A stretch of DNA of 64,000 nt from Saccharopolyspora phatthalungensis. GTDB lineage: Bacteria; Actinomycetota; Actinomycetes; Mycobacteriales; Pseudonocardiaceae. This document shows, piece by piece, positions 1 to 64,000 of this stretch (the stretch's first letter is position 1; each line of letters begins with the position of its first letter). Where the stretch lies: assembly GCF_014203395.1 (NCBI RefSeq), contig NZ_JACHIW010000001.1, forward strand, positions 2,232,001-2,296,000, given 5' to 3'. Made by a program: the position numbers and the translations under genes. The notes under the pieces were generated by a model. The model searched no databases, was not told the DNA's origin, and worked only from the letters and a program-made list of their open reading frames with translations.

Positions 1-35
1 GTTCGCCCTGGTTCCCGCGCACTTTCCCTCGTCGA

Positions 36-608
36 TCAGTCGCCGATGAGCTTCTGCAGGGCCTCCAGCCCGCGGCTCGCCGTCGACTTCACGGTCCCCC
101 GCGAGACCCCGGTAGCCTCGGCGATCTCGACCTCCGAGAGGTCGCCGTAGTAGCGCAGCACCAGCACCTCGCGCTGCCTGCGCGGCAACTTCCCCAGCGC
201 GGCCACCACCGCCTGGTGCTCGGCGGTCAGCATCGCCAGCGACTCCGCCGACCGGGCGTCGGCCTGGTGCGGCGGCTGATACTCGCGGGCCGTCTTGCGG
301 CGCCGCAGCACCGAACGACTGCCGTTGACGACCGCCGTTCGCAGGTACCCGAGCGCCGCCCTGGCATCGCGCAACCCGGACCAGTTGCGGTAGAGCCCGG
401 TGAACGCCTCCTGCACCACGTCCTCGGCCGTCGCCGGGTCGTCGACCAGCAGGATCGCCAGCCGCACCATTCGCATGCGCTGCTGGCGGTACAGGTCCTC
501 CAGGGTCAGTGGCCGGGCCGGGTGCTCCATCGACGCGCTGTCCAACGCGCGCAGGTGCCCGAGGGTCTGCTCGACGCTCCGTTCGGCTCTGCGTGAATCA
601 CCGGCCAT
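36..608 (-). CDS. SigE-family ECF sigma factor
   Basis: A short ECF-type RNA polymerase sigma factor of about 190 residues, predicted to direct core polymerase to a small regulon. Region 2 covers roughly residues 38-105 (LYRQQRMRMVRLA, then DPATAEDVVQEAF, the -10 recognition helix area). Region 4 is at the C terminus (RQREVLVLRYYGDLSEVEIA, then GVSRGTVKS, the -35 recognition helix). I chose the ATG at 608, preceded by a GGTAGG-like site; an ATG at 530 would also leave both regions intact. It is divergent from the YciI gene. No anti-sigma gene is visible at the window edge, so its control is unknown. Family assignment is firm; the regulon is not known. Confidence 0.85.
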   Translation of the reverse strand: MAGDSRRAERSVEQTLGHLRALDSASMEHPARPLTLEDLYRQQRMRMVRLAILLVDDPATAEDVVQEAFTGLYRNWSGLRDARAALGYLRTAVVNGSRSVLRRRKTAREYQPPHQADARSAESLAMLTAEHQAVVAALGKLPRRQREVLVLRYYGDLSEVEIAEATGVSRGTVKSTASRGLEALQKLIGD

Positions 609-698
609 GATCGGACAACCTACCGGCTGGCTACCGGCCCGTGCCCGCATACCGGGTAGCGTCGATACCGATCGGTGATCGAAGGTGGAGGCGTTCGG

Positions 699-977
699 AT
701 GGCCAAGTTCGTGGTCGATTTGGTGTACGGCGAGGACGAACAGCACCGCTTGGAGGTGCGGCCCGAGCACCGTGAGTACTGCCGGGGACTGGCGGAGCGC
801 GGCGTGCTGCTGGCCGGCGGCCCGTTCGCCGACCAGCTCGGCGCGCAGCTCATCTACGAGACGCCAGACGCCGACGAGCTTCAGAAGGTCCTCGACGCCG
901 ACCCCTACACCAAGGCCGGGGTGATAGCCAAAACCACCGTCCGCGAATGGAACCTGGTAACCGGGGCGTGGCTGTAG
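699..977 (+). CDS. YciI-family (YCII domain) protein
   Basis: A 92-residue YCII-domain protein, a small alpha/beta barrel fold often found near ECF sigma factors in actinobacteria. The typical pattern is visible: an N-terminal strand (MAKFVVDLVYG), REYCRGLAERGVLLAGGPF in the middle, and DADPYTKAGVIA near the end, where family members carry a conserved Asp-Pro-aromatic segment. The ATG at 699 is preceded by a strong GAAGGTGGAGG ribosome binding site, which rules out the upstream in-frame start at 675. It is divergent from the sigma factor gene. Substrate and reaction are unknown; the family is suspected to hold small enzymes or ligand-binding proteins. Confidence 0.8.
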   Translation: MAKFVVDLVYGEDEQHRLEVRPEHREYCRGLAERGVLLAGGPFADQLGAQLIYETPDADELQKVLDADPYTKAGVIAKTTVREWNLVTGAWL

Positions 978-1186
978 CCGTCGAACTCGCAGCGTGTGAG
1001 GATGTCCACAGGACTTGTCCGGTGCTGAATCCGGTCACCGGCTTTCCAAACCCGCCCCGGCTGGGGCACCGTGACGCGAAAGTGTGGCACCGGGCTCGAA
1101 GGTCCGCTGGTAACGGGCGTGAGCTCGTAGGATGCTGCGCGGCTTCCCGTCACCACGAATAAAACTTCACCCGAGGAGGACGACCG

Positions 1187-2221
<1,035 letters not shown>

Positions 2222-2235
2222 TCTCCGCGAGCCTG

Positions 2236-2275
2236 GCCGACGGCCCGTTCGCCTGGTGGCGGACGGGCCGTCGGC
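2236..2275 (+). terminator. Strong stem-loop after fba
   Basis: Two 18-nt arms at 2236-2253 and 2258-2275 pair with only one G-U position around a TGGT loop, starting 14 nt after the fba stop codon. There is no long T run, as is common for high-GC actinobacterial terminators. It probably ends or attenuates fba transcription before the DUF3151 gene. Confidence 0.75.
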
Positions 2276-2304
2276 ACGTCCGGGCACCTGGAAGGATTGG
2301 GGCC

Positions 2305-2715
2305 ATGACGAGGAACCTGTTGGAACCGCCGGAAACCCTCCTGCCGGAGAACGAAGCGGCGCAGGGCGAGCTGGCCGCGGGCACCGACCCGGCCGAGGTC
2401 GCCGCGCACCACCCCACGTTCAGCGCCGCCTGGGCCACGCTCGCGGAATCGGCGTTGGACGCGGGCGAGAACATCGCCGCCTACGCCTACGCCCGCACCG
2501 GCTATCACCGCGGACTGGACGCGTTGCGCAAGGCGGGCTGGAAGGGCTTCGGCCCGGTGCCGTGGCGGCACGTCCCGAACCAGGGCGTGCTCCGCTCGGT
2601 CGCGGCGCTGGCCAAGGCCGCGCGGGCGATCGGCGAGACCGACGAGTACGACCGCTGCCGCCAGCTGCTCGCCGACAGCGACCCGGCGTCCCTGGAAGCC
2701 ACCGACCTGGCCTGA
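2305..2715 (+). CDS. DUF3151 family protein
   Basis: A 136-residue cytoplasmic protein of the DUF3151 family, which is restricted to actinobacteria and usually sits next to fba, as here. The sequence is largely helical with a TPR-like look (HPTFSAAWATLAESALDAG, then AYAYARTGYHRGLDALRKAG), followed by the conserved GFGPVPWRH segment and a C-terminal DEYDRCRQLLADSDP. The start at 2305 follows GGAAGGATTGGGGCC, an acceptable ribosome binding site. No enzymatic motif is seen and the function is not known. The fba-DUF3151 pairing suggests a link to central carbon metabolism, but that is only inference. Confidence 0.88.
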   Translation: MTRNLLEPPETLLPENEAAQGELAAGTDPAEVAAHHPTFSAAWATLAESALDAGENIAAYAYARTGYHRGLDALRKAGWKGFGPVPWRHVPNQGVLRSVAALAKAARAIGETDEYDRCRQLLADSDPASLEATDLA

Positions 2716-2839
2716 GCGAGGTCACCGGGTCGTGCGCGCGTGGCCGAGGTCCGGTTGCGCGCCACGACCCTTTCCGGCGCCCTAGATCGAACGAGGATCA
2801 CGTCGGCGGCCCTCGGATTGCGCCGGGATCTAGCGGACA

Positions 2840-3958
2840 ATGTCCAGCGTGCACCGACTGCGCGAGGAGCTCATCCGCCGCCTGCGCCGCCTGATGCGCA
2901 CCGGCGTGCCGATCGCTCAGTGCGCCATCGCGGCCGGTCTCGCGTGGTTCCTGGCCCGGCACCTGTTCGGGCATCCGGCCCCGTTCTTCGCGCCGATCGC
3001 GGCGGTCATCTCGCTCGGTGTTTCGCTGGGCCAGCGGATGCGGCGCGCCCTGGAGCTGGTGGTCGGGGTCAGCATCGGGATCGGCGTCGGCGACATCCTG
3101 ATCTCGTTCATCGGCACCGGCGCCTGGCAGATCGCGCTGGTCGTCGCGCTGGCCATGAGCACCGCCGTGCTGCTGGACAGCGGCGGCGTGATCGTGCTCC
3201 AGGCCGCGTCGTCGTCGGTGCTGGTCGCGACGCTGCTGCCGCCGGCCACGGCGGGTGGTTTGACCCGGATGATCGACGCGGCGATCGGCGGGCTGGTCGG
3301 CTTCGTCGTCGCCGCGCTCCTCCCGGCCAACCCGCTCGCGGTCGCACACCGCAACGGACGGCTCGTGCTCAGCGCGCTCGCCGACGCGCTCCGCGGCGTC
3401 GGTAATGCGGTAGCGAGGCAGGACCTCGACCTCGCCACCGACGTGCTTGCGAAGGCGCGCAAGAGCCAACGTTTCGTGGAGGAGCTGCGAGCCGCGCTGG
3501 AGGCGGGGCTGGAGATCGCCCGGTTCGCGCCCATCCGGTGGCGGCGGCGCGGCGACCTCGAACGCTACGAGACCGCGGCGACGCCGATTGACCGTGCATT
3601 GCGCAACACCCGGGTGCTGGCGCGGCGGGCGCTCGCCGCGCTGCGCGACGGCGAGCCGGTGCCCCGTCCGTTGCCGGGGCTCTTGGAGGAGTTGGCGGGT
3701 GCCGTCGTGCTGCTGCGCGACGAGCTGGCCAGCGGGGTCGATCCGCTGCAGACCCGGGAGGCCGCCCGCTCGGTCGCCAAGAAGTCCACAGTGGAGCTCC
3801 TCGGCGAGGGGGATTTCTCGATGCAGGTGGTGGTGATGCAGGTCCGCTCGATCGCGGTGGACCTCCTGCAGGCCACCGGCCTCAGCCGAACCGAAGCGGC
3901 CGCCGCCCTGCCGCCCCTGTATCCCGAGCAGAGATCCGATTCCGATTCCGGTTCGTGA
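2840..3958 (+). CDS. FUSC-family membrane protein (putative aromatic acid exporter)
   Basis: A 372-residue inner-membrane protein with the FUSC/ArAE arrangement. The N-terminal half carries about five or six transmembrane helices (GVPIAQCAIAAGLAWFLA, FAPIAAVISLGVSLGQ, VVGVSIGIGVGDILISF, and a segment ending LLPANPLA near residue 165). A soluble, charged, helical C-terminal half follows (residues about 170-372). The conserved ISLGVSLGQR-type motif after the second helix is typical of the family, which exports aromatic acids and similar compounds. The substrate cannot be read from the sequence. It lies alone between DUF3151 and a small convergent gene 3 bp away. Confidence 0.8.
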   Translation: MSSVHRLREELIRRLRRLMRTGVPIAQCAIAAGLAWFLARHLFGHPAPFFAPIAAVISLGVSLGQRMRRALELVVGVSIGIGVGDILISFIGTGAWQIALVVALAMSTAVLLDSGGVIVLQAASSSVLVATLLPPATAGGLTRMIDAAIGGLVGFVVAALLPANPLAVAHRNGRLVLSALADALRGVGNAVARQDLDLATDVLAKARKSQRFVEELRAALEAGLEIARFAPIRWRRRGDLERYETAATPIDRALRNTRVLARRALAALRDGEPVPRPLPGLLEELAGAVVLLRDELASGVDPLQTREAARSVAKKSTVELLGEGDFSMQVVVMQVRSIAVDLLQATGLSRTEAAAALPPLYPEQRSDSDSGS

Positions 3959-3961
3959 GGT

Positions 3962-4225
3962 TCAGGTGGCGGGGCGGTGCAGAACCGCGACCAGCGCGGT
4001 GTGCAGCGCTTCGTGGTCGCGCGGGTCGTAGAGGTGACAGTCGGCCGCCGAGAGCCGGTACCACTCGGCGGCGCCCGCGTAGCGCACCCACACCGTGACA
4101 TCGCCGTCGGTGCATTCGGTGGCCAGCTCCAGATCGCCGGTGATCACCCCGACTTCGTCGGTCATCACCCCGCCGGGCGGCGCCGTGATCGCGGAGCGCC
4201 GCTCGCAACGGTCTTGATCTGGCAT
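3962..4225 (-). CDS. Small conserved hypothetical protein
   Basis: An 87-residue acidic, soluble protein that I do not recognise. It contains a compact beta-rich core (ELATECTDGDVTVWVRYA, then AAEWYRLSAADCHLYDP) and ends in a helix (DHEALHTALVAVLHRP). There is no signal peptide or membrane segment. The start at 4225 has a GAAGGGG ribosome binding site 8 nt upstream. An internal ATG at 4165 is a weaker alternative. Its stop is 3 bp from the stop of the convergent FUSC gene. The two Cys residues are not in a metal-binding spacing. Coding potential is good because codon third positions are GC-rich and the ribosome binding site is strong. Confidence 0.6.
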   Translation of the reverse strand: MPDQDRCERRSAITAPPGGVMTDEVGVITGDLELATECTDGDVTVWVRYAGAAEWYRLSAADCHLYDPRDHEALHTALVAVLHRPAT

Positions 4226-4291
4226 CGGACTGTCCCCTTCGCGGCGCTCTTGGCCTGGCGATCAGCCAGTGGTGACGCGAGCAAACCGCGC

Positions 4292-4930
4292 TCAGCAGCC
4301 GTCGAGCGCCTTCTGCAGTGCGGTTTTCTCCGCGTCGGTGATGGTCAGCTGGTACTTGTGCTTGGAGCCGACCCACATTGACGCATACCTGCAGTGGTAC
4401 CCGCTCGCCGGCGGCATCCACTTGTCCGGCGTCTGGTCGCCCTTCGCCTGGTTGACGTTGTCGGTGACCGCGATCAGCTGCGGGCCCTCCAGGTCGTTGG
4501 CGAACGCCTGGCGCCTCTCCTGGGTCCACTTCGCCGCGCCGGAACGCCACGCGGCGGCCAATGGCACCACGTGATCGATGTCCACATCGGACGGCCGGGT
4601 CCACGTCGCGCCGTCGTAAGGGCTGAACCAGCTGCCTGAGATCGGGTAGCAGTCCGGGCCGACCTGCACGTTCGTTCCGTCGCGCTTCAACACCGCTTCG
4701 CGGGTGTTGCAGTGGTCCGGTCCTTCGATCCAGTGCGGAAATTTCTGCCGGCTGTAGCCGTCCATCGAACCCTCCGGTGCGATGGTCAGCTCGCCGAGCT
4801 CGGTCTTCGCCGTCGCCGGGTCGGGGATGCCGGGCGGCTCAGCGGTGGCCGGCACGGCCAGCGCGAGGCCGAGGATTCCCGCGAGGGGCAGGGCGGTCAG
4901 GGTGGCGCGCAACGATCGGTGGCCTGTCAT
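4292..4930 (-). CDS. Secreted HNH endonuclease family protein (DUF1524-like)
   Basis: A 212-residue exported nuclease-like protein. The N terminus is a signal peptide (LTALPLAGILGLALAVPATA, cleavage after ATA near residue 31). The mature part shows the HNH/DUF1524 fold: DVDIDHVVPLAAAWRSGA carries the first catalytic His in the DHVVPL context, and RRQAFANDLEGPQLIAV with NQAKGDQTPDKWMPP supplies the Asn and Lys of the metal finger. Two Cys pairs (CNTREA/DCYP and the C-terminal CRY/DGC) may form disulfides. The ATG at 4930 has a GGAGGAAGCC ribosome binding site. It probably degrades extracellular nucleic acid, perhaps for nutrition. Actinomycetes commonly secrete this family. Confidence 0.85.
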   Translation of the reverse strand: MTGHRSLRATLTALPLAGILGLALAVPATAEPPGIPDPATAKTELGELTIAPEGSMDGYSRQKFPHWIEGPDHCNTREAVLKRDGTNVQVGPDCYPISGSWFSPYDGATWTRPSDVDIDHVVPLAAAWRSGAAKWTQERRQAFANDLEGPQLIAVTDNVNQAKGDQTPDKWMPPASGYHCRYASMWVGSKHKYQLTITDAEKTALQKALDGC

Positions 4931-5139
4931 GGCTTCCTCCGCGTAGGCGTCTCGCCGATGTCGTTGTTGACCTTTGCCCACGCAGGTGGCCGTGGCAATG
5001 CCAGAGCGTGACCAAGGGGTGACTTGGCGTGAAACCGCCACCGATCATGCCATCGCTTGGTTAATTTCGCACAGCACCGGACACCGAAGCTCGCTGCCGG
5101 GAGCCTCCGGCTTCGGCGAAACCCTCCGTCCGAGGACTG

Positions 5140-7231
<2,092 letters not shown>

Positions 7232-7238
7232 GGTGAAC

Positions 7239-7284
7239 GGCGATTTCGATGGAGATCACCGCGCTGGTTTCCATTGAAATCGAC
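7239..7284. repeat. 46-bp palindromic repeat, copy 1
   Basis: One of four 46-bp elements in the window. Each half matches the consensus GGCGATTTCGATGGAAATC followed by the central AACG|CGTT. In this copy the left arm reads GGCGATTTCGATGG and the right arm CCATTGAAATCGAC, so the stem retains one G-U pair and one mismatch. It lies between the convergent purA and antiporter genes, 7 bp after the purA stop, and could act as a bidirectional terminator. Confidence 0.85.
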
Positions 7285-7298
7285 ACCGCCACACCCGG

Positions 7299-8912
7299 TC
7301 AGCGGTTGCGCCAGGAGCCGTCGAGGGCGGCTTCCCGGAGATCCAGTTCGCGCAGGACCCGGCGCAGCACCTGGTCGTCGAGGTTTCCCGCGTCCCGTTC
7401 ATCGGCGATCGCCGAGCGCTGCACTTCGATCAGGTCGCGGCGCAGGTCGGAGAACACCTTGCTCGCGGTGTCCGCGCGCTCCGCGGCCGTGCGCCCGACC
7501 TGCTCCGCCGCCGTCATCCCCTGGTGCTCCACCAGGTCCTTCATCCGGCCGATGATCCGGTCGAAGTGGGCCGGCTCGGTGCGCAGGTCCGCGGGGGTCA
7601 GCCCGTCCAGGTAGCGCAGGGCGGCGTTGGTGGCTGTCACCCGCGCCTCCGCCTCCGCTTGGTCGTCGCGCGCGGCCTCGTCCGGGTCGGTGACACCCAG
7701 CTTCCGGATCAGCCACGGCAGCGTGGTGCCCTGCACCAGGATGGTGCCCACGACGATCACGAACGCCACGAACTGGATCAGCTCGCGCGCGGGGAAAGGC
7801 GCGCCGCTGCCGGTGGTATGCGGGATCGCGCCCGCGGCGGCGAGGGTGACCACGCCGCGCATCCCGGCCCACGACAGCACGGTGGTGCGCCGCCACCAGC
7901 CGCCGCGTTTCCTGCCGCCGGTCAGCAGGTGCGACAGTCCCGGCACGTAGTTGGACCAGAACATCCACACGATCCGGAACCCGATCGTCGCGGCCAGGAT
8001 CAGCAAGGCAGCCACCAGCACCGAGCCGATATCGCTCCCGGAAGCGCCGACGGCCCGGACGACGGTGCTCAGCTGGAGCCCGATGTAGGCGAACACCAGG
8101 CTTTCCAGCAGGAGGTTGATCGACGCCCAGACGGTGTGCTCCTGCAGCCGTCCGGCGGCCCGCGCCCGCGGCTGGTTGTGGCCGACGTAGAGCCCGGCGG
8201 TGACGACCGCGAGCACCCCGGAACCGTGCAGCTGCTCGGCGGTCAGGTACGCGATGAACGGCACGAGCACGCCGAGCAGGGTCGCCACCTGCACGTCGGG
8301 CACATGGGTCCGGGCGATCTGTGCGAGCGCCCCGAACACCAATCCCAGCCCGACGCCGACCACCACGGCCAGCACAAAGACCAGCGCCCCTTGGGCCAGG
8401 GTCGGCGTGGTGCCGACGACCGCGGCGATCGCCATCCGGTAAATGGTGAGCGCGGCAGCGTCGTTGATCAGGCTTTCGCCGCCGAGGACCGTCATCACGC
8501 CGCGCGGCAGCTTCAGCTGACGGCCGATCGCGGCGGCTGTCACCGCGTCCGGCGGCGCGATCACCGCGCCAAGCACGATCGCGGACTTCAGTGGCAGGTC
8601 GGGGATGAGCAGGAAAGCCAGCCAGCCGATCACGAACGACGTGGCGATCACCTGCAGGACCCCGTGGTGCACGATCGGTCTGATCCGGGCCCGGAAGTTG
8701 GTGAAGGAGCTCTCCAGCGCGGCGGAGTAGAGCAGCGGCGGGAGCACCACGGTCAGCAGCAGTTTCGGATCGATTTCCAGATTCGTCGTGCCAGGGATCA
8801 GCGAAACGACCAGGCCGACCAGCACCAGCAGCAGCGGGGCGGCGATCTCTCGGCTCCGCGCGGCCGCGGTGACCAGCAGCGCGCCGATCAGGACGAGCAG
8901 CAGTTGGGCCAC
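7299..8912 (-). CDS. Na+/H+ antiporter, CPA1 family
   Basis: A 537-residue monovalent cation/proton antiporter for pH and sodium homeostasis in the cytoplasmic membrane. About 12 transmembrane helices span residues 1-420. The conserved ion-path segment is GAVIAPPDAVTAAAIGRQL near residue 140, followed by VLGGESLINDAAALTIY, the other hallmark of the CPA1 family. A long hydrophilic, mostly helical C-terminal tail (about 120 residues) probably has a regulatory role. The start at 8912 is an ATG following GGACGGAGGTGACGCCC. It stands alone between the convergent purA and a glycerophosphodiesterase gene. Whether it prefers Na+, K+ or both cannot be read from the sequence. Confidence 0.92.
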   Translation of the reverse strand: MAQLLLVLIGALLVTAAARSREIAAPLLLVLVGLVVSLIPGTTNLEIDPKLLLTVVLPPLLYSAALESSFTNFRARIRPIVHHGVLQVIATSFVIGWLAFLLIPDLPLKSAIVLGAVIAPPDAVTAAAIGRQLKLPRGVMTVLGGESLINDAAALTIYRMAIAAVVGTTPTLAQGALVFVLAVVVGVGLGLVFGALAQIARTHVPDVQVATLLGVLVPFIAYLTAEQLHGSGVLAVVTAGLYVGHNQPRARAAGRLQEHTVWASINLLLESLVFAYIGLQLSTVVRAVGASGSDIGSVLVAALLILAATIGFRIVWMFWSNYVPGLSHLLTGGRKRGGWWRRTTVLSWAGMRGVVTLAAAGAIPHTTGSGAPFPARELIQFVAFVIVVGTILVQGTTLPWLIRKLGVTDPDEAARDDQAEAEARVTATNAALRYLDGLTPADLRTEPAHFDRIIGRMKDLVEHQGMTAAEQVGRTAAERADTASKVFSDLRRDLIEVQRSAIADERDAGNLDDQVLRRVLRELDLREAALDGSWRNR

Positions 8913-9072
8913 CGGGCGTCACCTCCGTCCGTACTGGACAGGTTAGGTGGCGCGGCGGCCCCGAAGACCACGCCCTGGTCGGTGCCACCCGGCACCCGGC
9001 TGCTGCGATGCGAACGGCCTGTTCACCTCGATATGACGAGAGAACAGGCCGTCCGCCCCACCCGAACCGGGA

Positions 9073-10194
9073 TCACCGGCCCGCGGTGGCCGCCGCATGG
9101 TCGTCGCGGGCGATGACGGCGATGTCCGGCTGGTCGCTGAAGATCCCGTCGATGCCCTGGTCGAAAAGTGCCCGGAAGAAGCCGAAGACGTCGCCGAAGG
9201 CGGCCGGGTCGGCCGAGGAGCGGAAGTCGGCGGGCAGGAACGTGTTCTCCGCCCGGACCGTGTACGGCACCACCTGCAGGTCGGCTTTGTGCGCGTCGGC
9301 GACGACGGTGGTCGGCTTGGTGAGGTAGCCGTCGGCGTTCACCGGCAGGATCACCTTGGTGTCCGGACCGATCACGTCGGCGTACCCGGCGATCTCCCGC
9401 AGGCCCTCCGACTTGACCAGGTCGGCGTAGGTGCGCGGGTCCCCGGCCTCGATGAAGTCCTGCGGCGCGCCGCTGTTGCTGATCAGCTGCACGAGCGGCA
9501 CCCGCAGCGACCGGTTGAGCTCCTTGAGGTTGCTCACCTCGAAGGACTGCACGACGACCTTGGCGTTCGGCCGGTTCAGGCCGTTGCGGGTGAGGGCTTG
9601 GACCACGCCGGGTTCCAACGCCAGGCCGAGCTTGCCGAAGTAGCTGGGGTGCTTGGTCTCCGGGGCGACGCCGATGTCGCGGCCGAGTTCCCGCGACAGC
9701 CGCGCCCGCAGGTCCAAGACCTCTTGGAACGTCGGCACCTCGTAGCGGCCGTCGTAGATCGTGTTGTGCGGCCGGACGTTCGGGATGCGCTCCTTGGCGC
9801 GCAGCGTCTTGAGCTCGGCGAGGGTGAAGTCCTCGGTGAACCAGCCGGTGATCGAGGTGCCGTCGATGACCTTGGTGGTCTTGCGGCCGGCGAACTCGGG
9901 GTGCGCGGCGACATCGGTGGTGCCGCCGATCTCGTTCTCGTGCCGCGCGACCAGCACGCCGTCCTTGGTGGGCACCAGGTCGGGCTCGATGTAATCGGCG
10001 CCCATCCGGGCCGCCAGCTCGTAGGAGGCCAGCGTGTGCTCCGGCCGGTACCCGGAGGCGCCGCGGTGCCCGAAGACCGTCACCCGCTCGGCGTCGTCCG
10101 GTCGGTTCGGTGCGGCGATGGCGGGCGCCGTGAGCAGCCCCAACGCCGCGGCTCCGGCGACCGACAGCGCCGTCAGGCGTACCCGGATCGTCAT
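9073..10194 (-). CDS. Secreted glycerophosphodiester phosphodiesterase
   Basis: Hydrolyses deacylated phospholipids (glycerophosphodiesters) to glycerol 3-phosphate and an alcohol. The N terminus is a signal peptide ([21 protein letters not shown], cleavage near residue 28), so the enzyme is exported. GDPD motifs are clear: [18 protein letters not shown] with the catalytic His and Arg, and [20 protein letters not shown] with metal-binding Glu/Asp and the second catalytic His. A large insertion ([17 protein letters not shown]) is typical of GlpQ-like members. At 373 residues it matches that group. The ATG at 10194 follows GGGAGGGCAC. It is divergent from purD. Phosphate-starvation control is plausible, but I see no PHO box here. 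Confidence 0.92.
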
Positions 10195-10401
10195 GTGCCC
10201 TCCCGTGTCTGGCGCAGCTTGTGATCAACGCTGCGGATTCGGGCAAAACACTGACGGCCGCAAACGACCATTCGCGCAAGGCCGGGCAACCCGTCGACGG
10301 CTGCCGGATGAACTACCGGGATCGACCGGATGGCCAGGGCTGGTGCGGTGCATCGGCGCAACGAATGCGGGGGCATTGCCACCGTGGCGTGCCGCACGCT
10401 C

Positions 10402-10407
10402 TACGCT
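10402..10407 (+). promoter_or_regulatory. Candidate -10 element of leaderless purD
   Basis: The hexamer TACGCT matches the actinobacterial TANNNT -10 pattern and lies 7 nt before the purD GTG. There is no purine-rich ribosome binding site in between. This spacing would place the transcription start on the start codon, giving a leaderless mRNA. Confidence 0.5.
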
Positions 10408-10414
10408 GCGGTTC

Positions 10415-11677
10415 GTGCGAATCCTCGTGATCGGTGGCGGTGGCCGGGAACACGCGATCGTGCTGGCGCTGTCCCGCGACCCGTCCGTGACCGCGCTTGC
10501 CTGCGCGCCCGGCAATGCGGGCACCGCCGCGCTCGCCGAGACCTACGGCGTTGACGTCGCGAAACCGGCCGAAGTGGCCGCGCTGGCCACCAAATGGCAG
10601 GCCGACCTCGTCGTGTTCGGCCCCGAGACGCCGCTGGTCGCGGGCGCGGCCGACGCCGTCCGGGCGGCTGGCATCGCCTGCTTCGGCCCGTCGAAGGCTG
10701 CCGCGCGCATCGAAGGCTCCAAGGCGTTCGCCAAGGACGTCATGCTCGCGGCCGGGGTGCCGACCGCGCACAGCGAAGTGGTGGACAACCCCGCGAAGCT
10801 GGATGCCGCGCTGGCGCAGTTCGGCCCGACCTGGGTGGTCAAGGACGACGGCCTGGCCGCCGGCAAGGGCGTGCTGGTGACCGGTGATTTCGATGCCGCG
10901 CGGGCACACGCGCTCAAGCTGCTCGACGGCGGGCACCCGGTGCTGCTGGAGTCGTTCCTGGACGGCCCGGAGGCGTCGCTGTTCTGCCTGGTCGACGGCA
11001 CCACGGTGGTCCCGCTGCTGCCCGCGCAGGACTTCAAGCGGGTCGGCGACGGTGACGCGGGCCCGAACACCGGCGGCATGGGTGCTTACGCGCCGCTGCC
11101 GTGGGCACCGGAGGACCTGGTCGAGACCGTGGTGCGCACCGTGGTGCAGCCGACGGTCGACGAGCTGGCGCGCCGTGGCACGCCGTTCTCCGGGCTGCTT
11201 TACGCGGGTCTCGCGTTGACCTCCTCGGGTCCGCAGGTGATCGAGTTCAACTGCCGCTTCGGCGACCCGGAGACCCAGGCCGTGCTCGCTCTGCTGCACA
11301 CGCCGCTGGCGTCGCTGTTCAACGCCGTCGCGCGCGGCGAGCTCGCCGCGCAGCCGCCGCTGGAGTGGGAGCCCGGTGCGGCGGTGACCGTGGTGGTGGC
11401 CGCCGAGGGCTACCCAGGGCGGCCGCGCGTCGACGACGTGATCCAGGGCGGTGACGCGCAGGGCATCCTGCACTCCGGCACCCGGCGGCGGGAGGACGGC
11501 GCGGTGTTGTCCGCCGGCGGCCGCGTGCTGTCGGTGGTGGCCACCGGCCCGGACCTGGCGGCGGCTCGCGAGGAGGCGTACCGCCGGGTCGCCGGCGTGC
11601 ACCTGCCGGGCTCGCACTACCGCACCGACATCGCGCTCCGCGCGGTGCACGGCGAAATCGCCATTCCGACCGCCTAA
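10415..11677 (+). CDS. purD: Phosphoribosylamine-glycine ligase (GAR synthetase)
   Basis: Joins phosphoribosylamine and glycine using ATP, the second step of purine synthesis. The 420-residue ATP-grasp enzyme starts with the nucleotide-binding [12 protein letters not shown]. It then has [12 protein letters not shown] (ATP-binding loop), [22 protein letters not shown] and [12 protein letters not shown] (metal-binding Glu and Asn), all in family order. The GTG at 10415 is chosen because it gives the standard N terminus directly before the first beta strand. No ribosome binding site is present, but a TANNNT hexamer lies 7 nt upstream, consistent with leaderless initiation. The gene is monocistronic, followed by an unrelated aminotransferase. 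Confidence 0.96.
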
Positions 11678-11787
11678 CGAGTCTTTCGGGCAGCTATCCG
11701 CTACCCGAAAGACCCACGGCTTCGATCGGCGGACTTCGGCCCTGACCCGCATAAACACCGGGGTCGGGGGCCTGGCACGCTGGGCTC

Positions 11788-12966
11788 ATGCTCAGTCAGC
11801 ACCACGCCCTCGCCGTTGCACAGCGGGCGGATGTCGCGCCGTTCCAGGTGATGGAGGTCCTGTCCGCAGCCGCAGCGCGGCAGCGTGCGAAGGGCGATGT
11901 GGTCTCGCTGGCCGCGGGCCAGCCCGCCACGCCCGCACCGAAGGCCGTCCGCGAAGCCGCAGCGCAGGCGTTGCACCACCACGCGCTCGGCTACACCGAG
12001 CAGCTCGGCCTTCCTGAGCTGCGCGAATCGATCGCCGAGCACTACGACCGGTCCTACGGGCTGATGATTGAGCCCGACGATGTCGTGGTGACCACCGGCG
12101 CCTCCGGCGCCTTCCTGCTCGCCTTCCTCAGCGCCTTCGACGCCGGTGACCGCGTCGCGCTGGCTCGCCCCGGCTACCCGGCCTACCGGAACATCCTGGC
12201 GGCGCTGGGATGCGAGGTCGTGGAACTGCCGTGCGACGAGACGACGCGGTTCCAGCCGACGGTGGCGATGCTGGACGCGCTCGACGAGCCGGTGCGGGGG
12301 CTGATCGTGGCGAGCCCCGCGAACCCGACCGGCACGGTGCTCTCCCGCGATGAGCTGGCCGGGCTGGCGCGGTGGTGCGAGACCAACGGTGTGCGGCTGA
12401 TCAGCGACGAGATCTACCACGGCCTCAGCTACGGGGATCCGCTGCACGCGGCCTGGGAGTTCTCCCGCGAGTCGATCGCGGTGAACTCGTTCTCCAAGTT
12501 CTGGTCGATGACCGGCTGGCGGCTGGGCTGGATGCTGGTGCCGCCGCGGCTGCGCCGCGCGGTGGACTCGCTGACCGGGAACTTCACGCTTTGCCCGCCC
12601 GCGCTGTCCCAGTACGGCGCGATCGCGGCGTTCTCCCGGGCGGCATACGCCGAGGTCGGCGCGCACGTCGAGCGCTACCGGACGAACCGGGAGCTGCTGC
12701 TCAGTGGTCTTGGCGAGCTCGGCATCACCCGGGTCGCCCCGGCCGACGGCGCGTTCTACGCCTGGGCCGACATCGGCCATCTCGCCGACGATTCCGCGGC
12801 CTTCTGCCGACGGCTGCTGGACGAAACGGGTGTCGCCGTGGTGCCAGGGGTGGACTTCGATCCGGTGCTGGGCCACCGCTTCGTGCGGATGTCGTTCGCG
12901 GGAAGCACCGAGGACATCGCCGAAGCCCTGGACCGCCTAGCCCGCTGGTTACCCGGCGCGCCGTGA
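11788..12966 (+). CDS. Class I/II PLP-dependent aminotransferase
   Basis: A fold-type I aminotransferase of 392 residues acting on an unidentified amino acid and 2-oxo acid pair. Landmarks are VTTGASGAFLLAF (PLP phosphate contact), ARPGYPAYRNIL, the NPTGT motif with the ring-contacting Asn near residue 177, ISDEIYHGLSY (Asp to the pyridine nitrogen, Tyr), and SFSKFWSMTGWRLGW with the Schiff-base Lys near residue 236. The C-terminal RMSFAGS carries the substrate carboxylate-binding Arg. It resembles the aspartate/alanine aminotransferase-like group. The ATG at 11788 has no strong ribosome binding site. A terminator hairpin follows at 13015. Confidence 0.88.
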   Translation: MLSQHHALAVAQRADVAPFQVMEVLSAAAARQRAKGDVVSLAAGQPATPAPKAVREAAAQALHHHALGYTEQLGLPELRESIAEHYDRSYGLMIEPDDVVVTTGASGAFLLAFLSAFDAGDRVALARPGYPAYRNILAALGCEVVELPCDETTRFQPTVAMLDALDEPVRGLIVASPANPTGTVLSRDELAGLARWCETNGVRLISDEIYHGLSYGDPLHAAWEFSRESIAVNSFSKFWSMTGWRLGWMLVPPRLRRAVDSLTGNFTLCPPALSQYGAIAAFSRAAYAEVGAHVERYRTNRELLLSGLGELGITRVAPADGAFYAWADIGHLADDSAAFCRRLLDETGVAVVPGVDFDPVLGHRFVRMSFAGSTEDIAEALDRLARWLPGAP

Positions 12967-13014
12967 CCGTGCTCCCGACCGGTCGGCCGGCACCGGGCCA
13001 TCCAGCGGCTTACG

Positions 13015-13038
13015 ACTCAGGGGTTCCCTGAGTTTTCC
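13015..13038 (+). terminator. Intrinsic terminator after the aminotransferase gene
   Basis: An 8-bp perfect stem (ACTCAGGG / CCCTGAGT) with a 3-nt GTT loop is followed directly by TTTTCCC, giving a short U run. It lies about 50 bp after the aminotransferase stop and before the small membrane protein gene. Confidence 0.75.
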
Positions 13039-13130
13039 CCGGTATGGGACTTCGGCACGCCGCCGACCGGGCGTGATCTGGCACGCTGAAGACGGGACGG
13101 GATTGGCGCGGCCGAGCTGAGGTGCTTGCG

Positions 13131-13295
13131 ATGTTGTGGAAGGTGATCGGCGGGCTGCTGTTGCTGTGGCTCGTCATTTCGGTGGCGGGCTTCGTCATCA
13201 AGGGACTGTTCTGGCTCGCCGTGATCGGTGGCGTGCTCTTCGTCGCCACCGCCGCGATCGGCTGGGCCAGAGACCGAAAGCAGATCAAGCCCTGA
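13131..13295 (+). CDS. Small membrane protein, 54 aa
   Basis: A short gene encoding MLWKVIGGLLLLWLVISVAG and a second hydrophobic stretch (LFWLAVIGGVLFVATAAIGW), separated by one Lys-Gly turn and ending in a basic tail (RDRKQIKP). It should form a two-helix hairpin in the cytoplasmic membrane. Proteins of this look are common in actinobacteria and have no known role. The ATG at 13131 follows GCTGAGGTGCTTGCG. The last 11 bp overlap the 3' end of the convergent HAD hydrolase gene. Amino acid composition and the clean amphipathic ends make it a likely real gene, but no homologue can be checked here. Confidence 0.6.
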   Translation: MLWKVIGGLLLLWLVISVAGFVIKGLFWLAVIGGVLFVATAAIGWARDRKQIKP

Positions 13296-13890
13296 CGGGG
13301 ATGCCGTGGGAGCGGAGCGTGCCGCGGGCGGCATCCGCGCCCTGCCAGCGCTCGGCGTGCAGGCCGACCCGGCGCGCGCCGTCGACGTTCTCCTGACGGT
13401 CGTCGAAGAACAGGCACTCGGCCGCCGGTGCGTCGATCGTTTCGAGCAGGGCCCGGTAGATTCCCGCGTCCGGCTTCGCCAGGGACAGATCCCCCGAGAA
13501 GATCAGGTGCTTGAACAGCCGGGCCCAGGTCTCCTGCTCCGCCGCCCGCCCGAACGATGACGGTGCGTTGGACAGCACCGCCATCGTGACGCCCTGGTGG
13601 TGCAGGTCTTCGAGCAGTCGCAGCGATTCCGGCGCGGTCTCCGCCCAACCGGCGACATCGGTGCGGGTCAGCCGCGCGGACAGTGCCGCGTCGACGCTCT
13701 TGCCCAACCGGGCGGCCACCGCCTGCCAGTACTCCAGGTCGGGCAAGCCCCAGTCGTAGGCGGTGCGTTCGGCGAAGTAGGCCCGTTCGAACTCCGGTGG
13801 CTCCACACCGAGCAACGCCGCGATCGCGGGCAGCGCCGCCGTTCGCCGGCTGATCACCTCGCCGTAGTCGAACACGACCCAACGCAACAT
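13285..13890 (-). CDS. HAD-superfamily hydrolase
   Basis: A 201-residue haloacid dehalogenase-like hydrolase, probably a small-molecule phosphatase. Motif I is VVFDYGEVI; the nucleophile Asp is present, while the usual second Asp is replaced by Gly, as in the YihX-like group. The helical cap follows (LGVEPPEFERAYFAERTAYDWG). Motif II is VLSNAPSS, motif III includes the Lys of SLAKPDAGIY, and motif IV is FFDDRQENVDGAR. The ATG at 13890 follows a GGAGGGGCGC ribosome binding site. The substrate is unknown. It is followed upstream in the same direction by the threonine aldolase gene, 18 bp away, so the two may be cotranscribed. Confidence 0.88.
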   Translation of the reverse strand: MLRWVVFDYGEVISRRTAALPAIAALLGVEPPEFERAYFAERTAYDWGLPDLEYWQAVAARLGKSVDAALSARLTRTDVAGWAETAPESLRLLEDLHHQGVTMAVLSNAPSSFGRAAEQETWARLFKHLIFSGDLSLAKPDAGIYRALLETIDAPAAECLFFDDRQENVDGARRVGLHAERWQGADAARGTLRSHGIPVRA

Positions 13891-13908
13891 GCGCCCCTCC
13901 TGGGGAAC

Positions 13909-14931
13909 TCAGACCCGGGCTTTCCCGATCCGGCGCAGCGCCTCTTCGATGTCCGCCTTGGACACGTCCCGGTGCGTGACGAAGCGGACCTGCCCGCTCA
14001 TCGGCACCGCCTGCACCCCGACCGCCTGTAAGCGTTCCATGATCAGCCGGACATCGGGAACCGCCGCAAGAACGATATTGGTCTGTGGCGGCGTGACTTG
14101 CCAGCCGATCTCGGCCAAGCCCTCGGCGAGCGCGCGGGCCTTGTCGTGGTCCTCGGCGAGCGCGTCGATCCTGCCCAGCGCGACGAGCCCCGCCGCGGCC
14201 AGCACGCCGCCTTGCCGGACCCCGCCGCCGAGCATCTTGCGCACCCGGCGAGCTTCGCCGATGAAGTCCTCACCACCTGCGACGACGGATCCGACCGGCG
14301 CGCCGAGTCCCTTGCTCAGGCAGGCCTGCACGGTGTCGACGCCGACGGTCAGCGCGGCCGGTGGCACGCCGAGCGCGACCGAGGCGTTCCAGATCCGGGC
14401 GCCGTCGAGGTGGACCCGCAACCCGCTGTCGCGGGCGGCCGCCGCCAGCTTGACGTGCTCGTGCGGCGGGACCACCGAGCCGCCCGCGCCGTTGTGCGTG
14501 TTCTCCAGGCAAAGCAGCGTCGTGTGCAGCCTGTCGTAGCCCGGGGCGCCGTTGGCCTGCGCCCGTACCGTCTCGGACTTCGGGCGTCCCGGCCCGGCGT
14601 CCCACTCCAGCGGGTCTGGCATGCCGCCGGCGAGCCAGGCGGCGGAGCCGAGCTCGTGGTTCAGCACGTGCGAACCGCGCGGCACGAGGAATCGATCGCC
14701 GCGCTTTAAGTGCAGCATCAGGGAGATCAGGTTGCCCATCGTGCCGCTGGGCACCCACAGGGCGGCGGCGGTGCCGAGCAGCCGGGCGGCACGTTCCTCC
14801 AGCGCGCGCATCGTCGGGTCGTGATCGAGCACGTCGTCGCCGACTTCAGCGGCGGCCATCGCCGCGGACATCTGCTCGTCGGGACGCGTGACCGTATCGG
14901 AGCGGAGGTCGATCGGTGCCGTATTGGTCAC
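13909..14931 (-). CDS. Low-specificity L-threonine aldolase
   Basis: A PLP-dependent aldolase that cleaves threonine or allo-threonine to glycine and acetaldehyde. The N terminus IDLRSDTVTRPDEQM is the family hallmark. Other landmarks are WVPSGTMGNLISLML, HLDGARIWNAS (Asp bound to the PLP ring, Arg), and CLSKGLGAPVGSV with the Schiff-base Lys. The C-terminal domain ends with VRFVTHRDVSKADIEEAL. I chose the GTG at 14931, which gives the usual short leader before IDLRSD. There is no clear ribosome binding site, and an ATG at 14949 is possible. It lies just upstream of, and codirectional with, the HAD hydrolase. Confidence 0.88.
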   Translation of the reverse strand: MTNTAPIDLRSDTVTRPDEQMSAAMAAAEVGDDVLDHDPTMRALEERAARLLGTAAALWVPSGTMGNLISLMLHLKRGDRFLVPRGSHVLNHELGSAAWLAGGMPDPLEWDAGPGRPKSETVRAQANGAPGYDRLHTTLLCLENTHNGAGGSVVPPHEHVKLAAAARDSGLRVHLDGARIWNASVALGVPPAALTVGVDTVQACLSKGLGAPVGSVVAGGEDFIGEARRVRKMLGGGVRQGGVLAAAGLVALGRIDALAEDHDKARALAEGLAEIGWQVTPPQTNIVLAAVPDVRLIMERLQAVGVQAVPMSGQVRFVTHRDVSKADIEEALRRIGKARV

Positions 14932-15097
14932 GAACAGATCACACCACATTCGCACCAGGTTCAGGCAATGGCCCGGCGGACACCGAAGCGCTGACTGCGG
15001 TATCAATCACAGGTAGATCCCTGGCGTCGGGCGTGCAACGGTTGTGGCCGGGGGACCCGTCCTACAGGTGCAAGCACGAACGAGCGGAGAGTTCCGC

Positions 15098-15613
15098 GTG
15101 GACCAGCGCGAGGAGCAGGAGTTCGCGGAGTACTTCGTGGCTCGGCGGGAGGCGGTGCGTCGAATGGCGTACATGATGTGCGGTGACTGGCACCGCGCGG
15201 ACGATCTCGCCCAAACCGCGTTCATCGCGTTGCACCGGCACTGGCGCAAGGTCCGTGACAAGGGCGCGTTGGACGCGTACGTGCGCCGCACCCTGACCCG
15301 TGCGGTGATCGACGAGTCCCGGCGGCCGTGGCGGCGCGAACGCGCCGCGGAGATCCTGCCGGACCGACCGGCGAATTCGCCGGAGGTCGACAACGCGGTG
15401 GCGATCAAGCAAACCCTGCTCGCCGGTCTGCAGAAGGTGCCACCGAAGCAGCGAGCCGTGCTGGTGCTGCGCTTCCTCGAGGGGCTGGACGTCGCGGGGG
15501 TGGCGGCGGCCATGCGGTGCAGCGAAGGAACTGTGAAGAGCCAGTGCGCCCGGGGGCTGGCGGCGTTGCGGGAAGCGCTGGGCGATGAGCTCGGCGACCT
15601 GCGGTCGGCGTGA
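15098..15613 (+). CDS. SigE-family ECF sigma factor
   Basis: A 171-residue ECF sigma factor of the SigE group. Region 2 is at about residues 5-75 (EFAEYFVARREAVRRMAYMM, then DWHRADDLAQTAFIALHRHW). Region 4 starts near residue 110 (VPPKQRAVLVLRFLEGLDVA, then RCSEGTVKSQCARGLAALR). The GTG at 15098 follows GCGGAGAGTTCCGC and removes a non-conserved extension of the frame. It is followed 14 bp later by a gene for a single-span membrane protein, the usual position for an anti-sigma factor, so the pair is probably one operon. Inducing signal and targets are unknown. Confidence 0.85.
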   Translation: MDQREEQEFAEYFVARREAVRRMAYMMCGDWHRADDLAQTAFIALHRHWRKVRDKGALDAYVRRTLTRAVIDESRRPWRRERAAEILPDRPANSPEVDNAVAIKQTLLAGLQKVPPKQRAVLVLRFLEGLDVAGVAAAMRCSEGTVKSQCARGLAALREALGDELGDLRSA

Positions 15614-15627
15614 GGAGGTGCGGGTAA

Positions 15628-16278
15628 GTGGACGAGCGCAAGCTCCAGGAGCTGTTTCGTGATTCGGTGCGGTCCGTTCCTGCTGCGTCTTTCGACGAGC
15701 ATGACGTGGCGCGGGCCTCGCGGCGGATCACGGCCCGTCGCCGGATGGCGGCGGCGGGAGGAACGGTCGCGGCCGCAGCGGTGCTGGTGGGGGGCGTAGG
15801 CGCGGGTACCGGCATTTTCACGTCGTCGACCGCCAACTTCGCGAGCAACCCGGCGCCGGATACCTCGTGGAACGCGCCGCGCGGCGCGGGGCCGGGCATC
15901 ATGGGCGAGCGCTCGGCGAGGTGCGGTCTGGACGTGCAGCTCGCGGCGGCGGTGACCAGACAGTTGCCGGAGGCCGTCGGCGCAGCTCCGGTCGCCGCCA
16001 GCCCCTGCCCGTCCGGTGCCAAGACGGCTTCGTTCGCGCTGCACGACGGGGCTTCGGCGGGCAGCGTCACAGTGATCGTCAGCCCGGTCGGCGCGGTTTC
16101 GCCGGACCAGGCCACGCCAGGCGATGTGCGGCGGCCGGACGGCACCGAGCAGTCGGTGCGCACGGCGCGCAGCGGCCAACTGGTCGTAGTGCTCAGCGAT
16201 CCGGACGCGGGTTCCCCGGCGGCGCCATACGGCGCGCGGCTCGCCTCGATCGCGGGCGACCTGGCCGCCCAGTACTGA
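15628..16278 (+). CDS. Single-span membrane protein, probable anti-sigma partner
   Basis: A 216-residue protein encoded directly after the SigE-type sigma gene. The first 38 residues are cytoplasmic and charged (ERKLQELFRDSVRSVPAASF, then DVARASRRITARRR). A transmembrane segment follows (AAAGGTVAAAAVLVGGVGAG, residues about 40-62), and then an extracytoplasmic region of about 150 residues rich in Ala, Gly, Ser and Pro with two Cys. This layout, a short cytoplasmic helix pair plus one helix plus an external domain, is that of sigma/anti-sigma pairs, although the zinc-binding ZAS motif is absent. The GTG at 15628 has a GGAGGTGCGGG ribosome binding site. The anti-sigma role is inferred from context. 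Confidence 0.6.
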   Translation: MDERKLQELFRDSVRSVPAASFDEHDVARASRRITARRRMAAAGGTVAAAAVLVGGVGAGTGIFTSSTANFASNPAPDTSWNAPRGAGPGIMGERSARCGLDVQLAAAVTRQLPEAVGAAPVAASPCPSGAKTASFALHDGASAGSVTVIVSPVGAVSPDQATPGDVRRPDGTEQSVRTARSGQLVVVLSDPDAGSPAAPYGARLASIAGDLAAQY

Positions 16279-16380
16279 CCCAACGGGCTCCGAACCTCGA
16301 TGCCTGCGCCGCTGCGGCCCTGACCTGCGGATGCGGTGGTCATAAGGCGGGTGCCGCGGTGGTGGCTTCCCTCACCAAAA

Positions 16381-16419
16381 CGGTACTTTGGTACCAGATT
16401 ATCGGTACGTTGGTGCCAG
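16381..16419. promoter_or_regulatory. Tandem TetR-type operator candidate upstream of gdx
   Basis: Two near-identical 17-bp units begin at 16381 and 16403 (CGGTACTTTGGTACCAG and CGGTACGTTGGTGCCAG). Each contains an inverted repeat GGTAC-N4-GTACC; the second unit has one change in its right half. Centres are 22 bp apart, two helical turns. They lie 56-94 bp before the SMR exporter start, and a TetR gene follows that exporter, so this is the obvious operator. Confidence 0.6.
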
Positions 16420-16474
16420 AAGGCACTCGGATGGATGAATCCCGGGCGCCGGATTGAGGGAAGGGTGCCCAGCG

Positions 16475-16801
16475 ATGATGGCCTGGATCATTCTCATGGT
16501 GTCGGGGGTGTTCGAAGCGGGTTGGGCCATCTCGCTCAAGCTTTCGCACGGCTTCAACCGCCCGATCCCGACCATGTCGTTCCTGGTGCTGGCCGCGGTG
16601 AGCTTCGCCGGCCTGGCGTACGCGATGCGCCTGTTACCCGCGGGCCCCGCCTACGCGGTGTGGACCGGTATCGGCGCCGCACTGACGGCGATCGTCGGCA
16701 TGGTCTGGCTCGGCGACGGCTTCTCGGTGCTCAAGCTCGTATCGATCGTGCTGATCGTCGCCGGCGTGATCGGCCTCAACCTCTCCGGCGTCGGCCACTG
16801 A
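16475..16801 (+). CDS. gdx: SMR-family guanidinium/multidrug exporter (Gdx/SugE type)
   Basis: A 108-residue four-helix small multidrug resistance protein that works as an antiparallel dimer in the membrane, exchanging substrate for protons. Glu in VFEAGWAISLKLSHGF (TM1) is the essential proton/substrate site. LPAGPAYAVWTGIGAA in TM3 and the LKxxHGF segment are the pattern of the Gdx (SugE) subgroup, which exports guanidinium, rather than of the drug-exporting EmrE subgroup. No guanidine riboswitch is recognised upstream; instead there are two TetR-like operator repeats. Tandem ATGs at 16475 and 16478 follow GGAAGGGTGCCC. The TetR gene 88 bp downstream is its likely regulator. Confidence 0.87.
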   Translation: MMAWIILMVSGVFEAGWAISLKLSHGFNRPIPTMSFLVLAAVSFAGLAYAMRLLPAGPAYAVWTGIGAALTAIVGMVWLGDGFSVLKLVSIVLIVAGVIGLNLSGVGH

Positions 16802-16811
16802 CCGGCCGATC

Positions 16812-16838
16812 GTGCGGGGTGGTGCTCCCACCGCGCAC
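16812..16838 (+). terminator. Stem-loop between gdx and tetR
   Basis: GTGCGGGGTGG and CCCACCGCGCAC pair around a short loop with one internal mismatch, 10 bp after the gdx stop. There is no T run. It may end gdx transcription; the tetR gene has its own -10 candidate downstream (TAGGAT at 16876-16881). Confidence 0.45.
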
Positions 16839-16889
16839 GAATTGCCGGCGTGACCGTGCGGTGGCCGCTGACGCATAGGATCGACAGAT

Positions 16890-17474
16890 ATGACAGCGGC
16901 CAGTACTCCGAAAGGCGAGCGGCGGCGGCAGGCCCTGGTGGCGGCTGCCGCGCAGCTGCTGGCCGAGGGGGGTTTCGAAGCGGTGCGGCACCGCGCGGTC
17001 GCCGAGCGCGCCGGGCTGCCGTTGGCCTCCACCACCTACTACTTCTCGTCCCTGAACGATCTGATCAGCGCCGCCGTCGAGCACGAGTCGCGGCAGGAGC
17101 TGGCAATCGGCCGCGCCCGGCTCAACGAACTCGCCGAACTTCCGCGCAGCACCGACGCGGTGATCGAGCTGATGCTGGACCTGCTGCTGGGCACCGGCTC
17201 GCGGGACGGCGGCGCGGAACCGGTGCTGCTGCGCTACGAGCGGCTAGTCGGCTCGCCGCGCCGCCCCTATCTGGCGCCGCTGATGCGCGAACTCGGCGCC
17301 GAACTGCACGACCTGCTCGCGGAGATCTTCGCCCGCAGCGGCATGGAGGTCAGCCGCGACCGGCTGCTCGAACTGATCGCGTTGGTGGACGGCGCGGTGG
17401 TGAACGCGCTGATCGAAAGCGACCCCGACCCACGCGGTGCGGCCCGCCGGATGCTGCGTTCTCAGCTGGGCTGA
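16890..17474 (+). CDS. TetR-family transcriptional regulator
   Basis: A 194-residue one-component repressor. The N-terminal helix-turn-helix is at residues 9-55 (ERRRQALVAAAAQLLAEGGF, then RAVAERAGLPLASTTYYFSS, the recognition helix ending in the typical TTYYF). The remaining helical ligand-binding domain is rich in Leu and Arg and not assignable to a ligand. It lies codirectionally after the SMR exporter, whose promoter region has two matching inverted repeats, so it probably represses that gene and is relieved by an exported cation. TAGGAT lies 8 nt before the ATG with no ribosome binding site, suggesting leaderless translation. Its last 13 bp overlap the convergent ABC gene. Confidence 0.88.
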   Translation: MTAASTPKGERRRQALVAAAAQLLAEGGFEAVRHRAVAERAGLPLASTTYYFSSLNDLISAAVEHESRQELAIGRARLNELAELPRSTDAVIELMLDLLLGTGSRDGGAEPVLLRYERLVGSPRRPYLAPLMRELGAELHDLLAEIFARSGMEVSRDRLLELIALVDGAVVNALIESDPDPRGAARRMLRSQLG

Positions 17475-19207
17475 GCCACCTGGTAAAGCCGCGCGTAGGA
17501 GCCATCGGCCGCCAGCAGTTCGGCATGGCTGCCGATCTCGACGATGCGTCCTTCCGACATCACGGCCACCCGGTCGGCATTGCGGGCGGTGTGCAGCCGG
17601 TGCGCTATCGCGATCACCGTGCGCCCCGCCAGCAGTGTCGAGAGCGCCCGCTCCAGCTCCCGTGAGGTGACGTTGTCCAGCAGCGACGTGGCTTCGTCGA
17701 GGACCACGGTGTGCGGGTCGGCCAGCAGCACCCGGGCCAGCGCGAGCTGCTGGGCGCGGGAGGCCGGAACGGGGTGGCCGCCGGAACCGAGCACCGTGTC
17801 GAGCCGGTCCGGTAGCGCTTCTACCCAGTCCTGGAGGCCGACCGTCTTGAGCGCATCGGTCAGCCGATCATCGGTCGTTTCGCCGTCCGGCAGCGTGAGG
17901 TTGTCCCTCAGCGTGCAGGCGAACACGTGCTGCTCCTGGGTCAGCAGCACCACCTCGCGGCGCAACTGCTCGGCGGGCAGTTCGGTGATCTCGGTGCCGC
18001 CAAAGGCGACCGATCCGGAGCCCGGCCGGCTGATCCCGGCGATCAACCGGCCCAGCGTGGATTTCCCGGCACCGGACGGGCCGACGATGACCAACCGTTG
18101 CCCGGCCGGGACGGTCAGGTCGATGCCGTGCAGGATCTCCCGGTCCGGCCGGTAGGAGAAGCGCACGTCGCGGATGGCTAGATCGCGGGCCCTCGCCTCG
18201 CCGGGCCGGTGCGGGGAGTCCTCGGCCACCGGAACTTCCCGGACGCCGAGGATCCGTTGCAGCGCCGTGTGCCCGATCTGCAGCTCTTCCAGCCACATGA
18301 ACAGCTCGTCGAACGGGTTCGACATCGCCTGGGCGTAGAGCACGACGGTGATGATCGTGCCGAGCTCGGCGAGCCCCGCCTGATAGGCCCAGCCGCCGAT
18401 CAGCAGGATCGCACCGATCGGCAGCACGTAGGAAAGTTCAAGGCACGGCAGCCACATGGTGAGCAGAAACCGGTGCCGCTGCTCGGCTTCGAGGGCCCGG
18501 CCGAGCACCTGCTCGTTGCGCGCGACGCGACGTCCGCGCAACCGCAGGGCAGCGACGGTTCGCGCGCCTTCGACGGATTCGTGCATGCTCGACTGGACTT
18601 CCGACCAGTTCGCCATCGCCCGCCGGATGGTCGGCAGCGAGCGCGGGACGTACCAGCGCGTGCTGAAGACCATCAGGGGCACCGCCACCAGCATGCCCAA
18701 GGCGAGCAGCGGCGAGGTGATGATCATCGCGGCGCCGGTCAACACCACGGTGATCAGCGCCGTGGTGATCTCGGGGGCGGCGTTTCGAATCGTGAAGTCG
18801 AGCCGGTCGACGTCGGTGGTGGCGCGGCTGAGCAGGTCACCGGTGCCCGCTGCCTCAACCGTGCCCAGCGGAAGCCGCAGCGCGTGCCCGACCATGCCTT
18901 CACGCGATTCGGCCAGCAGGTGCTCGCCGAGCAAGGTCGCGCGTAATCGTGCCGAACGCGCCAGCAACGCCTGCGTCACGAGGATCGCGAGGAACGCCAC
19001 GGCGAGCAGGTCGACGTGCCCGGTCGAGGTGCCGGCGAGCACCGAGTCGACGAGGGTGCCGAGTACTTGCGGGCCCACCAGCCCGACGAGCGTCGCCAGG
19101 ATGAACAACAGCATCATCGCGGCAAAGCGGCGGCGGTGCAGCAACATCGTGCGCCACATCCAGCGGCGGACCGTGGCCCCGTCCGCCAACGGCAGCTTGG
19201 TGGTCAT
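17462..19207 (-). CDS. ABC exporter half-transporter with intact Walker A and degenerate signature
   Basis: A 581-residue type IV ABC exporter half: six-helix membrane domain (residues 25-320), then a nucleotide-binding domain. Walker A is GPSGAGKST (376-384), the Q-loop Gln is 424, Walker B is VVLDEATS with catalytic Glu505, and the switch His is 536. The signature that should read LSGGQ is instead VPASRAQQ (480-487), although the following LALAR is kept. Its partner gene, overlapping by 4 bp upstream, shows the opposite loss. The pair should form a heterodimer with one working ATP site. The start ATG at 19207 overlaps the partner's TGA. The substrate is unknown. Confidence 0.9.
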   Translation of the reverse strand: MTTKLPLADGATVRRWMWRTMLLHRRRFAAMMLLFILATLVGLVGPQVLGTLVDSVLAGTSTGHVDLLAVAFLAILVTQALLARSARLRATLLGEHLLAESREGMVGHALRLPLGTVEAAGTGDLLSRATTDVDRLDFTIRNAAPEITTALITVVLTGAAMIITSPLLALGMLVAVPLMVFSTRWYVPRSLPTIRRAMANWSEVQSSMHESVEGARTVAALRLRGRRVARNEQVLGRALEAEQRHRFLLTMWLPCLELSYVLPIGAILLIGGWAYQAGLAELGTIITVVLYAQAMSNPFDELFMWLEELQIGHTALQRILGVREVPVAEDSPHRPGEARARDLAIRDVRFSYRPDREILHGIDLTVPAGQRLVIVGPSGAGKSTLGRLIAGISRPGSGSVAFGGTEITELPAEQLRREVVLLTQEQHVFACTLRDNLTLPDGETTDDRLTDALKTVGLQDWVEALPDRLDTVLGSGGHPVPASRAQQLALARVLLADPHTVVLDEATSLLDNVTSRELERALSTLLAGRTVIAIAHRLHTARNADRVAVMSEGRIVEIGSHAELLAADGSYARLYQVAQPS

Positions 19208-20769
19208 GTCTTCGCTCCCGCATCCAGCACCCGATCCGCCACCGCAGTCCAGAGTGGACTCTGGCTGAGCACGACGGTGGTGCGGCCGCGCCGGAATTCG
19301 CTGACCCGCTGGGCGATCCGCGCCTCGGTGTGCGCATCGACCGCCGAGGTCGGCTCGTCGAGGATCAGCACGTCGGCGTCCGAGCACAGGGCGCGGGCGA
19401 GCAGCAGGCGCTGCCGCTGGCCGCCGGACAGCGAGCGCGCTCGCTCGTCCAGCTGCCCGTCAACCGGCAGGGCGGACATCACTTCGTGCGCATCGGCGGC
19501 GTGCAAGGCGCTTTCGAGGTCCACTTCGGACTCTAGGTCGAGCTCGGCGCGGGCTGGTCCGGAGAAGAGCAGATCCTGGTTGTGCGCCAACACGATTCTG
19601 CGGTGCAACTCGTCCGGTCCGACGTCGCGCAGCGGCACGTCGCCGGCGATCGACTCGGCGGCGAGGCGCTCGGCGAGGGCTTCGGCCTGCTCGCCCGCGT
19701 CGATCACGGTCAGCTGGCCCGCCGGGATCCGCAACCCGGTTGCTTCATCGAACAGCCCCAGCGGGCCGGGAGGCAGCGGCTTCGGGTGCTCCGGCGGCGC
19801 CGGTTCGGGCTCCAGTCGCAGCAGCGCGCGTGCTCGGCCGGCCGCGACCATCGCCGAGGCGAACGCGTAGGAGGCTTCGGTGGCGGTGCGGACGGGGATC
19901 ACCAGGAACGCCGACACGCCGTAGAACGCGACCAACTCGCCGACGCTGATCGTGCCGTCCAGCGCCAGCCGCGCGCCGAGCCAGGTCACCAGGACCGTGA
20001 CCAGGCCGGGAAGCAGAATCTCCGCACCGGCCAGCCAAGCCTCGATCCGCCCGGCGGCCACGCCCGCCTCGCGGACCCGCTGGCTGGCGTCGACGAATCG
20101 CGCGTGGAAGCGGGTCTCGCCGCCGATGCCGCGCAGGATCCGCAGCCCGGAAACGATGTCCGCGGCCTGGGCGCTGACCTGGCCAAGCCGTTCCCGTTGC
20201 GTCTCCTCGCGGCGGCGCAACGGGCGCAGCAGCGGGCCGATGCCACCGGTCGCCAGCGGCACCCCGATCAGCACGATGACGCCCATGATCGGCGAGATCC
20301 ACAGCACCACGATCGCGGCGACCGCGAACGACACCAGCGAGCCGGTGGCCCGGCCGATCACCTCTAACAGCGAGCCGATGCGGTAGATGTCGGACGCGCC
20401 GACCGCGACCACCTCGCCGACCCGGACTTTGCGCGCCAGCACCCCGCCGAGGCCCACCACGTGGCCAAGCACGATCCGCTGCGCGCTCGTCGCGCCGTGC
20501 AGCCAGAGAGTATGCGCAGCCCACTGCAGTGCCCCGGCGGCGACCATCTGAGTCAGGCCGAGACCAAGCACGACCAGCACCCAGCGCAACAACGTGCCGC
20601 CGTCGCCGTCGCGGATCCCGGCGTCGATGGCCTGGCCGATGACCAGCGGCAGCAGTGCTGTCGGCAGCATCCATAACGCGCCGGAGACCGTCGCAAGGGT
20701 CAGCAGTCCCGGCCGTTTCGCCAGCAGGGACCACAAGAATCGGACCGAACCCGAACTACTCGGTGGCAT
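19204..20769 (-). CDS. ABC exporter half-transporter lacking Walker A
   Basis: A 521-residue ABC exporter half, first gene of the pair. The membrane domain has six helices (residues 10-310). In the nucleotide-binding domain the Walker A loop is unrecognisable: the strand TVIDAGEQAEAL (354-365) has no GxxGxGKST, so this half should not bind ATP normally. The signature LSGGQRQR (447-454) and Walker B VLILDEPTS (467-475) are intact. The switch His is missing (VVLSQSPLW at 499-507). The NBD is also short between Walker A and signature. It complements the downstream subunit, which keeps Walker A and His but has lost the signature. The start is the ATG at 20769. Confidence 0.9.
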   Translation of the reverse strand: MPPSSSGSVRFLWSLLAKRPGLLTLATVSGALWMLPTALLPLVIGQAIDAGIRDGDGGTLLRWVLVVLGLGLTQMVAAGALQWAAHTLWLHGATSAQRIVLGHVVGLGGVLARKVRVGEVVAVGASDIYRIGSLLEVIGRATGSLVSFAVAAIVVLWISPIMGVIVLIGVPLATGGIGPLLRPLRRREETQRERLGQVSAQAADIVSGLRILRGIGGETRFHARFVDASQRVREAGVAAGRIEAWLAGAEILLPGLVTVLVTWLGARLALDGTISVGELVAFYGVSAFLVIPVRTATEASYAFASAMVAAGRARALLRLEPEPAPPEHPKPLPPGPLGLFDEATGLRIPAGQLTVIDAGEQAEALAERLAAESIAGDVPLRDVGPDELHRRIVLAHNQDLLFSGPARAELDLESEVDLESALHAADAHEVMSALPVDGQLDERARSLSGGQRQRLLLARALCSDADVLILDEPTSAVDAHTEARIAQRVSEFRRGRTTVVLSQSPLWTAVADRVLDAGAKT

Positions 20770-20836
20770 GGCGGGATCGACGGTAGTTCGTGCCGCACGG
20801 GGTGGCGACCGATTTTTCGGCCGCAGCCCGCGTCAG

Positions 20837-21103
20837 TCAAAAGTCCCAGGTTATTTCCGCGAAATTGGCCTCGGTCGCTTTCTGCGTGCATTCCGGGCAT
20901 TTGTCGGTGACCGGTTTCGAGTTCGGTTCTCGACCGCTCGGCGTGGGCTGCGGAACTTTCAGCTGAACCTCGCACAGGGACGCTATCCACTGGCCGGCGT
21001 ACACCGCGCCGGGGCGATGGGTGGTGGCGTGCCGCAGGGCGAGACCTGATCCGACTATCCAGAACGCGTCCTGCCGTTCGTCGCGGAACACGTCGATGAC
21101 CAT
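20837..21103 (-). CDS. Small HHC-CPEC protein, putative metal-binding
   Basis: An 88-residue protein with a possible metal site: two His in RHATTHRP (about residues 28-32), a Cys in IASLCEV, and a CPEC pair (TDKCPECTQKA) near residue 70. The spacing recalls the small zinc-finger-like proteins that are numerous in Pseudonocardiaceae, although I cannot confirm membership. The start at 21103 (MVIDVFRDERQDAFWIVGSG) follows an AAAGGGA ribosome binding site. Local base composition is somewhat more AT-rich than that of flanking genes. It is divergent from purB across a 311-bp gap. Function unknown; a DNA- or protein-binding role is possible. Confidence 0.6.
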   Translation of the reverse strand: MVIDVFRDERQDAFWIVGSGLALRHATTHRPGAVYAGQWIASLCEVQLKVPQPTPSGREPNSKPVTDKCPECTQKATEANFAEITWDF

Positions 21104-21414
21104 CAGTTCGAGTCCCTTTGTTCGTGTCGTTCGGTTAGGTTCCAACGATATGTTCGGGATTTGTCCACCGTCCAGTACCCGTCCAGTTATTTCGGTTCGA
21201 ATTAATGTTCCCGGCCGGCCACGGGCATTCGTGCCGCGGCGCCGGATCATCCGCCCGGAACGTTGCTTGTTTCGAACGGGTGCGCACTTCGACCGACCGG
21301 CGTCCCGGCGCTCGGACCGCATCGGTGGACGCGCACCGCTGGTGCGGCCGCCGGTGCTGCCGCCGCCGACCGGGTGGGCCGAACGGGCGCACCAGGCCGG
21401 TATCCTCGCTGTTC
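21104..21414. other. Divergent promoter region between the small HHC-CPEC gene and purB
   Basis: This 311-bp gap holds no convincing gene. The first 120 bp are relatively AT-rich (for example GTTCGAATTAATGTTCCCGG) and probably carry the promoter of the leftward small gene. The purB -10 candidate is at its right end. No riboswitch or purine regulator site was recognised. Confidence 0.5.
21401..21406 (+). promoter_or_regulatory. Candidate -10 element of leaderless purB
   Basis: TATCCT fits TANNNT and ends 8 nt before the purB GTG at 21415, with no ribosome binding site between. It would put the transcription start at or within 1-2 nt of the start codon. Confidence 0.55.
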
Positions 21415-22848
21415 GTGACGGTCAAGCCCAGCATTCCGAACGTCCTCGCCACCCGCTACGCCTCGCCCGAACTGGTCGAGCTGTGGTCCCCGCAGTACAA
21501 GATCATATTGGAGCGCAAGCTGTGGCTTGCGGTGCTGCGCGCCCAGGCCGACCTCGGCATCGAGGTTCCCGAGCAGGCGCCGGCCGACTACGAGCGGGTG
21601 CTGGGGCAGGTCGACCTCGACTCCATCGCCGCCCGCGAGCGGGTCACCCGGCACGACGTCAAGGCCCGCATCGAGGAGTTCAACGCCCTCGCCGGCCATG
21701 AGCAGATCCACAAGGGCATGACCTCCCGGGATCTCACCGAGAACGTCGAGCAGCTGCAGGTCCGCCGCAGCCTGGAACTCGTCCGCGACCGGACGGTCGC
21801 CGTCTTGGCGCGGCTGGGCAAGCTCGCTGGCGAGTACGGCGAACTCGTCATGGCCGGGCGCTCGCACAACGTCGCCGCCCAGGCGACCACGCTCGGCAAG
21901 CGCTTCGCCACCGCCGCCGACGAACTGCTCGTCGGCTTCCACCGGCTTGAGGAACTGCTCGCGCGCTACCCGCTGCGCGGCATCAAGGGGCCGGTCGGCA
22001 CCGCGCAGGACATGCTCGACCTGCTCGGCGGCGACGCGGCCAAGCTCACCGAACTGGAGCGCCGGGTGGCCGGTCACCTCGGCTTCGGCAGCACGCTGAC
22101 CAGCGTCGGCCAGGTCTACCCGCGCTCGCTGGACTTCGAGGTGCTCACCGCGCTCGCCCAGCTCGCCGCCGCGCCGTCGAACGTGGCCACCACGATCCGG
22201 CTGATGGCCGGGCACGAGCTGGTGACCGAGGGCTTCAAGCCGGGGCAGGTCGGCTCCAGCGCGATGCCACACAAGATGAACACCCGGTCCTGCGAGCGGG
22301 TCAACGGCCTCGCGGTGGTGCTGCGCGGCTACGTCTCGATGACCGGCGAGCTGGCCGGTGACCAGTGGAACGAGGGCGACGTGTCCTGCTCGGTGGTCCG
22401 CCGGGTGGCGCTGCCGGACGCGTTCTTCGCCTTCGACGGCCTGCTGGAGACGTTTTTGACCGTGCTCGACGAGTTCGGTGCCTTCCCCGCGGTGGTCGTC
22501 CGCGAGCTCGACCGCTACCTGCCGTTCCTGGCCACCACGAAGGTGCTGATGGCGGCGGTGCGTGCCGGCGTCGGCCGGGAGACCGCACACGAGGCGATCA
22601 AGGAGAATGCGGTGGCGGTCGCGCTGGCCATGCGCGAACAGGGCGCGGAACGCAACGATCTCCTGGACCGCTTGGCCGCCGATGAGCGCCTTCCCCTGGA
22701 CCGCGACCAGCTGGAATCGCTGCTGGCCGACCGCCTGGCCTTCACCGGCGCGGCGGCCTCCCAGGTCGGCGACATCGTCGGCCAGATCGAGAAGATCACC
22801 GCTCGCTACCCGGAGGCCGCGGCGTACCGCCCGGCGGACATCCTCTGA
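21415..22848 (+). CDS. purB: Adenylosuccinate lyase
   Basis: Acts twice in purine synthesis, removing fumarate from SAICAR and from adenylosuccinate. The 477-residue protein belongs to the fumarase/aspartase superfamily. The N terminus (NVLATRYASPELVELWSPQY) holds the substrate-binding Arg-Tyr. Then come the helical core with KGMTSRDLTENVEQL and GRSHNVAAQATTLGKR (catalytic His), and the superfamily signature GSSAMPHKMNTRSCE, whose flexible loop carries the catalytic Ser. The GTG at 21415 gives the conserved N terminus. It has no ribosome binding site but a TANNNT hexamer 8 nt upstream. A long inverted repeat separates it from convergent tenA-like. Confidence 0.95.
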   Translation: MTVKPSIPNVLATRYASPELVELWSPQYKIILERKLWLAVLRAQADLGIEVPEQAPADYERVLGQVDLDSIAARERVTRHDVKARIEEFNALAGHEQIHKGMTSRDLTENVEQLQVRRSLELVRDRTVAVLARLGKLAGEYGELVMAGRSHNVAAQATTLGKRFATAADELLVGFHRLEELLARYPLRGIKGPVGTAQDMLDLLGGDAAKLTELERRVAGHLGFGSTLTSVGQVYPRSLDFEVLTALAQLAAAPSNVATTIRLMAGHELVTEGFKPGQVGSSAMPHKMNTRSCERVNGLAVVLRGYVSMTGELAGDQWNEGDVSCSVVRRVALPDAFFAFDGLLETFLTVLDEFGAFPAVVVRELDRYLPFLATTKVLMAAVRAGVGRETAHEAIKENAVAVALAMREQGAERNDLLDRLAADERLPLDRDQLESLLADRLAFTGAAASQVGDIVGQIEKITARYPEAAAYRPADIL

Positions 22849-22885
22849 CCCCGCGCCGAGTCACCACCCGATTCGGTGGCGCGTT

Positions 22886-22951
22886 CCGGTTTTGCCTGAA
22901 CTTGGAGCCCTTGAACCCCGGCAAAACCCGCCAAATTTCAGGCAAAACCGG
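22886..22951. terminator. 15-bp inverted repeat between convergent purB and tenA-like genes
   Basis: The arms CCGGTTTTGCCTGAA (22886-22900) and TTCAGGCAAAACCGG (22937-22951) are perfectly complementary with a 36-nt loop. The position between two convergent stop codons suggests a bidirectional terminator. The loop is unusually long and contains a partial third copy of the arm (CGGCAAAACCCG). Confidence 0.65.
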
Positions 22952-22996
22952 GCGGGCTGAAACCGGCATTCCGCATCGCGGAAGAGCGTTCCAGCG

Positions 22997-23647
22997 TCAT
23001 CCCCAGTGCGCGTCGAAGAAGTCGAGTTCGCACCGGGTGGCCTGCTGGAACAGGCGCAGGCAGCGCGCTCGGTCGCGCTCGTCGAGGTCGGCCCCGACTC
23101 GGTCCAGCTCGCGGCACAACCACTGCACCCAGCCCTGAAAGTCCGGGTTGTTGTGCAGCGTGATCCACTCGGCGTGCACGAAGTTCTCCGGCAGGGCGGT
23201 CGGCGCCCGCATCGCCCACTCCAGGTAGGTCCACTCCGCGACGGTCAGCACCGTCAGCACGTCGGCGTAGCTGCCGCGCGCGTTGGTGTCGTTCATCAGA
23301 TCCCGGAACGCCACGGTCGCCTCGTCCAGCTTCGGGCGCACCCGGTCCGACTCGCCGACCCCCAACGCGTCGAACGCGCGCTGGAAATAGGTGTTCTCCT
23401 CGCTGGTGACCACGGCGATGCTGCCCGCGATCGCCAGCCGCGACGAATAGCGGTCGGCCTTGGCCAGCGCGGCGCCAAGCAGTGCCAGGAAGTCGTCCAC
23501 GAACTGGTAGTCCTGCACCAGGTAGGAGCGCATCGATTCGGTCGGCACCAGCCCGTCGAACAGGCCCTGGGTGAACGGGTGCGTGACCACCGCCGTCCAG
23601 TCGGGCTCGCTGCGTTGGCGAAGCCACTCGGTGAATGTCTCGGTCAC
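22997..23647 (-). CDS. TenA-family protein (thiaminase II-like)
   Basis: A 216-residue all-helical TenA/heme-oxygenase-fold protein. TenA enzymes hydrolyse aminopyrimidines or thiamine for salvage of the thiamine pyrimidine. Visible family features are [14 protein letters not shown] and [20 protein letters not shown] near the N terminus, and [14 protein letters not shown]. The segment that carries the catalytic Cys in classical thiaminase II reads [13 protein letters not shown] here, so it fits the Cys-lacking TenA_E group with Glu instead. The GTG at 23647 has an AGGAGGAC ribosome binding site. It is divergent from purC by 99 bp. The link to purine genes may reflect shared AIR chemistry with the thiamine pyrimidine pathway. 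Confidence 0.83.
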
Positions 23648-23746
23648 GGAGTCCTCCTGTTCTGGCGGCGGTGGGCCACGGCGGGAAGATACCGCTCCGA
23701 AGGCCGGGTATCTCTCCGGCCGCCGCGGTGCGAGACAATCCCGCTC

Positions 23747-24640
23747 GTGGTTGCACTAGCCGATTACCCCCAGATCGCGGCGGGCAAGGTTCGCCAGCTG
23801 CACGCCGTGGACGACGAACACCTGCTGCTGGTCGCCTCCGACCGCATTTCGGCGTACGACCACGTGCTCGACACCCCGATCCCGGACAAGGGCCGGGTGC
23901 TGACCGCGATGAGCGTGTTCTGGTTCGAACTGCTCGCCGACGTGATGCCGAACCACCTGGTCGCCGCCGACGACCCACGGATCCCCGGCGAGGTGCGCGG
24001 CCGGGCGCTGCTGGTGCGGCGGCTGGAGATGCTGCCGGTGGAATGCGTGGCGCGCGGCTACCTCACCGGCTCGGGGCTCGCCGACTACCAGCGCACCGGC
24101 GCGGTGTGCGGCGTGCGGTTGCCGGACGGGCTCACCGAGGCGTCCCGGCTCCCCGAGCCGATCTTCACCCCGGCGACCAAGGCCGCGATCGGCGACCACG
24201 ACGAGAACGTCAGCTTCGAGGAGGTGGCGGCGCAGTTGGGCGCGGACCGTGCCGCCGAGCTGCGCGACGTGACGCTGCGGGTGTACCGGCAGGCGGCGGA
24301 GCACGCACGCGGCCGCGGGGTGATCCTCGCTGACACCAAGTTCGAGTTCGGCCTCGCCGCGGACGGTTCGCTGGTGCTAGGCGACGAGGTGCTCACCCCC
24401 GACTCGTCGCGGTACTGGCCGACGGACGGCTACGAACCGGGCAAGGTGCAGCCGTCCTTCGACAAGCAGTTCGTACGCAACTGGCTGACCTCGGCGGCCT
24501 CCGGCTGGGACCGCGCGTCGGACTCCCCGCCGCCCCCGCTGCCGGGCGAGATCGTCGACGCCACGCGCGCCCGCTACGTCGAGGCTTACGAACGGATCAC
24601 CGGCCGCGCCTTCGCCGACTGGCTTACCCCCACGCCGTAA
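23747..24640 (+). CDS. purC: SAICAR synthetase
   Basis: Phosphoribosylaminoimidazole-succinocarboxamide synthase, joining CAIR and aspartate with ATP. The 297-residue length is standard. Motifs include [20 protein letters not shown] (ATP-binding strand and Gly-Lys), [32 protein letters not shown], and [19 protein letters not shown] with metal-binding acids. It ends with [11 protein letters not shown] and a C-terminal helix. The GTG at 23747 is chosen because it gives the normal N terminus. There is no ribosome binding site, but a weak GACAAT hexamer is 7 nt upstream, so leaderless initiation is possible. It is divergent from the tenA-like gene. Confidence 0.95.
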
Positions 24641-24856
24641 GCGTCTCATAACCATCTTCAGGTGCCTCTCGCCTGAACAGGGCCGTTTCGAGCGTTGTTC
24701 CGTCGCATTAGCCCGGTGGGGTTACGCGTCGGCGTGTCGGCGCCGCGGCCGACCGAGGGGTGCCGAAGGTGACGACGTGGAGGTTCGCTGGATTTGCGCC
24801 GCGGGGACACCTGGCAGTCAGGTCGTGGACACCCGGGCCAGGCCGAATGAGGGACC

Positions 24857-25600
24857 GTGAGCACGCCGCTCGTGGTGTCGTTGTCCGGACTCGGGCACCG
24901 GGTGCTGGACCAGTGCGCGGAGTTCGCCGCGGAACTGGACCACCGCCAGGTCCCGCTGTCCCTGCTGATCTCGCCACGCCCGGACCAACTGGAAGCGCGG
25001 AGTCCGCAGTCCCCGGTGCTGCACTGGGTGGCCGAGCGCTTGGCGCGGGGGGACGGCGTCAGCCTGTACGGCTTCGCCCGCGTGTCGCCGGGCCTGCGCG
25101 CCCGCCTCGCGCCGGCGGCCAGGCTCCCGGCGCACGAAGCCGGGCTGCGCCTGGTGGCCGCGTCGGCGGTGCTGGAGCAGGCCGGGCTGCGGACGGACAC
25201 CTTCATCCCGCCGCGCTGGCTCGCCTCGCCCGGCACGGTAACCGCGTTGCAGCGGCGCGGATTCTCGGTTTGCGCGGATGCGATGGCGGTCCGGGAACTG
25301 GCGACCGGCCGGGTGCACCGGGCTCGGATCCGGGTGCTCGGTCCGGGTTCGCGGGTCGAGCCGTGGTGGTGCCGGGCGCTCGTGCTGGGGGTCGGGCGTG
25401 CGGCCCGCCGCGGTCGACTGGTCCGACTCGCCCTGGACGCCGCTGAGCTGGGCAAGCCGTTCTCGCGGCAGGCCGTCCTGGACGCCATCGACCTGGCCCT
25501 GCACCACGGCGCGCGGCCGCTCACCTATGCCGCGTTCGCCCACGGGGTCGGCGATTTCGATGGAAATCGACGCGTTGATGTCCATCGAAATCGCCCCTAA
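24857..25600 (+). CDS. DUF2334/polysaccharide-deacetylase-like protein with altered metal motif
   Basis: A 247-residue protein resembling the DUF2334 branch of the polysaccharide deacetylase superfamily (NodB-like barrel). The first strand TPLVVSLSGLGHRVLDQC and the RQVPLSLLISPR segment fit the family, as does TFIPPRWLASPGTV. The position that normally reads GF/YDH, with metal-binding Asp and His, is LYGFARVSPG here, so the metal site looks lost. The last 16 codons (VGDFDGNRRVDVHRNRP) come from a copy of the 46-bp palindromic repeat, which has replaced the original C terminus and stop. The GTG at 24857 follows GGGACC. It may be a degenerate or non-catalytic protein. Confidence 0.65.
   Translation: MSTPLVVSLSGLGHRVLDQCAEFAAELDHRQVPLSLLISPRPDQLEARSPQSPVLHWVAERLARGDGVSLYGFARVSPGLRARLAPAARLPAHEAGLRLVAASAVLEQAGLRTDTFIPPRWLASPGTVTALQRRGFSVCADAMAVRELATGRVHRARIRVLGPGSRVEPWWCRALVLGVGRAARRGRLVRLALDAAELGKPFSRQAVLDAIDLALHHGARPLTYAAFAHGVGDFDGNRRVDVHRNRP
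25550..25595. repeat. 46-bp palindromic repeat, copy 2 (inside a coding 3' end)
   Basis: The best-preserved copy: outer arms GGCGATTTCGATGG and CCATCGAAATCGCC pair perfectly over 14 bp. It lies inside the last codons of the DUF2334-like gene, 5 bp before its TAA, and 14 bp before the stop of the convergent MBL gene. The 8-bp sequence ACGGGGTC occurs on both sides (25542-25549 and 25603-25610), which could be a target-site duplication, though the right copy is offset by 7 bp. Confidence 0.85.
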
Positions 25601-25608
25601 GGACGGGG

Positions 25609-26244
25609 TCAGAGCGTGGTCTGGGCGCCCTTGGCCAGAACGTCGACTGTGGTGTCCTTCGGGCCGAGTTGCTCGAACATGCGGTAGTGCAGGTGCGGCT
25701 TCGCCAACACTGCCTCGTGGATCGGCACCGCAGCTCGCGGTGTGACCGCGCGCAGGAAGTCGACCGCTTCGGAGAGCTTCATCCACGGCGCGCCGGCCGG
25801 CAGGCCCAGCACGTCGATCCGCTGCTCCGGCACGAAGAACGAGTCCCCGGGGTGGTAGAAGGCGCCGTGGTCGACGACGTAGCCGATGTTGTCGATCACC
25901 GGGAGGTCCGGGTGGATCACCGCATGGGAGCCGCCGACGACGTTGACCGCCACACCGCCCAGTTCCAGCGATTCACCGGGCCGTGCGGTGATGGCCGTCA
26001 GCCCCTTCTCGGCGATCGACGAAGCGGAACCGGCGTCTGCCACCAGGCGGGCGTTCGGGTTGGCCGCGAGCAGGCCGGGGAGCCGGTCGAGGTCGAGGTG
26101 GTCGACGTGCTGGTGCGTGATCAGCACGGCGTCGAGGTCGCGGAGGTCCTCGAAGTCGGCGGAGAATGCGCCGGGGTCGATCAGCAGCCGAGCCGATTCG
26201 GTCTCGATCAGCACGCACGAATGCCCGAAGTGGGTGATCTGCAC
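25609..26244 (-). CDS. MBL-fold metal-dependent hydrolase (UlaG/UPF0173-like)
   Basis: A 211-residue metallo-beta-lactamase-fold protein. The N terminus VQITHFGHSCVLIETE is typical of the UlaG-like group, followed by LLIDPGAFS and the metal-binding HQHVDHLDLDRL (HxHxDH). Further ligands are in VVGGSHAVIHPDLP and YHPGDSFFVP. These proteins hydrolyse phosphoester or lactone bonds, but the substrate is unknown. The GTG at 26244 has a GAGGAGGG ribosome binding site 7 nt upstream, which decides against the longer in-frame starts at 26289 and 26517. It is convergent with the DUF2334-like gene, separated by the 46-bp palindrome. Confidence 0.85.
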   Translation of the reverse strand: MQITHFGHSCVLIETESARLLIDPGAFSADFEDLRDLDAVLITHQHVDHLDLDRLPGLLAANPNARLVADAGSASSIAEKGLTAITARPGESLELGGVAVNVVGGSHAVIHPDLPVIDNIGYVVDHGAFYHPGDSFFVPEQRIDVLGLPAGAPWMKLSEAVDFLRAVTPRAAVPIHEAVLAKPHLHYRMFEQLGPKDTTVDVLAKGAQTTL

Positions 26245-26469
26245 GGTTGTTCCCTCCTCGATGAGCCGCCAGCCAGTCCACTCTTCCATGTTCGGCGCGG
26301 CCCGGTGGAGGCCCGTTGCCATTGTGGGGTGCGATACCCGCCCACAGTGCTCACGCCGGCTGAGCAGGGAAAACCGGCGAAATGCGCCAGCACGGGGTTG
26401 CGGCCTCGGGGCCCGGTGTTGACGGTTGTCCGTGATCGGCGCCATTTCCGCTGGTAAGACCCGTGCATA

Positions 26470-26495
26470 CTTCGGGGCACCGGAGGGTCCCGAAG
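26470..26495 (-). terminator. Stem-loop after the small secreted protein gene
   Basis: On the minus strand, CTTCGGG and CCCGAAG form a 7-bp stem with a 12-nt loop, beginning about 18 nt past the stop of the secreted protein gene. It is a likely terminator for that gene; the rest of the 269-bp gap up to the MBL gene shows no gene. Confidence 0.45.
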
Positions 26496-26513
26496 CACGC
26501 ACGAGGCGATGGA

Positions 26514-26915
26514 TCACTTGATGACGTTGATCCGCAGGGTCGGCCCGGCGCCACCGCCGACGCGGGTGTGCACGGTGTACTCGCCGGGCGGAACGTCGGC
26601 GATGGTGGCCACGGCTTCGGCCCGGCCGCCGCGGTCCCGCACGATCTCGGCCAGGCCCTCGTCCGCGCCGAACGGGTGCTCGCGGTTGCGCACGAACGCC
26701 TTCGACGAGATCCAGTTGACCCCCTCGTCGCCGTGGTCCAGCCGCAGGGTCAGCGTGTTACCCGCTCGGACCTCCGACTTGTCGGCGCTGAGCAGCTGGT
26801 CGGTGGGCGCCGCGACGACCGCGTCGGGGCTCGGTTCGGCCATCGCCGGAACGGTCGTGGTCAGCGCGAGTCCGGCGAGCAATCCGGCCGCCAGCAGCGT
26901 GTTGAATGTGCGCAT
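26514..26915 (-). CDS. Small secreted protein of unknown function
   Basis: A 133-residue exported protein. The signal peptide is MRTFNTLLAAGLLAGLALTT followed by TVPAMA, with cleavage near residue 26. The mature part is a single immunoglobulin-like beta domain: SADKSEVRAGNTLTLRLDH, then a loop WISSKAFVRNREHPFG, then AVATIADVPPGEYTVHTRVG and a final strand PTLRINVIK. Such beta-sandwich domains are common in small secreted actinobacterial proteins and often bind other proteins or glycans. The ATG at 26915 follows GAGGGGACGCACACAG. An upstream in-frame ATG (26975) would bury the signal peptide and is rejected. No partner is evident nearby. Confidence 0.72.
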   Translation of the reverse strand: MRTFNTLLAAGLLAGLALTTTVPAMAEPSPDAVVAAPTDQLLSADKSEVRAGNTLTLRLDHGDEGVNWISSKAFVRNREHPFGADEGLAEIVRDRGGRAEAVATIADVPPGEYTVHTRVGGGAGPTLRINVIK

Positions 26916-27178
26916 CTGTGTGCGTCCCCTCAGTAAAAGGCAATCCATGCAAGGGCTTTCGTTGCCCCCGGTCATATAGACGTCCGCCGGGCAAAAGGTT
27001 TAGACAACATCATGGAAATGTGTCGCAGAACACGACTATCTGGCCGTGTCGTGAGCCGCGCCGCACCCGCGGACCCCTCCCGGATCGGGTGAACTCCCAG
27101 CTCAGTTACCCTTTGGCGGTACTGCTGGCCATCCGCCGGGCTCCCGGCGGATCTGCACGGAAACCGGGAGCAGCACCC

Positions 27179-27418
27179 GTGGCCCGAGTCGTTGTCGACG
27201 TCATGCCGAAGCAGGAAATCCTCGACCCGCAGGGACAGGCGGTGGCCAACGCGCTACCCCGTCTCGGGTTCGGGGGCATCACCGAAGTCCGCCAGGGGAA
27301 GCGGTTCGAGCTGGAGGTCGCCGACGATGTCGACGACGACACGCTCGCCAAGATCGCGGAAACGCTGCTGGCCAACCCGGTGATCGAGGACTGGACCGTG
27401 CGCCGGGTGGAAGCATGA
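27179..27418 (+). CDS. purS: FGAM synthase subunit PurS
   Basis: The 79-residue small subunit of formylglycinamidine ribonucleotide synthase, which forms a complex with PurQ and PurL and helps channel ammonia. Typical sequence: [20 protein letters not shown], then [18 protein letters not shown] and [13 protein letters not shown]. The GTG at 27179 has an ACCGGGAG ribosome binding site. Its stop overlaps the PurQ start (ATGA), so translation of the two is coupled. It is the first gene of the purSQL operon, with its promoter in the 263-bp gap upstream. Confidence 0.95.
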
Positions 27419-28092
27419 GCGCGAAGATCGGCGTCATCACCTTCCCCGGCACCCTCGACGACGTGGACGCCGCGCGCGCCGTGCGCCGCGCGGGCGCCGA
27501 ATCGGTCGCCCTCTGGCACGCCGACCACGACCTGCGCGGGGTCGACGCGGTGATCGTGCCCGGCGGCTTCTCCTACGGCGACTACCTGCGCTGCGGTGCG
27601 ATCGCCAAATTCGCCCCGGTGATGACCGAGGTCGTGACGGCCGCCCGCAAGGGCATGCCGGTGCTCGGGGTGTGCAACGGATTCCAGATCCTGTGCGAGT
27701 CCGGGCTGCTGCCCGGCGTGCTGACCCGCAACGCGGGCCTGCACTACGTCTGCCGCGACCAGTGGTTAACGGTGGCGAACAACACCAGCGCCTGGACCAC
27801 CCGCTACGACGCGGGTGCCGAGTTACTGATCCCGGTCAAGCACGGCGAGGGCAACTACATGGCCGACAAGGCCGTCCTCGACGAGCTCGAAGGCGAAGGC
27901 CGGGTGCTGTTGCGCTATGCGGGCGAGAACCCGAACGGCTCGCAGCGCGCCATCGCGGGCATCACCGACGCACGTGGGCGCGTCGCGGGCATGATGCCCC
28001 ACCCGGAGCACGCGATCGACCCGCTGACCGGCCCCACCGACGACGGCCTCGGCATGTTCCTGTCCGTTCTGGATGCACTGGTGGCAGCGTGA
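27415..28092 (+). CDS. purQ: FGAM synthase, glutaminase subunit PurQ
   Basis: The glutamine amidotransferase subunit (225 residues) that releases ammonia from glutamine for FGAM synthesis. It is a class I (triad) amidotransferase: nucleophile Cys in [12 protein letters not shown] and the His/Glu pair in [10 protein letters not shown]. The N terminus [19 protein letters not shown] and [20 protein letters not shown] are typical. It overlaps purS by 4 bp (ATGA) and purL by 4 bp (GTGA), giving a tightly coupled three-gene unit. Confidence 0.97.
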
Positions 28093-30431
28093 ACAACTTG
28101 GTGAAGGTGGACACCGACGGTCGAACCGTCGAATTTGACACTGTCGAGCAAGCGAAGGCTTCGCCGGACACCGCCCAGCCGTTCCGCGAGCTTGGGCTCA
28201 AGGACGACGAGTACGCCCGGATCCGGGAGATCCTGGGCCGCCGGCCCACCGAGGCCGAGCTGGCCATGTACTCGGTGATGTGGAGCGAGCACTGCTCCTA
28301 CAAGTCATCGAAGGTGCACCTGAAGTACTTCGGCGAGACCACCACCGACGAGATGCGCGCGAAGATGCTCGCGGGCATCGGCGAGAACGCCGGGGTGGTC
28401 GACATCGGCGACGGCTGGGCGGTCACGTTCAAGCTGGAGAGCCACAACCACCCCTCCTATGTGGAGCCCTACCAGGGCGCGGCCACCGGTGTCGGCGGCA
28501 TCGTCCGCGACATCATGGCGATGGGCGCCCGCCCGGTCGCGGTGGCCGACCCGCTGCGCTTCGGCCCCGCCGACGCCCCGGACACCAAGCGGGTGCTGCC
28601 CGGCGTGGTCGCCGGGGTCGGCGGTTACGGCAACTGCCTGGGGCTGCCGAACATCGGTGGCGAGGTCGTCTTCGACGAGTGCTACGCGGGCAACCCGCTG
28701 GTCAACGCCATGTGCGTAGGCGTGATGAAGGTCGAGGACCTGCACCTGGCGCACGCCAGCGGCACGGGCAACAAGATCATCCTGTTCGGTGCGCGCACCG
28801 GCCTGGACGGCATCGGCGGGGTCTCGGTGCTGGCGTCGGAGACCTTCGACGGCGATGAGAGCGCAGGATCAACCCCCGCAAGTGGGTCTTCGGGGAGCCG
28901 CAAGAAGCTGCCCAGCGTGCAGGTCGGCGACCCGTTCGCCGAGAAGGTGCTCATCGAGTGCTGCCTGGACCTGTACCACGCGGGGCTGGTCGTGGGCATT
29001 CAGGACCTAGGCGGCGCGGGTCTGTCCTGCGCGACCTCGGAGCTGGCCTCCGCCGGCGACGGCGGCATGCGGGTCGACCTGGACCAGGTCCCGCTGCGTG
29101 CCACCGGGATGAACCCGGCGGAGATCCTCTCCAGCGAGTCGCAGGAGCGGATGTGCGCAGTGGTGGAGCCGTCCAACGTGGACGCCTTCATGGCGGTCTG
29201 CCGGAAGTGGGACGTCACCGCGACCGTCATCGGCGAGGTCACCGAGGGCGAGAATCTGGAGATCTACTGGCACGGCGAGCTCGTGGTGGACGTGCCGCCG
29301 CGCACCGTCGCGCACCAGGGCCCGGTCTACGAACGCCCGGTCGAGCGGCCCGCCGAGCAGGACCTGATCGCGGCGGACAGCGCGAACACGCTGGCCCGCC
29401 CGTCCACGTCGGACGAGCTGCGGGAGACCATCCTGCGGATGGCGGCGTCGCCGAACCTGTGCTCCCGCGCGTGGGTCACCGACCAGTACGACCGGTACGT
29501 GCGCGGCAACACCGTGCTGGCCCAGCCGTCGGACGGCGGCGTGCTGCGCATTGACGAGGAGACGGGGCGCGGCATCGCGATCGCCACCGACTGCAATGCC
29601 CGCTACACCCGCCTCGACCCGTACGCGGGCGCGCAGCTGGCGCTGGCCGAGGCTTACCGCAACGTGGCGACCACCGGCGCCACGCCGGTGGCGGTCACCA
29701 ACTGCCTGAACTTCGGTTCGCCGGAGGACCCGGGCGTGATGTGGCAGTTCCAGCAGGCGGTGCGCGGCCTGGCCGACGCCTGCCAGGCGCTGGGCATCCC
29801 GGTGACTGGCGGCAACGTCAGCTTCTACAACCAGACCGGGGCGAAGCCGATCCTGCCGACGCCGGTCGTCGGCGTGCTCGGCACGATCGACGACGTGACC
29901 CGCCGCATCCCCACCGGAATCGGCGGGGAGGCAGGCGAAACGCTGCTGCTGCTCGGCGAGACCCGCGAGGAGTTTGGCGGCTCGGAGTGGGCGCGCGTCA
30001 CCCACGACCACCTCGGCGGCGTCCCGCCGAAGGTCGACCTGGCGCGCGAGAAGCTGCTGGCGGAGGTGCTGGTCGCGGGCTCGCGCGACGGCATGATCTC
30101 GGCGGCGCATGACCTCTCCGAGGGCGGCCTGGCCCAGGCGCTGGTGGAGACGGCGCTGATCGGCGAGTGCGGTGCCCGGGTGGTCCTGCCGGAGGGCGCG
30201 GACCCGTTCGTCTGGCTGTTCTCGGAGTCGGCGGGCCGGGTCCTGGTCGCGGTTCCGCGCACCGAGGAACTCCGGTTCACGGACATGTGCACCGCGCGCG
30301 GCTTGCCGTGGGCGAAGGTCGGCGTCGCGGACGCGGGTGCCCAGTCGCTTGACATCCAGGACGTCGCGGACATCCCGCTGGCCGAGCTCCGCGAAGCCTG
30401 GGAAGGCACCCTTCCCAAGCTTTTCAACTGA
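28089..30431 (+). CDS. purL: FGAM synthase, large subunit PurL
   Basis: The 780-residue small-type PurL that converts FGAR to FGAM using ATP and ammonia from PurQ. Two AIRS-like halves are visible. The first has [16 protein letters not shown] (catalytic His), [21 protein letters not shown] and [17 protein letters not shown]. The second begins near residue 450 with [16 protein letters not shown]. The GTG at 28089 overlaps the purQ stop. Just before the conserved [14 protein letters not shown] there is a 12-residue Ser/Gly/Thr-rich insertion ([12 protein letters not shown]) relative to the mycobacterial sequence as I recall it, probably a surface loop. A strong hairpin follows the stop. Confidence 0.96.
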
Positions 30432-30437
30432 TTTCCA

Positions 30438-30472
30438 GGGGTACCCGTGACCGAGTCGGTCACGGGTACCCC
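30438..30472. terminator. Bidirectional terminator after purL
   Basis: A perfect 15-bp stem (GGGGTACCCGTGACC / GGTCACGGGTACCCC) with a GAGTC loop starts 7 nt after the purL stop and ends 18 nt before the stop of the convergent pentapeptide-repeat gene. Confidence 0.85.
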
Positions 30473-30489
30473 TCACTTTCGCCTCGTGC

Positions 30490-31563
30490 TCACGACGCCC
30501 ATCCCGCGGGGAGGGTGACGTCGCGGTCCGGGCTGGTGATGATGCCGGCGTGCTGGGCTTCGCCGTGGAATGCGGCGCCGCTGAGGTCCACGGCGCTTTC
30601 GAAGCGGACGGCGCGGAAGTCGGCCTCCCCGTGGAATTCCGCCCGCTCCATCGACACGGAGTCGGCGAAGTGGCTGTCCGCGAACCTCGTCTGGCCCCGG
30701 AACCGGGTTCGCCGGAAGCTCGACCGGCCGTTGAACTCGACTCCGGGGAACCAGGCGCGCCGGTGGAAAACCACGTCGTCGCAGCGGAACCGCCCGTACA
30801 ACCGGCTGGCACCGACCGTCGTGCCGGTGAACCACACGTCCCCGTGGTATTCGCAACGGCTGAAGTTGTTGTCGCTGAACAGTTTCCCGTATCGCAGGAC
30901 CAATGTGCCAACCTTCCGGTCGGTCAGGTCGAAGTACTCCAACGTCGCGTTGGTCAGGTCCAGGTCGTGAGCCGGGGCATGGGAATCCGCCGCGGGCGGC
31001 AGCAGATCCGCGATCAACCGCTGCGCGGTCAGGCGGACCTGCAGCATGCGCTCCGCGTCGTCGCGGGCTTCCGGCGCCCAGGGCGATTGCTTCCCGTCGG
31101 CCGTCGGGACTTTGGCGTCGTAGCGCGGATGCGCGAACGGCCGCCGGAGGTACGAGCACAGCACGTCGAGGACGGTCTGGGTGTAGTCGGGGTTGCTGCG
31201 GGCCAGGCCTGCCAGGGCGTGCAGCGCGCCGACGCGGACCTGATCGGCTTCGTGGCCGAGGAGTTCCACGGCGCGGGCGAAGCGCTCGTCGGCGACCCGG
31301 TCGCGGTCGAGATCCGCCCGCCGGCTCTCCAACTCGTGCCGCTCCCGCTCGACCTCTTGCCGTTTCTCCTCGACTCGTCGCCGACGGTCGTTGAGCCACA
31401 ACGCGTACAGCGCCACGACAGATCCGGCCGCCAGCCCGCCGGTCCGCAACGCGTCCGCGCCGGTGGTTCTCGGATCGAAGGCGAGCAAGGCGATGCTGAC
31501 GCCGATCAGCACCCCGACGGCAATGGCGATCGTCGTTACCAACCCGACCTTGCGTTCACCCAT
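30490..31563 (-). CDS. Membrane-anchored pentapeptide-repeat protein (distal paralogue)
   Basis: A 357-residue protein with four parts. Two N-terminal membrane helices (LVTTIAIAVGVLIGVSIALL, then ALRTGGLAAGSVVALYALWL) are followed by a charged coiled coil (DRRRRVEEKRQEVERERHEL), a helical module ending VLDVLCSYLRRPF, and from about residue 200 a run of Phe-containing pentapeptide-type repeats (FRCDDVVFHRRAWFPGVEF, and so on) that should form a right-handed quadrilateral beta-helix. The protein is probably anchored with the beta-helix in the cytoplasm. ATG at 31563. It is a tandem paralogue of the upstream gene, 23 bp away, nearly identical over the membrane part. Function unknown. Confidence 0.85.
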   Translation of the reverse strand: MGERKVGLVTTIAIAVGVLIGVSIALLAFDPRTTGADALRTGGLAAGSVVALYALWLNDRRRRVEEKRQEVERERHELESRRADLDRDRVADERFARAVELLGHEADQVRVGALHALAGLARSNPDYTQTVLDVLCSYLRRPFAHPRYDAKVPTADGKQSPWAPEARDDAERMLQVRLTAQRLIADLLPPAADSHAPAHDLDLTNATLEYFDLTDRKVGTLVLRYGKLFSDNNFSRCEYHGDVWFTGTTVGASRLYGRFRCDDVVFHRRAWFPGVEFNGRSSFRRTRFRGQTRFADSHFADSVSMERAEFHGEADFRAVRFESAVDLSGAAFHGEAQHAGIITSPDRDVTLPAGWAS

Positions 31564-31586
31564 GCGGTGGATTCTGCCGGGCGAGA

Positions 31587-32696
31587 TCAACCGCGCGTCG
31601 CGGTTCCCGGAACCTGCCAGCCCGCGGGCAACCGCGACTGCCCGCTGATCTCGAGGTCTTCGAGCTGCGCCACCGGAGCCGGATCGGCGAAGTGCAGGTC
31701 AACGCCCCCGAGGAACTGCGTGTGGCGCAGATCTAGCGCGGCTTCGCAGACGGCGCCATCGAAGTACACGCCCTTCCGGCAGGTTGCTCGCCGGAAGTCC
31801 ACGTCCCCGCCGAAACGGGCGCGTTCGAAACCGCATGGCCCGTGGGTGGCGATCCCGTGCAGCTCCAGCTTCTCCCGGAACCGCACGTCTTCCGCACGGA
31901 TCCGGCCCAGGAAGATGCTGTCGCGGAAGTGCACCGGGCCGTGGAAGACGGCGCGGTTGAGGTTCGTGGTGTGCCGGAACCGGCACCGGTAGGCGGCGAT
32001 GCGGCCCACGACCCGGTCGGACAGGTTGAACCGCTCCAGCCAAGCCCTGGTCAGGTCCAGGTCGTAGCTCCCCGGATCCGGGTCGGCGGTGCCGGGCAGC
32101 AGGTCCCGGATCAGCCGCTGGGCGGTCTGCCGGACGTGCCGTTCGCGCTCCTGCTCGGGGCCGATCTCCGGCCATTGGTCGGATTGAGCCGGCAGATCTG
32201 CGGACGGCGTCCACTTCGGATGGTCGAAGGGGCGGCGGAGGTACGAGCACAGCACATCGAGGACGGTCTGGGTGTACTCGGGATTGTTGCGGGCGAGCCC
32301 CGCCAACGCGTGCATCGCACCCACCCGCACCTGGTCCGCCGCATTGCCCAGCAGCTCGACCGCCCGCGCGAACCGCTCGTCGGCGGCGCGGTCCCGATCC
32401 TGATCGGTCCGCCGGTCCTCAAGCGCCTGCCGCTGTTGCTCTAGCGCGTAGCGCTGCCGATCGAGTTCCTGCCGCTGGGTTTCGAGCTCCTGCCGCTTTT
32501 CTTCGACGCGGCGTCGCCGGTCGTTGAGCCACAGCGCGTACATCGCGACTACCGAGCCGGCCGCCAGCCCGCCGGTCCGCAGCGCGTCGGCGCCGGTCGT
32601 CCTCGGATCGAAGGCCAGCAAAGCGATGCTGACGCCGATCAGCACCACGATGGCAACGGCGATCGTCGCGGCCAACCCACTCTTGCGCTCACCCAT
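31587..32696 (-). CDS. Membrane-anchored pentapeptide-repeat protein (proximal paralogue)
   Basis: A 369-residue paralogue of the next gene with the same order of parts: two membrane helices (residues 8-52), a longer coiled coil (ELETQRQELDRQRYALEQQR and following), the helical module (FARAVELLGNAADQVRVGAM, then LAGLARNNPEYTQTVL), and a pentapeptide-like C-terminal beta-helix from about residue 220 (FHGPVHFRDSIFLGRIRAED). The start MGERK is shared with the paralogue, which fixes the ATG at 32696. The two repeat domains are much less similar than the membrane and helical parts, so the C-terminal surface has diverged. They probably form one operon and may form a hetero-oligomer. Confidence 0.85.
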   Translation of the reverse strand: MGERKSGLAATIAVAIVVLIGVSIALLAFDPRTTGADALRTGGLAAGSVVAMYALWLNDRRRRVEEKRQELETQRQELDRQRYALEQQRQALEDRRTDQDRDRAADERFARAVELLGNAADQVRVGAMHALAGLARNNPEYTQTVLDVLCSYLRRPFDHPKWTPSADLPAQSDQWPEIGPEQERERHVRQTAQRLIRDLLPGTADPDPGSYDLDLTRAWLERFNLSDRVVGRIAAYRCRFRHTTNLNRAVFHGPVHFRDSIFLGRIRAEDVRFREKLELHGIATHGPCGFERARFGGDVDFRRATCRKGVYFDGAVCEAALDLRHTQFLGGVDLHFADPAPVAQLEDLEISGQSRLPAGWQVPGTATRG

Positions 32697-32779
32697 GCGA
32701 GGGATTTTGCCTTGCCCGTGCGCAATCACGCGGCCGATCTGTAGCTTGCCGAGCCACACCCCGAGCCGATGCCGCAGAC

Positions 32780-32806
32780 GCGGTGCCGGCGACCGGCCGG
32801 CACCGC
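32780..32806 (-). terminator. Terminator after the GH25 lysozyme gene
   Basis: A perfect 10-bp GC-rich stem (GCGGTGCCGG / CCGGCACCGC) with a 7-nt loop lies 14 nt downstream of the lysozyme stop on the minus strand. Confidence 0.65.
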
Positions 32807-32819
32807 GATGTTGTTGGCG

Positions 32820-33548
32820 TCAGCCGTTGGCCAGCGCCTGGAGGCGGTCGTAGGCGCCGTTGAAGGTGTTCTTGTCCAGCGGCGAGGACGTGTGCTGCCA
32901 GATCGTCCAGATCCGCCAGCTGTGCGGGAGCTGGCCGACGGCGCTCGCGTAACGGGCGATCCACAGCGGGTTCGTCGAGCTGAAGTCGCCGTCCACGCAC
33001 CGATTCCACCAGCTGGTGCTGGTGTAGATGACCGGCCAGCGCCCGGTTCGCGCGTGATAGGTGTCGCTGAAGTCCTTGACCCAGGCGGTCATCGCGTTCT
33101 TGGTCTTGCCGTAGCAGGTGTTGCCGTACGGGTTGTACTCCATGTCCAGCGCGCCCGGCAGGGTCTTGCCGTCCTTGGACCAGCCGCCGCCGTTGTCCAC
33201 GAAGTAGTTGGCCTGCGCGGCGCCGCTGGAGCGGTCCGGCAGCGCGAAGTGGTATGCGCCGCGGATCATGCCGACGTTGTAGGAGCCGTTGTACTGCTGG
33301 GCGAAGTACGGGTTCTTATAGCCGGTGCCCTCGGTGGCCTTGACGAAGGCGAACCGCATGCCCTGGTTCCACCAGGACTGCCAGTCGACATTGCGCTGAT
33401 GGCCGCTGACGTCCATGCCGGCCACCGTGGCCAAGGTATCCACGGTGGGCACGATCTGCGGATCGCCGCCTTCGTGCTTGCGGATCTGCGAGCCCATCGG
33501 GGTGTCGGTCTCGCTAGCGCTCGGCTGTTCTTCGGTTACCTGCGTCAT
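32820..33548 (-). CDS. GH25 family lysozyme-like muramidase without a signal peptide
   Basis: A 242-residue glycoside hydrolase family 25 protein, an N-acetylmuramidase that cuts peptidoglycan. Barrel motifs are GMDVSGHQRNVDW (catalytic-site Asp), FAFVKATEGTGY, GAYHFALPD, and ALDMEYNPYG with the catalytic acid Glu in the DxE motif; the C-terminal WTIWQHTSS is also typical. The N-terminal 45 residues (TQVTEEQPSASETDTPMGSQ and beyond) are polar with no signal peptide or membrane segment. The ATG at 33548 follows GGAAGGGAATCCGCG, and the frame further upstream is not hydrophobic either. Export would need another route, or it acts on lysis. Confidence 0.87.
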   Translation of the reverse strand: MTQVTEEQPSASETDTPMGSQIRKHEGGDPQIVPTVDTLATVAGMDVSGHQRNVDWQSWWNQGMRFAFVKATEGTGYKNPYFAQQYNGSYNVGMIRGAYHFALPDRSSGAAQANYFVDNGGGWSKDGKTLPGALDMEYNPYGNTCYGKTKNAMTAWVKDFSDTYHARTGRWPVIYTSTSWWNRCVDGDFSSTNPLWIARYASAVGQLPHSWRIWTIWQHTSSPLDKNTFNGAYDRLQALANG

Positions 33549-34100
33549 CGCGGATTCCCTTCCTGGAAGGGGTGTTGCTGGCTTGCGCCGGCGAGCACCG
33601 GAGGAAAGCGCCTGCGCAGGCAATCGATATTAGGGAGAGCACCGGCAAACGGCGAGCACGTCCACTCGGATGGTTCATCGGGGCCTCGCGGGAGGTAGTT
33701 GCGGTGCGTCGTCGGGAAACCGCGTGTCCTGCCCCGAAAGTGTGGCGAAGAGTTTTCTTAGGATGCAGACCCTGTGTTATTTTCTCACCGCAACGCGCTT
33801 AATCAGGACAGCTCGAGTGAACCGCTGGCCCCCGGTTGTGTTCTTCCGGATCGCATACAACCTCGTGGGCGGGGTGGGCGTTTGAAGAAAGCAGATCGAA
33901 CCCGGCTGCCGCGCTCCGGCGATCAAGTGGCTGCGGAATGTGATTGATCCGCATGGACTAGCCACTCGGATGGCCTGCTCGAATGAGGTGTGTGGCTACC
34001 CCGGGTGCCGCACATGATGTTCGACCGCCAGCCCAATCCGGTCGTATGCTCCGAACGAGAACGGGCCCAGGCGAGTAAGACGAGTGGAGGGCGCCCAGGC
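33549..34100. other. 552-bp gap between divergent GH25 and GGDEF-EAL genes
   Basis: No gene with a convincing start and composition was found. The stretch around 33750-33900 is more AT-rich (TGTTATTTTCTCACCG) and probably carries promoters for both flanking genes. A long leader for the lysozyme gene is possible; I compared it by eye with the c-di-AMP riboswitch that precedes some actinobacterial wall hydrolases and did not see a match. The palindrome CCTGCGCAGG occurs at 33612-33621. Confidence 0.5.
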
Positions 34101-36266
34101 ATGACTGGCTGGACAACGCCGGTGCCCAGCGCTCACGAGGTGGCCGCCGAGGTGAACCGAGCCGATCGACGACGCTTTGCCGCCGTATGGGCGCAGGCCC
34201 TGATGGGGACCAGCTATGTGCCCATGACCAGCGCCGAGGTTGAAGGCCGCCTGTACGGCTACACCGATCGTCTGGTGGAAGCGCTGCTCAGCGACCCGTT
34301 CGACTCCTCCGCCGCCCGGTCCGTCGGAGTGGACCTGGTCGCCGTGCACTTCACCAGCGCCGAGTCGCTGGCCCGCACCATCGACCTGATCGGCGACGAG
34401 ATCCTGGACATCTTTCAGCTGGGCGCCAGTCCCGACTGGCGCGGGCGGGTAGCCGCGTTGCAGGGCTCGCTTTGTTCCGGCTTCGTGCAGGCCGCCCGGA
34501 AGCGGACGCTGGACGAGCAGGAGGCCATCCGGCAGGCGGTGCTGGATGCGCGCGACGCGGTCGAGCAGGCGCTGCGCACCAGCGAGGCCAGGTTCCGCGC
34601 GATCTTCGCGGAGGCCGCGATCGGCATCGGCATCGGCGACATGAGCGGGCGGATCCTCGAAGTAAACGATTCGCTGACGCGCATCATGGGGCGCTCGGCC
34701 GAGGAACTGCGCCGGATGATGGTGCAGGACATGATGCACCCGGCCGACCCCGACAGCACCTGGCGGATGTACGAGGAACTGGTCCGCGGTGAACGCGACC
34801 AGTTCCGGGTGGAGAAGCAGTTCAAGCGCCCCGACGGCGGCACGGTGTGGACCGAGCTGATCGTGTCCCTGGTCCGCGGCGAGGACGGCCTGCCGCTGTA
34901 CCAGGTCGCGCTGATCGAGGACGTCACCGACCGCCGGATGCTGCAGGAACGCCTGCGGCATCAGGCGATGCACGACCCGCTCACCACGCTGCCCAACCGG
35001 GCGCTGTTCCTGGACCGGCTCACCGCAGTGCTGCGCCAGCACGAGTCCGGCGAGCGGGTGGCGCTGTGCTACATGGACCTCGACGGCTTCAAGGTCATCA
35101 ACGACAGCCTCGGCCACCACGTCGGCGACGACCTGCTGCTGGCGGTCGCCGACCGGCTCGCCGCCGTGGTGCACGGCGACGACCGGCTGGTCGCGCGGAT
35201 GGGCGGCGACGAGTTCGTGATCCTGGTCGAGAACTCGCTCGGCACCGAGCAGGCCGTCGAGGTCGCCGACACCGTGCTCGACGCGCTGGAGGTGCCGATC
35301 CGCATCGGCGGCCACGAGCTCTCCGTGTCGGCCAGCATCGGCATCGTCGAACGGCCGGTGTCCGGGCAGACCGCGGCCGAGTTGATGCGCGACGCCGACG
35401 TGACGCTGTACTGGGCGAAGTCCGCGGGAAAGGGCCGGTGGGCGCTGTTCGACCCGGACCGCAACGCCACCGAGGTCGCGCAGTTCCACCTGTCGGCGAA
35501 GATGCCCGCCGCGCTGGAGCGCGAGGAGTTCTACGTGGACTACCAGCCGCTGATCGGGCTGCGGGACTTCTGCGTGGTCGGCGTCGAGGCGCTGGTCCGC
35601 TGGGCGCACCCGGAGCTGGGCCGGCTCGGGCCGGACCGGTTCATCGGGCTGGCCGAGGAAACCGGGCTGATCGTGCCGCTCGGGCGGTGGGTGCTGCGGC
35701 AGGCCTGCCGGCAGGCGAAGCAGTGGCAGGACGAGTTCGGGTCGGCCGCGCCGTTCGTCAGCGTCAACCTCGCGGTCCGGCAGTCGCGCGACCCGAAGCT
35801 GGTCGACGACGTCGCCGCGATCCTGGCCGAGACCGGGCTGGAGCCTTCGCGGTTGCAGTTGGAGCTCACCGAGAGCGCGATCATGGGCACCGCCGACGAG
35901 CCGCTGGACGCGCTGCGCGCGCTGTCCCGCATGGGCGTGCGGATCGCCATCGACGACTTCGGCACCGGGTACTCGAACCTGGCCTACCTGCGGCACCTTC
36001 CGGTGCACGAGCTCAAGATCGCGGGCTCGTTTATGGAGGGCCTGCGGGATGCGGAACGGGCCGACCCGGTCGACGCGCGCATCGTCGGCACGCTGGTGGA
36101 TCTCGCGCACGCGCTCGGCCTGACCGTCACCGCGGAGGGTGTGGAGACCCAGGCACAGGCCCGCCGAATGGCCGACATCGGCTGCGAGACCGGCCAGGGT
36201 TACCTCTTCGCCCGCCCCGGTTCACCCGTCGACATCACGGCCTTCATCGCCGAACACCTGGATTAG
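34101..36266 (+). CDS. PAS-GGDEF-EAL cyclic-di-GMP turnover protein
   Basis: A 721-residue cytoplasmic protein that can both make and break cyclic di-GMP. The N-terminal 150 residues are a helical region of unknown type. A PAS/PAC sensor follows (SEARFRAIFAEAAIGIGIGD to ALIEDVTDRR). A diguanylate cyclase domain comes next with an intact GGDEF at 368-372, and then a phosphodiesterase domain with EAL at 496-498 and DDFGTGYSNL at 618-627. Both active sites look intact. This is the architecture of the Streptomyces CdgA/RmdA type enzymes that control development. The ATG at 34101 follows GTGGAGGGCGCCCAGGC. A c-di-GMP-dependent RsiG is encoded 13 kb away. Confidence 0.93.
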   Translation: MTGWTTPVPSAHEVAAEVNRADRRRFAAVWAQALMGTSYVPMTSAEVEGRLYGYTDRLVEALLSDPFDSSAARSVGVDLVAVHFTSAESLARTIDLIGDEILDIFQLGASPDWRGRVAALQGSLCSGFVQAARKRTLDEQEAIRQAVLDARDAVEQALRTSEARFRAIFAEAAIGIGIGDMSGRILEVNDSLTRIMGRSAEELRRMMVQDMMHPADPDSTWRMYEELVRGERDQFRVEKQFKRPDGGTVWTELIVSLVRGEDGLPLYQVALIEDVTDRRMLQERLRHQAMHDPLTTLPNRALFLDRLTAVLRQHESGERVALCYMDLDGFKVINDSLGHHVGDDLLLAVADRLAAVVHGDDRLVARMGGDEFVILVENSLGTEQAVEVADTVLDALEVPIRIGGHELSVSASIGIVERPVSGQTAAELMRDADVTLYWAKSAGKGRWALFDPDRNATEVAQFHLSAKMPAALEREEFYVDYQPLIGLRDFCVVGVEALVRWAHPELGRLGPDRFIGLAEETGLIVPLGRWVLRQACRQAKQWQDEFGSAAPFVSVNLAVRQSRDPKLVDDVAAILAETGLEPSRLQLELTESAIMGTADEPLDALRALSRMGVRIAIDDFGTGYSNLAYLRHLPVHELKIAGSFMEGLRDAERADPVDARIVGTLVDLAHALGLTVTAEGVETQAQARRMADIGCETGQGYLFARPGSPVDITAFIAEHLD

Positions 36267-36581
36267 GCGGTTTGGTGCGGGGAAAGGGACGCGGCCAACC
36301 GCACTACGCGGTGAGCACCGGTCGGGGCGCGTGAGGACTTTGGGGCCGTAGCGCCATAAAGTGCTTGATGTCCACCCGCCGGAGATGCCTTCGACGGTCC
36401 ACACCGATCAGGCCGCGAACCGTGGTTATCGATGAGGCCGACCCGCTGCTGCGCTGATCGCCGGTCTGCTCGCCGAGGCCAAGTATTCCCGGATGGGGTT
36501 TCCCCGACGACCGCTGTTTCAACCGCAACCGTGAGCACGGGACCCAGGTGCCGATCGAAACCGCGCCCCTGCCCGCCCGGG
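36267..36581. other. 315-bp gap after the GGDEF-EAL gene
   Basis: I see no intact gene. The middle (about 36340-36500) has a different look from the flanks and short open frames on both strands, so it may be the remains of a lost gene or mobile element, but nothing is identifiable. No clear terminator hairpin was found for either convergent neighbour. Confidence 0.4.
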
Positions 36582-37163
36582 TCAGTCGCGTTGTGCGGCG
36601 GCTTGCACCAGGACGCTGTTCGGGATCACCGCCTGGATCGCGTCGTGCAGGTTCAGGCCAAGGTCCAGGCCGTCGAGCAGTTCCGGCAGCACCTGGCCCG
36701 GCACCCGGCGGAAACCCGGCCAGTCCGCCGGAACCCGGGAAGTTGAGGTGCACGCCGGGACCAGCCGGCTGCCGTCGGACATCTCCGCCGTGTAGATCAT
36801 CGTGTCTTCCGCGCTCGGGGTGTAGAGCAGCACCTCGGCGTCGAGCACCGCGCCGGGCAGTTCGGACTCCGGTAACTGCCCGGCCGCGATCCGCGCCAGC
36901 ACCCGCTCCAGTTCGTTGGTCGGTTCCTGCTGGTTCGCCGTCAGTTCGGACGGCCGGTACCGGTCGTTGAACTGGAAGTCCTCGTCGATCTCGCCGTCGG
37001 CGCCGATGCGGTAGGCGCCGACGATGCCTTCCGGCGGCACGTCCTCGCCGCCTTCGGCGTAGCCGGGGTCGGCGATGTACAGCCAGCTGTGGGGGTTCTG
37101 CTTGGCGTGCTCCCGCATTTCGGCGCTGATCGGCGGGGCGGGACGGTCGGCGGGCTGGGACAT
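36582..37163 (-). CDS. Type VII secretion system-associated protein (SseB-like)
   Basis: A 193-residue soluble protein of a family annotated in actinomycetes as T7SS-associated. The N-terminal part, HAKQNPHSWLYIADPGY, and EGIVGAYRIGADGEIDEDFQ plus DRYRPS are characteristic. The C-terminal half is SseB-like (LPGAVLDAEVLLYTPS, then RLVPACTSTSRVPADWPGF and LGLNLHDAIQAVIPNSVLV). The ATG at 37163 follows ACGGAGTCCCG. No ESX/T7SS core gene (EccC, EsxAB, mycosin) is present in the window, so it is an orphan here. The two neighbours are unrelated. A role as chaperone or accessory of a secretion locus elsewhere is possible. Confidence 0.75.
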   Translation of the reverse strand: MSQPADRPAPPISAEMREHAKQNPHSWLYIADPGYAEGGEDVPPEGIVGAYRIGADGEIDEDFQFNDRYRPSELTANQQEPTNELERVLARIAAGQLPESELPGAVLDAEVLLYTPSAEDTMIYTAEMSDGSRLVPACTSTSRVPADWPGFRRVPGQVLPELLDGLDLGLNLHDAIQAVIPNSVLVQAAAQRD

Positions 37164-37338
37164 CGGGACTCCGTAGCTGTATTCGGGGGGCGTCGTCGCG
37201 AATGCCGGACGCGCCTTCGAGGGTGCCAGGCATCGGGGACTGTCGAGTGGACGGTCCTGAACAAGCCGTTCCGAGGTGTCGCTCCGGCCGGTCCAGGGGC
37301 AAACTGACCAGGAGGCCCACGCGGGGAGGGGAGGGGCG

Positions 37339-37761
37339 ATGATCGGTCAGCGAGAAGCGTTGCGGATGTTCGGATGTGAGGTGTTCGATCCGGATGGACA
37401 GCGGATCGGCATCGTCGGCCAGCTTTTCATCGACGACGACACCGAGCAACCCGCCTGGGTCACCGTCCAAACTGGACTTTTCGGGACGAACGAGAGCTTC
37501 GTGCCGCTGGAGGGTGCGGCCTTCGACGGCGACACGCTCACCGTCGCGGTGGGCAAGGAAGCGGTCCGGCACGCGCCCCGGGTCAGCCTGTTCCAGGGCG
37601 ATCTTCCGCTGCAGCAGGAGAGTGCGCTGTACCTGTACTACGGGATGGCCTACGGCGTCGCCCCCGATGGCACCGCGTCGATCGATGAGGTCGCCGAGGT
37701 CGAGCCCGAATACGTGGAGGCCGTTCGCCTCCGGCTGCGACGCTGGGTAGCCGCCACCTGA
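37339..37761 (+). CDS. PRC-barrel domain protein
   Basis: A 140-residue protein with a PRC-barrel, a small beta-barrel named after the photosynthetic reaction centre H subunit and often found in stress or RNA-linked proteins. The barrel covers residues 5-85: FGCEVFDPDGQRIGIVGQLF, IDDDTEQPAWVTVQTGLFG, then ESFVPLEGAAFDGDTLTVAV. A helical tail follows (VAEVEPEYVEAVRLRLRRWV). The ATG at 37339 has a very strong GGGGAGGGGAGG ribosome binding site. It is divergent from the T7SS-associated gene and is followed by a terminator hairpin. Function unknown. Confidence 0.82.
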   Translation: MIGQREALRMFGCEVFDPDGQRIGIVGQLFIDDDTEQPAWVTVQTGLFGTNESFVPLEGAAFDGDTLTVAVGKEAVRHAPRVSLFQGDLPLQQESALYLYYGMAYGVAPDGTASIDEVAEVEPEYVEAVRLRLRRWVAAT

Positions 37762-37794
37762 ACCGCGTGAATAGCTCATAACAAACGAAAATTC

Positions 37795-37828
37795 GCGCCC
37801 GTCGGGAATCCCGGCGGGCGCAGTTTTG
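37795..37828 (+). terminator. Intrinsic terminator after the PRC-barrel gene
   Basis: A 12-bp stem with one G-U pair (GCGCCCGTCGGG / CCCGGCGGGCGC) and an AAT loop is followed by AGTTTTGCC, a short T run. It lies 34 bp after the stop codon. Confidence 0.8.
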
Positions 37829-38000
37829 CCTGCTCATTCCCGGTAGGAAACCCAGAGCTGGGAATTCGTTCACCTCGTCGTCCGATCGTGTGGCGACAAA
37901 TCGCCAACGACACCCTTATGGGTGTTTCCCCTGGTTACGTTCCGGCAGGAATCACCTCGCTCGGCCCCACACGAGCGAGACCGATCGGAGGAGGGGACGC

Positions 38001-39173
38001 ATGAGGAAGCTGCTTTACGGCACCGGGGCAGGGCTTGCCGCAGCGGCGCTCGTGTTCGCCGGTGCACCGGCCGGCGCGCAGACGCAGATCGAGTTGGCGC
38101 CGTTGGCGCTGCACCCCCAGGCCCAGGCCGAGGGATCCGCGGGCGACGTCTACATCGTCAACCTCAAGAACGGAATCGCGCCGCAGGGTGTGGCCGAAGA
38201 GCTGGGTGTGCGGGCACGGTACGTGTACACCAGCACGCTCAACGGGTTCTCCGCTCAGCTGAGCCCGGAAGCCCTCCAGAAGGTCCGCGCCAGCAACAAG
38301 GTTGAGAACGTTTCGCAGAGTTACAAGATCCAGGTCGAACCGTCGGCGCACCAGGCCGCCGGCACGTGGGGCCTGGACCGGATCGACCAGCCGAAGCTGC
38401 CCTTGGACAACAGCTACACCCCGGTCGGCACCGGTGCGGGCGTCACCGCCTACATCATCGACACCGGCATCGACCCGTCGCACCCCGACTTCGGCGGTCG
38501 AGCCGCGATCGGCTTCGACGCCACCGGTGGCAACGGTAGGGACGAGAACGGTCACGGCACCCACGTCGCCGGCACGATCGGCAGCAACACCTACGGCGTC
38601 GCCAAGGGCGTGCAGCTGGTCGGCGTGCGAGTGCTCGACAGGCAGGGCAGCGGCACCACGGAGGCGGTCGTGCGCGGCATCGACTGGGTCGCGCAGCACC
38701 ACCATGGCCCGTCGGTGGCGAACATGTCGCTGGCCGGCCCGAAGGACCCCGCGATGGACGAGGCGTCGACCAACCTGGTCAACAGCGGCGTGTTCCTCGC
38801 GGTGGCGGCCGGTAATGACGGCAAGGACGCCGCCAACTACTCCCCGGCCGGCGCGAACGGCGTGTTCACGGCCGCCGCGTCGGACAACACGGACACCTCG
38901 GCCGAGTTCACCAACTACGGCGCCGCTGTCGAGGGCTACGCCCCCGGCGTGGACATCGTCTCGACCGTGCCAGGTGGTGGCACCGAGACGATGAGCGGCA
39001 CCTCGATGGCCAGCCCGCATGTGGCCGGCATTGGCGCACTGTTCCTGCAGGCGAACCCGAATGCGAAGCCGGCGGACGTGATCGGCGGGCTGCAGAGCCA
39101 GGAGTCCAAAGGTGTCATCAAGGGCGCCCCGAAGGGCACCATCGCCGACCTGCTGCAGATCGGCGACCTCTGA
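38001..39173 (+). CDS. Secreted subtilisin-like serine protease (S8 family)
   Basis: A 390-residue exported protease. The signal peptide (GTGAGLAAAALVFAGAPAGA, cleavage near residue 28) is followed by an I9 propeptide (residues about 45-115: YIVNLKNGIAPQGVAEELGV to VENVSQSYKIQVE). The catalytic domain has Asp154 in IIDTGIDPSHPDF, His185 in GHGTHVAG, the oxyanion Asn in VAAGNDG, and Ser335 in GTSMASPHVAG. The protease is probably self-processed and acts extracellularly in protein nutrition, like Streptomyces alkaline proteases. The ATG at 38001 has a GGAGGAGGGGACGC ribosome binding site. A terminator hairpin follows. Confidence 0.95.
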   Translation: MRKLLYGTGAGLAAAALVFAGAPAGAQTQIELAPLALHPQAQAEGSAGDVYIVNLKNGIAPQGVAEELGVRARYVYTSTLNGFSAQLSPEALQKVRASNKVENVSQSYKIQVEPSAHQAAGTWGLDRIDQPKLPLDNSYTPVGTGAGVTAYIIDTGIDPSHPDFGGRAAIGFDATGGNGRDENGHGTHVAGTIGSNTYGVAKGVQLVGVRVLDRQGSGTTEAVVRGIDWVAQHHHGPSVANMSLAGPKDPAMDEASTNLVNSGVFLAVAAGNDGKDAANYSPAGANGVFTAAASDNTDTSAEFTNYGAAVEGYAPGVDIVSTVPGGGTETMSGTSMASPHVAGIGALFLQANPNAKPADVIGGLQSQESKGVIKGAPKGTIADLLQIGDL

Positions 39174-39197
39174 TCCGATAGCGCGGTAGCTCTCCCC

Positions 39198-39230
39198 CGG
39201 GCCCTTTCCTGGACTCCCAGGAAGGGCCCG
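39198..39230 (+). terminator. Terminator after the subtilase gene
   Basis: CGGGCCCTTTCCTGG and CCAGGAAGGGCCCG pair over 14 bp with one bulged T and an ACTC loop, 25 bp after the protease stop. The remaining part of the 330-bp gap up to the LuxR gene (39231-39503) shows no gene and presumably holds that gene's promoter. Confidence 0.8.
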
Positions 39231-39503
39231 ATGCGCTTGAGGTGCCGATCTCGCGTTTCGTGGCACAAGCTCAGAGGCCGTCTCGCGGCGGGATCCCAGA
39301 TTCCACAATGCTTGCCCCGACTGCTGCATTCGGGGGTCTGATCGTGCCGCCTAACGGAGTCAATCGAAGTTCGATCCGCCGGTTCTTGCGAAAGTCGGTT
39401 CCAGCGGCCCTTTCCGGTGGATACGTTGCCAATCACGGGGGTGTTCAGTGTCCAGCGCGGCACCGAACCGGTGCCGCCAGGGCGCGTCGAGGAGGGGTGT
39501 GCC

Positions 39504-40301
39504 GTGCTACCCGGATACACCGAGGAGCTGACGCAGTCGACCGCGGTCGACCAGTCGGCAAGGAACACCGCCGCCACCGAGCCGCTCGTGGAGCGGTCCG
39601 TGCAGGCGCAGGTCGCGTCGGTGGCTCGCGCCGTTCGGGCCCGCTCGGGCAGCGGCGGAGTGTTGCAGGTCGTGCATGGGGCCAAGCGGGTCGGCTGGGC
39701 GGCCTACGAGCTGCAACGTAACGCTAGGCAGCTGGTCCAAGGGGTCGCCAAGCCCCCGTACGTCACGACCGGGCCGCTGGATTCGCTGGAATCCCGCAAG
39801 CTCGCGGAGGGCGTCCAGTACCAGGTGCTGTACGACCGATCCGCGCTGGCGCGCCCCCCGCAGCTGGACATCACGACCAAGCTGGTCGCGATGGGCGAGC
39901 AGGCGCGGGTGATCCACATGGCGCCGACCAAGCTGATCATGGTGGACAACGAGATCGCGCTGCTGCCGCTGACCGTGAGCGACACCTCGGTGGAAAGCGC
40001 CGTGGTGGTGCGCAGTTCGGCGATGCTGGCGGCGATTGCCCGGATCTTCGAAGACCTGTGGCGCTTCGCCGCACCGTTCACCCCGAACCGGGCCCTGTCC
40101 AGCCAAGAACTGCAGCCCACCGAGGAGGAACGGTGGATCCTGTCGCTGCTGGCCTCCGGCGCGACGGACGACGCGATTGGTCGGCTGATGGGCTTCAGCG
40201 CTCGCACCGCGCATCGCCGGGTCCGCGAGCTGATCGCGCGGTTGGGCGTGGAGACGCGTTTCCAGGCGGGCATGCAGGCGGTGAAGCTCGGCTGGCTCTG
40301 A
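39504..40301 (+). CDS. LuxR-type (GerE HTH) transcriptional regulator
   Basis: A 265-residue regulator with a C-terminal LuxR/GerE helix-turn-helix (TEEERWILSLLASGATDDAI, then GRLMGFSARTAHRRVRELIA). The middle part (KLAEGVQYQVLYDRSALA to IMVDNEIALLPL) resembles the TrmB-like effector domain found in many actinobacterial regulators of secondary metabolism and development. The N-terminal 70 residues are helical. The GTG at 39504 follows GAGGAGGGGTGTGCC, which decides against the longer frame starting at 39417. No linked target operon is obvious. Directly downstream lies the IS110 element. Confidence 0.82.
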   Translation: MLPGYTEELTQSTAVDQSARNTAATEPLVERSVQAQVASVARAVRARSGSGGVLQVVHGAKRVGWAAYELQRNARQLVQGVAKPPYVTTGPLDSLESRKLAEGVQYQVLYDRSALARPPQLDITTKLVAMGEQARVIHMAPTKLIMVDNEIALLPLTVSDTSVESAVVVRSSAMLAAIARIFEDLWRFAAPFTPNRALSSQELQPTEEERWILSLLASGATDDAIGRLMGFSARTAHRRVRELIARLGVETRFQAGMQAVKLGWL

Positions 40302-42040
40302 GCAGCCTATGAGGGCGAAGTCAATTGGTGATGTTTCCGGTTTTGGGCGTGCGGCAGTGTCCCCGCGGGTGTGCGGGGTTGATCATGGTGGGTGGTGATG
40401 TGGTGGGTGGCGTGACTGGCCGGGGTGGCGGGTGCCTGCGCCCACTCTCCGTGCTCGACCTAGCGAACAACCGGGTTTGTCCCAACAGCCCTCATCCGAG
40501 CTTGGGTGGAGGGTGGGCGGGGCGCCCCTGCTCAGTTCCGGGTTCTGCCCAAGGAGGAGTCGGGTTCGCCCCGCCCATGGCCAGTGTCGCGCTATGCGGC
40601 CTGCGGCGCCACCTCCTTCGTAGTGCCGGCGGCAACCGCCGGATCCCAGGCCACCCGGCGGGTGACGACCACGAACAGCTGTCGCAGCAGTGCCGCTGCG
40701 AGGGCCGTGCGGGCTTGTCCCGGGCGCAGCGGGTTGGTTTCACGGGTGGTCAGGTGCGTATAGCGGGCGGTGTAGACCGGGTTGTGGGTCAGTGCGCCCC
40801 AGATGGCCCGCCAAGCGGCGGTGCGCAGTCCGGGGCGGCCGCGGCGGGAGACCGTGGTGATGCCGTGAAAGTTCCCGGATTCGTTGGCACGTGGGCACAA
40901 CCCCGCATGCTTGACCCAGGTTCGGGCACAGTCGAAGCGCGCTGGGTCGCCGGTCTCGGCGAGGATGGCGGCGGCCCCGACGACCGACAACCCCGTGATG
41001 GTGGTGACCAACGTGGACAGTTCCAGGGTGTCGAGGACCTCGATCATGCGGGCCTCAACGTCGGCGAGCTGCCCCAGGGCATGGTGCCAGTCGTCGAGTG
41101 CGTAGGCCGCTCGTTCGCAGGCCGCGGCTTGCTCGGTAGCAACCCCGCCAGGTGTGCGAGCGGCGTCGAAGATCGCGCGCAGAATGCGCAGATTGCGGCG
41201 GCTGCCACCCCAGCGGGGAAGTTCGTCACGCACTGCCGCGGCAAAGGCATCAAAGCCCATCGCCATGATCCGGGCCGGGTCGGTGGACACCGCCATGGCC
41301 ACCCGCCAGGTCAGCGTGTCCAAAGGCTTGCTCGCGGTGGACAGCACCGCAGGCCAGGCACACTCCAGCAGATCACGCAAACGCTGCCGGGCCGACCCCG
41401 CGGCAACAAGCTGATCGGCACGGCGAGCCCCCAGATGCCGCAGGCGACACCAGTGCCCCTCCAGCACATAGGGCACGTAACAGCGCAGTTCCGCGACGCG
41501 TTTGGCGATGATCGTGGCGTCTTTGAAGTCCGACCGGTCGCGGGTGAAGTCCTCTTCCTCCCGGCCACGGTGCACCAGCATCGGGTTCACGCACACCAGC
41601 TCAACTCCGCGAGCGCGGGCCCGGTCCAGCAGCGGCTTCCAGCGATGCCCGGTCGGCTCGCACCCCAGCACCACACCGGCGAACCCCGCCTTGGCGGCGA
41701 CCGGCCCGGCCCAGTCCAGGATGTCATCGATCACCCACGCATCCCCGCTGAACATGCGTCGGCCCAGCACCCGCGAATCGTGATCGGCGACCACCGCCGC
41801 CTGTTTGGCCGAGGCCAGATCGACTGCGACCACCGCGAACTCGCGGCGCACGATCGATCGCAACCGGGTCAGCCGCTCGTTCCGCCGACGATCACCGCGC
41901 GTAAGCGCCCTGACATGAGGCACAGCATCCTCCTCGATAGCAACTGATCCAGAACCCGAACACTCACAAGAAGGAGACCTGCGCAATGAACTCCGGATCA
42001 ACCACTACCCGTACTTACTAGGAAGGGATTTCCTCTGGGG
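40302..42040 (-). mobile_element. IS110-family insertion sequence (approximate limits)
   Basis: The transposase gene (40592-41923) is flanked by non-coding DNA: up to about 290 bp after its 3' end, with GC-rich repetitive character (GGTGGGTGGTGATGTGGTGG and similar), and about 115 bp before its 5' end. IS110 elements lack long terminal inverted repeats and carry a non-coding bridge RNA in one flank, so exact ends cannot be fixed by eye. The limits given run from the luxR stop to the adjacent 46-bp palindrome. The element appears intact, with no frameshift in the transposase. Confidence 0.55.
40592..41923 (-). CDS. IS110-family transposase
   Basis: A 443-residue DEDD-type recombinase. The N-terminal RuvC-like domain shows VVAVDLASAKQAAVV (first Asp), GCEPTGHRWKPLL (Glu) and RDRSDFKDATIIAKR (Asp pair). 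The C-terminal Transposase_20 domain shows ITGLSVVGAAAILAETGDPA, then HAGLCPRANESGNF with the conserved Ser, and SRRGRPGLRTAAWRAIWGAL. The length is slightly above the roughly 400 residues usual for the family. A GTG at 41923 with GAGGAGG upstream is the likely start. The frame is intact, so the element may be active. Family members insert by bridge-RNA-guided recombination. Confidence 0.93.
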   Translation of the reverse strand: MPHVRALTRGDRRRNERLTRLRSIVRREFAVVAVDLASAKQAAVVADHDSRVLGRRMFSGDAWVIDDILDWAGPVAAKAGFAGVVLGCEPTGHRWKPLLDRARARGVELVCVNPMLVHRGREEEDFTRDRSDFKDATIIAKRVAELRCYVPYVLEGHWCRLRHLGARRADQLVAAGSARQRLRDLLECAWPAVLSTASKPLDTLTWRVAMAVSTDPARIMAMGFDAFAAAVRDELPRWGGSRRNLRILRAIFDAARTPGGVATEQAAACERAAYALDDWHHALGQLADVEARMIEVLDTLELSTLVTTITGLSVVGAAAILAETGDPARFDCARTWVKHAGLCPRANESGNFHGITTVSRRGRPGLRTAAWRAIWGALTHNPVYTARYTHLTTRETNPLRPGQARTALAAALLRQLFVVVTRRVAWDPAVAAGTTKEVAPQAA

Positions 42041-42086
42041 GGCGGTTTCAACGGAAACCAGCGCGTTGATTTCTATTGAAATCGCC
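42041..42086. repeat. 46-bp palindromic repeat, copy 3
   Basis: Left arm GGCGGTTTCAACGG, right arm CTATTGAAATCGCC. The centre GCGCGTTGAT matches the other copies. The two arms have diverged at several sites but the length is the same 46 bp. It lies beside the IS110 element, 28 bp before the -10 candidate of the SCP-like gene. It is the only copy not between convergent genes. Confidence 0.75.
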
Positions 42087-42126
42087 CACTGACGCCCGCC
42101 GGACCCGGTCCCCGTAGGGTTCGGAC

Positions 42127-42516
42127 ATGCCCAGCCGTCGCGCCGTCGATCCCGCTGAGATGCGCGACGCCGTCGTGGCCGTGCGGTCCTGGCTGGACGA
42201 CGAAGCGCAGCAGCCCCCGCGCGCCGAACTCGCCGCCGCGGTGCGGTTGAGCCTGCGGACGCTGGAGCAGGTCGCACCCGGCAACAGCGTCGAGGTGCGG
42301 GTGCCGCCGTTCGCGGCGGTCCAGTGCGTCGCGGGCCCGCGGCACACCCGCGGCACACCGCCCAACGTCGTCGAGACCGACGCCCGCACCTGGCTGCTGC
42401 TGGCGACCGGCCGCCTCGACTGGGCCCGGGCCGTCGAGCAGGGCGTGCTCACCGCCTCCGGCTCTCGCTCGGACGTTTCGCAGTGGCTGCCGCTGGTCCG
42501 CATCGACAGCGCGTGA
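42127..42516 (+). CDS. Sterol-carrier-family (SCP-like) protein upstream of purF
   Basis: A 129-residue soluble protein of the conserved actinobacterial family found directly upstream of purF, including in mycobacteria. It has an N-terminal helix (DPAEMRDAVVAVRSWLDDEA), a Leu-rich strand, and a C-terminal SCP-like half (NSVEVRVPPFAAVQCV, then WLLLATGRLDWARAVEQGVL and GSRSDVSQWLPLV). Such domains bind lipids in eukaryotes, but the role here is unknown. The ATG at 42127 has no ribosome binding site; TAGGGT at 42115-42120 lies 6 nt upstream, so the mRNA may be leaderless. It may share a transcript with purF 130 bp downstream. Confidence 0.83.
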   Translation: MPSRRAVDPAEMRDAVVAVRSWLDDEAQQPPRAELAAAVRLSLRTLEQVAPGNSVEVRVPPFAAVQCVAGPRHTRGTPPNVVETDARTWLLLATGRLDWARAVEQGVLTASGSRSDVSQWLPLVRIDSA

Positions 42517-42646
42517 CGGGCCGGGCACGCAACGTCGAGGATTGGTCGGGGATGAGATGGCCGACACCCATCGGGTTGGCGTTGGGTCAGTTGCCTGCTG
42601 TTTACAATCAGGTGTAACTCCGGCTCCGTCCTTCAGGGAGTTTTCG

Positions 42647-44242
42647 GTGGTGACCGACCGGCCCGAACCGGCTAATGCACGTACCTCAACGGACCTCTCC
42701 AGTCCGGACCTCGAACGCGACATCCCCCGCGAGGAGTGTGGTGTCTTCGGGGTGTGGGCGCCCGGCGAAGAAGTCGCCAAGCTGAGCTTCTACGGGATCT
42801 TCGCCCTTCAGCACCGCGGCCAGGAAGCCGCCGGCATCGCGGTCGGCGACGGCTCGCAGGTGCTGGTCTACAAGGACCTCGGCCTGGTGAGCCAGGTGTT
42901 CACCGAGCAGACCCTGGCGTCGCTGCGCGGACACGTCGCCGTCGCGCACGCCCGGTACTCGACCACCGGCGGCGGCAGCTGGGAGAACGCCCAGCCGACC
43001 TTCCGCACGACCGCCACCGGCAGCGGGTTGGCCCTCGGCCACAACGGCAACCTGGTCAACACGGCCGAACTGCTGGACCGTGTCGTCGCCGAGGGCGGCG
43101 ACACGGTCGCGGCCAACACGTCATCCCCGGCCAACGGCTGCGAGCGAGCCACCAGTGACTCCGACCTGGTGACCGGCCTGCTGGCCGCGCGCGCCGCCGA
43201 CAAGGGCATCGAACAGGCCGCGATGGAGCTGTTCCCGACGCTGCGCGGCGCGTTCTCGATGGTCTTCTGCGACGAGCAGACCCTCTACGCGGTCCGCGAC
43301 CCGCAGGGCGTCCGGCCGCTGGTGCTCGGTCGGCTGGAACGCGGCTGGGTCGTGGCCAGCGAGACGGCCGCGCTGGACATCGTCGGTGCATCGTTCGTCC
43401 GCGAGGTAGAGCCCGGCGAACTGCTGGCCATCGACGGCGACGGGCTGCGCTCCCAGCACTTCGCCAGCCCCAAGCCGAAGGGCTGCATCTTCGAGTACGT
43501 CTACCTCGCCCGCCCGGACACCACGATCGCGGGCCGCTCGGTGCACGGCACCCGCGTGGAGATCGGCCGCCGGCTGGCCAAGGAAAACCCGGTCGACGCC
43601 GACCTCGTGATCCCGGTGCCGGAGTCGGGCACGCCCGCCGCGATCGGCTACGCGCAGGCCTCGGGCATCCCCTACGGCAACGGCCTGGTGAAGAACTCCT
43701 ACGTCGGCCGCACCTTCATCCAGCCGTCGCAGACGATCCGCCAGCTCGGCATCCGGCTCAAGCTGAACCCGCTGCGCGAGGTGATCCGCGGCAAGCGGCT
43801 GGTCGTGGTGGACGACTCGATCGTTCGGGGTAACACCCAGCGCGCCCTGGTCCGGATGCTGCGCGAGGCCGGTGCGATCGAGGTGCACGTACGGATCGCC
43901 TCCCCGCCGGTGAAGTGGCCGTGCTTCTACGGCATCGACTTCGCCTCCCGCGCCGAGCTGATCGCCAACGGCCTGGACATGGACGGGGTGCGCCGCTCCA
44001 TCGGCGCGGACAGCCTCGGCCACGTGTCGCTGGACGGGCTCGTCGCGGCGACCGAACAGCCCCGCACCCGGCTGTGCGCGGCCTGCTTCGACGGCGACTA
44101 CCCGATTCCGCTGCCGGACGACGCGCGGATCGGCAAGTACCTGCTGGAAGGTCTCGACCAGGCCGAACGAGGCATCGCGGGACCGGCCGAACCGGTGCTG
44201 CCGAGCAGCTACGGCGCGGCCGACGCGCTGCAGCGGCCCTGA
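42647..44242 (+). CDS. purF: Amidophosphoribosyltransferase
   Basis: Catalyses the first committed step of purine synthesis, forming phosphoribosylamine from PRPP and glutamine. Residues 1-30 are a propeptide removed to expose the N-terminal nucleophile Cys31 (REECGVFGVW). The glutaminase domain contains HARYSTTG and GHNGNLVN. The phosphoribosyltransferase PRPP loop is LVVVDDSIVRGNTQ. Cys residues in KGCIFEYVY, WPCFYGID and RLCAACFDGD match the 4Fe-4S ligands of the Bacillus-type enzyme. An insertion (NTSSPANGCERA) occurs in the glutaminase domain. Tandem GTGs at 42647 and 42650 follow AGGGAG. It is probably cotranscribed with purM. Confidence 0.96.
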   Translation: MVTDRPEPANARTSTDLSSPDLERDIPREECGVFGVWAPGEEVAKLSFYGIFALQHRGQEAAGIAVGDGSQVLVYKDLGLVSQVFTEQTLASLRGHVAVAHARYSTTGGGSWENAQPTFRTTATGSGLALGHNGNLVNTAELLDRVVAEGGDTVAANTSSPANGCERATSDSDLVTGLLAARAADKGIEQAAMELFPTLRGAFSMVFCDEQTLYAVRDPQGVRPLVLGRLERGWVVASETAALDIVGASFVREVEPGELLAIDGDGLRSQHFASPKPKGCIFEYVYLARPDTTIAGRSVHGTRVEIGRRLAKENPVDADLVIPVPESGTPAAIGYAQASGIPYGNGLVKNSYVGRTFIQPSQTIRQLGIRLKLNPLREVIRGKRLVVVDDSIVRGNTQRALVRMLREAGAIEVHVRIASPPVKWPCFYGIDFASRAELIANGLDMDGVRRSIGADSLGHVSLDGLVAATEQPRTRLCAACFDGDYPIPLPDDARIGKYLLEGLDQAERGIAGPAEPVLPSSYGAADALQRP

Positions 44243-44352
44243 GAATCGCACCGATTCCGCCCCCCGGGGTTCGCCATCGACGCGTAGCGTTGTCCGTGCT
44301 ACACATGCGCGTCCGGCGAATCGCAAACTCGCACCAAGATGTGGAGCCAGTC

Positions 44353-45465
44353 GTGTCCGAAGACCTGCTCGCAGGGTCTGCCCAGACCGAGAGTCCGAAA
44401 GCCACCTACGCCGCGGCGGGCGTAAGCATCGAGGCCGGCGACGAGGCGGTCGAGAAGATGCGCCCGTGGGCGCAGCGCGCGACCCGGCCCGAGGTGCTCG
44501 GCTCCCTTGGCGGCTTCGCCGGGTTGTTCCGGCTCAAGCTCGACCGCTGGAAAGAGCCGGTGCTGGCATCTTCCACCGACGGGGTGGGCACCAAGCTCGC
44601 CGTCGCGCAGGCGATGGACCTGCACGACACCGTCGGCATCGACCTGATCGCGATGGTGGTCGACGACCTGGTGGTCTGCGGTGCCGAGCCGCTGTTCCTG
44701 CAGGACTACATCGCGGTCGGCAAGGTCGTGCCGGAACGGATCGCCGACCTGGTCAAGGGCATCTCGGAGGGCTGCGTGCAGGCCGGCTGCGCGCTGCTTG
44801 GCGGGGAGACCGCCGAGCACCCCGGCATGATGGCGCCCGGCGAGTACGACATCTCGGCCACCGGCGTCGGGGTCGTGGAGGCGGACGCGATGCTCGGCCC
44901 GGACAAGGTCCGCCCGGGCGACGTGGTGATCGCGATGGGCTCGTCGGGCCTGCATTCCAACGGGTACTCGCTGGCCCGCCATGTGCTGCTGGACATCGCC
45001 CGGGTGCCGCTGGAGGGCCACGTCGAGGAGTTCGGCCGGACCCTCGGCGAGGAGCTGCTGGAGCCGACCCGGATCTACGCCAAGGACTGCCTGGCGCTGG
45101 CCGCGGAGGCGGGTGTGCGGACGTTCGCGCACATCACCGGCGGTGGCCTGGCGCAGAACCTGGCGCGGGTGATCCCGCCCGGGCTGACCGCGGTGCTGGA
45201 CCGGGGCAGCTGGACGCCGGCCCCGGTGTTCCGGATGATCGCCCAGCGCGGCCGGGTCGACGCCGAGGAGATGGAACGCACCTTCAACATGGGCATCGGC
45301 ATGGTCGCCGTGGTGACCGCCGAAGACGTGGACCGCGCCCTGGCGGTGCTCACGGCCCGTCACGTGCCCGCCTGGGTGCTCGGCGAGGTCGCCAAGCAGC
45401 CGTCCGTCGAGGGCACCGGCGAGCAGGACCGCGTGGTGCTGCGCGGCAACCACCCGCGCTTCTGA
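44353..45465 (+). CDS. purM: AIR synthetase
   Basis: Phosphoribosylformylglycinamidine cyclo-ligase (370 residues), which closes the imidazole ring of AIR using ATP. Typical motifs are TYAAAGVSIEAGDEAVEKM at the N terminus, ASSTDGVGTKLAVAQ, the MVVDDLVVCGAEPLFLQDY segment, GGETAEHPGMM, SSGLHSNGYSLAR, and HITGGGLAQNLARVIP. The GTG at 44353 has GTGGAGCCAGTC immediately upstream as ribosome binding site; starts further upstream (44305, 44341) would add a non-conserved extension. It follows purF by 110 bp in the same direction. Confidence 0.96.
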   Translation: MSEDLLAGSAQTESPKATYAAAGVSIEAGDEAVEKMRPWAQRATRPEVLGSLGGFAGLFRLKLDRWKEPVLASSTDGVGTKLAVAQAMDLHDTVGIDLIAMVVDDLVVCGAEPLFLQDYIAVGKVVPERIADLVKGISEGCVQAGCALLGGETAEHPGMMAPGEYDISATGVGVVEADAMLGPDKVRPGDVVIAMGSSGLHSNGYSLARHVLLDIARVPLEGHVEEFGRTLGEELLEPTRIYAKDCLALAAEAGVRTFAHITGGGLAQNLARVIPPGLTAVLDRGSWTPAPVFRMIAQRGRVDAEEMERTFNMGIGMVAVVTAEDVDRALAVLTARHVPAWVLGEVAKQPSVEGTGEQDRVVLRGNHPRF

Positions 45466-45603
45466 ACACCTACCGTGCCCCGGTCCGGGCGGCCGTCACG
45501 CCCCGGACCAGGCGCGAGAAGTCTGTGATCGCGGCCGGGAATGCCGAAGGGCTCCCGGCCGTTGAACCGATAGCTGGCGTGCGCGTGTGCCCCCGGGCTC
45601 CAA

Positions 45604-45825
45604 CTACTGCCTGCTGGGAATACCGTTCGGCTGGAGCCCTGCAGCGCCACCCGCCGAGAGGCGGCCCGCGCGCGCCAGCGTCTTGTTATCCGGGCTCCAC
45701 CCGCCGTCGACGACGGTCCCGGACATCCCCGGTAGGCAGGCCGGATTCCCGTTGGCTGAGCCCTGTTTTCGCCAGTAGCAGACAGACGCGAGTGGCGTCG
45801 CCGGTGGTCCGGCAACGCCACTCAC
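45604..45825 (-). CDS. Small hypothetical ORF with a strong ribosome binding site
   Basis: A 73-residue frame whose GTG start (45825) is preceded by TAGGAGGAGCACC, an excellent ribosome binding site. The product (SVCYWRKQGSANGNPACLPG, then VVDGGWSPDNKTLARAGRLS) has two Cys and no match I recognise. The first twelve codons form the arms of a strong hairpin. The whole 495-bp gap between purM and the DUF3073 gene (45466-45960) contains nothing else coding that I can support. The frame could be a real small gene, a remnant, or chance next to a terminator hairpin. Confidence 0.35.
   Translation of the reverse strand: MSGVAGPPATPLASVCYWRKQGSANGNPACLPGMSGTVVDGGWSPDNKTLARAGRLSAGGAAGLQPNGIPSRQ
45790..45823. 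terminator. 15-bp hairpin in the purM-DUF3073 gap
   Basis: GAGTGGCGTCGCCGG and CCGGCAACGCCACTC form a 15-bp stem with one mismatch and a TGGT loop. It is too far (325 bp) from purM to be its first terminator. It lies on the start codons of the small leftward frame and may control its translation, or it may be the terminator of a long purM transcript. Confidence 0.5.
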
Positions 45826-45960
45826 GGTGCTCCTCCTATGTGGGACTTTGCGAACTCGTCAACCCCACCCGCTCATGCACATCGGGTCAGACGAACGACT
45901 CCGACGCACCTCGCCATCGAGCGAACAGCGTTCATCCGCCGTCCTCGGTGGAGATGTGCT

Positions 45961-46149
45961 TCAACGTCGGTCGTAGTCGTAGTCGTCGTACCCGTCGTCG
46001 CGCGAGTCATCGCGGTCCTCACTGGACCACTCGCCAGACTCCGAGACGGACAGCTCGCGCTGCAACGCCTCGATGTCCATGGCGGGGGAACTGTACTTAA
46101 GCTCGCGGGCCACCTTCGTCTGCTTGGCCTTAGCCCGGCCGCGCCCCAT
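45961..46149 (-). CDS. DUF3073 family protein
   Basis: A 62-residue DUF3073 protein, highly conserved in actinobacteria and placed next to purM also in mycobacteria. The basic N terminus GRGRAKAKQTKVARELKYSS is the family hallmark, followed by MDIEALQRELS and an acidic, Asp/Tyr-rich tail (RDDGYDDYDYDRR). The opposite charges at the two ends and the lack of hydrophobic core suggest a disordered nucleic acid- or protein-binding peptide. The ATG at 46149 has a GAGGGGGTCGAGCC ribosome binding site; the longer upstream frame is not conserved. Function unknown. Confidence 0.92.
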   Translation of the reverse strand: MGRGRAKAKQTKVARELKYSSPAMDIEALQRELSVSESGEWSSEDRDDSRDDGYDDYDYDRR

Positions 46150-46390
46150 GGCTCGACCCCCTCGCACAGGGTTGCGGGGCGGACAGGGGAATGTCGGCCC
46201 CGCATGATCTCGACAACTTTTCCTGTAACTACCGTACCGTGTCGAGGCGGTTGAACGCGACGTGGTGCCTTGACTGAGTGGCCGTGTCTTGGGTGACGTC
46301 GCACTCTTGCCGATTCGATCACTCGGCTGACAGCCGTTTCGCGGCTCCGGCAATGAGCCAACCGCAGCTGTCCGTGGGCCGCATGGCACC

Positions 46391-47278
46391 ATGCTCGCTG
46401 TGCCAGAGCCGTTCGTCGCCTACCTGAGGGTGTACGAGCCCTTGTCGTCCTACGACTCACCGCTGCGCGAGGAACTGGCGGCGGTCGTCGAGCGCGGGCC
46501 GGTGGATCCGTTCGAGGCGGGACTGCGCGAGCAAGACGTTTGGTTGCGCAGCCAGCTCGCCGCGCCGCCCCGACTGCTGCCCGGCGAAACCGCCGACGGC
46601 GCGGTCCAGGGCGTCGGCGACGTGCTGGTGCTCGACCCGGCGGACGTGCCGAGCGCTCCGGCGGCCAAGGTGGGGCCGGGTCCGCTGGTGTGCCCACTGG
46701 ACCTGCGCGGGCGGTCCGCCGCGGCGCTGGTCGGGTTCCTGGGCGATGCGGAGATCGCACTGCGGTCTGCGGTGCTGCAAGTGCCGGTCGAGAAGGCCAA
46801 GGTGCGGGCGAGCGCCGTGGTCAGCGAGCTCGCCGGCGGTGCGGTGCACGTGCTGTCGTCCACCTGGACCGTCCCGCTGCCCTGGTTCGTGCTGGTCGAT
46901 CCGGTGGAGCGGTGCGTGTTCACCGAGCCGGGGCGGCGACGGGTGTGCTGGCGGGTGGCGATGGCCGACGCGCGGCGGCGGGTCGCCCGGGCGCACGCGA
47001 TCGGCCGGCAGTCCATCGGCGAGGAGGGGCCGACCCGGATCCTGCACGAGACCGGCCGCTGGCTGGAGCGCTTCCACCCGCACTCCGCAGTGGAGCTGGA
47101 CTACGGCGGCTTGGTGCAGCTGATGACGGCGAGCGACCTGGACGCGGACACCTCGGCGGAGGACGTGCACGCGATCGTTGACGCCATGGAAGCCGACGAC
47201 GCCGAAGAGGTCGGCACCCGGTACGAAAGCCTGCGCGACTTCTGGGGAGAGTTCGCTGCGCGCGAACGCCACAACTGA
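46391..47278 (+). CDS. Conserved hypothetical protein, 295 aa
   Basis: A soluble 295-residue protein I do not recognise. Its N terminus (AVPEPFVAYLRVYEPLSSYD) and the central region with AKVRASAVVSELAGGAVHVL plus STWTVPLPWFVLVDPVER look like a compact alpha/beta domain. A helical part follows (WRVAMADARRRVARAHAIGR, then GRWLERFHPHSAVELDYGGL) and an acidic C terminus (MEADDAEEVGTRYESLRDFW). There is no signal peptide or membrane helix. It is divergent from the DUF3073 gene, a common position for a conserved actinobacterial gene. The start ATG lacks a good ribosome binding site; a GTG three codons later is possible. Confidence 0.72.
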   Translation: MLAVPEPFVAYLRVYEPLSSYDSPLREELAAVVERGPVDPFEAGLREQDVWLRSQLAAPPRLLPGETADGAVQGVGDVLVLDPADVPSAPAAKVGPGPLVCPLDLRGRSAAALVGFLGDAEIALRSAVLQVPVEKAKVRASAVVSELAGGAVHVLSSTWTVPLPWFVLVDPVERCVFTEPGRRRVCWRVAMADARRRVARAHAIGRQSIGEEGPTRILHETGRWLERFHPHSAVELDYGGLVQLMTASDLDADTSAEDVHAIVDAMEADDAEEVGTRYESLRDFWGEFAARERHN

Positions 47279-47329
47279 CGTGCGGAGCGCGGTCGTTCCG
47301 CGTGGCGGCGCGGGTGGCGGGACCGCAGT

Positions 47330-47382
47330 GAACTAAGCGGTGCAGATCACCGGCGTTTGAACTTAGCGGCGCAGACCACGGA
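47330..47382. repeat. Imperfect 29-bp tandem repeat
   Basis: Two units, starting GAACTAAGCGG at 47330 and GAACTTAGCGG at 47359, are spaced exactly 29 bp apart and continue as TGCAGATCACCGG and CGCAGACCACGG. They lie between the convergent hypothetical and methyltransferase genes. They may be end remnants of a mobile element or a protein binding site. Confidence 0.5.
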
Positions 47383-47397
47383 CTTTGGCTCGATGGG

Positions 47398-48207
47398 TCA
47401 CGGTCGGCACCGGATCTCGCCGTTGAGGACGGCGAACCAACCGTCTTCGGCGTCCATCCAGGCGTGCCAGGCGGTGGCGAGTGCTTCCAGCTCGTCGCGG
47501 GTGGTCAGGCCGTGCTTCAGGGCCTGCTCGGCGAAGGACGACCGGCGGATGCGGTCCGCCCACAGGTTGCCCCACCAGGCACGTTCCTCGGTCGTCGCGA
47601 AGCACCACGCCGAGGCCGTGCAGGCGACGTCGCGGAATCCCGCCGCCAACGCCCAGGTCTTCAGGTACCGGCCGCTGTCGGGGAAGGCCCGGTTGCGGTG
47701 CGCCACCTGCCGGTACAGCTCCAACCAGCGGTCCAGGCCGGGGTTGCCCGGCGACCAGCGCATGCCGCCATAGTCGGCGTCCCGCGCCGCCACGATGCCG
47801 CCCGGCTTGCATACGCGCCGCATCTCGCGCAGCGCGGCGACCGGGTCGGTCAGGTGTTGTAGCACCTGGTGGGCGTGCACTACGTCGAAGGAGCCATTGG
47901 CGTGGGGCAGGCGGTAGACATCGGCGTTGGCGAAGGTGACGTTGTCCAGGCCGCGTTCGGCGGCTCCGGTCCGGGCGATCTCCAGCGGATCGTCGGCATT
48001 GTCCACGCCCAGCACCTGGCCGGGTCCGACCAGGGCGGCGAAGTCCAACGTGATGGTTCCGGGCCCGCAGCCGATGTCGAGCACGCTGGTGCCCGGCCGC
48101 AGGTGCGGGATCAGGTATGCCGCGGAGTTCTCGGCGGTCCGCCAGCGGTGCGATCGCAGCACGCTCTCGTGGTGTCCGTGGGTGTAGGTGTCCGGCTGCG
48201 CCTGCAT
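47398..48207 (-). CDS. Class I SAM-dependent methyltransferase
   Basis: A 269-residue UbiE/MenG-like methyltransferase. Motif I is SVLDIGCGPGTITLDFA near residue 45 (SAM-binding glycine loop). Motif II is GVDNADDPLEIAR with the acidic ribose-binding Asp, followed by VTFANADVYRLPHANGSFD and VVHAHQVLQHLTDP, then GGIVAARDADYGGM. The C-terminal 100 residues form a substrate-binding cap rich in Trp (WALAAGFRDVACTASAWCF, then WWGNLWADRI). The substrate is unknown. The ATG at 48207 is preceded by GACGGAAGAC. The neighbours give no hint about the pathway. Confidence 0.88.
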   Translation of the reverse strand: MQAQPDTYTHGHHESVLRSHRWRTAENSAAYLIPHLRPGTSVLDIGCGPGTITLDFAALVGPGQVLGVDNADDPLEIARTGAAERGLDNVTFANADVYRLPHANGSFDVVHAHQVLQHLTDPVAALREMRRVCKPGGIVAARDADYGGMRWSPGNPGLDRWLELYRQVAHRNRAFPDSGRYLKTWALAAGFRDVACTASAWCFATTEERAWWGNLWADRIRRSSFAEQALKHGLTTRDELEALATAWHAWMDAEDGWFAVLNGEIRCRP

Positions 48208-48779
48208 GTCTTCCGTCTCATGATATGGGAGGTCAGTATCAATATGTGAGCGTACTCCGGAGAAGCTCCAGTCGGGAAGCGAATAAGAGGCCGTGAGCGA
48301 TTACACCGGTTCCGGGCAGCGGGAACACCGAGCCGACCAGTTTGCCGCCGGGGGCCGGCTCCTCGGTGAGCGCATTGGGCCCGTCGCCGGACCTCCCGAG
48401 CGAGCACGGGGTTCCCACGGCGACGGCCGGCCCGGCAAATGTGTCGTTAATCACGTTTTTTCCGTGGGCGTTTCGGGCCCGACAGTCCTCTGTGGACCAG
48501 ACCTGTCGCACGCGGGTGGTGAGCATCGCCGCGTGCTTGCCGGGCATGCTCTTACTCGGCGCTGTGCGAGGCCGCAGCGAGCGCGATGCCCGGAAGCGGC
48601 AGTTCCCCAGCCGCCCCGGGCATTACGGCGGCCTGAGCGGGTTTGAGCGAGGAACGCGGGTCCATTGGCGCATCGGCCTCGCCGCGGGCATGGCGCACCG
48701 CACCCGCCCCACGACAACCGAGCCGCGGGAAGTCCACTTCGGACGACTCCGACTCCGACGAACAGGACTGCGTTGCTCG
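48208..48779. other. 572-bp gap with no assignable gene
   Basis: Between the methyltransferase start and the rsiG stop there is no frame with a good ribosome binding site and recognisable product. The longest leftward frame (48239-48547, 102 codons, starting PGKHAAMLTTRVRQ) has an ATG without a ribosome binding site. A TTTTTT run at 48455-48460 is unusual for this GC-rich DNA. The region may hold a non-coding RNA or a lost gene. Confidence 0.45.
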
Positions 48780-49337
48780 CTACCGGTCTCGTTCCTCCGC
48801 GAGCAAATCGTCCACCGATGCGGCGCCCTCGCGGTACCGGCGGGCGATCTCCGCGTTCAGCCGGTCCACCACGCTTTGGACTTCCCGGCGGCGATGGGAC
48901 ACCGAATCCTCTTCCGCGGTGTAGGCGTCGAGGGCCTGGTCGAGCTTGGCCTCCGACAGTGACATGACATCCGAGAGATCGACATCGGAGACCAGCGCCT
49001 CGACGTGCCTGCGGTGCGCCTCGGCCCGCGACGGCTCGGTCGTCTGGTACCGGCCGGAACCGGTCGCCGGCCCGACGGCGTTGTCCGCCAGGATGTTCAC
49101 CAACTGTTCGACGACCGACGCGGACCCGCCTTCCCGGCGTCGCCGTTGCTCCGCACGCACGATGTCGATCCGCGCGTGCAGCACCCTACGCAGGTAGGAG
49201 AGGTCCGTTTCCTCCTGCGCCGCCTCGTCCCGCAACGCGCGCACTTCGCCAAGCGCGCGGTGCTCGATACCACTGGTGTAGTCCGGGGACAGGACCCTAT
49301 CGATGCGGCGCCGTCCACCCGGGCGGACTTCGATCAC
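48780..49337 (-). CDS. rsiG: RsiG-like c-di-GMP-binding anti-sigma factor
   Basis: A 185-residue helical protein matching RsiG, which in Streptomyces binds the sporulation sigma factor WhiG in a c-di-GMP-dependent way. The c-di-GMP motif E-x3-S-x2-R-x3-Q-x3-D occurs twice, once on each helix of the expected antiparallel coiled coil. The second copy is perfect (E143, S147, R150, Q154, D158). The first is E43, S47, R50, H54, D58, with His in place of Gln. The flanking LSYLRRVLHARIDIVRAE is also typical. The GTG at 49337 follows GGAGG with 8-nt spacing. It is third in a leftward set with nur and ygfZ. WhiG itself is outside the window. Confidence 0.88.
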   Translation of the reverse strand: MIEVRPGGRRRIDRVLSPDYTSGIEHRALGEVRALRDEAAQEETDLSYLRRVLHARIDIVRAEQRRRREGGSASVVEQLVNILADNAVGPATGSGRYQTTEPSRAEAHRRHVEALVSDVDLSDVMSLSEAKLDQALDAYTAEEDSVSHRRREVQSVVDRLNAEIARRYREGAASVDDLLAEERDR

Positions 49338-49503
49338 GTGGCCATCCTCCGGCAATTCGGTAGAGCTCGCCAACAATTCGTGTGATGTTGTTTTAGCAAC
49401 GGGGCGAAACCGCCCGTTCGCGCAGCGTGTTGGGGCACGCGCGGCGACGAGGACGAGCGGCCTGCACGATTCCAGGCATACCCGCCTCGTCAAACACCCG
49501 CCG

Positions 49504-50646
49504 CTACCGGCCGCGCAACCCCTGGGCCGCGATCCGCCCCGGGGGTTCGCCGGTGTCCGGCGGCACCGAGTCGGGATCCACCGCCGCGGCCACCGCGCGG
49601 TCCTGCTCCGGGTCGCCGGCGATCAGCTCGCTGTCCACCGGTGCCGACCGCTTGAGCAGCGCCAGCGCCACCGGGCCGAGCTCGTGGTGCTGCACCACGC
49701 TGCCCACCCGACCGACCTTGCGCTCGCCGAACCACACCGGATCGCCGGTCTCCGGCAGGATCTCCGCCGAGCCGTCGAGGTGCAGCAGCACCATCCGCCG
49801 CGGCGGCTTGCCCACGTTGTGCACCTTGGCGACGGTTTCCTGACCCCGGTAGCAGCCCTTGGCGACATGCGCGGCCACGTGCACCCAGCCGAGCTCGTGC
49901 GGGATCGCGCGCTCGTCGGTGTCCAGCCCGACCCGTGGCCGCAGCGCCGCCACCCGCAGGGCCTCGAAGGCGAGCGTGCCCGACGGCCGGATTCCCGCGT
50001 CGGTCAGCTTCGTCCACCACTCGACCAGCGACTCCCGCGGCACCACGAGATCGACGGTGGGCAGCGCGCGGAACGGCACGCTCCGGCTGAAACCGCCGCC
50101 GGGCAGGGCCCGCACCTCGTAGGGTTTCGAGGGCACCGGCGCGAACTGGGCGAGGATGCCGCCCGCGTCCGTGCCGATGGTGGTCAGCAGCGCGTACTCG
50201 GCGGTGGCGTCCCGGGGTTCCACTTTGGACCAGAACCGCATGGCGTTGAGGTATTCCAGCAGCGACTGCTTGCCGTCCACGCCGATCGTCGGTAGCGCGC
50301 TGGTGGCCTGGGCGCCGGCATCCGTGTCCAGGTAGACCACGCCCTCGTGGTGCGCGACCAGCAGGTGGCAGTCGACGTGGCCGTGGCTGTCCAGCACCAG
50401 TGCCTCGGTGCCCTGCCCGTCCGGCAGTTCCGTCAGGTGCTGGGAGAGCACCAGGTGCAGCCAGCTCAGCCGCTCCTCGCCGGGCACCGCGATGACCTCC
50501 CGGTGCGAGCGGTCCACCAGCACCGCCGAGCGGGTCGCCGAGCGCTGCTCGGCGAAGGGGTCGCCGAAGTGCCAGGGCACGCCGACGTCCACCGCATCTC
50601 CCGGTGCGGGCACCGCACCCGGCAGATCCAACAGGGGTGAACTCAT
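49504..50646 (-). CDS. ygfZ: YgfZ/GcvT-like folate-binding protein
   Basis: A 380-residue tetrahydrofolate-binding protein of the GcvT fold that supports repair or assembly of certain Fe-S enzymes such as MiaB. The signature KGCYRGQETVAKVHNVGK carries the conserved Cys in the KGCYxGQE motif. Other features are VDRSHREVIAVPGEERLSWL at the N terminus and LRPRVGLDTDERAIPHELG (folate pocket). The ATG at 50646 overlaps the stop of the Fur-family gene by one base (TGATG), so the two are translationally coupled. The next codirectional gene, rsiG, lies 166 bp downstream. Confidence 0.9.
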   Translation of the reverse strand: MSSPLLDLPGAVPAPGDAVDVGVPWHFGDPFAEQRSATRSAVLVDRSHREVIAVPGEERLSWLHLVLSQHLTELPDGQGTEALVLDSHGHVDCHLLVAHHEGVVYLDTDAGAQATSALPTIGVDGKQSLLEYLNAMRFWSKVEPRDATAEYALLTTIGTDAGGILAQFAPVPSKPYEVRALPGGGFSRSVPFRALPTVDLVVPRESLVEWWTKLTDAGIRPSGTLAFEALRVAALRPRVGLDTDERAIPHELGWVHVAAHVAKGCYRGQETVAKVHNVGKPPRRMVLLHLDGSAEILPETGDPVWFGERKVGRVGSVVQHHELGPVALALLKRSAPVDSELIAGDPEQDRAVAAAVDPDSVPPDTGEPPGRIAAQGLRGR

Positions 50647-51089
50647 CAGCGCTCCTCGGCGGCGTCGACATCGGTGTTGCGGCAGTTCCGGCACAGGCCG
50701 GACAGGGCGAGGTGGGTGGCGTTCAGGACGAACCCGAATCGCGTGAGCAGCTCCCGCGACAGGTCGTCCAGCAGTTCGGTCGGGACCTCGTCGATCTTCC
50801 CGCATCGGTGGCACGCCAGGTGGACGTGCTCGTGTTCCTCGACGGAGTAGGTCGGCGCGCCGTGCCCCAGATGCGTGTGCCGCACCAGTCCCAGCTCTTC
50901 GAGCAAATCGAGGGCGCGATAGACGGTCGTGATGTTGACTGTCGAGGCGGTGCCCTGTACCCGGCGGCAGACTTGCTCCGGCGTCGCATGCCCCAGTTCG
51001 CGCACCGCATCCAGCACCAGCTGGCGCTGCGGTGTCATCCGCATGCCGCGTTGGTGCAAAGTGCTGCGCAGCGATCCCTGGTCGCTCAA
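50646..51089 (-). CDS. nur: Fur-family metalloregulator, Nur-like
   Basis: A 147-residue Fur-superfamily repressor. The N-terminal winged helix contains RMTPQRQLVLDAVRELGHAT, then NITTVYRALDLLEELGLV. The His-rich metal region is HTHLGHGAPTYSVEEHEHVHL, and structural zinc Cys pairs are CHRCG and CRNC. The HTHLGHGAPTY stretch and general sequence are closer to the nickel regulator Nur of Streptomyces than to FurA or Zur, but metal specificity is inferred. The ATG at 51089 is in the 121-bp divergent region shared with the pabC-like gene. The one-base overlap with ygfZ places both in one operon. Confidence 0.85.
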   Translation of the reverse strand: MSDQGSLRSTLHQRGMRMTPQRQLVLDAVRELGHATPEQVCRRVQGTASTVNITTVYRALDLLEELGLVRHTHLGHGAPTYSVEEHEHVHLACHRCGKIDEVPTELLDDLSRELLTRFGFVLNATHLALSGLCRNCRNTDVDAAEER

Positions 51090-51210
51090 TGCCCGCTCCT
51101 GTGCTCGGCGCGCTTGACGGTCGGCCCTTCGATCGTAACTCCGTAACGGAACTTGCCGGTCACGCGCGCGGTGCGGCTGCGGTTGCGGCTCCGAGGTCTA
51201 GGCTTCCGGC

Positions 51211-52056
51211 ATGCGCGTATTGGCACTTTTGGACGGGACGATCGCTGATCCGCAGGCGCCGCTGTTCCGTGCCGACGACCTCGGGGTGATGCGTGGTGAC
51301 GGCATCTTCGAGACGATCTTGATCGCCGACCGCAAGCCGCGGGAACTCGGACCGCATCTCGACCGCTTGGAGCACTCCGCCGCCCTGCTGCAGCTGCGGC
51401 TGCCCGAGCGCGCAGCGTGGGAGCGGGCCGTGCGGGCGGTCATCGACAACTGGCCGTGGGACACCGACCCGCAGATGGCCGTGAAGCTCGTGTGCACCCG
51501 CGGTGTCGAAGGCGACGACAACCCCAACGGCTTCGCGATGGGCATGCAGATCGAAGCCGACACATTGCGCAAGCGCAGCGAGGGAGTCGCGGCCGTGACG
51601 CTGGAGCGCGGTTACGCCCCGGACCTGATGGAGCGCGCGCCCTGGCTCCTCCTGTCCGCGAAGACCCTGTCGTACGCGGTGAACATGGCCGCGATGCGGG
51701 AGGCAGCGGCGCGCGGCGCCGACGAGGTGATCTTCACCGCCACCGACGGTTCGGTGCTGGAAGGCCCGACCTCGACGGTCGTGCTCGCCCAGGGGCACAC
51801 GCTGCTGACCACCCCGCCCAGCTTGGGAATCCTCAAGGGCACCACCCAGGGGGCGCTGTTCCGGGCCGCGGAGAAGGCCGGTTGGCAGACCAGGGTGACG
51901 AAGTTCCCGGCCTCGGCGCTGTTCGAAAGCGACGGCGTGTGGCTGGCCTCCAGCGTCCGGCTGATGACGCAGGTGCGCTCCATCGATGGCATCGAGATCA
52001 AGGCCGACGCCGACCTGCATGCCGAGATCGACCGCCTCTACGAGTCGAACTACTGA
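51211..52056 (+). CDS. Class IV aminotransferase (aminodeoxychorismate lyase-like)
   Basis: A 281-residue fold-type IV PLP enzyme, either 4-amino-4-deoxychorismate lyase (PabC) or a branched-chain/D-amino acid aminotransferase. Landmarks are FRADDLGVMRGDGIFETI, LGPHLDRLEHSAALLQL, the Schiff-base Lys in LLLSAKTLSYAVNMAAMREA, GADEVIFTATDGSVLEGPTS (cofactor Glu), and KGTTQGALF binding the phosphate. The mycobacterial orthologue in the same position is annotated as PabC-like, giving a folate link with neighbouring ygfZ. TAGGCT at 51199-51204 is 6 nt before the ATG and no ribosome binding site is present, so it is probably leaderless. Confidence 0.88.
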   Translation: MRVLALLDGTIADPQAPLFRADDLGVMRGDGIFETILIADRKPRELGPHLDRLEHSAALLQLRLPERAAWERAVRAVIDNWPWDTDPQMAVKLVCTRGVEGDDNPNGFAMGMQIEADTLRKRSEGVAAVTLERGYAPDLMERAPWLLLSAKTLSYAVNMAAMREAAARGADEVIFTATDGSVLEGPTSTVVLAQGHTLLTTPPSLGILKGTTQGALFRAAEKAGWQTRVTKFPASALFESDGVWLASSVRLMTQVRSIDGIEIKADADLHAEIDRLYESNY

Positions 52057-52059
52057 CGC

Positions 52060-52105
52060 GGCGAATTCAAAGGAATCCAACGCGCCGATTTCCATCGAAA
52101 TCGCC
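52060..52105. repeat. 46-bp palindromic repeat, copy 4
   Basis: Left arm GGCGAATTCAAAGG, right arm CCATCGAAATCGCC. The right half is perfect to the consensus; the left half has several changes. It starts 3 bp after the stop of the pabC-like gene and ends 17 bp before the stop of the convergent DinB gene. Confidence 0.8.
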
Positions 52106-52122
52106 AACTCCGGCGGCGCGAG

Positions 52123-52641
52123 TCAGCCCATCGTCTTCTGGCCGTCCAGGGTCTCCCGGATGATGTCCGCGTGCCCCGCGTGCTGCGCAGTCTCGGCGGC
52201 GATGTGGAGCAGCACCCGCCGCGCGGACCAGCGCTTGCCGGGTTCCTGCCAAGGAGCCGACGGCAGCTCGTGGCTGACGTCCAGGTCGGGCAGCGTCGCG
52301 ACGATCTCGTCGGTCTCCGCCGCCACCTTCGCGTACTCCGTGAGCAGGCCCTCCAGCGTCTCGTCCGCCTCCACCTGGAACCCGGCCGCGTGCTTGGCGA
52401 AGGCCGCCTCGTCGAAAGCCACGAACGCGCGCCCGTTGCGGATGAAGTCGGCCCAGCCCCTTTCGACCTGCGTGACGTGCTTGATCAGCCCGCCGAGGCA
52501 GAGCTCGCTCTTGGTGGGGCGCAGCCGAGCCTGCTCATCGGTTAGTTTCTGCACCGTGTGCCGCAGGAAGCCGCGATGGGCCGTGAGCAATTCCAGGATG
52601 TCAGCGCGTTCGCCGGTCAGGCTCTGCTCGGTATTGGTCAT
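52123..52641 (-). CDS. DinB/DUF664-family protein
   Basis: A 172-residue four-helix-bundle protein of the DinB-like superfamily, whose members include mycothiol- or bacillithiol-dependent transferases. Visible are LLTAHRGFLRHTVQKLTDEQ, then SELCLGGLIKHVTQVERGW with the first metal-binding His of the bundle, and RRVLLHIAAETAQHAGHADIIRE with the two others. The three-His metal site looks intact. In a mycothiol-producing organism (mshD is in this window) a thiol transferase role is possible, but not shown. The ATG at 52641 follows GGCGGCATG with a weak ribosome binding site. Confidence 0.87.
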   Translation of the reverse strand: MTNTEQSLTGERADILELLTAHRGFLRHTVQKLTDEQARLRPTKSELCLGGLIKHVTQVERGWADFIRNGRAFVAFDEAAFAKHAAGFQVEADETLEGLLTEYAKVAAETDEIVATLPDLDVSHELPSAPWQEPGKRWSARRVLLHIAAETAQHAGHADIIRETLDGQKTMG

Positions 52642-52720
52642 GCCGCCGCCTTAGCTCGTGGTCTGGTGTGCCTCGAAGCTAACGCGGCGGTCTGACAACC
52701 GGGCAACCCCGACCAGGTCG

Positions 52721-53362
52721 CTACCCGACGATTCGGTCGAGCTTCGCCGAGAGCCGGGGCTGGAGCTCATGCTCCGAGGTCGCGCGCTCCTCGACGTAGG
52801 CCAGCGAGCCCTCCACGACGCCGTACAGCCGGCTGGCCGCCGTGACGTCCTCGCTCGTCGGGGTGCGCAGGACCGCGTCGGTGCCGAACTCCCAGGTGGT
52901 CTGGTTCCGCGCACTGCCGAAGAACATTTCCGCGACGCCGGTCTCGTGCAGGAGGAGCAGTTCGATCGTGTCGTCCGGCTGTGGGCGCCAGAAGCCGGAC
53001 TCGCGGAACGCGGGCGCGATGACCTTGCCGCCCTCGCCGTCCAGCCGCCACGCGCGGCTCTCGTAGATCAGGAACGGACGGCCGTCGTGCGCGAGCGACA
53101 CCTGCTGGACGAAGCGGTACGACTCGTCCAGCGAGGGGTGCGACGCTTCGCCCTCGCCGCGCCACACGCCGACCAGCGGCAACAGCGACAGGCAGGCGTC
53201 GTGCAGCGACGGGCCCATTCGCAGGTTGGCGGTGTCGCCGGGGCCAGGCAGGTCGTCGAACTCCGGCAGGTTGCGGTGCCGGGTGAGCTTGGCGCGCTCC
53301 GCAGCCGCGGCGACCGCGGCATCGCCGCTGCCGCGCTGTGGTTCGTTCGGCGTTGCAGTCAT
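52721..53362 (-). CDS. Nitrobindin-family (DUF1794/FABP-like) protein
   Basis: A 213-residue beta-barrel protein orthologous by position to the mycobacterial nitrobindin gene, a heme protein thought to handle nitric oxide or peroxynitrite. The N-terminal strand LLPLVGVWRGEGEASHP has the family GxWxGxG motif. The middle has RPFLIYESRAWRLDGEGGKV and the last strands EMFFGSARNQTTWEFG to LAYVEERATSEHE. In family members the last strand has an HL motif providing the proximal heme ligand; here that position reads PRLSAKLDRIV with Arg, so heme binding is uncertain. It is preceded by a small membrane-protein gene. Confidence 0.85.
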   Translation of the reverse strand: MTATPNEPQRGSGDAAVAAAAERAKLTRHRNLPEFDDLPGPGDTANLRMGPSLHDACLSLLPLVGVWRGEGEASHPSLDESYRFVQQVSLAHDGRPFLIYESRAWRLDGEGGKVIAPAFRESGFWRPQPDDTIELLLLHETGVAEMFFGSARNQTTWEFGTDAVLRTPTSEDVTAASRLYGVVEGSLAYVEERATSEHELQPRLSAKLDRIVG

Positions 53363-53389
53363 CGCGTCGAGGCTACCGGTCGCCCCGGA

Positions 53390-53500
53390 TCAGTCGCTGA
53401 ACAGGCGGTACACCACGTAGCAGGCGAACCAGACGGTCGCCACCGCGGCGAGCCCGACGAGAGTGACGAGACCGTAGTGCAGGAAGTCGATGAGTTCCAC
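53390..53500 (-). CDS. 36-aa single-helix membrane protein
   Basis: A very short gene encoding VELIDFLHYGLVTLVGLAAV and a continuation ATVWFACYVVYRLFSD. It has one hydrophobic helix with a short acidic N terminus and a polar C terminus. It ends 27 bp upstream of the nitrobindin start in the same direction, which suggests cotranscription. The GTG at 53500 has no strong ribosome binding site. The clean hydrophobic pattern and the stop spacing support a real gene, but homologues cannot be checked here. Function unknown. Confidence 0.5.
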   Translation of the reverse strand: MELIDFLHYGLVTLVGLAAVATVWFACYVVYRLFSD

Positions 53501-53598
53501 GCGCAAAGGATAACCACCGCGATGCCCAGTTGAAGTGTGGCGTCGGGCATGATCTGCGGCGAACGCTGCGTCGAGCCAACAGCCGGGACGGAGATCAC

Positions 53599-54345
53599 AT
53601 GGACTTCGAGACGTTGCGCGAGCGGGCGCTGGCTTTCCGCGAGGACCTGTTGGCGCGCAAGGACAAGATCGCGCCGACCGACTTCGGCTGGTACCCGTAC
53701 GACACGATGGCGAACATCTTCCACCTGGACGCGCTGCTCAGCGGCGCGCGGCGGGAGGTCTTCGACCGGATCGCGGGTACCCGCGTCGCGGACATCGGCG
53801 CGGCCGACGGCGACTTCGGGTTCTTCCTGGAGGCAGAGCTCGGCTGCCGGGTGGACGTGATCGACAACGCGCCGACGAACTTCAACGGGCTGCGCGGCGC
53901 GCGTCGACTGGTCGAGGAGCTGAACTCCGGCGTCGAGGTGCACGAGATCGACCTGGACTCGCAGTTCCGCCTGCCCGCCGAGCATTACGGCGCGGTGTTC
54001 TTCCTCGGGCTGCTCTACCACCTGAAGAACCCGTTCTTCGCGCTCCAGGCGTTGGCCGAGCGCGCCGACCTTTGCTTCGTGTCGACCCGGATCGCGCAGG
54101 TCACCCCGGATGGCACCCGGATCCAGCAGCAGCCGGTGGCGTACCTGCTGGACCCGGCGGAGACCAACAACGACGCGACAAACTTCTGGATCTTCAGCGA
54201 GACGGGCCTGCGGCGGCTGTTCGACCGCACCGGATGGGAGGTCGTCGACTTCATCACCGTCGGCTGCCGCGAGGACTCCGACCCCAGCTCCCCGGATCGC
54301 GACGAACGTGCCTTCGCCCTTCTCCGTTCCAAAGTCGCCGACTGA
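53599..54345 (+). CDS. SAM-dependent methyltransferase (DUF1698/CmoB-like)
   Basis: A 248-residue methyltransferase. The N terminus (DFETLRERALAFREDLLARK) is helical. A segment DFGWYPYDTMANIFHLDALL follows. SAM-binding motif I is RVADIGAADGDFGFFLEAEL, motif II is RVDVIDNAPTNFNGL, and the motif IV area is GAVFFLGLLYHLKNPFFALQ. The LYHLxxP signature resembles the CmoB/DUF1698 group and some natural-product methyltransferases. The substrate is unknown. The ATG at 53599 follows GGGACGGAGATCAC. A perfect 19-bp hairpin terminates it before the convergent sseC operon. Confidence 0.85.
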   Translation: MDFETLRERALAFREDLLARKDKIAPTDFGWYPYDTMANIFHLDALLSGARREVFDRIAGTRVADIGAADGDFGFFLEAELGCRVDVIDNAPTNFNGLRGARRLVEELNSGVEVHEIDLDSQFRLPAEHYGAVFFLGLLYHLKNPFFALQALAERADLCFVSTRIAQVTPDGTRIQQQPVAYLLDPAETNNDATNFWIFSETGLRRLFDRTGWEVVDFITVGCREDSDPSSPDRDERAFALLRSKVAD

Positions 54346-54436
54346 CCGCGCATGGCGCCGTTTCCGGCTCGTCCGCGAAAGGGCTGCCGCGGATCGCGGC
54401 GACCACAGTGGTCGGACGTCGCGCCGGCCGGGAAAA

Positions 54437-54479
54437 GCGGAGGGCACCTTGGACCCAGCTGGTCCAAGGTGCCCTCCGC
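54437..54479. terminator. Perfect 19-bp bidirectional terminator
   Basis: The arms GCGGAGGGCACCTTGGACC (54437-54455) and its exact complement (54461-54479) enclose a CAGCT loop. It lies between the convergent methyltransferase and sseC stops, 9 bp from the latter. It is the most stable hairpin seen in the window. Confidence 0.9.
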
Positions 54480-54488
54480 CGGGAGAAA

Positions 54489-54788
54489 TCAGGCCACGGC
54501 GATGTCCACCGGGTGGATGCCCGGGCCTGCGGGCGAGACGTCCGCCTGGCCCTTACCGTCCCGGTGCAGCGCCCGGACGGTCCAGGTGCCGGCCGCGGCG
54601 TAGAAGCGGAAGTCGCCCTCCGGCGAGGAGACTACCTCCGCGGTGAATTCGCCGGAGGAGTCCAGCAGGCGGACGAAAGCCCCGCCGACCGGCTGGTCCC
54701 CAGCACGCACCTTGCCCGTCACGACGACCTGGTCGGTGTCCTCGGCGACCGCCGTGCCCGACTGCTGCGGCGCTCCGCATCCGCTCAT
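54489..54788 (-). CDS. sseC: SseC-like protein (DUF1416)
   Basis: A 99-residue DUF1416 protein, known in mycobacteria as SseC and always encoded next to the rhodanese-type sulfurtransferase. It starts with SGCGAPQQSG, then a single beta-sandwich domain (VVVTGKVRAGDQPVGGAFVR, FTAEVVSSPEGDFRFYAA, GTWTVRALHRDGKGQADVSP). The domain has a transthyretin/carboxypeptidase-regulatory look. The conserved N-terminal Cys may accept sulfur, but that is inference. The ATG at 54788 has GGAG 8 nt upstream, preferred to a TTG two codons earlier. It is last in the DUF4395-sulfurtransferase-sseC operon. Confidence 0.9.
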   Translation of the reverse strand: MSGCGAPQQSGTAVAEDTDQVVVTGKVRAGDQPVGGAFVRLLDSSGEFTAEVVSSPEGDFRFYAAAGTWTVRALHRDGKGQADVSPAGPGIHPVDIAVA

Positions 54789-54846
54789 GCTCAACGCTCC
54801 TTCAGTGCTGGATGTTCAAAGCGGCCAAGCCGCTTTGGGATCTTCT

Positions 54847-55695
54847 TCAGTTCTTGGCTTCTTCGGCGGGGTTCGCGATCGGGACACCGACCAGCGAGCC
54901 GTACTCGGTCCACGAGCCGTCGTAGTTCTTGACGTTGGTGTTGCCGAGCAGTTCACGGAGCACGAACCAGGTGTGCGAGGAACGCTCGCCGATGCGGCAG
55001 TAGGCGATGGTGTCCTTCGTGGTGTCGAGCCCAGCCTCCTGGTAGAGCTCGGCCAACTCGTCGTCGGACTTGAAGGTGCCGTCCTCGTTCGCGGCCTTGC
55101 TCCACGGCACGTTGATCGCCGACGGGATGTGCCCGGCGCGCTGCGCCGACTCCTGCGGCAGGTGTGCCGGGGCCAGCAGCTTGCCCGCGAATTCGTCGGG
55201 CGAGCGGACGTCGACCAGGTTCTTGGTGTCGATCGCGGCCACGACCTCGTCCCGGAACGCCCGGATCGAGGTGTCCGGCTCCTGCGCCTGGTAGGTGGTC
55301 GCGGCCTTGTTCGGCTCTTCCTTGGTCAGCTCCCGGCCGTCGAGCTCCCACTTCTTGCGGCCGCCGTCGAGCAGCTTGACGTCGCCGTGCCCGTACAGCT
55401 TGAAGTACCAGTAGGCGTACGCGGCGAACCAGTTGTTGTTGCCGCCGTACAGGATCACCGTGTCGTCGTTGCCGATTCCCTTGGCGGACAGCAACTTCTC
55501 GAAGCCTTCGCGGTTGACGAAGTCGCGGCGGACGTGGTCCTGGAGCTCGTTCTTCCAGTCCAGCTTGATGGCCCCAGGGATGTGGCCGCCGTCGTAGGCG
55601 GTGGTGTCCTCGTCCACCTCGGCGAACACCACGCCGGGGGTGTTCAGGTTGTTTTCGGCCCACTCGGTGGAAACCAGGACCTCTGCGCGGCTCAT
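54847..55695 (-). CDS. Thiosulfate sulfurtransferase (rhodanese, CysA2/SseA type)
   Basis: A 282-residue two-domain rhodanese that transfers sulfane sulfur from thiosulfate to acceptors. The first, inactive domain (residues 1-140) includes VFAEVDEDTTAYDGGHIPGA and ILYGGNNNWFAAYAYWYFK. The second has VDVRSPDEFAGKLL, HIPSAINVPWSKA and the active loop AYCRIGERSSHTWFVL with the persulfide Cys. The ATG at 55695 overlaps the stop of the DUF4395 gene by 4 bp (ATGA). A polycysteine leader peptide upstream of the operon suggests control by cysteine supply. The mycobacterial orthologue is called CysA2. Confidence 0.94.
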   Translation of the reverse strand: MSRAEVLVSTEWAENNLNTPGVVFAEVDEDTTAYDGGHIPGAIKLDWKNELQDHVRRDFVNREGFEKLLSAKGIGNDDTVILYGGNNNWFAAYAYWYFKLYGHGDVKLLDGGRKKWELDGRELTKEEPNKAATTYQAQEPDTSIRAFRDEVVAAIDTKNLVDVRSPDEFAGKLLAPAHLPQESAQRAGHIPSAINVPWSKAANEDGTFKSDDELAELYQEAGLDTTKDTIAYCRIGERSSHTWFVLRELLGNTNVKNYDGSWTEYGSLVGVPIANPAEEAKN

Positions 55696-56177
55696 CGAGC
55701 GACTCCTTCGTTGATCTTCGGTGGGTTCGAGCGGGTGTCTGATGTGGACACTCCGGCGGGGGCGACGCGCCGGAGCAGCAGGTACATCTGGCAGCCGAGG
55801 CAGTAGCCGAACACCGCGTTGAGCAGCGCGGCCACTAGGGCGAACGCGTTCGCCACGATGCCCAGCGCGGTCCACTCGGCGGCGTAGCCGATGGTGGCCA
55901 TCAGCGCGAAGGCGAAGCCGACCCCTTGGGAGAACCGGACCGGTGCCGAGTCTTCGCGTTCGTCCGGATCGATCGGCGCGAGGCGCGGTTGCACTGTCTG
56001 CCGGTACAGATAACCCCACGGGTTGAGCCGCATTCCGACGAAGGCGCACATCCCGAACAGCACCGTCTGCGCCGCGAGCACCCGCCAGCTGCCGGTGACC
56101 AGTCCGAGCGCGAGGACCGCGCTGGTCATCCCTGCGGTGAAGCGAACGCCACGGGGGTCGAGCGTGACGGCAGACAT
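55692..56177 (-). CDS. DUF4395 membrane protein
   Basis: A 161-residue DUF4395 protein with four predicted membrane helices (FTAGMTSAVLALGLVTG, VLAAQTVLFGMCAFVGM, VGFAFALMATIGYAAEW, and NAVFGYCLGCQMYLLL). The LGCQMY segment with its Cys near the membrane face is characteristic. In actinobacteria the family is placed in front of the sulfurtransferase and sseC genes or beside thioredoxins, as here, so a role in thiol or sulfur handling at the membrane is likely but unproven. The ATG at 56177 has an AGGAGGCTCC ribosome binding site that touches a predicted hairpin. Confidence 0.88.
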   Translation of the reverse strand: MSAVTLDPRGVRFTAGMTSAVLALGLVTGSWRVLAAQTVLFGMCAFVGMRLNPWGYLYRQTVQPRLAPIDPDEREDSAPVRFSQGVGFAFALMATIGYAAEWTALGIVANAFALVAALLNAVFGYCLGCQMYLLLRRVAPAGVSTSDTRSNPPKINEGVAR

Positions 56178-56181
56178 GGAG

Positions 56182-56219
56182 CCTCCTGACTAGTGGACTT
56201 CGACTGCCGAGTCCGTCAG
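56182..56219 (-). promoter_or_regulatory. Hairpin touching the DUF4395 ribosome binding site
   Basis: On the minus strand CTGACGGACT (56210-56219) can pair with AGTCC-acta-GTCAG (56186-56199, with a 4-nt bulge). The right arm ends inside the AGGAGG ribosome binding site (56182-56187) of the DUF4395 gene. With a translated cysteine-rich leader upstream, this hairpin could couple cysteine supply to operon expression. Confidence 0.5.
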
Positions 56220-56283
56220 GCGGTTTTGGACGCGCCCTCGCCGTGGCACAGCCGCGCAAGGTGCAAGACGTATTACCGCCCGG

Positions 56284-56358
56284 TCAGTGCCCGCAACACA
56301 GGCTGCTGCCCACGCGGCACAGATCGACCGCGCGCCTCCGGGTCAGCAGTACATGCAC
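56284..56358 (-). CDS. Polycysteine leader peptide (leaderless, 24 aa)
   Basis: A 24-residue peptide beginning MHVLLTRRRAVDLCRV and ending GSSLCCGH, with Cys at positions 14, 21 and 22. It matches the actinobacterial leader-peptide type RRxVDLCRxxSxLCC that precedes sulfur genes; in mycobacteria such leaderless Cys-rich frames act as cysteine-responsive attenuators, including upstream of the cysA2 operon. The GTG lies 7 nt after a TAATCT -10 element, so the mRNA should start on the start codon. The DUF4395-sulfurtransferase-sseC operon begins 107 bp downstream. Ribosome stalling at the Cys codons when charged tRNA-Cys is low would change folding of the following RNA. Confidence 0.85.
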   Translation of the reverse strand: MHVLLTRRRAVDLCRVGSSLCCGH

Positions 56359-56365
56359 GACTCGG

Positions 56366-56371
56366 AGATTA
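56366..56371 (-). promoter_or_regulatory. -10 element of the cysteine leader and sulfur operon
   Basis: On the minus strand the hexamer TAATCT matches TANNNT and ends 7 nt before the leader GTG. The -35 region 17 nt upstream (TTCCCG) is weak. No ribosome binding site is present. The rest of the 330-bp gap (56372-56507) shows no gene. Confidence 0.65.
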
Positions 56372-56507
56372 CCGGCTAGACCGATCGGCGGGAAGCTCGT
56401 TCACTAGGTGAGACGCCTTGCACGTCGTTGAGATCGAATCGGCTCGGCGACGAACGGCCGGCTCGGCTGTTCCAGCGAGGCGCTTGGTCCGTTCGCCCCG
56501 CACCTCA

Positions 56508-56954
56508 TCACCGCAGGTGGGCGCGCAGAGTAGCGGCGAGGGCGTCGCGGCGGGGGACGCCGCCGACCCGGAACAGCTCTCGGCCCGTGCTGTCCAGCGC
56601 GAGCGTGGTCGGGGTGGTGTGCACCCGAAGCGGGGTCGACCACTCTGGGTGGTTGGTGAGGTCGATCTCCACGTGGCGCACGCCTTCGGTGCGCTCGGCG
56701 AAGTCGGTGAGCAGGATGCGGGCGTGCCGGCACGGTGCGCAGAAGGTGGTGGACAGCTGCAACAGCGTCACCTCAGCGTCGTCGTCAGAGGCCTCGGCGA
56801 GTCGCCGCCGCAGGCCCTCGGGCATCTGGTCGACCAAGACCTCCTCGCCGGTTCCGCGTTTCGTGCGCGCCTTGCCTTGTCTGGAGCGCCATAACAAGCC
56901 GAAGACCACGGCGGCGGCGACGGCGATCAGCAGCGCCCAGGTACCCGTGTTCAC
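56508..56954 (-). CDS. Membrane-anchored thioredoxin-like protein (ThiX type)
   Basis: A 148-residue thioredoxin-fold protein with an N-terminal membrane anchor (TWALLIAVAAAVVFGLLW, residues 5-22) and the redox motif STTFCAPCRHARIL (CxxC) at about residues 72-75. Conserved cis-Pro is in VHTTPTTLALD. With the anchor uncleaved, the domain orientation is not certain. The orthologue in mycobacteria, ThiX, lies in the same order next to the sulfurtransferase. The GTG at 56954 overlaps the stop of the DUF2993 gene by 4 bp. It is probably cotranscribed with that gene. Confidence 0.87.
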   Translation of the reverse strand: MNTGTWALLIAVAAAVVFGLLWRSRQGKARTKRGTGEEVLVDQMPEGLRRRLAEASDDDAEVTLLQLSTTFCAPCRHARILLTDFAERTEGVRHVEIDLTNHPEWSTPLRVHTTPTTLALDSTGRELFRVGGVPRRDALAATLRAHLR

Positions 56955-57754
56955 CCCGTGGTCACCCCGCTGCCGCTGATGGTGACGTTGTCCGCGGTGC
57001 CCTCGATGACCAGCGCGCCGCGCTCGGCCCGCACCGCGGTCGGCTTGATCTCGAACGGCAGCATGCCGGGGTCGAGCGTGGTGCTGAACTTCTTGAGCAC
57101 CGACTGCTCGAAAAGTTTCGGCAGCTCGATCGGCCCGAACGCGCTGTTGTTCAGGTCCAGCTTCCGCGGGTCGATCTGCATCTTGCCGTTGACCAGCGAC
57201 AACACCGCGATCACCCGCACCTTGTTGGCGGAGCCCGCGATGTTCACGGTGCCGTCGAGCTGCACCACGGCCTTGGTGTCGTCGGTGCCGGCCGCGAGCT
57301 GCTCATCGGCGCTGCTCAGTTTGCCGTCATCGTCGGCCAGCGCGTCCTTGGCCGCCGGTTCGATCGTGAGGTCCTGGATGCCGATCAGCCGGGCGATGTC
57401 GGATGCCTTCAGCTTTACCCGGCCGTCGAGCTGGTCGATGGTGACGTGGTCGGCGGTGCCGGCCACCACGTCGGCGGTGGAGACCCGCGCGCCGTGCAGG
57501 TCGGCCTCGATGCCGACTTCGTTGAACCGTCCGACCTGCACCGCATTGGCCGCCAGCTGCACGTCGCGGTAGTTCCCGGCGATGACCTGCGTGAGGAACG
57601 GGAAGCCGTTGATCCGCACGTCCGGGGTTTCGCGGAGGTGCAATTTCGCGGCCACCCGCTTCGCCACCTGGTACTCAGCGATCGCGGCGGCGCCGAAGTC
57701 CGCACCGATCAGGAGGCCGAAGATGATGACGAGGGAGATGGCGAGCTTCTTCAC
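56951..57754 (-). CDS. DUF2993 family lipoprotein-like/membrane-anchored protein
   Basis: A 267-residue DUF2993 protein with one N-terminal hydrophobic helix (KKLAISLVIIFGLLIGADFG) and a long beta-rich external region of repeated short strands (VRINGFPFLTQVIAGNYRDV, VQVGRFNEVGIEADLHGARV, VDGxV-type segments). The family is thought to have a tubular lipid-binding fold like LolA or tubular lipid-binding domains. The mycobacterial orthologue lies in the same place next to thiX. The GTG at 57754 fits the hydrophobic N terminus, although its ribosome binding site is weak. Function unknown. Confidence 0.83.
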   Translation of the reverse strand: MKKLAISLVIIFGLLIGADFGAAAIAEYQVAKRVAAKLHLRETPDVRINGFPFLTQVIAGNYRDVQLAANAVQVGRFNEVGIEADLHGARVSTADVVAGTADHVTIDQLDGRVKLKASDIARLIGIQDLTIEPAAKDALADDDGKLSSADEQLAAGTDDTKAVVQLDGTVNIAGSANKVRVIAVLSLVNGKMQIDPRKLDLNNSAFGPIELPKLFEQSVLKKFSTTLDPGMLPFEIKPTAVRAERGALVIEGTADNVTISGSGVTTG

Positions 57755-57810
57755 CGAGCGGTCCGTTCTGTCGGGGCCTGGCTTGATGGCCGACGACTTC
57801 CCCGTTAGCA

Positions 57811-58560
57811 CTAGCGGCCACCACGATCGGGTGACACCACTGTATCGGCCGCCCACCCGGCGATCCGGTCCACCAATTCGGGGCTGGTCGCGCTCTCGGC
57901 GTGTCGCATGCCCGCTTCCAGCCATAGCTCGCCGCCGCCGGCTTCGCTGAGCGCGACGGCATCGGCCACCGGGAAATAGTGGTCTTCATCACCATGCACG
58001 ATCAGCAGCGGCACCGGGATGCGCGGCACCAGTTCGATGGGCGAGACCGGCACGTCGGGCCACGGCGCGCCGAGGCGCACGCCGAGCAGCCGGGCGCCCC
58101 AGCGGCCGTGCGGCTGCTCCAGCAGCCAGTGCACCCTGCGCATCGCGGGTGTGTCGCGGACCCACCAGCGCGCCGGGCTGCTCACCGCGATCACCGCATC
58201 CGGTGGCGTGGAAAGGGCCGCGTGACGCAGCACCACCGAGCCGCCCAGCGAGAAACCGACGGTTACAACTTTGTTACAGCCGAGGGTGCGGAGGCGCTCG
58301 ACGGCGGCGGCGATGTCCAGGGTCTCGGCCGGGCCGACGGTAGTCCGGCCCCCCGAGCGACCGTGGCCGCGGAAATCGACCGCGAGCACCGGGGCGCGGC
58401 TCGACAACCGCTCCAGCACGCGCCTGACACTGGGCTTGCGCACGTGGTTTGTGAAACCGTGCCCGACCACGAAACCCAGGTCGGCGGGCAGCCCGGGGCC
58501 CGGGTAGAGCAGGCCGCGCAGCCTGGTGCCGTCGGCGGCCGCGAGCGTGACTGAGCGCAC
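57811..58560 (-). CDS. Alpha/beta hydrolase
   Basis: A 249-residue serine hydrolase. The nucleophile elbow is [10 protein letters not shown], the acid is in [14 protein letters not shown], and the His is in GMRHAES; together these form a normal Ser-Asp-His triad. [12 protein letters not shown] near residue 30 gives the oxyanion [12 protein letters not shown] is also typical. The cap between strands 6 and 7 is short, suggesting an esterase or lipase on small acyl substrates. The GTG at 58560 gives a normal N terminus; GTG 58578 is an alternative. It is divergent from glnR and upstream of the DUF2993-thiX pair in the same direction. Confidence 0.87.
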
Positions 58561-58758
58561 GTGACATCTGCCCGTAACAAAAGGTCGCCCGCGGTTCACA
58601 AATGTGATGCCCTCGGTTGGACCTGGGTCTTTCCGCCGCATTTCGGTTATTCTCCTTGCCATCCACAGGCAACGACGCCGAGTCATCCGCTCCCGGAGTG
58701 GATGACCACTCTGCCACCGGTCGTCGGTTGTTCTCGCCTTGGGACGGAGGCCCCTTTG

Positions 58759-59517
58759 ATGAGCTCCGAGCTGCTGCTGCTGACCAGCGAATCAGACTGC
58801 GAAGCGGTGTTGCCCTCGCTGACCCTGTTGCCGCACCGAGTCCGCACCCTGCCCGCCGATCCCGGCGCCATTCTTTCCGGCGGCGCACACGACGTGATCC
58901 TCGTCGACGCCCGGACCGACCTGGCCGGCGCCCGTGACCTGTGCCGCCTGCTGTCGGCCGGTGACGTGCCGGTGGTCGCGCTGGTGAACGAGGGCGGGCT
59001 GGTCACGATCAGCGCCGAATGGGGCGTCGACGACATCCTGCTGCCGACCACCGGTCCGGCCGAGATCGATGCCCGGCTGCGGCTGCTGGTCTCGCGCCGC
59101 AGCAACAACAACTCCGGCGGCGACGGCTCGCTGAGCGTCGGTGACCTGGTGATCGAGGAAACGACCTACACCGCACGGCTGAAGGGGCGGGCGCTGGAGC
59201 TCACCTACAAGGAGTTCGAGCTGCTCAAGTTCCTCGCCCAGCACGCGGGCCGGGTGTTCACCCGGGCCCAGCTGCTGCAGGAGGTGTGGGGCTACGACTT
59301 CTTCGGCGGCACCCGCACCGTCGACGTCCACGTGCGGCGGCTGCGCGCGAAGCTCGGCCCGGAGCACGATTCGATGATCGGCACGGTCCGCAACGTCGGC
59401 TACAAGTTCGTCCGCCCGAACCGCGGCAACTCCCCGCTGGCGGCCGAGGTGCAGCGGGCCGAGGCGGAGCAGGCCGAATTCCACATCGCCGAGCGCGAGA
59501 GGGTCAGCACGTACTGA
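58759..59517 (+). CDS. glnR: GlnR-type orphan response regulator of nitrogen metabolism
   Basis: A 252-residue OmpR-family regulator orthologous to actinobacterial GlnR, the global activator/repressor of nitrogen assimilation. The atypical receiver domain starts [20 protein letters not shown] and has [20 protein letters not shown] with the conserved Asp, but lacks the normal acidic pocket; in other species this Asp serves dimer formation rather than phosphorylation. The C-terminal winged helix is [18 protein letters not shown] to [14 protein letters not shown]. The ATG at 58759 has a GGACGGAGG ribosome binding site. Its position before mshD and pst genes matches mycobacteria, where the orthologue also lies next to mshD. 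Confidence 0.93.
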
Positions 59518-59600
59518 TCCCGATGCGGGTACCGCTCGTGCGCAGCGGGATTTCCGATTTCGCCTGAAATATGGGGATTTGTCCCCGACAGGCAGCGCCC

Positions 59601-60830
59601 CTAGCGGCTGGGGCGGTGGCGCCAGGCCCGGCGGAGCGCGCCGAGGGCGAAGCAGGCGAGCCCGCTGAGCACCGATGTCCAGGGCAAGGCGAACGCGAGG
59701 ACCACGCAGCCGACGAAACCGAGCACCGGGAGCGCTCGGGGAAACCAGCGCTGAGCGCGGGGCAAGGTGAACGCGGATGCGTTGGCGATCGCGTAGTACA
59801 CCAGCACGCCGAAGGACGAGAACCCGATCGCGCCGCGCAAATCCGTGACCAAGACGAGCAGGACCACCGCCGCGATGATCACCAGCTCCGCGCGGTGCGG
59901 GGTCGCGAAGCGCGGATGCACCGCGGCCAGCGGAGCAGGCAGATCACCTTCCCGGGCCATCGCCAGCGTCGTCCGGCCGACGCCCGCGAGCAGCGCGAGC
60001 AACGAACCGAGTGCAGCGACGCCGGCCCCGACCACCGCAACCGGCGCCAACTGGTGCAATCCACCGGCCCGCACGGCGTCGGCCAGCGGAGCCGACGAGG
60101 CCGCGAGGCCGGCCGGGCCGAGTGCCACCAGCAGAGTGGCGGCGACCGCGAAGTACAGGCACACCACGATCCCGAGCGCGATCGGAATCGCGCGTGGGAT
60201 CGTGCGCCGCGGATCGCGGACCTCCTCGCCGAGCGTCGCGATGCGCGCGTAGCCCGCGAACGCAAAAAACAGCAGCCCGGCCGACTGCAGGATGCCCAGC
60301 GGCGCAGGCGGCGGGGATACCGAGGCGGCGGCCGAGGCGCCCCCGAGCCAGACCGCGAGCAGCGTGCACGCGAGCGCTGCCAGCGTGACCGCGAGCAAGA
60401 TGCGAGCGAGCTTGGCAGTCCGCGTGACGCCTACGTAGTTCACGGCACCCAGAGTCGCGGCAAGCGCCGCCGCGGTGGGCTTGGGGGCGGCGGGGACGAG
60501 ATACGCGGCGGCGGTCAGCGCCATCGCCGCGCACGAGGCTGTCTTGCCGAGCACGAAGCCCCAGCCCGCGAGGTAGCCCCAGAAGGGGCCGAGTCGTTCA
60601 CGGCCGTAGAGGTAGGTGCCGCCTGCCGCCGGGTACTGCGCCGCCAGCACGGCGGAGCTGCTCGCGTTGCAGAACGCGATGATCGCCGCGACGGCCAGGC
60701 CGATGATCAGGGCGGCCCCGGCCGCTGCGGCGGCCGGGGCGAAGGCGCTGAACAGGCCCGCTCCGATCATGGCGGCGAGCCCGATCACCACCGCGTCGGC
60801 GGTGGTGAGCCGTCGGCGGAGTCGGGTCAC
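59601..60830 (-). CDS. APC-family amino acid permease
   Basis: A 409-residue transporter with about 12 membrane helices. The TM1 unwound region VIGLAAMIGAGLFSAF has the APC hallmark GxGxF. Other landmarks are YPAAGGTYLYGRERLGPFWG in TM3 and FFAFAGYARIATLGEEVRDP in TM6, and a shortened C terminus ends after TM12. The substrate is probably an amino acid or polyamine. The GTG at 60830 has no strong ribosome binding site. It is convergent with glnR and divergent from mshD; a nitrogen link through GlnR is possible, but no operator was seen. Confidence 0.88.
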   Translation of the reverse strand: MTRLRRRLTTADAVVIGLAAMIGAGLFSAFAPAAAAAGAALIIGLAVAAIIAFCNASSSAVLAAQYPAAGGTYLYGRERLGPFWGYLAGWGFVLGKTASCAAMALTAAAYLVPAAPKPTAAALAATLGAVNYVGVTRTAKLARILLAVTLAALACTLLAVWLGGASAAASVSPPPAPLGILQSAGLLFFAFAGYARIATLGEEVRDPRRTIPRAIPIALGIVVCLYFAVAATLLVALGPAGLAASSAPLADAVRAGGLHQLAPVAVVGAGVAALGSLLALLAGVGRTTLAMAREGDLPAPLAAVHPRFATPHRAELVIIAAVVLLVLVTDLRGAIGFSSFGVLVYYAIANASAFTLPRAQRWFPRALPVLGFVGCVVLAFALPWTSVLSGLACFALGALRRAWRHRPSR

Positions 60831-60876
60831 GCGACGTTCTTAGCGTTCTGCCCGCGTGAACCGCAAGGATCCTGGG

Positions 60877-60882
60877 TAACGT
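60877..60882 (+). promoter_or_regulatory. Candidate -10 element of leaderless mshD
   Basis: TAACGT matches TANNNT and ends 7 nt before the mshD GTG at 60890. No ribosome binding site lies between. Confidence 0.55.
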
Positions 60883-60889
60883 CGATGGC

Positions 60890-61843
60890 GTGCAGCTGAC
60901 TTGGCGAAACGGATTGGACAGCAGTGAAGCGGCCGAGGTCATGGCCTTGCTCGACAAGACCGAGAAGGTCGACGGGGTGGCCCCGGTCGGTGAACACGTG
61001 ATCTTGCGGCTGAAGGCGCATCGGGACGTCATCCACCAGATCGAGCCGGTGCAGGCCGACGTGCGCTCCGAGCACTTCGTGGTGCGCGACGCCGGCAGCG
61101 TCCTCATCGGGTACGCGCACCTGGACACCGAGCACGAGAAGACCGCCGGTCAGCTGGTCGCCGAACTCGCGGTGCACCCCGACCACCGCCGCAAGGGCGC
61201 CGGCACTCGCCTGGTCGAGGCGCTGCTGGATCGCGCCGAGCTGTCCGTCGAACCCGAAGCCGACCTGGGTCGGCTGCGGATCTGGTCGCACGGCGAGCAC
61301 CCGGGCGCGGTGCGGCTGGCCGAGCGGTTCGGGTTCAGCCGCCCCCGCGAGCTGTGGCGGATGGGCCGGGACCTCGCCGAGCCGGAGCTGCCCGACGCCG
61401 AGATCAGCGAAGGTGTGCGGATCCGCACCTTCCGGATCGGCGAGGACGAGGCCGCCGTCGTCGAGGTCAACCACCGGGCCTTCGCCTGGCATCCGGAGCA
61501 GGGCGGCATGACCGAGCAGGACCTGCGCGCCAAGGAACGCGAGGAGTGGTTCGATCCGGCCGGGTTCTTACTCGCGGTGGACGGCCGCGACAGGTTGCTC
61601 GGGTTCCACTGGACCAAAGTGCACCCGGATGGCATGGGCGAGGTCTACGTCATCGGCGTCGATCCCGATGCGCAGGGCGGTGGCCTCGGCCGGTCACTCA
61701 CAGTAGCCGGGCTACGGCACTTGGGCGATCACGGGTGCCGCCAAGTGATGCTCTACGTCGAGGGCGACAATGCGCCCGCCATCAAGGTCTACCAGCGCTT
61801 GGGATTCGAGAAATGGGACACGGACGTGCAATTTGGGCGCTGA
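60890..61843 (+). CDS. mshD: Mycothiol synthase (MshD)
   Basis: Acetylates the cysteine amine of Cys-GlcN-Ins with acetyl-CoA, the last step of mycothiol synthesis. The 317-residue protein has two GNAT domains. The N-terminal one shows LAVHPDHRRKGAGTRLVEAL (acetyl-CoA loop Arg/GxG). The C-terminal, active one shows VYVIGVDPDAQGGGLGRSLT with the acetyl-CoA loop, and ends VMLYVEGDNAPAIKVYQRLG. The GTG at 60890 is preceded by a TANNNT element and no ribosome binding site, suggesting a leaderless mRNA. It marks the organism as an actinobacterium. Confidence 0.95.
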   Translation: MQLTWRNGLDSSEAAEVMALLDKTEKVDGVAPVGEHVILRLKAHRDVIHQIEPVQADVRSEHFVVRDAGSVLIGYAHLDTEHEKTAGQLVAELAVHPDHRRKGAGTRLVEALLDRAELSVEPEADLGRLRIWSHGEHPGAVRLAERFGFSRPRELWRMGRDLAEPELPDAEISEGVRIRTFRIGEDEAAVVEVNHRAFAWHPEQGGMTEQDLRAKEREEWFDPAGFLLAVDGRDRLLGFHWTKVHPDGMGEVYVIGVDPDAQGGGLGRSLTVAGLRHLGDHGCRQVMLYVEGDNAPAIKVYQRLGFEKWDTDVQFGR

Positions 61844-61931
61844 ACCGAACGATGCCGTGAGTTACTAGATTGCCCCGAAATTGAAGCCGCCTTGCTCAAT
61901 GGGATGTGGGGCTGCTTACTTAGCGTGCCTT

Positions 61932-61953
61932 GTTCACCTTCTGTTCATTTCAA
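61932..61953 (+). promoter_or_regulatory. PHO box (PhoP-binding direct repeats) upstream of pstS
   Basis: GTTCACCTTCT and GTTCATTTCAA are two 11-nt direct repeat units starting at 61932 and 61943. The pattern GTTCACC plus 4 nt, repeated, is the PhoP core site of Streptomyces. It lies 110-131 bp before the pstS start, which fits phosphate-starvation activation of pstS-pstC. Confidence 0.85.
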
Positions 61954-62062
61954 TGGTGGCGATCGTCTACCCCGACTCCTTAGCGTCCCCTTCGAGCGGC
62001 AATAGCACGGGCCTGCGCCGGCTCGGCCGCGCAACCGCAGGGTTTCCAACTGGAGGAACGAA

Positions 62063-63178
62063 GTGAAGATCAAGCGGCACAGCGCTGCGTTCGCCGTTCT
62101 CGCCGCGGGCGCGCTCGTGCTCGCCGGCTGCGGCTCGGACCAGAACGCCCCGGCCGGCGGCGGCAACCCGGCTCTGGACGGACTGCAGGTCCAATGCGGC
62201 ACCAAGCCGGTCTCCGCAGAGGGTTCCTCGGCACAGAAGAACGCCATGGACGTCTTCGCACGCGACTACGGCCTCAAGTGTCAAGGCCAGCAGGTCAACT
62301 ACACGAAGTCCGGCTCCGGCAAGGGCGTGGCAGCCTTCACCGCCGGCCAGATCGACTTTGGCGGCTCGGACTCGGCGCTCAGCGAGGAGAAGGGCGAGGT
62401 CGCCAAGGCCGCCGAGCGCTGCAAGGGCAACCCGGCCTGGAACCTGCCGATGGTGTTCGGTCCGGTCGCCATCTCCTACAACCTGCCCGGCGTCTCCGAC
62501 CTGACCCTCAACGCCGAGGTGATCGCCAAGATCTACCAGGGCCAGATCAAGAAGTGGGACGACCCGGCGATCAAGGCGCTGAACCCGAACGCGCAGCTGC
62601 CGGCCAAGGACATCGTGCCGTTCTTCCGCTCCGACGAGTCGGGCACCACCGAGAACTTCCAGAAGTACCTGGCCACCGCCACGCACGGTGCCTGGACCGG
62701 CAAGGGCAAGCAGTTCCAGGGCGGACCCGGCATCGGTCAGGGCCGCGACGGCAGCGACCAGGTCGCGCAGTCGGTGAAGTCCACCGAAGGCAGCATCACC
62801 TACGTCGAGTGGTCCTTCCCGAAGAACCTCGGCCTGGGCATCGCCAAGATCGACAGCGGCGCGGGCCCGGTCGAGCTGACCACGGCCAACGTCGGCAAGG
62901 CCATCGAGACCGCCGAGATCAGTGGCAAGGGCAACGACCTGCGGGTCAACCTCGACTCGATCTACGGCAACAAGTCCGCAGGCGTCTACCCGATCGTGCT
63001 GAACACCTACGAGATCGTCTGCTCCAAGGGCTACGACGCGGAAACCGCGAAGGCCGTCAAGGCGTTCCTGACCGTCGCCGCCAACGCCAACCCGCAGGAG
63101 CTGGAGAAGGCCGGCTACGTCTCGCTGCCGGAGGCCTTCAAGTCCAAGGTACTGACTGCCGTCAACGCCATCTCGTGA
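62063..63178 (+). CDS. pstS: Phosphate-binding lipoprotein PstS
   Basis: The periplasmic-side phosphate-binding subunit of the high-affinity PstSCAB importer. The 371-residue precursor has a lipoprotein signal (RHSAAFAVLAAGALVLAGCG) with the lipobox LAGC, Cys near residue 23. The mature part contains YTKSGSGKGVAAFTAGQIDF (phosphate loop), FGGSDSALSEEK, FFRSDESGTTENFQKYL with the phosphate-binding Arg-Ser-Asp, and SITYVEWSF. The GTG at 62063 has a TGGAGGAACGAA ribosome binding site. A PHO box is upstream and pstC follows. Confidence 0.96.
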   Translation: MKIKRHSAAFAVLAAGALVLAGCGSDQNAPAGGGNPALDGLQVQCGTKPVSAEGSSAQKNAMDVFARDYGLKCQGQQVNYTKSGSGKGVAAFTAGQIDFGGSDSALSEEKGEVAKAAERCKGNPAWNLPMVFGPVAISYNLPGVSDLTLNAEVIAKIYQGQIKKWDDPAIKALNPNAQLPAKDIVPFFRSDESGTTENFQKYLATATHGAWTGKGKQFQGGPGIGQGRDGSDQVAQSVKSTEGSITYVEWSFPKNLGLGIAKIDSGAGPVELTTANVGKAIETAEISGKGNDLRVNLDSIYGNKSAGVYPIVLNTYEIVCSKGYDAETAKAVKAFLTVAANANPQELEKAGYVSLPEAFKSKVLTAVNAIS

Positions 63179-63247
63179 GTAACCCTGGTCGCACATACCA
63201 GGGCGGACTGCGAGTCGAACGGATGAAGTGAGAGGCTGCAAACAGCA

Positions 63248-64000
63248 GTGACCGACTCCACGAGAGCCGATCTGCGCCCCGCGGACACCGACCCCGGTGC
63301 CCCGCGGGGCGCTTCGGCACCCAGTTCCGGACCGGAGGCACCCATTTCCGCTCCCGACACCTCCGCGGGCAAGACGTTCCGCATCGGCGACCGGGTGTTC
63401 TCCTCGGTCGCCACCGCATCCGGCGCGTTCGTGGTCGCACTCATCGCCGCGATCGGGATCTTCCTGCTGATCCGGGCCGTCCCGGCGCTGCAGGTCAACC
63501 AGGTGAACTTCCTGTTCAGCCGGGCGTGGAACACCGCGAACCCGAGCGACCTGAGCTTCGGCATCATCGACCTGGCCTGGATCACGGTGGCCAGCTCGAT
63601 CGTCGCCTTGGTCATCGCGATGCCGATCTCCTGCGGCATCGCGCTTTTCCTCACCCAGTACGCGCCGCGCGGCCTGGCACGCCCCTTCGCCTACATCGTC
63701 GACCTGTTGGCGGCGGTGCCGTCGGTGATCTACGGCCTATGGGGCTACCTGGTGCTGGGGCCGGTGCTCAAGCCGGTCGCGGTGTGGTTGAACCAGAACC
63801 TCGGCTGGATCCCGATCTTCGCCGACGGCAACGCGCCGACCAACTCCGGCGCCAACGTCTTCACCGCCGGCATCGTGCTGGCCGTGATGATCCTGCCGAC
63901 CATCACCGGGGTGAGCCGCGAGGTCTTCTCGCGCACTCCGACGATCCACATCGAGGGCGCCCTGGCGCTCGGCGCCACCCAGTGGGAAGTGGTGCGCACC
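63248..64000 (+). CDS. pstC: Phosphate ABC transporter permease PstC (5' part)
   Basis: The first 251 codons of PstC, cut off by the window end. A proline-rich, hydrophilic cytoplasmic extension of about 45 residues (TDSTRADLRPADTDPGAPRG, and so on) precedes the first helix (FVVALIAAIGIFLLIRAVPA). The permease signature is ahead of the cut: AVPSVIYGLWGYLVLGPVL and EGALALGATQWEVVRT, which is the EAA loop region contacting PstB. The GTG at 63248 follows GAGAGGCTGCAAACAGCA, a distant ribosome binding site. It lies 69 bp after pstS in the same operon. Confidence 0.93.
   Translation, partial: MTDSTRADLRPADTDPGAPRGASAPSSGPEAPISAPDTSAGKTFRIGDRVFSSVATASGAFVVALIAAIGIFLLIRAVPALQVNQVNFLFSRAWNTANPSDLSFGIIDLAWITVASSIVALVIAMPISCGIALFLTQYAPRGLARPFAYIVDLLAAVPSVIYGLWGYLVLGPVLKPVAVWLNQNLGWIPIFADGNAPTNSGANVFTAGIVLAVMILPTITGVSREVFSRTPTIHIEGALALGATQWEVVRT

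Follow-up and report, generated by a model that had tools for sequence, protein, structure and literature searches.

The window analysed here, 64,000 nt of a Saccharopolyspora genome (8.54 Mb, 6 contigs), carries four members of P46, a family of 46-bp palindromes that the evidence supports as a dispersed REP-like repeat with a strong bias for gene 3' ends and for the gaps between convergent genes. The sequence family, its location bias, the covariation of its arms, its turnover at orthologous slots and its targeting by an insertion sequence (IS) are established by observation. As the best explanation we propose, with somewhat more confidence than doubt, that P46 is a genus-specific, REP-like and bidirectional 3'-end hairpin or terminator, whose symmetry would be maintained by selection and probably also by arm-templated repair.

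P46 copies and their position relative to genes

The first-pass annotation had described four palindromic stretches of exactly 46 bp, and inspection of the sequence bore this out for all of them. They are listed here together with an IS that adjoins one of them:

7239..7284, unstranded: P46 element 1, palindrome, model match
25550..25595, unstranded: P46 element 2, palindrome, model match
40302..42022, minus strand: IS110-family insertion with transposase 40595-42001 (-), left boundary approximate
42041..42086, unstranded: P46 element 3, palindrome, model match
52060..52105, unstranded: P46 element 4, palindrome, model match

As had been claimed, three of the four lie between convergent genes, 3 to 17 bp from stop codons or within a gene end. 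Element 1 follows purA (+, stop ending at 7231) by 7 bp, and on its other side a Na+/H+ antiporter gene (-) has its stop end (7299) 14 bp away. Element 2 sits in frame within the 3' end of the ORF 24857-25600 (+), to which it gives approximately the 15 last residues and which, with the element at its end, matches DUF2334; an MBL-fold gene (-), with its stop end at 25609, comes within 13 bp of it, and in G012 and G014 the reading frame at this slot closes differently, without P46. Element 4 follows an aminodeoxychorismate-lyase-like gene (+, ends at 52056) by 3 bp; the mycothiol-S-transferase/DinB-family gene (-) on its other side has its stop end (52123) at a distance of 17 bp.

Element 3 has an IS110 transposase gene (-) on one side and an SCP_3 gene (+) on the other; the IS110 insertion lies between the element and the stop of a plus-strand gene that ends at 40301. 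In G002, G012 and G014 the two plus-strand genes that flank this IS110 and P46 stretch are direct neighbours, and the gap between them holds a terminator-like hairpin followed by TCTTT (z -12.5 when folded for G012). Such comparisons indicate that, prior to the IS110 insertion, the position of element 3 would have been a slot following the end of a gene. The right end of the IS110 (...ACTTACTAGG) is common to eight genomic copies, and this element was rejected as a P46-specific IS: judged on these near-identical right ends (the left end was seen for the window copy), only one of the eight, that of the window, has a P46 in the next 90 bp.

The expectation of further copies in the genome was confirmed. 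BLAST on both strands returned at least 53 P46 matches among the best 40 of 117 candidates, a covariance model built from 22 BLAST-found copies returned at least 150, likewise on both strands, and at least 82 places were compiled from the two. Length is conserved, with 61 of the 82 places measuring exactly 46 bp and the remainder 28-53 bp owing to indels and partial copies; copies L095, L098 and L117 are interrupted by an IS. No two of the 61 are identical, and three of the 82 are perfect palindromes. The consensus, aligned from the 61 places of exactly 46 bp, is GGCGATTTCAATGGAAATCGGCG followed by its exact reverse complement, the perfect palindrome without spacer that had been described, although three positions per arm differ from the earlier four-copy majority. 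With 82 places of 46 bp in 8.54 Mb, P46 occupies about 0.04% of the sequence. Allowing up to three mismatches, the half-site pattern matches the window at 18 positions, 14 of which are inside the four elements, vs an average of 1.25 matches and no more than 4 in 100 shuffles; matches with at most two mismatches all fall inside the elements. Rfam at gathering scores gave no match in the window, and P46 as a known RNA family was discarded, the one Rfam match in four loci being a group II intron.

Placement is non-random, as anticipated. By the calls of a simple ORF finder (with a Pfam check around the four window elements), the 82 copies are set in convergent (31), tandem (36) and divergent (5) gaps or within genes (3), with 7 unassigned, and the 72 copies in gaps depart strongly from the gap lengths of the window (chi2 42, p about 7e-10). 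For 52 of the 67 copies in convergent or tandem gaps, the distance to the closest predicted 3' end is between -45 and +15 bp, and 12 genes are predicted to stop exactly 39 nt into P46, at the TGA of the consensus. The same bias is found in 400 kb of G014, where P46 is present in 12 convergent gaps (of 62), in 12 tandem gaps (of 255) and in none of the 62 divergent ones, and in 400 kb of G002 (12 of 57, 11 of 261 and none of 57, respectively), these being close relatives whose counts are not independent; tandem vs divergent gaps alone do not differ significantly in G014 (p 0.13).

Stem structure and arm covariation

RNA transcribed from either strand of P46 can fold into a single hairpin whose stem reaches up to 21 bp and whose loop is minimal. 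P46 thereby places a predicted stable RNA stem shortly after stop codons, and among the window copies folding supports such a stem for elements 1 (plus strand -24.7 kcal/mol, z -5.6; minus strand -14.4, z -2.1), 2 (z -5.7 on plus, -6.1 on minus) and 3 (z -4.1 and -4.5), with element 1 weak on the minus strand and element 4, the weakest of the four (z -1.6 and -2.9), weak on the plus strand. The two inner hairpins proposed in the first-pass annotation can be drawn, but covariation and folding favour one long stem instead, and twin 6-bp hairpins were set aside as a conserved structure given their little gain in covariation.

Covariation along the long stem is found in each set of copies. In the 22 BLAST-found copies, 8 pairs are double-changed vs 3.9 expected (1 of 500 shuffles as high), corresponding to 13 double-changed cells vs 7.8 (14 of 500 shuffles as high). 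The 61 copies of the own genome show 36 such cells vs 21.8 (0 of 500 shuffles as high), and an alignment of the best-scoring copy from each of 17 genomes (without L056, of 47 bp, and L061, of 64 bp) shows 14 of 21 pairs double-changed and 33 cells vs a shuffled mean of 7.1, with 0-6 cells in slid controls; the values of these last two sets are inflated because most of their copies were selected with a model that scores pairing favourably. Comparison of orthologs leans less on this model. In 29 orthologous pairs between G014 and G002 (scan-found G014 elements that align ungapped), 59 of the 609 base pairs changed on one side, 14 on both sides in a complementary manner and 4 on both sides otherwise; when the arms were permuted 5000 times among sites, complementary changes averaged 3.9 and peaked at 13, vs the 14 observed. 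The orthologous copies are 8.0% divergent, no less than their flanks, which are 85-97.5% identical. Counts of G-U over A-C on the plus strand are 34:9 behind plus-strand genes and 22:23 behind minus-strand genes (Fisher p 0.004); since the ratio does not reverse and convergent G014 copies also show a plus-strand excess (33:17), this strand test is given no weight.

Distribution, turnover and IS targeting

The P46 model matches 18 of the 21 other Saccharopolyspora species searched, with 2 to at least 150 two-strand matches per matching species, and has no match in G010, G011 and G020. In an order-wide sample, 14 of 249 genomes, the own included, match at E <= 0.001; all per-genome counts are lower bounds, up to 150 matches having been scored in the genus searches and up to 25 in the order-wide one. 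Of ten order-sample loci, L200 is a 46-bp palindrome with different inner words, L208 is chance-like and most others are longer palindromes (55-75 bp) of a partly similar plan. Within the samples searched, P46 is abundant only in Saccharopolyspora. A script scan of 400 kb each found 39 copies in G014 and 41 in G002, or approximately 100 per Mb; G014 DNA that had been reversed or shuffled gave none. This stricter setting recovers three of the four window elements, and with a looser one 4 copies were found in a 200-kb stretch of G012 and 7 in a 264-kb stretch of the own genome.

Many copies in G002 and G014 are paired, about 85-98 bp apart, and enclose a second stem, GGCGTGTCGG...CCGACACGCC. When searched with a strict pattern, this stem occurs only near P46 in these genomes (8/8 and 13/13) and is absent from the G012 and own-genome (G000) stretches. 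At two sites in G014 and G002 the 24-bp period of P46 runs to three units. Additionally, 22-bp palindromes (GGCGATTTCGCGCGAAATCGCC, GTCAATTTCGTACGAAATTGAC) that share the ATTTC-N4-GAAAT plan with P46 occur outside it in G002, G012, G014 and G000. GGCGATTTCGCGCGAAATCGCC forms part of L202, from another genus, and the 22-bp model matches G086, G232 and G237 (matches only, their sequences unread). The 22-bp palindromes correspond to one unit and P46 to two; the former may represent the older form. Across the 17 genomes most of the invariant columns are those of the GATTTC/GAAATC words, a conservation between species that exceeds what a terminator stem needs.

Orthologous slots differ in what they hold. 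Behind the gene that precedes element 4, the next 150 bp were compared in 21 other genomes: a full P46 is present in G002, G012, G013, G014 and G018, a half in G005 and G006, and a P46 split by another repeat in G004 and G008, and the other 12 have none, several of them with a different neighbour gene. In terms of named records, full copies are found in indica, kobensis, oryzae and elongata, P46 lies beyond the other repeat in hirsuta, and none is found in soli, subtropica and rosea. In the first 200 kb of the G014 stretch, with flank identities mostly of 94-98% (lowest 79%), 12 site clusters were compared with G012: three have equal copy number, one has one copy vs two, and eight have no P46 in G012. 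Seven of these eight slots were folded (slot 122666 was left out), of which four hold another hairpin, cut by eye around the hairpin in a manner that favours a good fold. Three of these are hairpins with a short T stretch (slots 1203, 28339 and 115909; z -3.9, -3.1 and -7.9) and one is a 22-bp palindrome (slot 49375; z -5.2); the three other folded slots have no substitute hairpin (z -0.3, -1.6 and -0.1). Between G002 and G014, one G002 pair, a composite P46-stem-P46 unit, corresponds to a single P46 in G014, and there are collapsed sites as well as two with another hairpin or repeat instead; no clean insertion/empty-site pair was found, four G002 sites being not judgeable in that direction. 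In copy C1:694463, matched one-base insertions are present in both arms.

The first-pass annotation had likened P46 to a REP- or MITE-like mobile repeat and had suggested looking for a REP-associated tyrosine transposase (RAYT). The dispersed, length-conserved and REP-like character stands, but the transposase is not supported: PF01797 has no match in the own genome, nor in the element-rich G002, G004 and G014, and RAYT-driven spread finds no support for the own genome. The domain is present in 9 of 22 genus genomes, including G011, which has no P46 match. Flanks inspected by eye show no consistent direct repeat or target duplication of P46, and P46-less slots show no exact insertion boundary, so that MITE-like mobility rests on the presence/absence differences.

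P46 is itself a target of mobile DNA. At L117, an IS with a DDE_Tnp_4 transposase, presumably of the IS5/ISL2 group, is located inside P46 with a 3-bp AAT repeat on either side. A genome search with this IS gave at least 19 matches in eight places (among the best 40 of 260 candidates), and all seven places with readable ends adjoin P46 or a half of it on at least one side: on both sides at L309-L312 and L314 (the latter with one P46 half left) and on one side at L313 and L315. The eighth, L321, is a fragment without ends. Identical 3-bp flanks are found at L309, L310, L312 and L314. The ends of this IS (GAGCGTTTTCCATCCTG-like), the linked IS that was examined, are unrelated to P46. Since P46 makes up so little of the genome, these positions reflect target choice, and the IS is a candidate for sequence-specific, gene-sparing insertion.

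Function, rival explanations and known systems

A role for P46 as a two-way terminator is plausible. Sitting behind or overlapping the stop of one gene or of two convergent genes, its hairpin, on either strand, would end or trim transcripts and shield mRNA ends; relatives would fill the same slot with ordinary terminators or other palindromes. Selection on the stem would preserve the symmetry, arm-to-arm template switching would probably help, and P46 would have reached new gene ends without a RAYT in the own genome. Termination, the share of template switching and the route of spread are inferred. A T-run is absent: in the 12 nt that follow the tandem copies (36 of them), T accounts for 12% of the bases.

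P46 could instead be chiefly a selfish, non-autonomous mobile palindrome of the MITE or REP type, its 3'-end position reflecting tolerated insertion with no role in termination. Copy numbers that vary among species, up from no match at all to approximately 100 per Mb, presence or absence at G014/G012 orthologous slots, the replacement of C-terminal codons of a gene by element 2, the P46 TGA used by 12 predicted gene ends and the composite units, one a single P46 in a close relative, would all suit this reading. Yet the copies cluster within about 15 bp of stop codons and are not spread throughout intergenic DNA, there is neither a consistent target duplication nor a RAYT in the own genome, G002/G014 sites are collapsed or substituted with no clean insertion/empty pair, and the arms covary between orthologs, which renders it unlikely. 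Covariation in turn can arise by selection on the stem, template switching or inter-copy conversion. An arm symmetry that is mainly mutational, produced by the latter two, would leave the compensatory changes saying little on function, and we regard it as a real possibility that falls short of being probable. Against it, the 59 single-sided changes among the 609 pairs, vs 14 complementary and 4 other double ones, indicate that arm repair is far from complete, and the position bias requires a separate cause; in its favour are the paired double changes between orthologs, the matched insertions in C1:694463, the rate of change of P46, no slower than that of its flanks, and precedents in E. coli, where template switching acts on quasipalindromes, and in yeast, where it homogenises inverted-repeat arms (passages of PMC7202029 and PMC8604942).

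It is quite improbable that P46 is a protein-binding site for a dimer of dimers, e.g., of a nucleoid-associated protein, since copy-by-copy arm covariation, bases between the words included, is unnecessary for binding, and divergent (promoter) gaps are without P46 in G014 and G002. This reading would nevertheless account for the four GATTTC/GAAATC words stepped 10, 14 and 10 bp, for their carrying most invariant columns in the 17 genomes and for the extension of the 24-bp period to a third unit at two sites in G014 and G002. A more far-reaching proposal, which we hold as doubtful, is that gene 3' ends in Saccharopolyspora are interchangeable slots where unrelated palindrome families succeed each other, among which P46 would be self-perfecting, the middle of its half would be a gene-sparing landing site for a DDE-type IS and spread would be RAYT-free. 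Template switching would then keep the symmetry, so that a landed copy would stay a two-way terminator without site-by-site selection, and the spreading route, needing neither a RAYT nor a matching transposon, would be new. Natural ortholog pairs are at hand (P46 vs another hairpin, full vs collapsed, perfect vs imperfect arms) that allow tests of gene-end formation and of the upkeep of palindrome symmetry, in a large and clearly defined palindromic repeat family of a soil-dwelling, antibiotic-producer genus.

REP and BIME sequences of enterobacteria and pseudomonads are dispersed extragenic palindromes near gene 3' ends, and REPs have a GTAG-type head and a bulged stem. Like them, P46 is many-copy, dispersed, extragenic and palindromic, and its composite units place a second stem between two palindromes. 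Unlike them, it is 46 bp long, symmetric and virtually loopless with nested 16-bp sub-palindromes, its consensus starts GGCGATTTC and is unbulged, and no RAYT gene is found in the own genome, G002, G004 and G014; for want of this partner and of the head and bulge features, P46 is not classed as REP. Bidirectional intrinsic terminators present a stem on both strands between convergent stops. P46 does likewise, and some of its orthologous slots hold terminator-like hairpins with a short T-run instead, but it is a many-copy conserved sequence family, and because the T-run is missing it is not classed as a canonical intrinsic terminator.

Several ISs target REPs specifically, according to parts of PMC1525189, and P46 likewise serves as a specific IS target. 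Hairpin clusters and termination are treated in a portion of PMC8355165. In the literature searched, which is without most subscription journals or preprints, no paper contains the P46 core words and no title or abstract start found describes the repeat, nor is it mentioned in the sections of PMC3610266 at hand. In Haemophilus and Actinobacillus, paired uptake sequences act as terminators (PMC5217627, in part), and P46 resembles them in that a word recurs as inverted pairs where genes end; an uptake-sequence reading was dropped, however, the half-site word being rare elsewhere in the window, unlike uptake sequences. The same source, in the part consulted, describes a Mycobacterium motif pair, CGAAA(N)19TTTCG, among a variety of genes, which like P46 is an unexplained palindromic motif of related actinobacteria and differs from it in words and spacing.

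Insertion sequences at P46 palindromes

One insertion sequence of the window's own genome inserts into P46, the dispersed 46-bp palindrome family.
L117:1893-3006, IS with a DDE_Tnp_4 transposase, ends GAGCGTTTTCCATCCTG-like

Further copies occupy at least six places in this genome (loci L310-L315), and at L117 and L310-L315 the insertion point is the middle of one P46 half. Among the matches listed (best 40 of 260 candidates), P46 or half-P46 adjoins the IS at all seven places with readable ends. Additionally, a group II intron (RF02003) lies within the end of one P46-targeting copy, at L095:3115-3251.

The window also holds a second element.
Window 40302-42022, IS110-family element

Its right end is near-identical in eight genome copies, of which only the window's (1/8) has P46 beside that end.

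Extended and solo palindromes

In G014, another Saccharopolyspora genome, P46 is lengthened to 70 bp, made up of three 24-bp units, at joined-stretch positions 343884/343908 and 351839/351863, which suggests slippage of the 24-bp period. S. indica (G012, L279-L288) carries 15 solo 22-bp palindromes in the 200 kb searched, as against one match in the reversed control; 2/15 occupy slots where G014 has P46.
G012, e.g. joined-stretch position 40647, solo 22-bp palindrome, GTCAATTTCGTACGAAATTGAC

Other repeats at gene ends

A second recurring hairpin, about CCGTGAGTG...CACTCACGGTCTTTGACC, is placed at two mutually unrelated gene ends: the SCP_3 slot (the gap matching the window's IS110 and third P46 element) in three genomes (G002, G012 and G014), and, in G012, the slot at 115909. 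A repeat of about 290 bp, reading GGTGGCGGAACCTCAG... in one orientation, lies behind the gene preceding P46 element 4 (L158, L160) and in the G014 slot equivalent to G002 316620; in two species it interrupts a P46-like palindrome.
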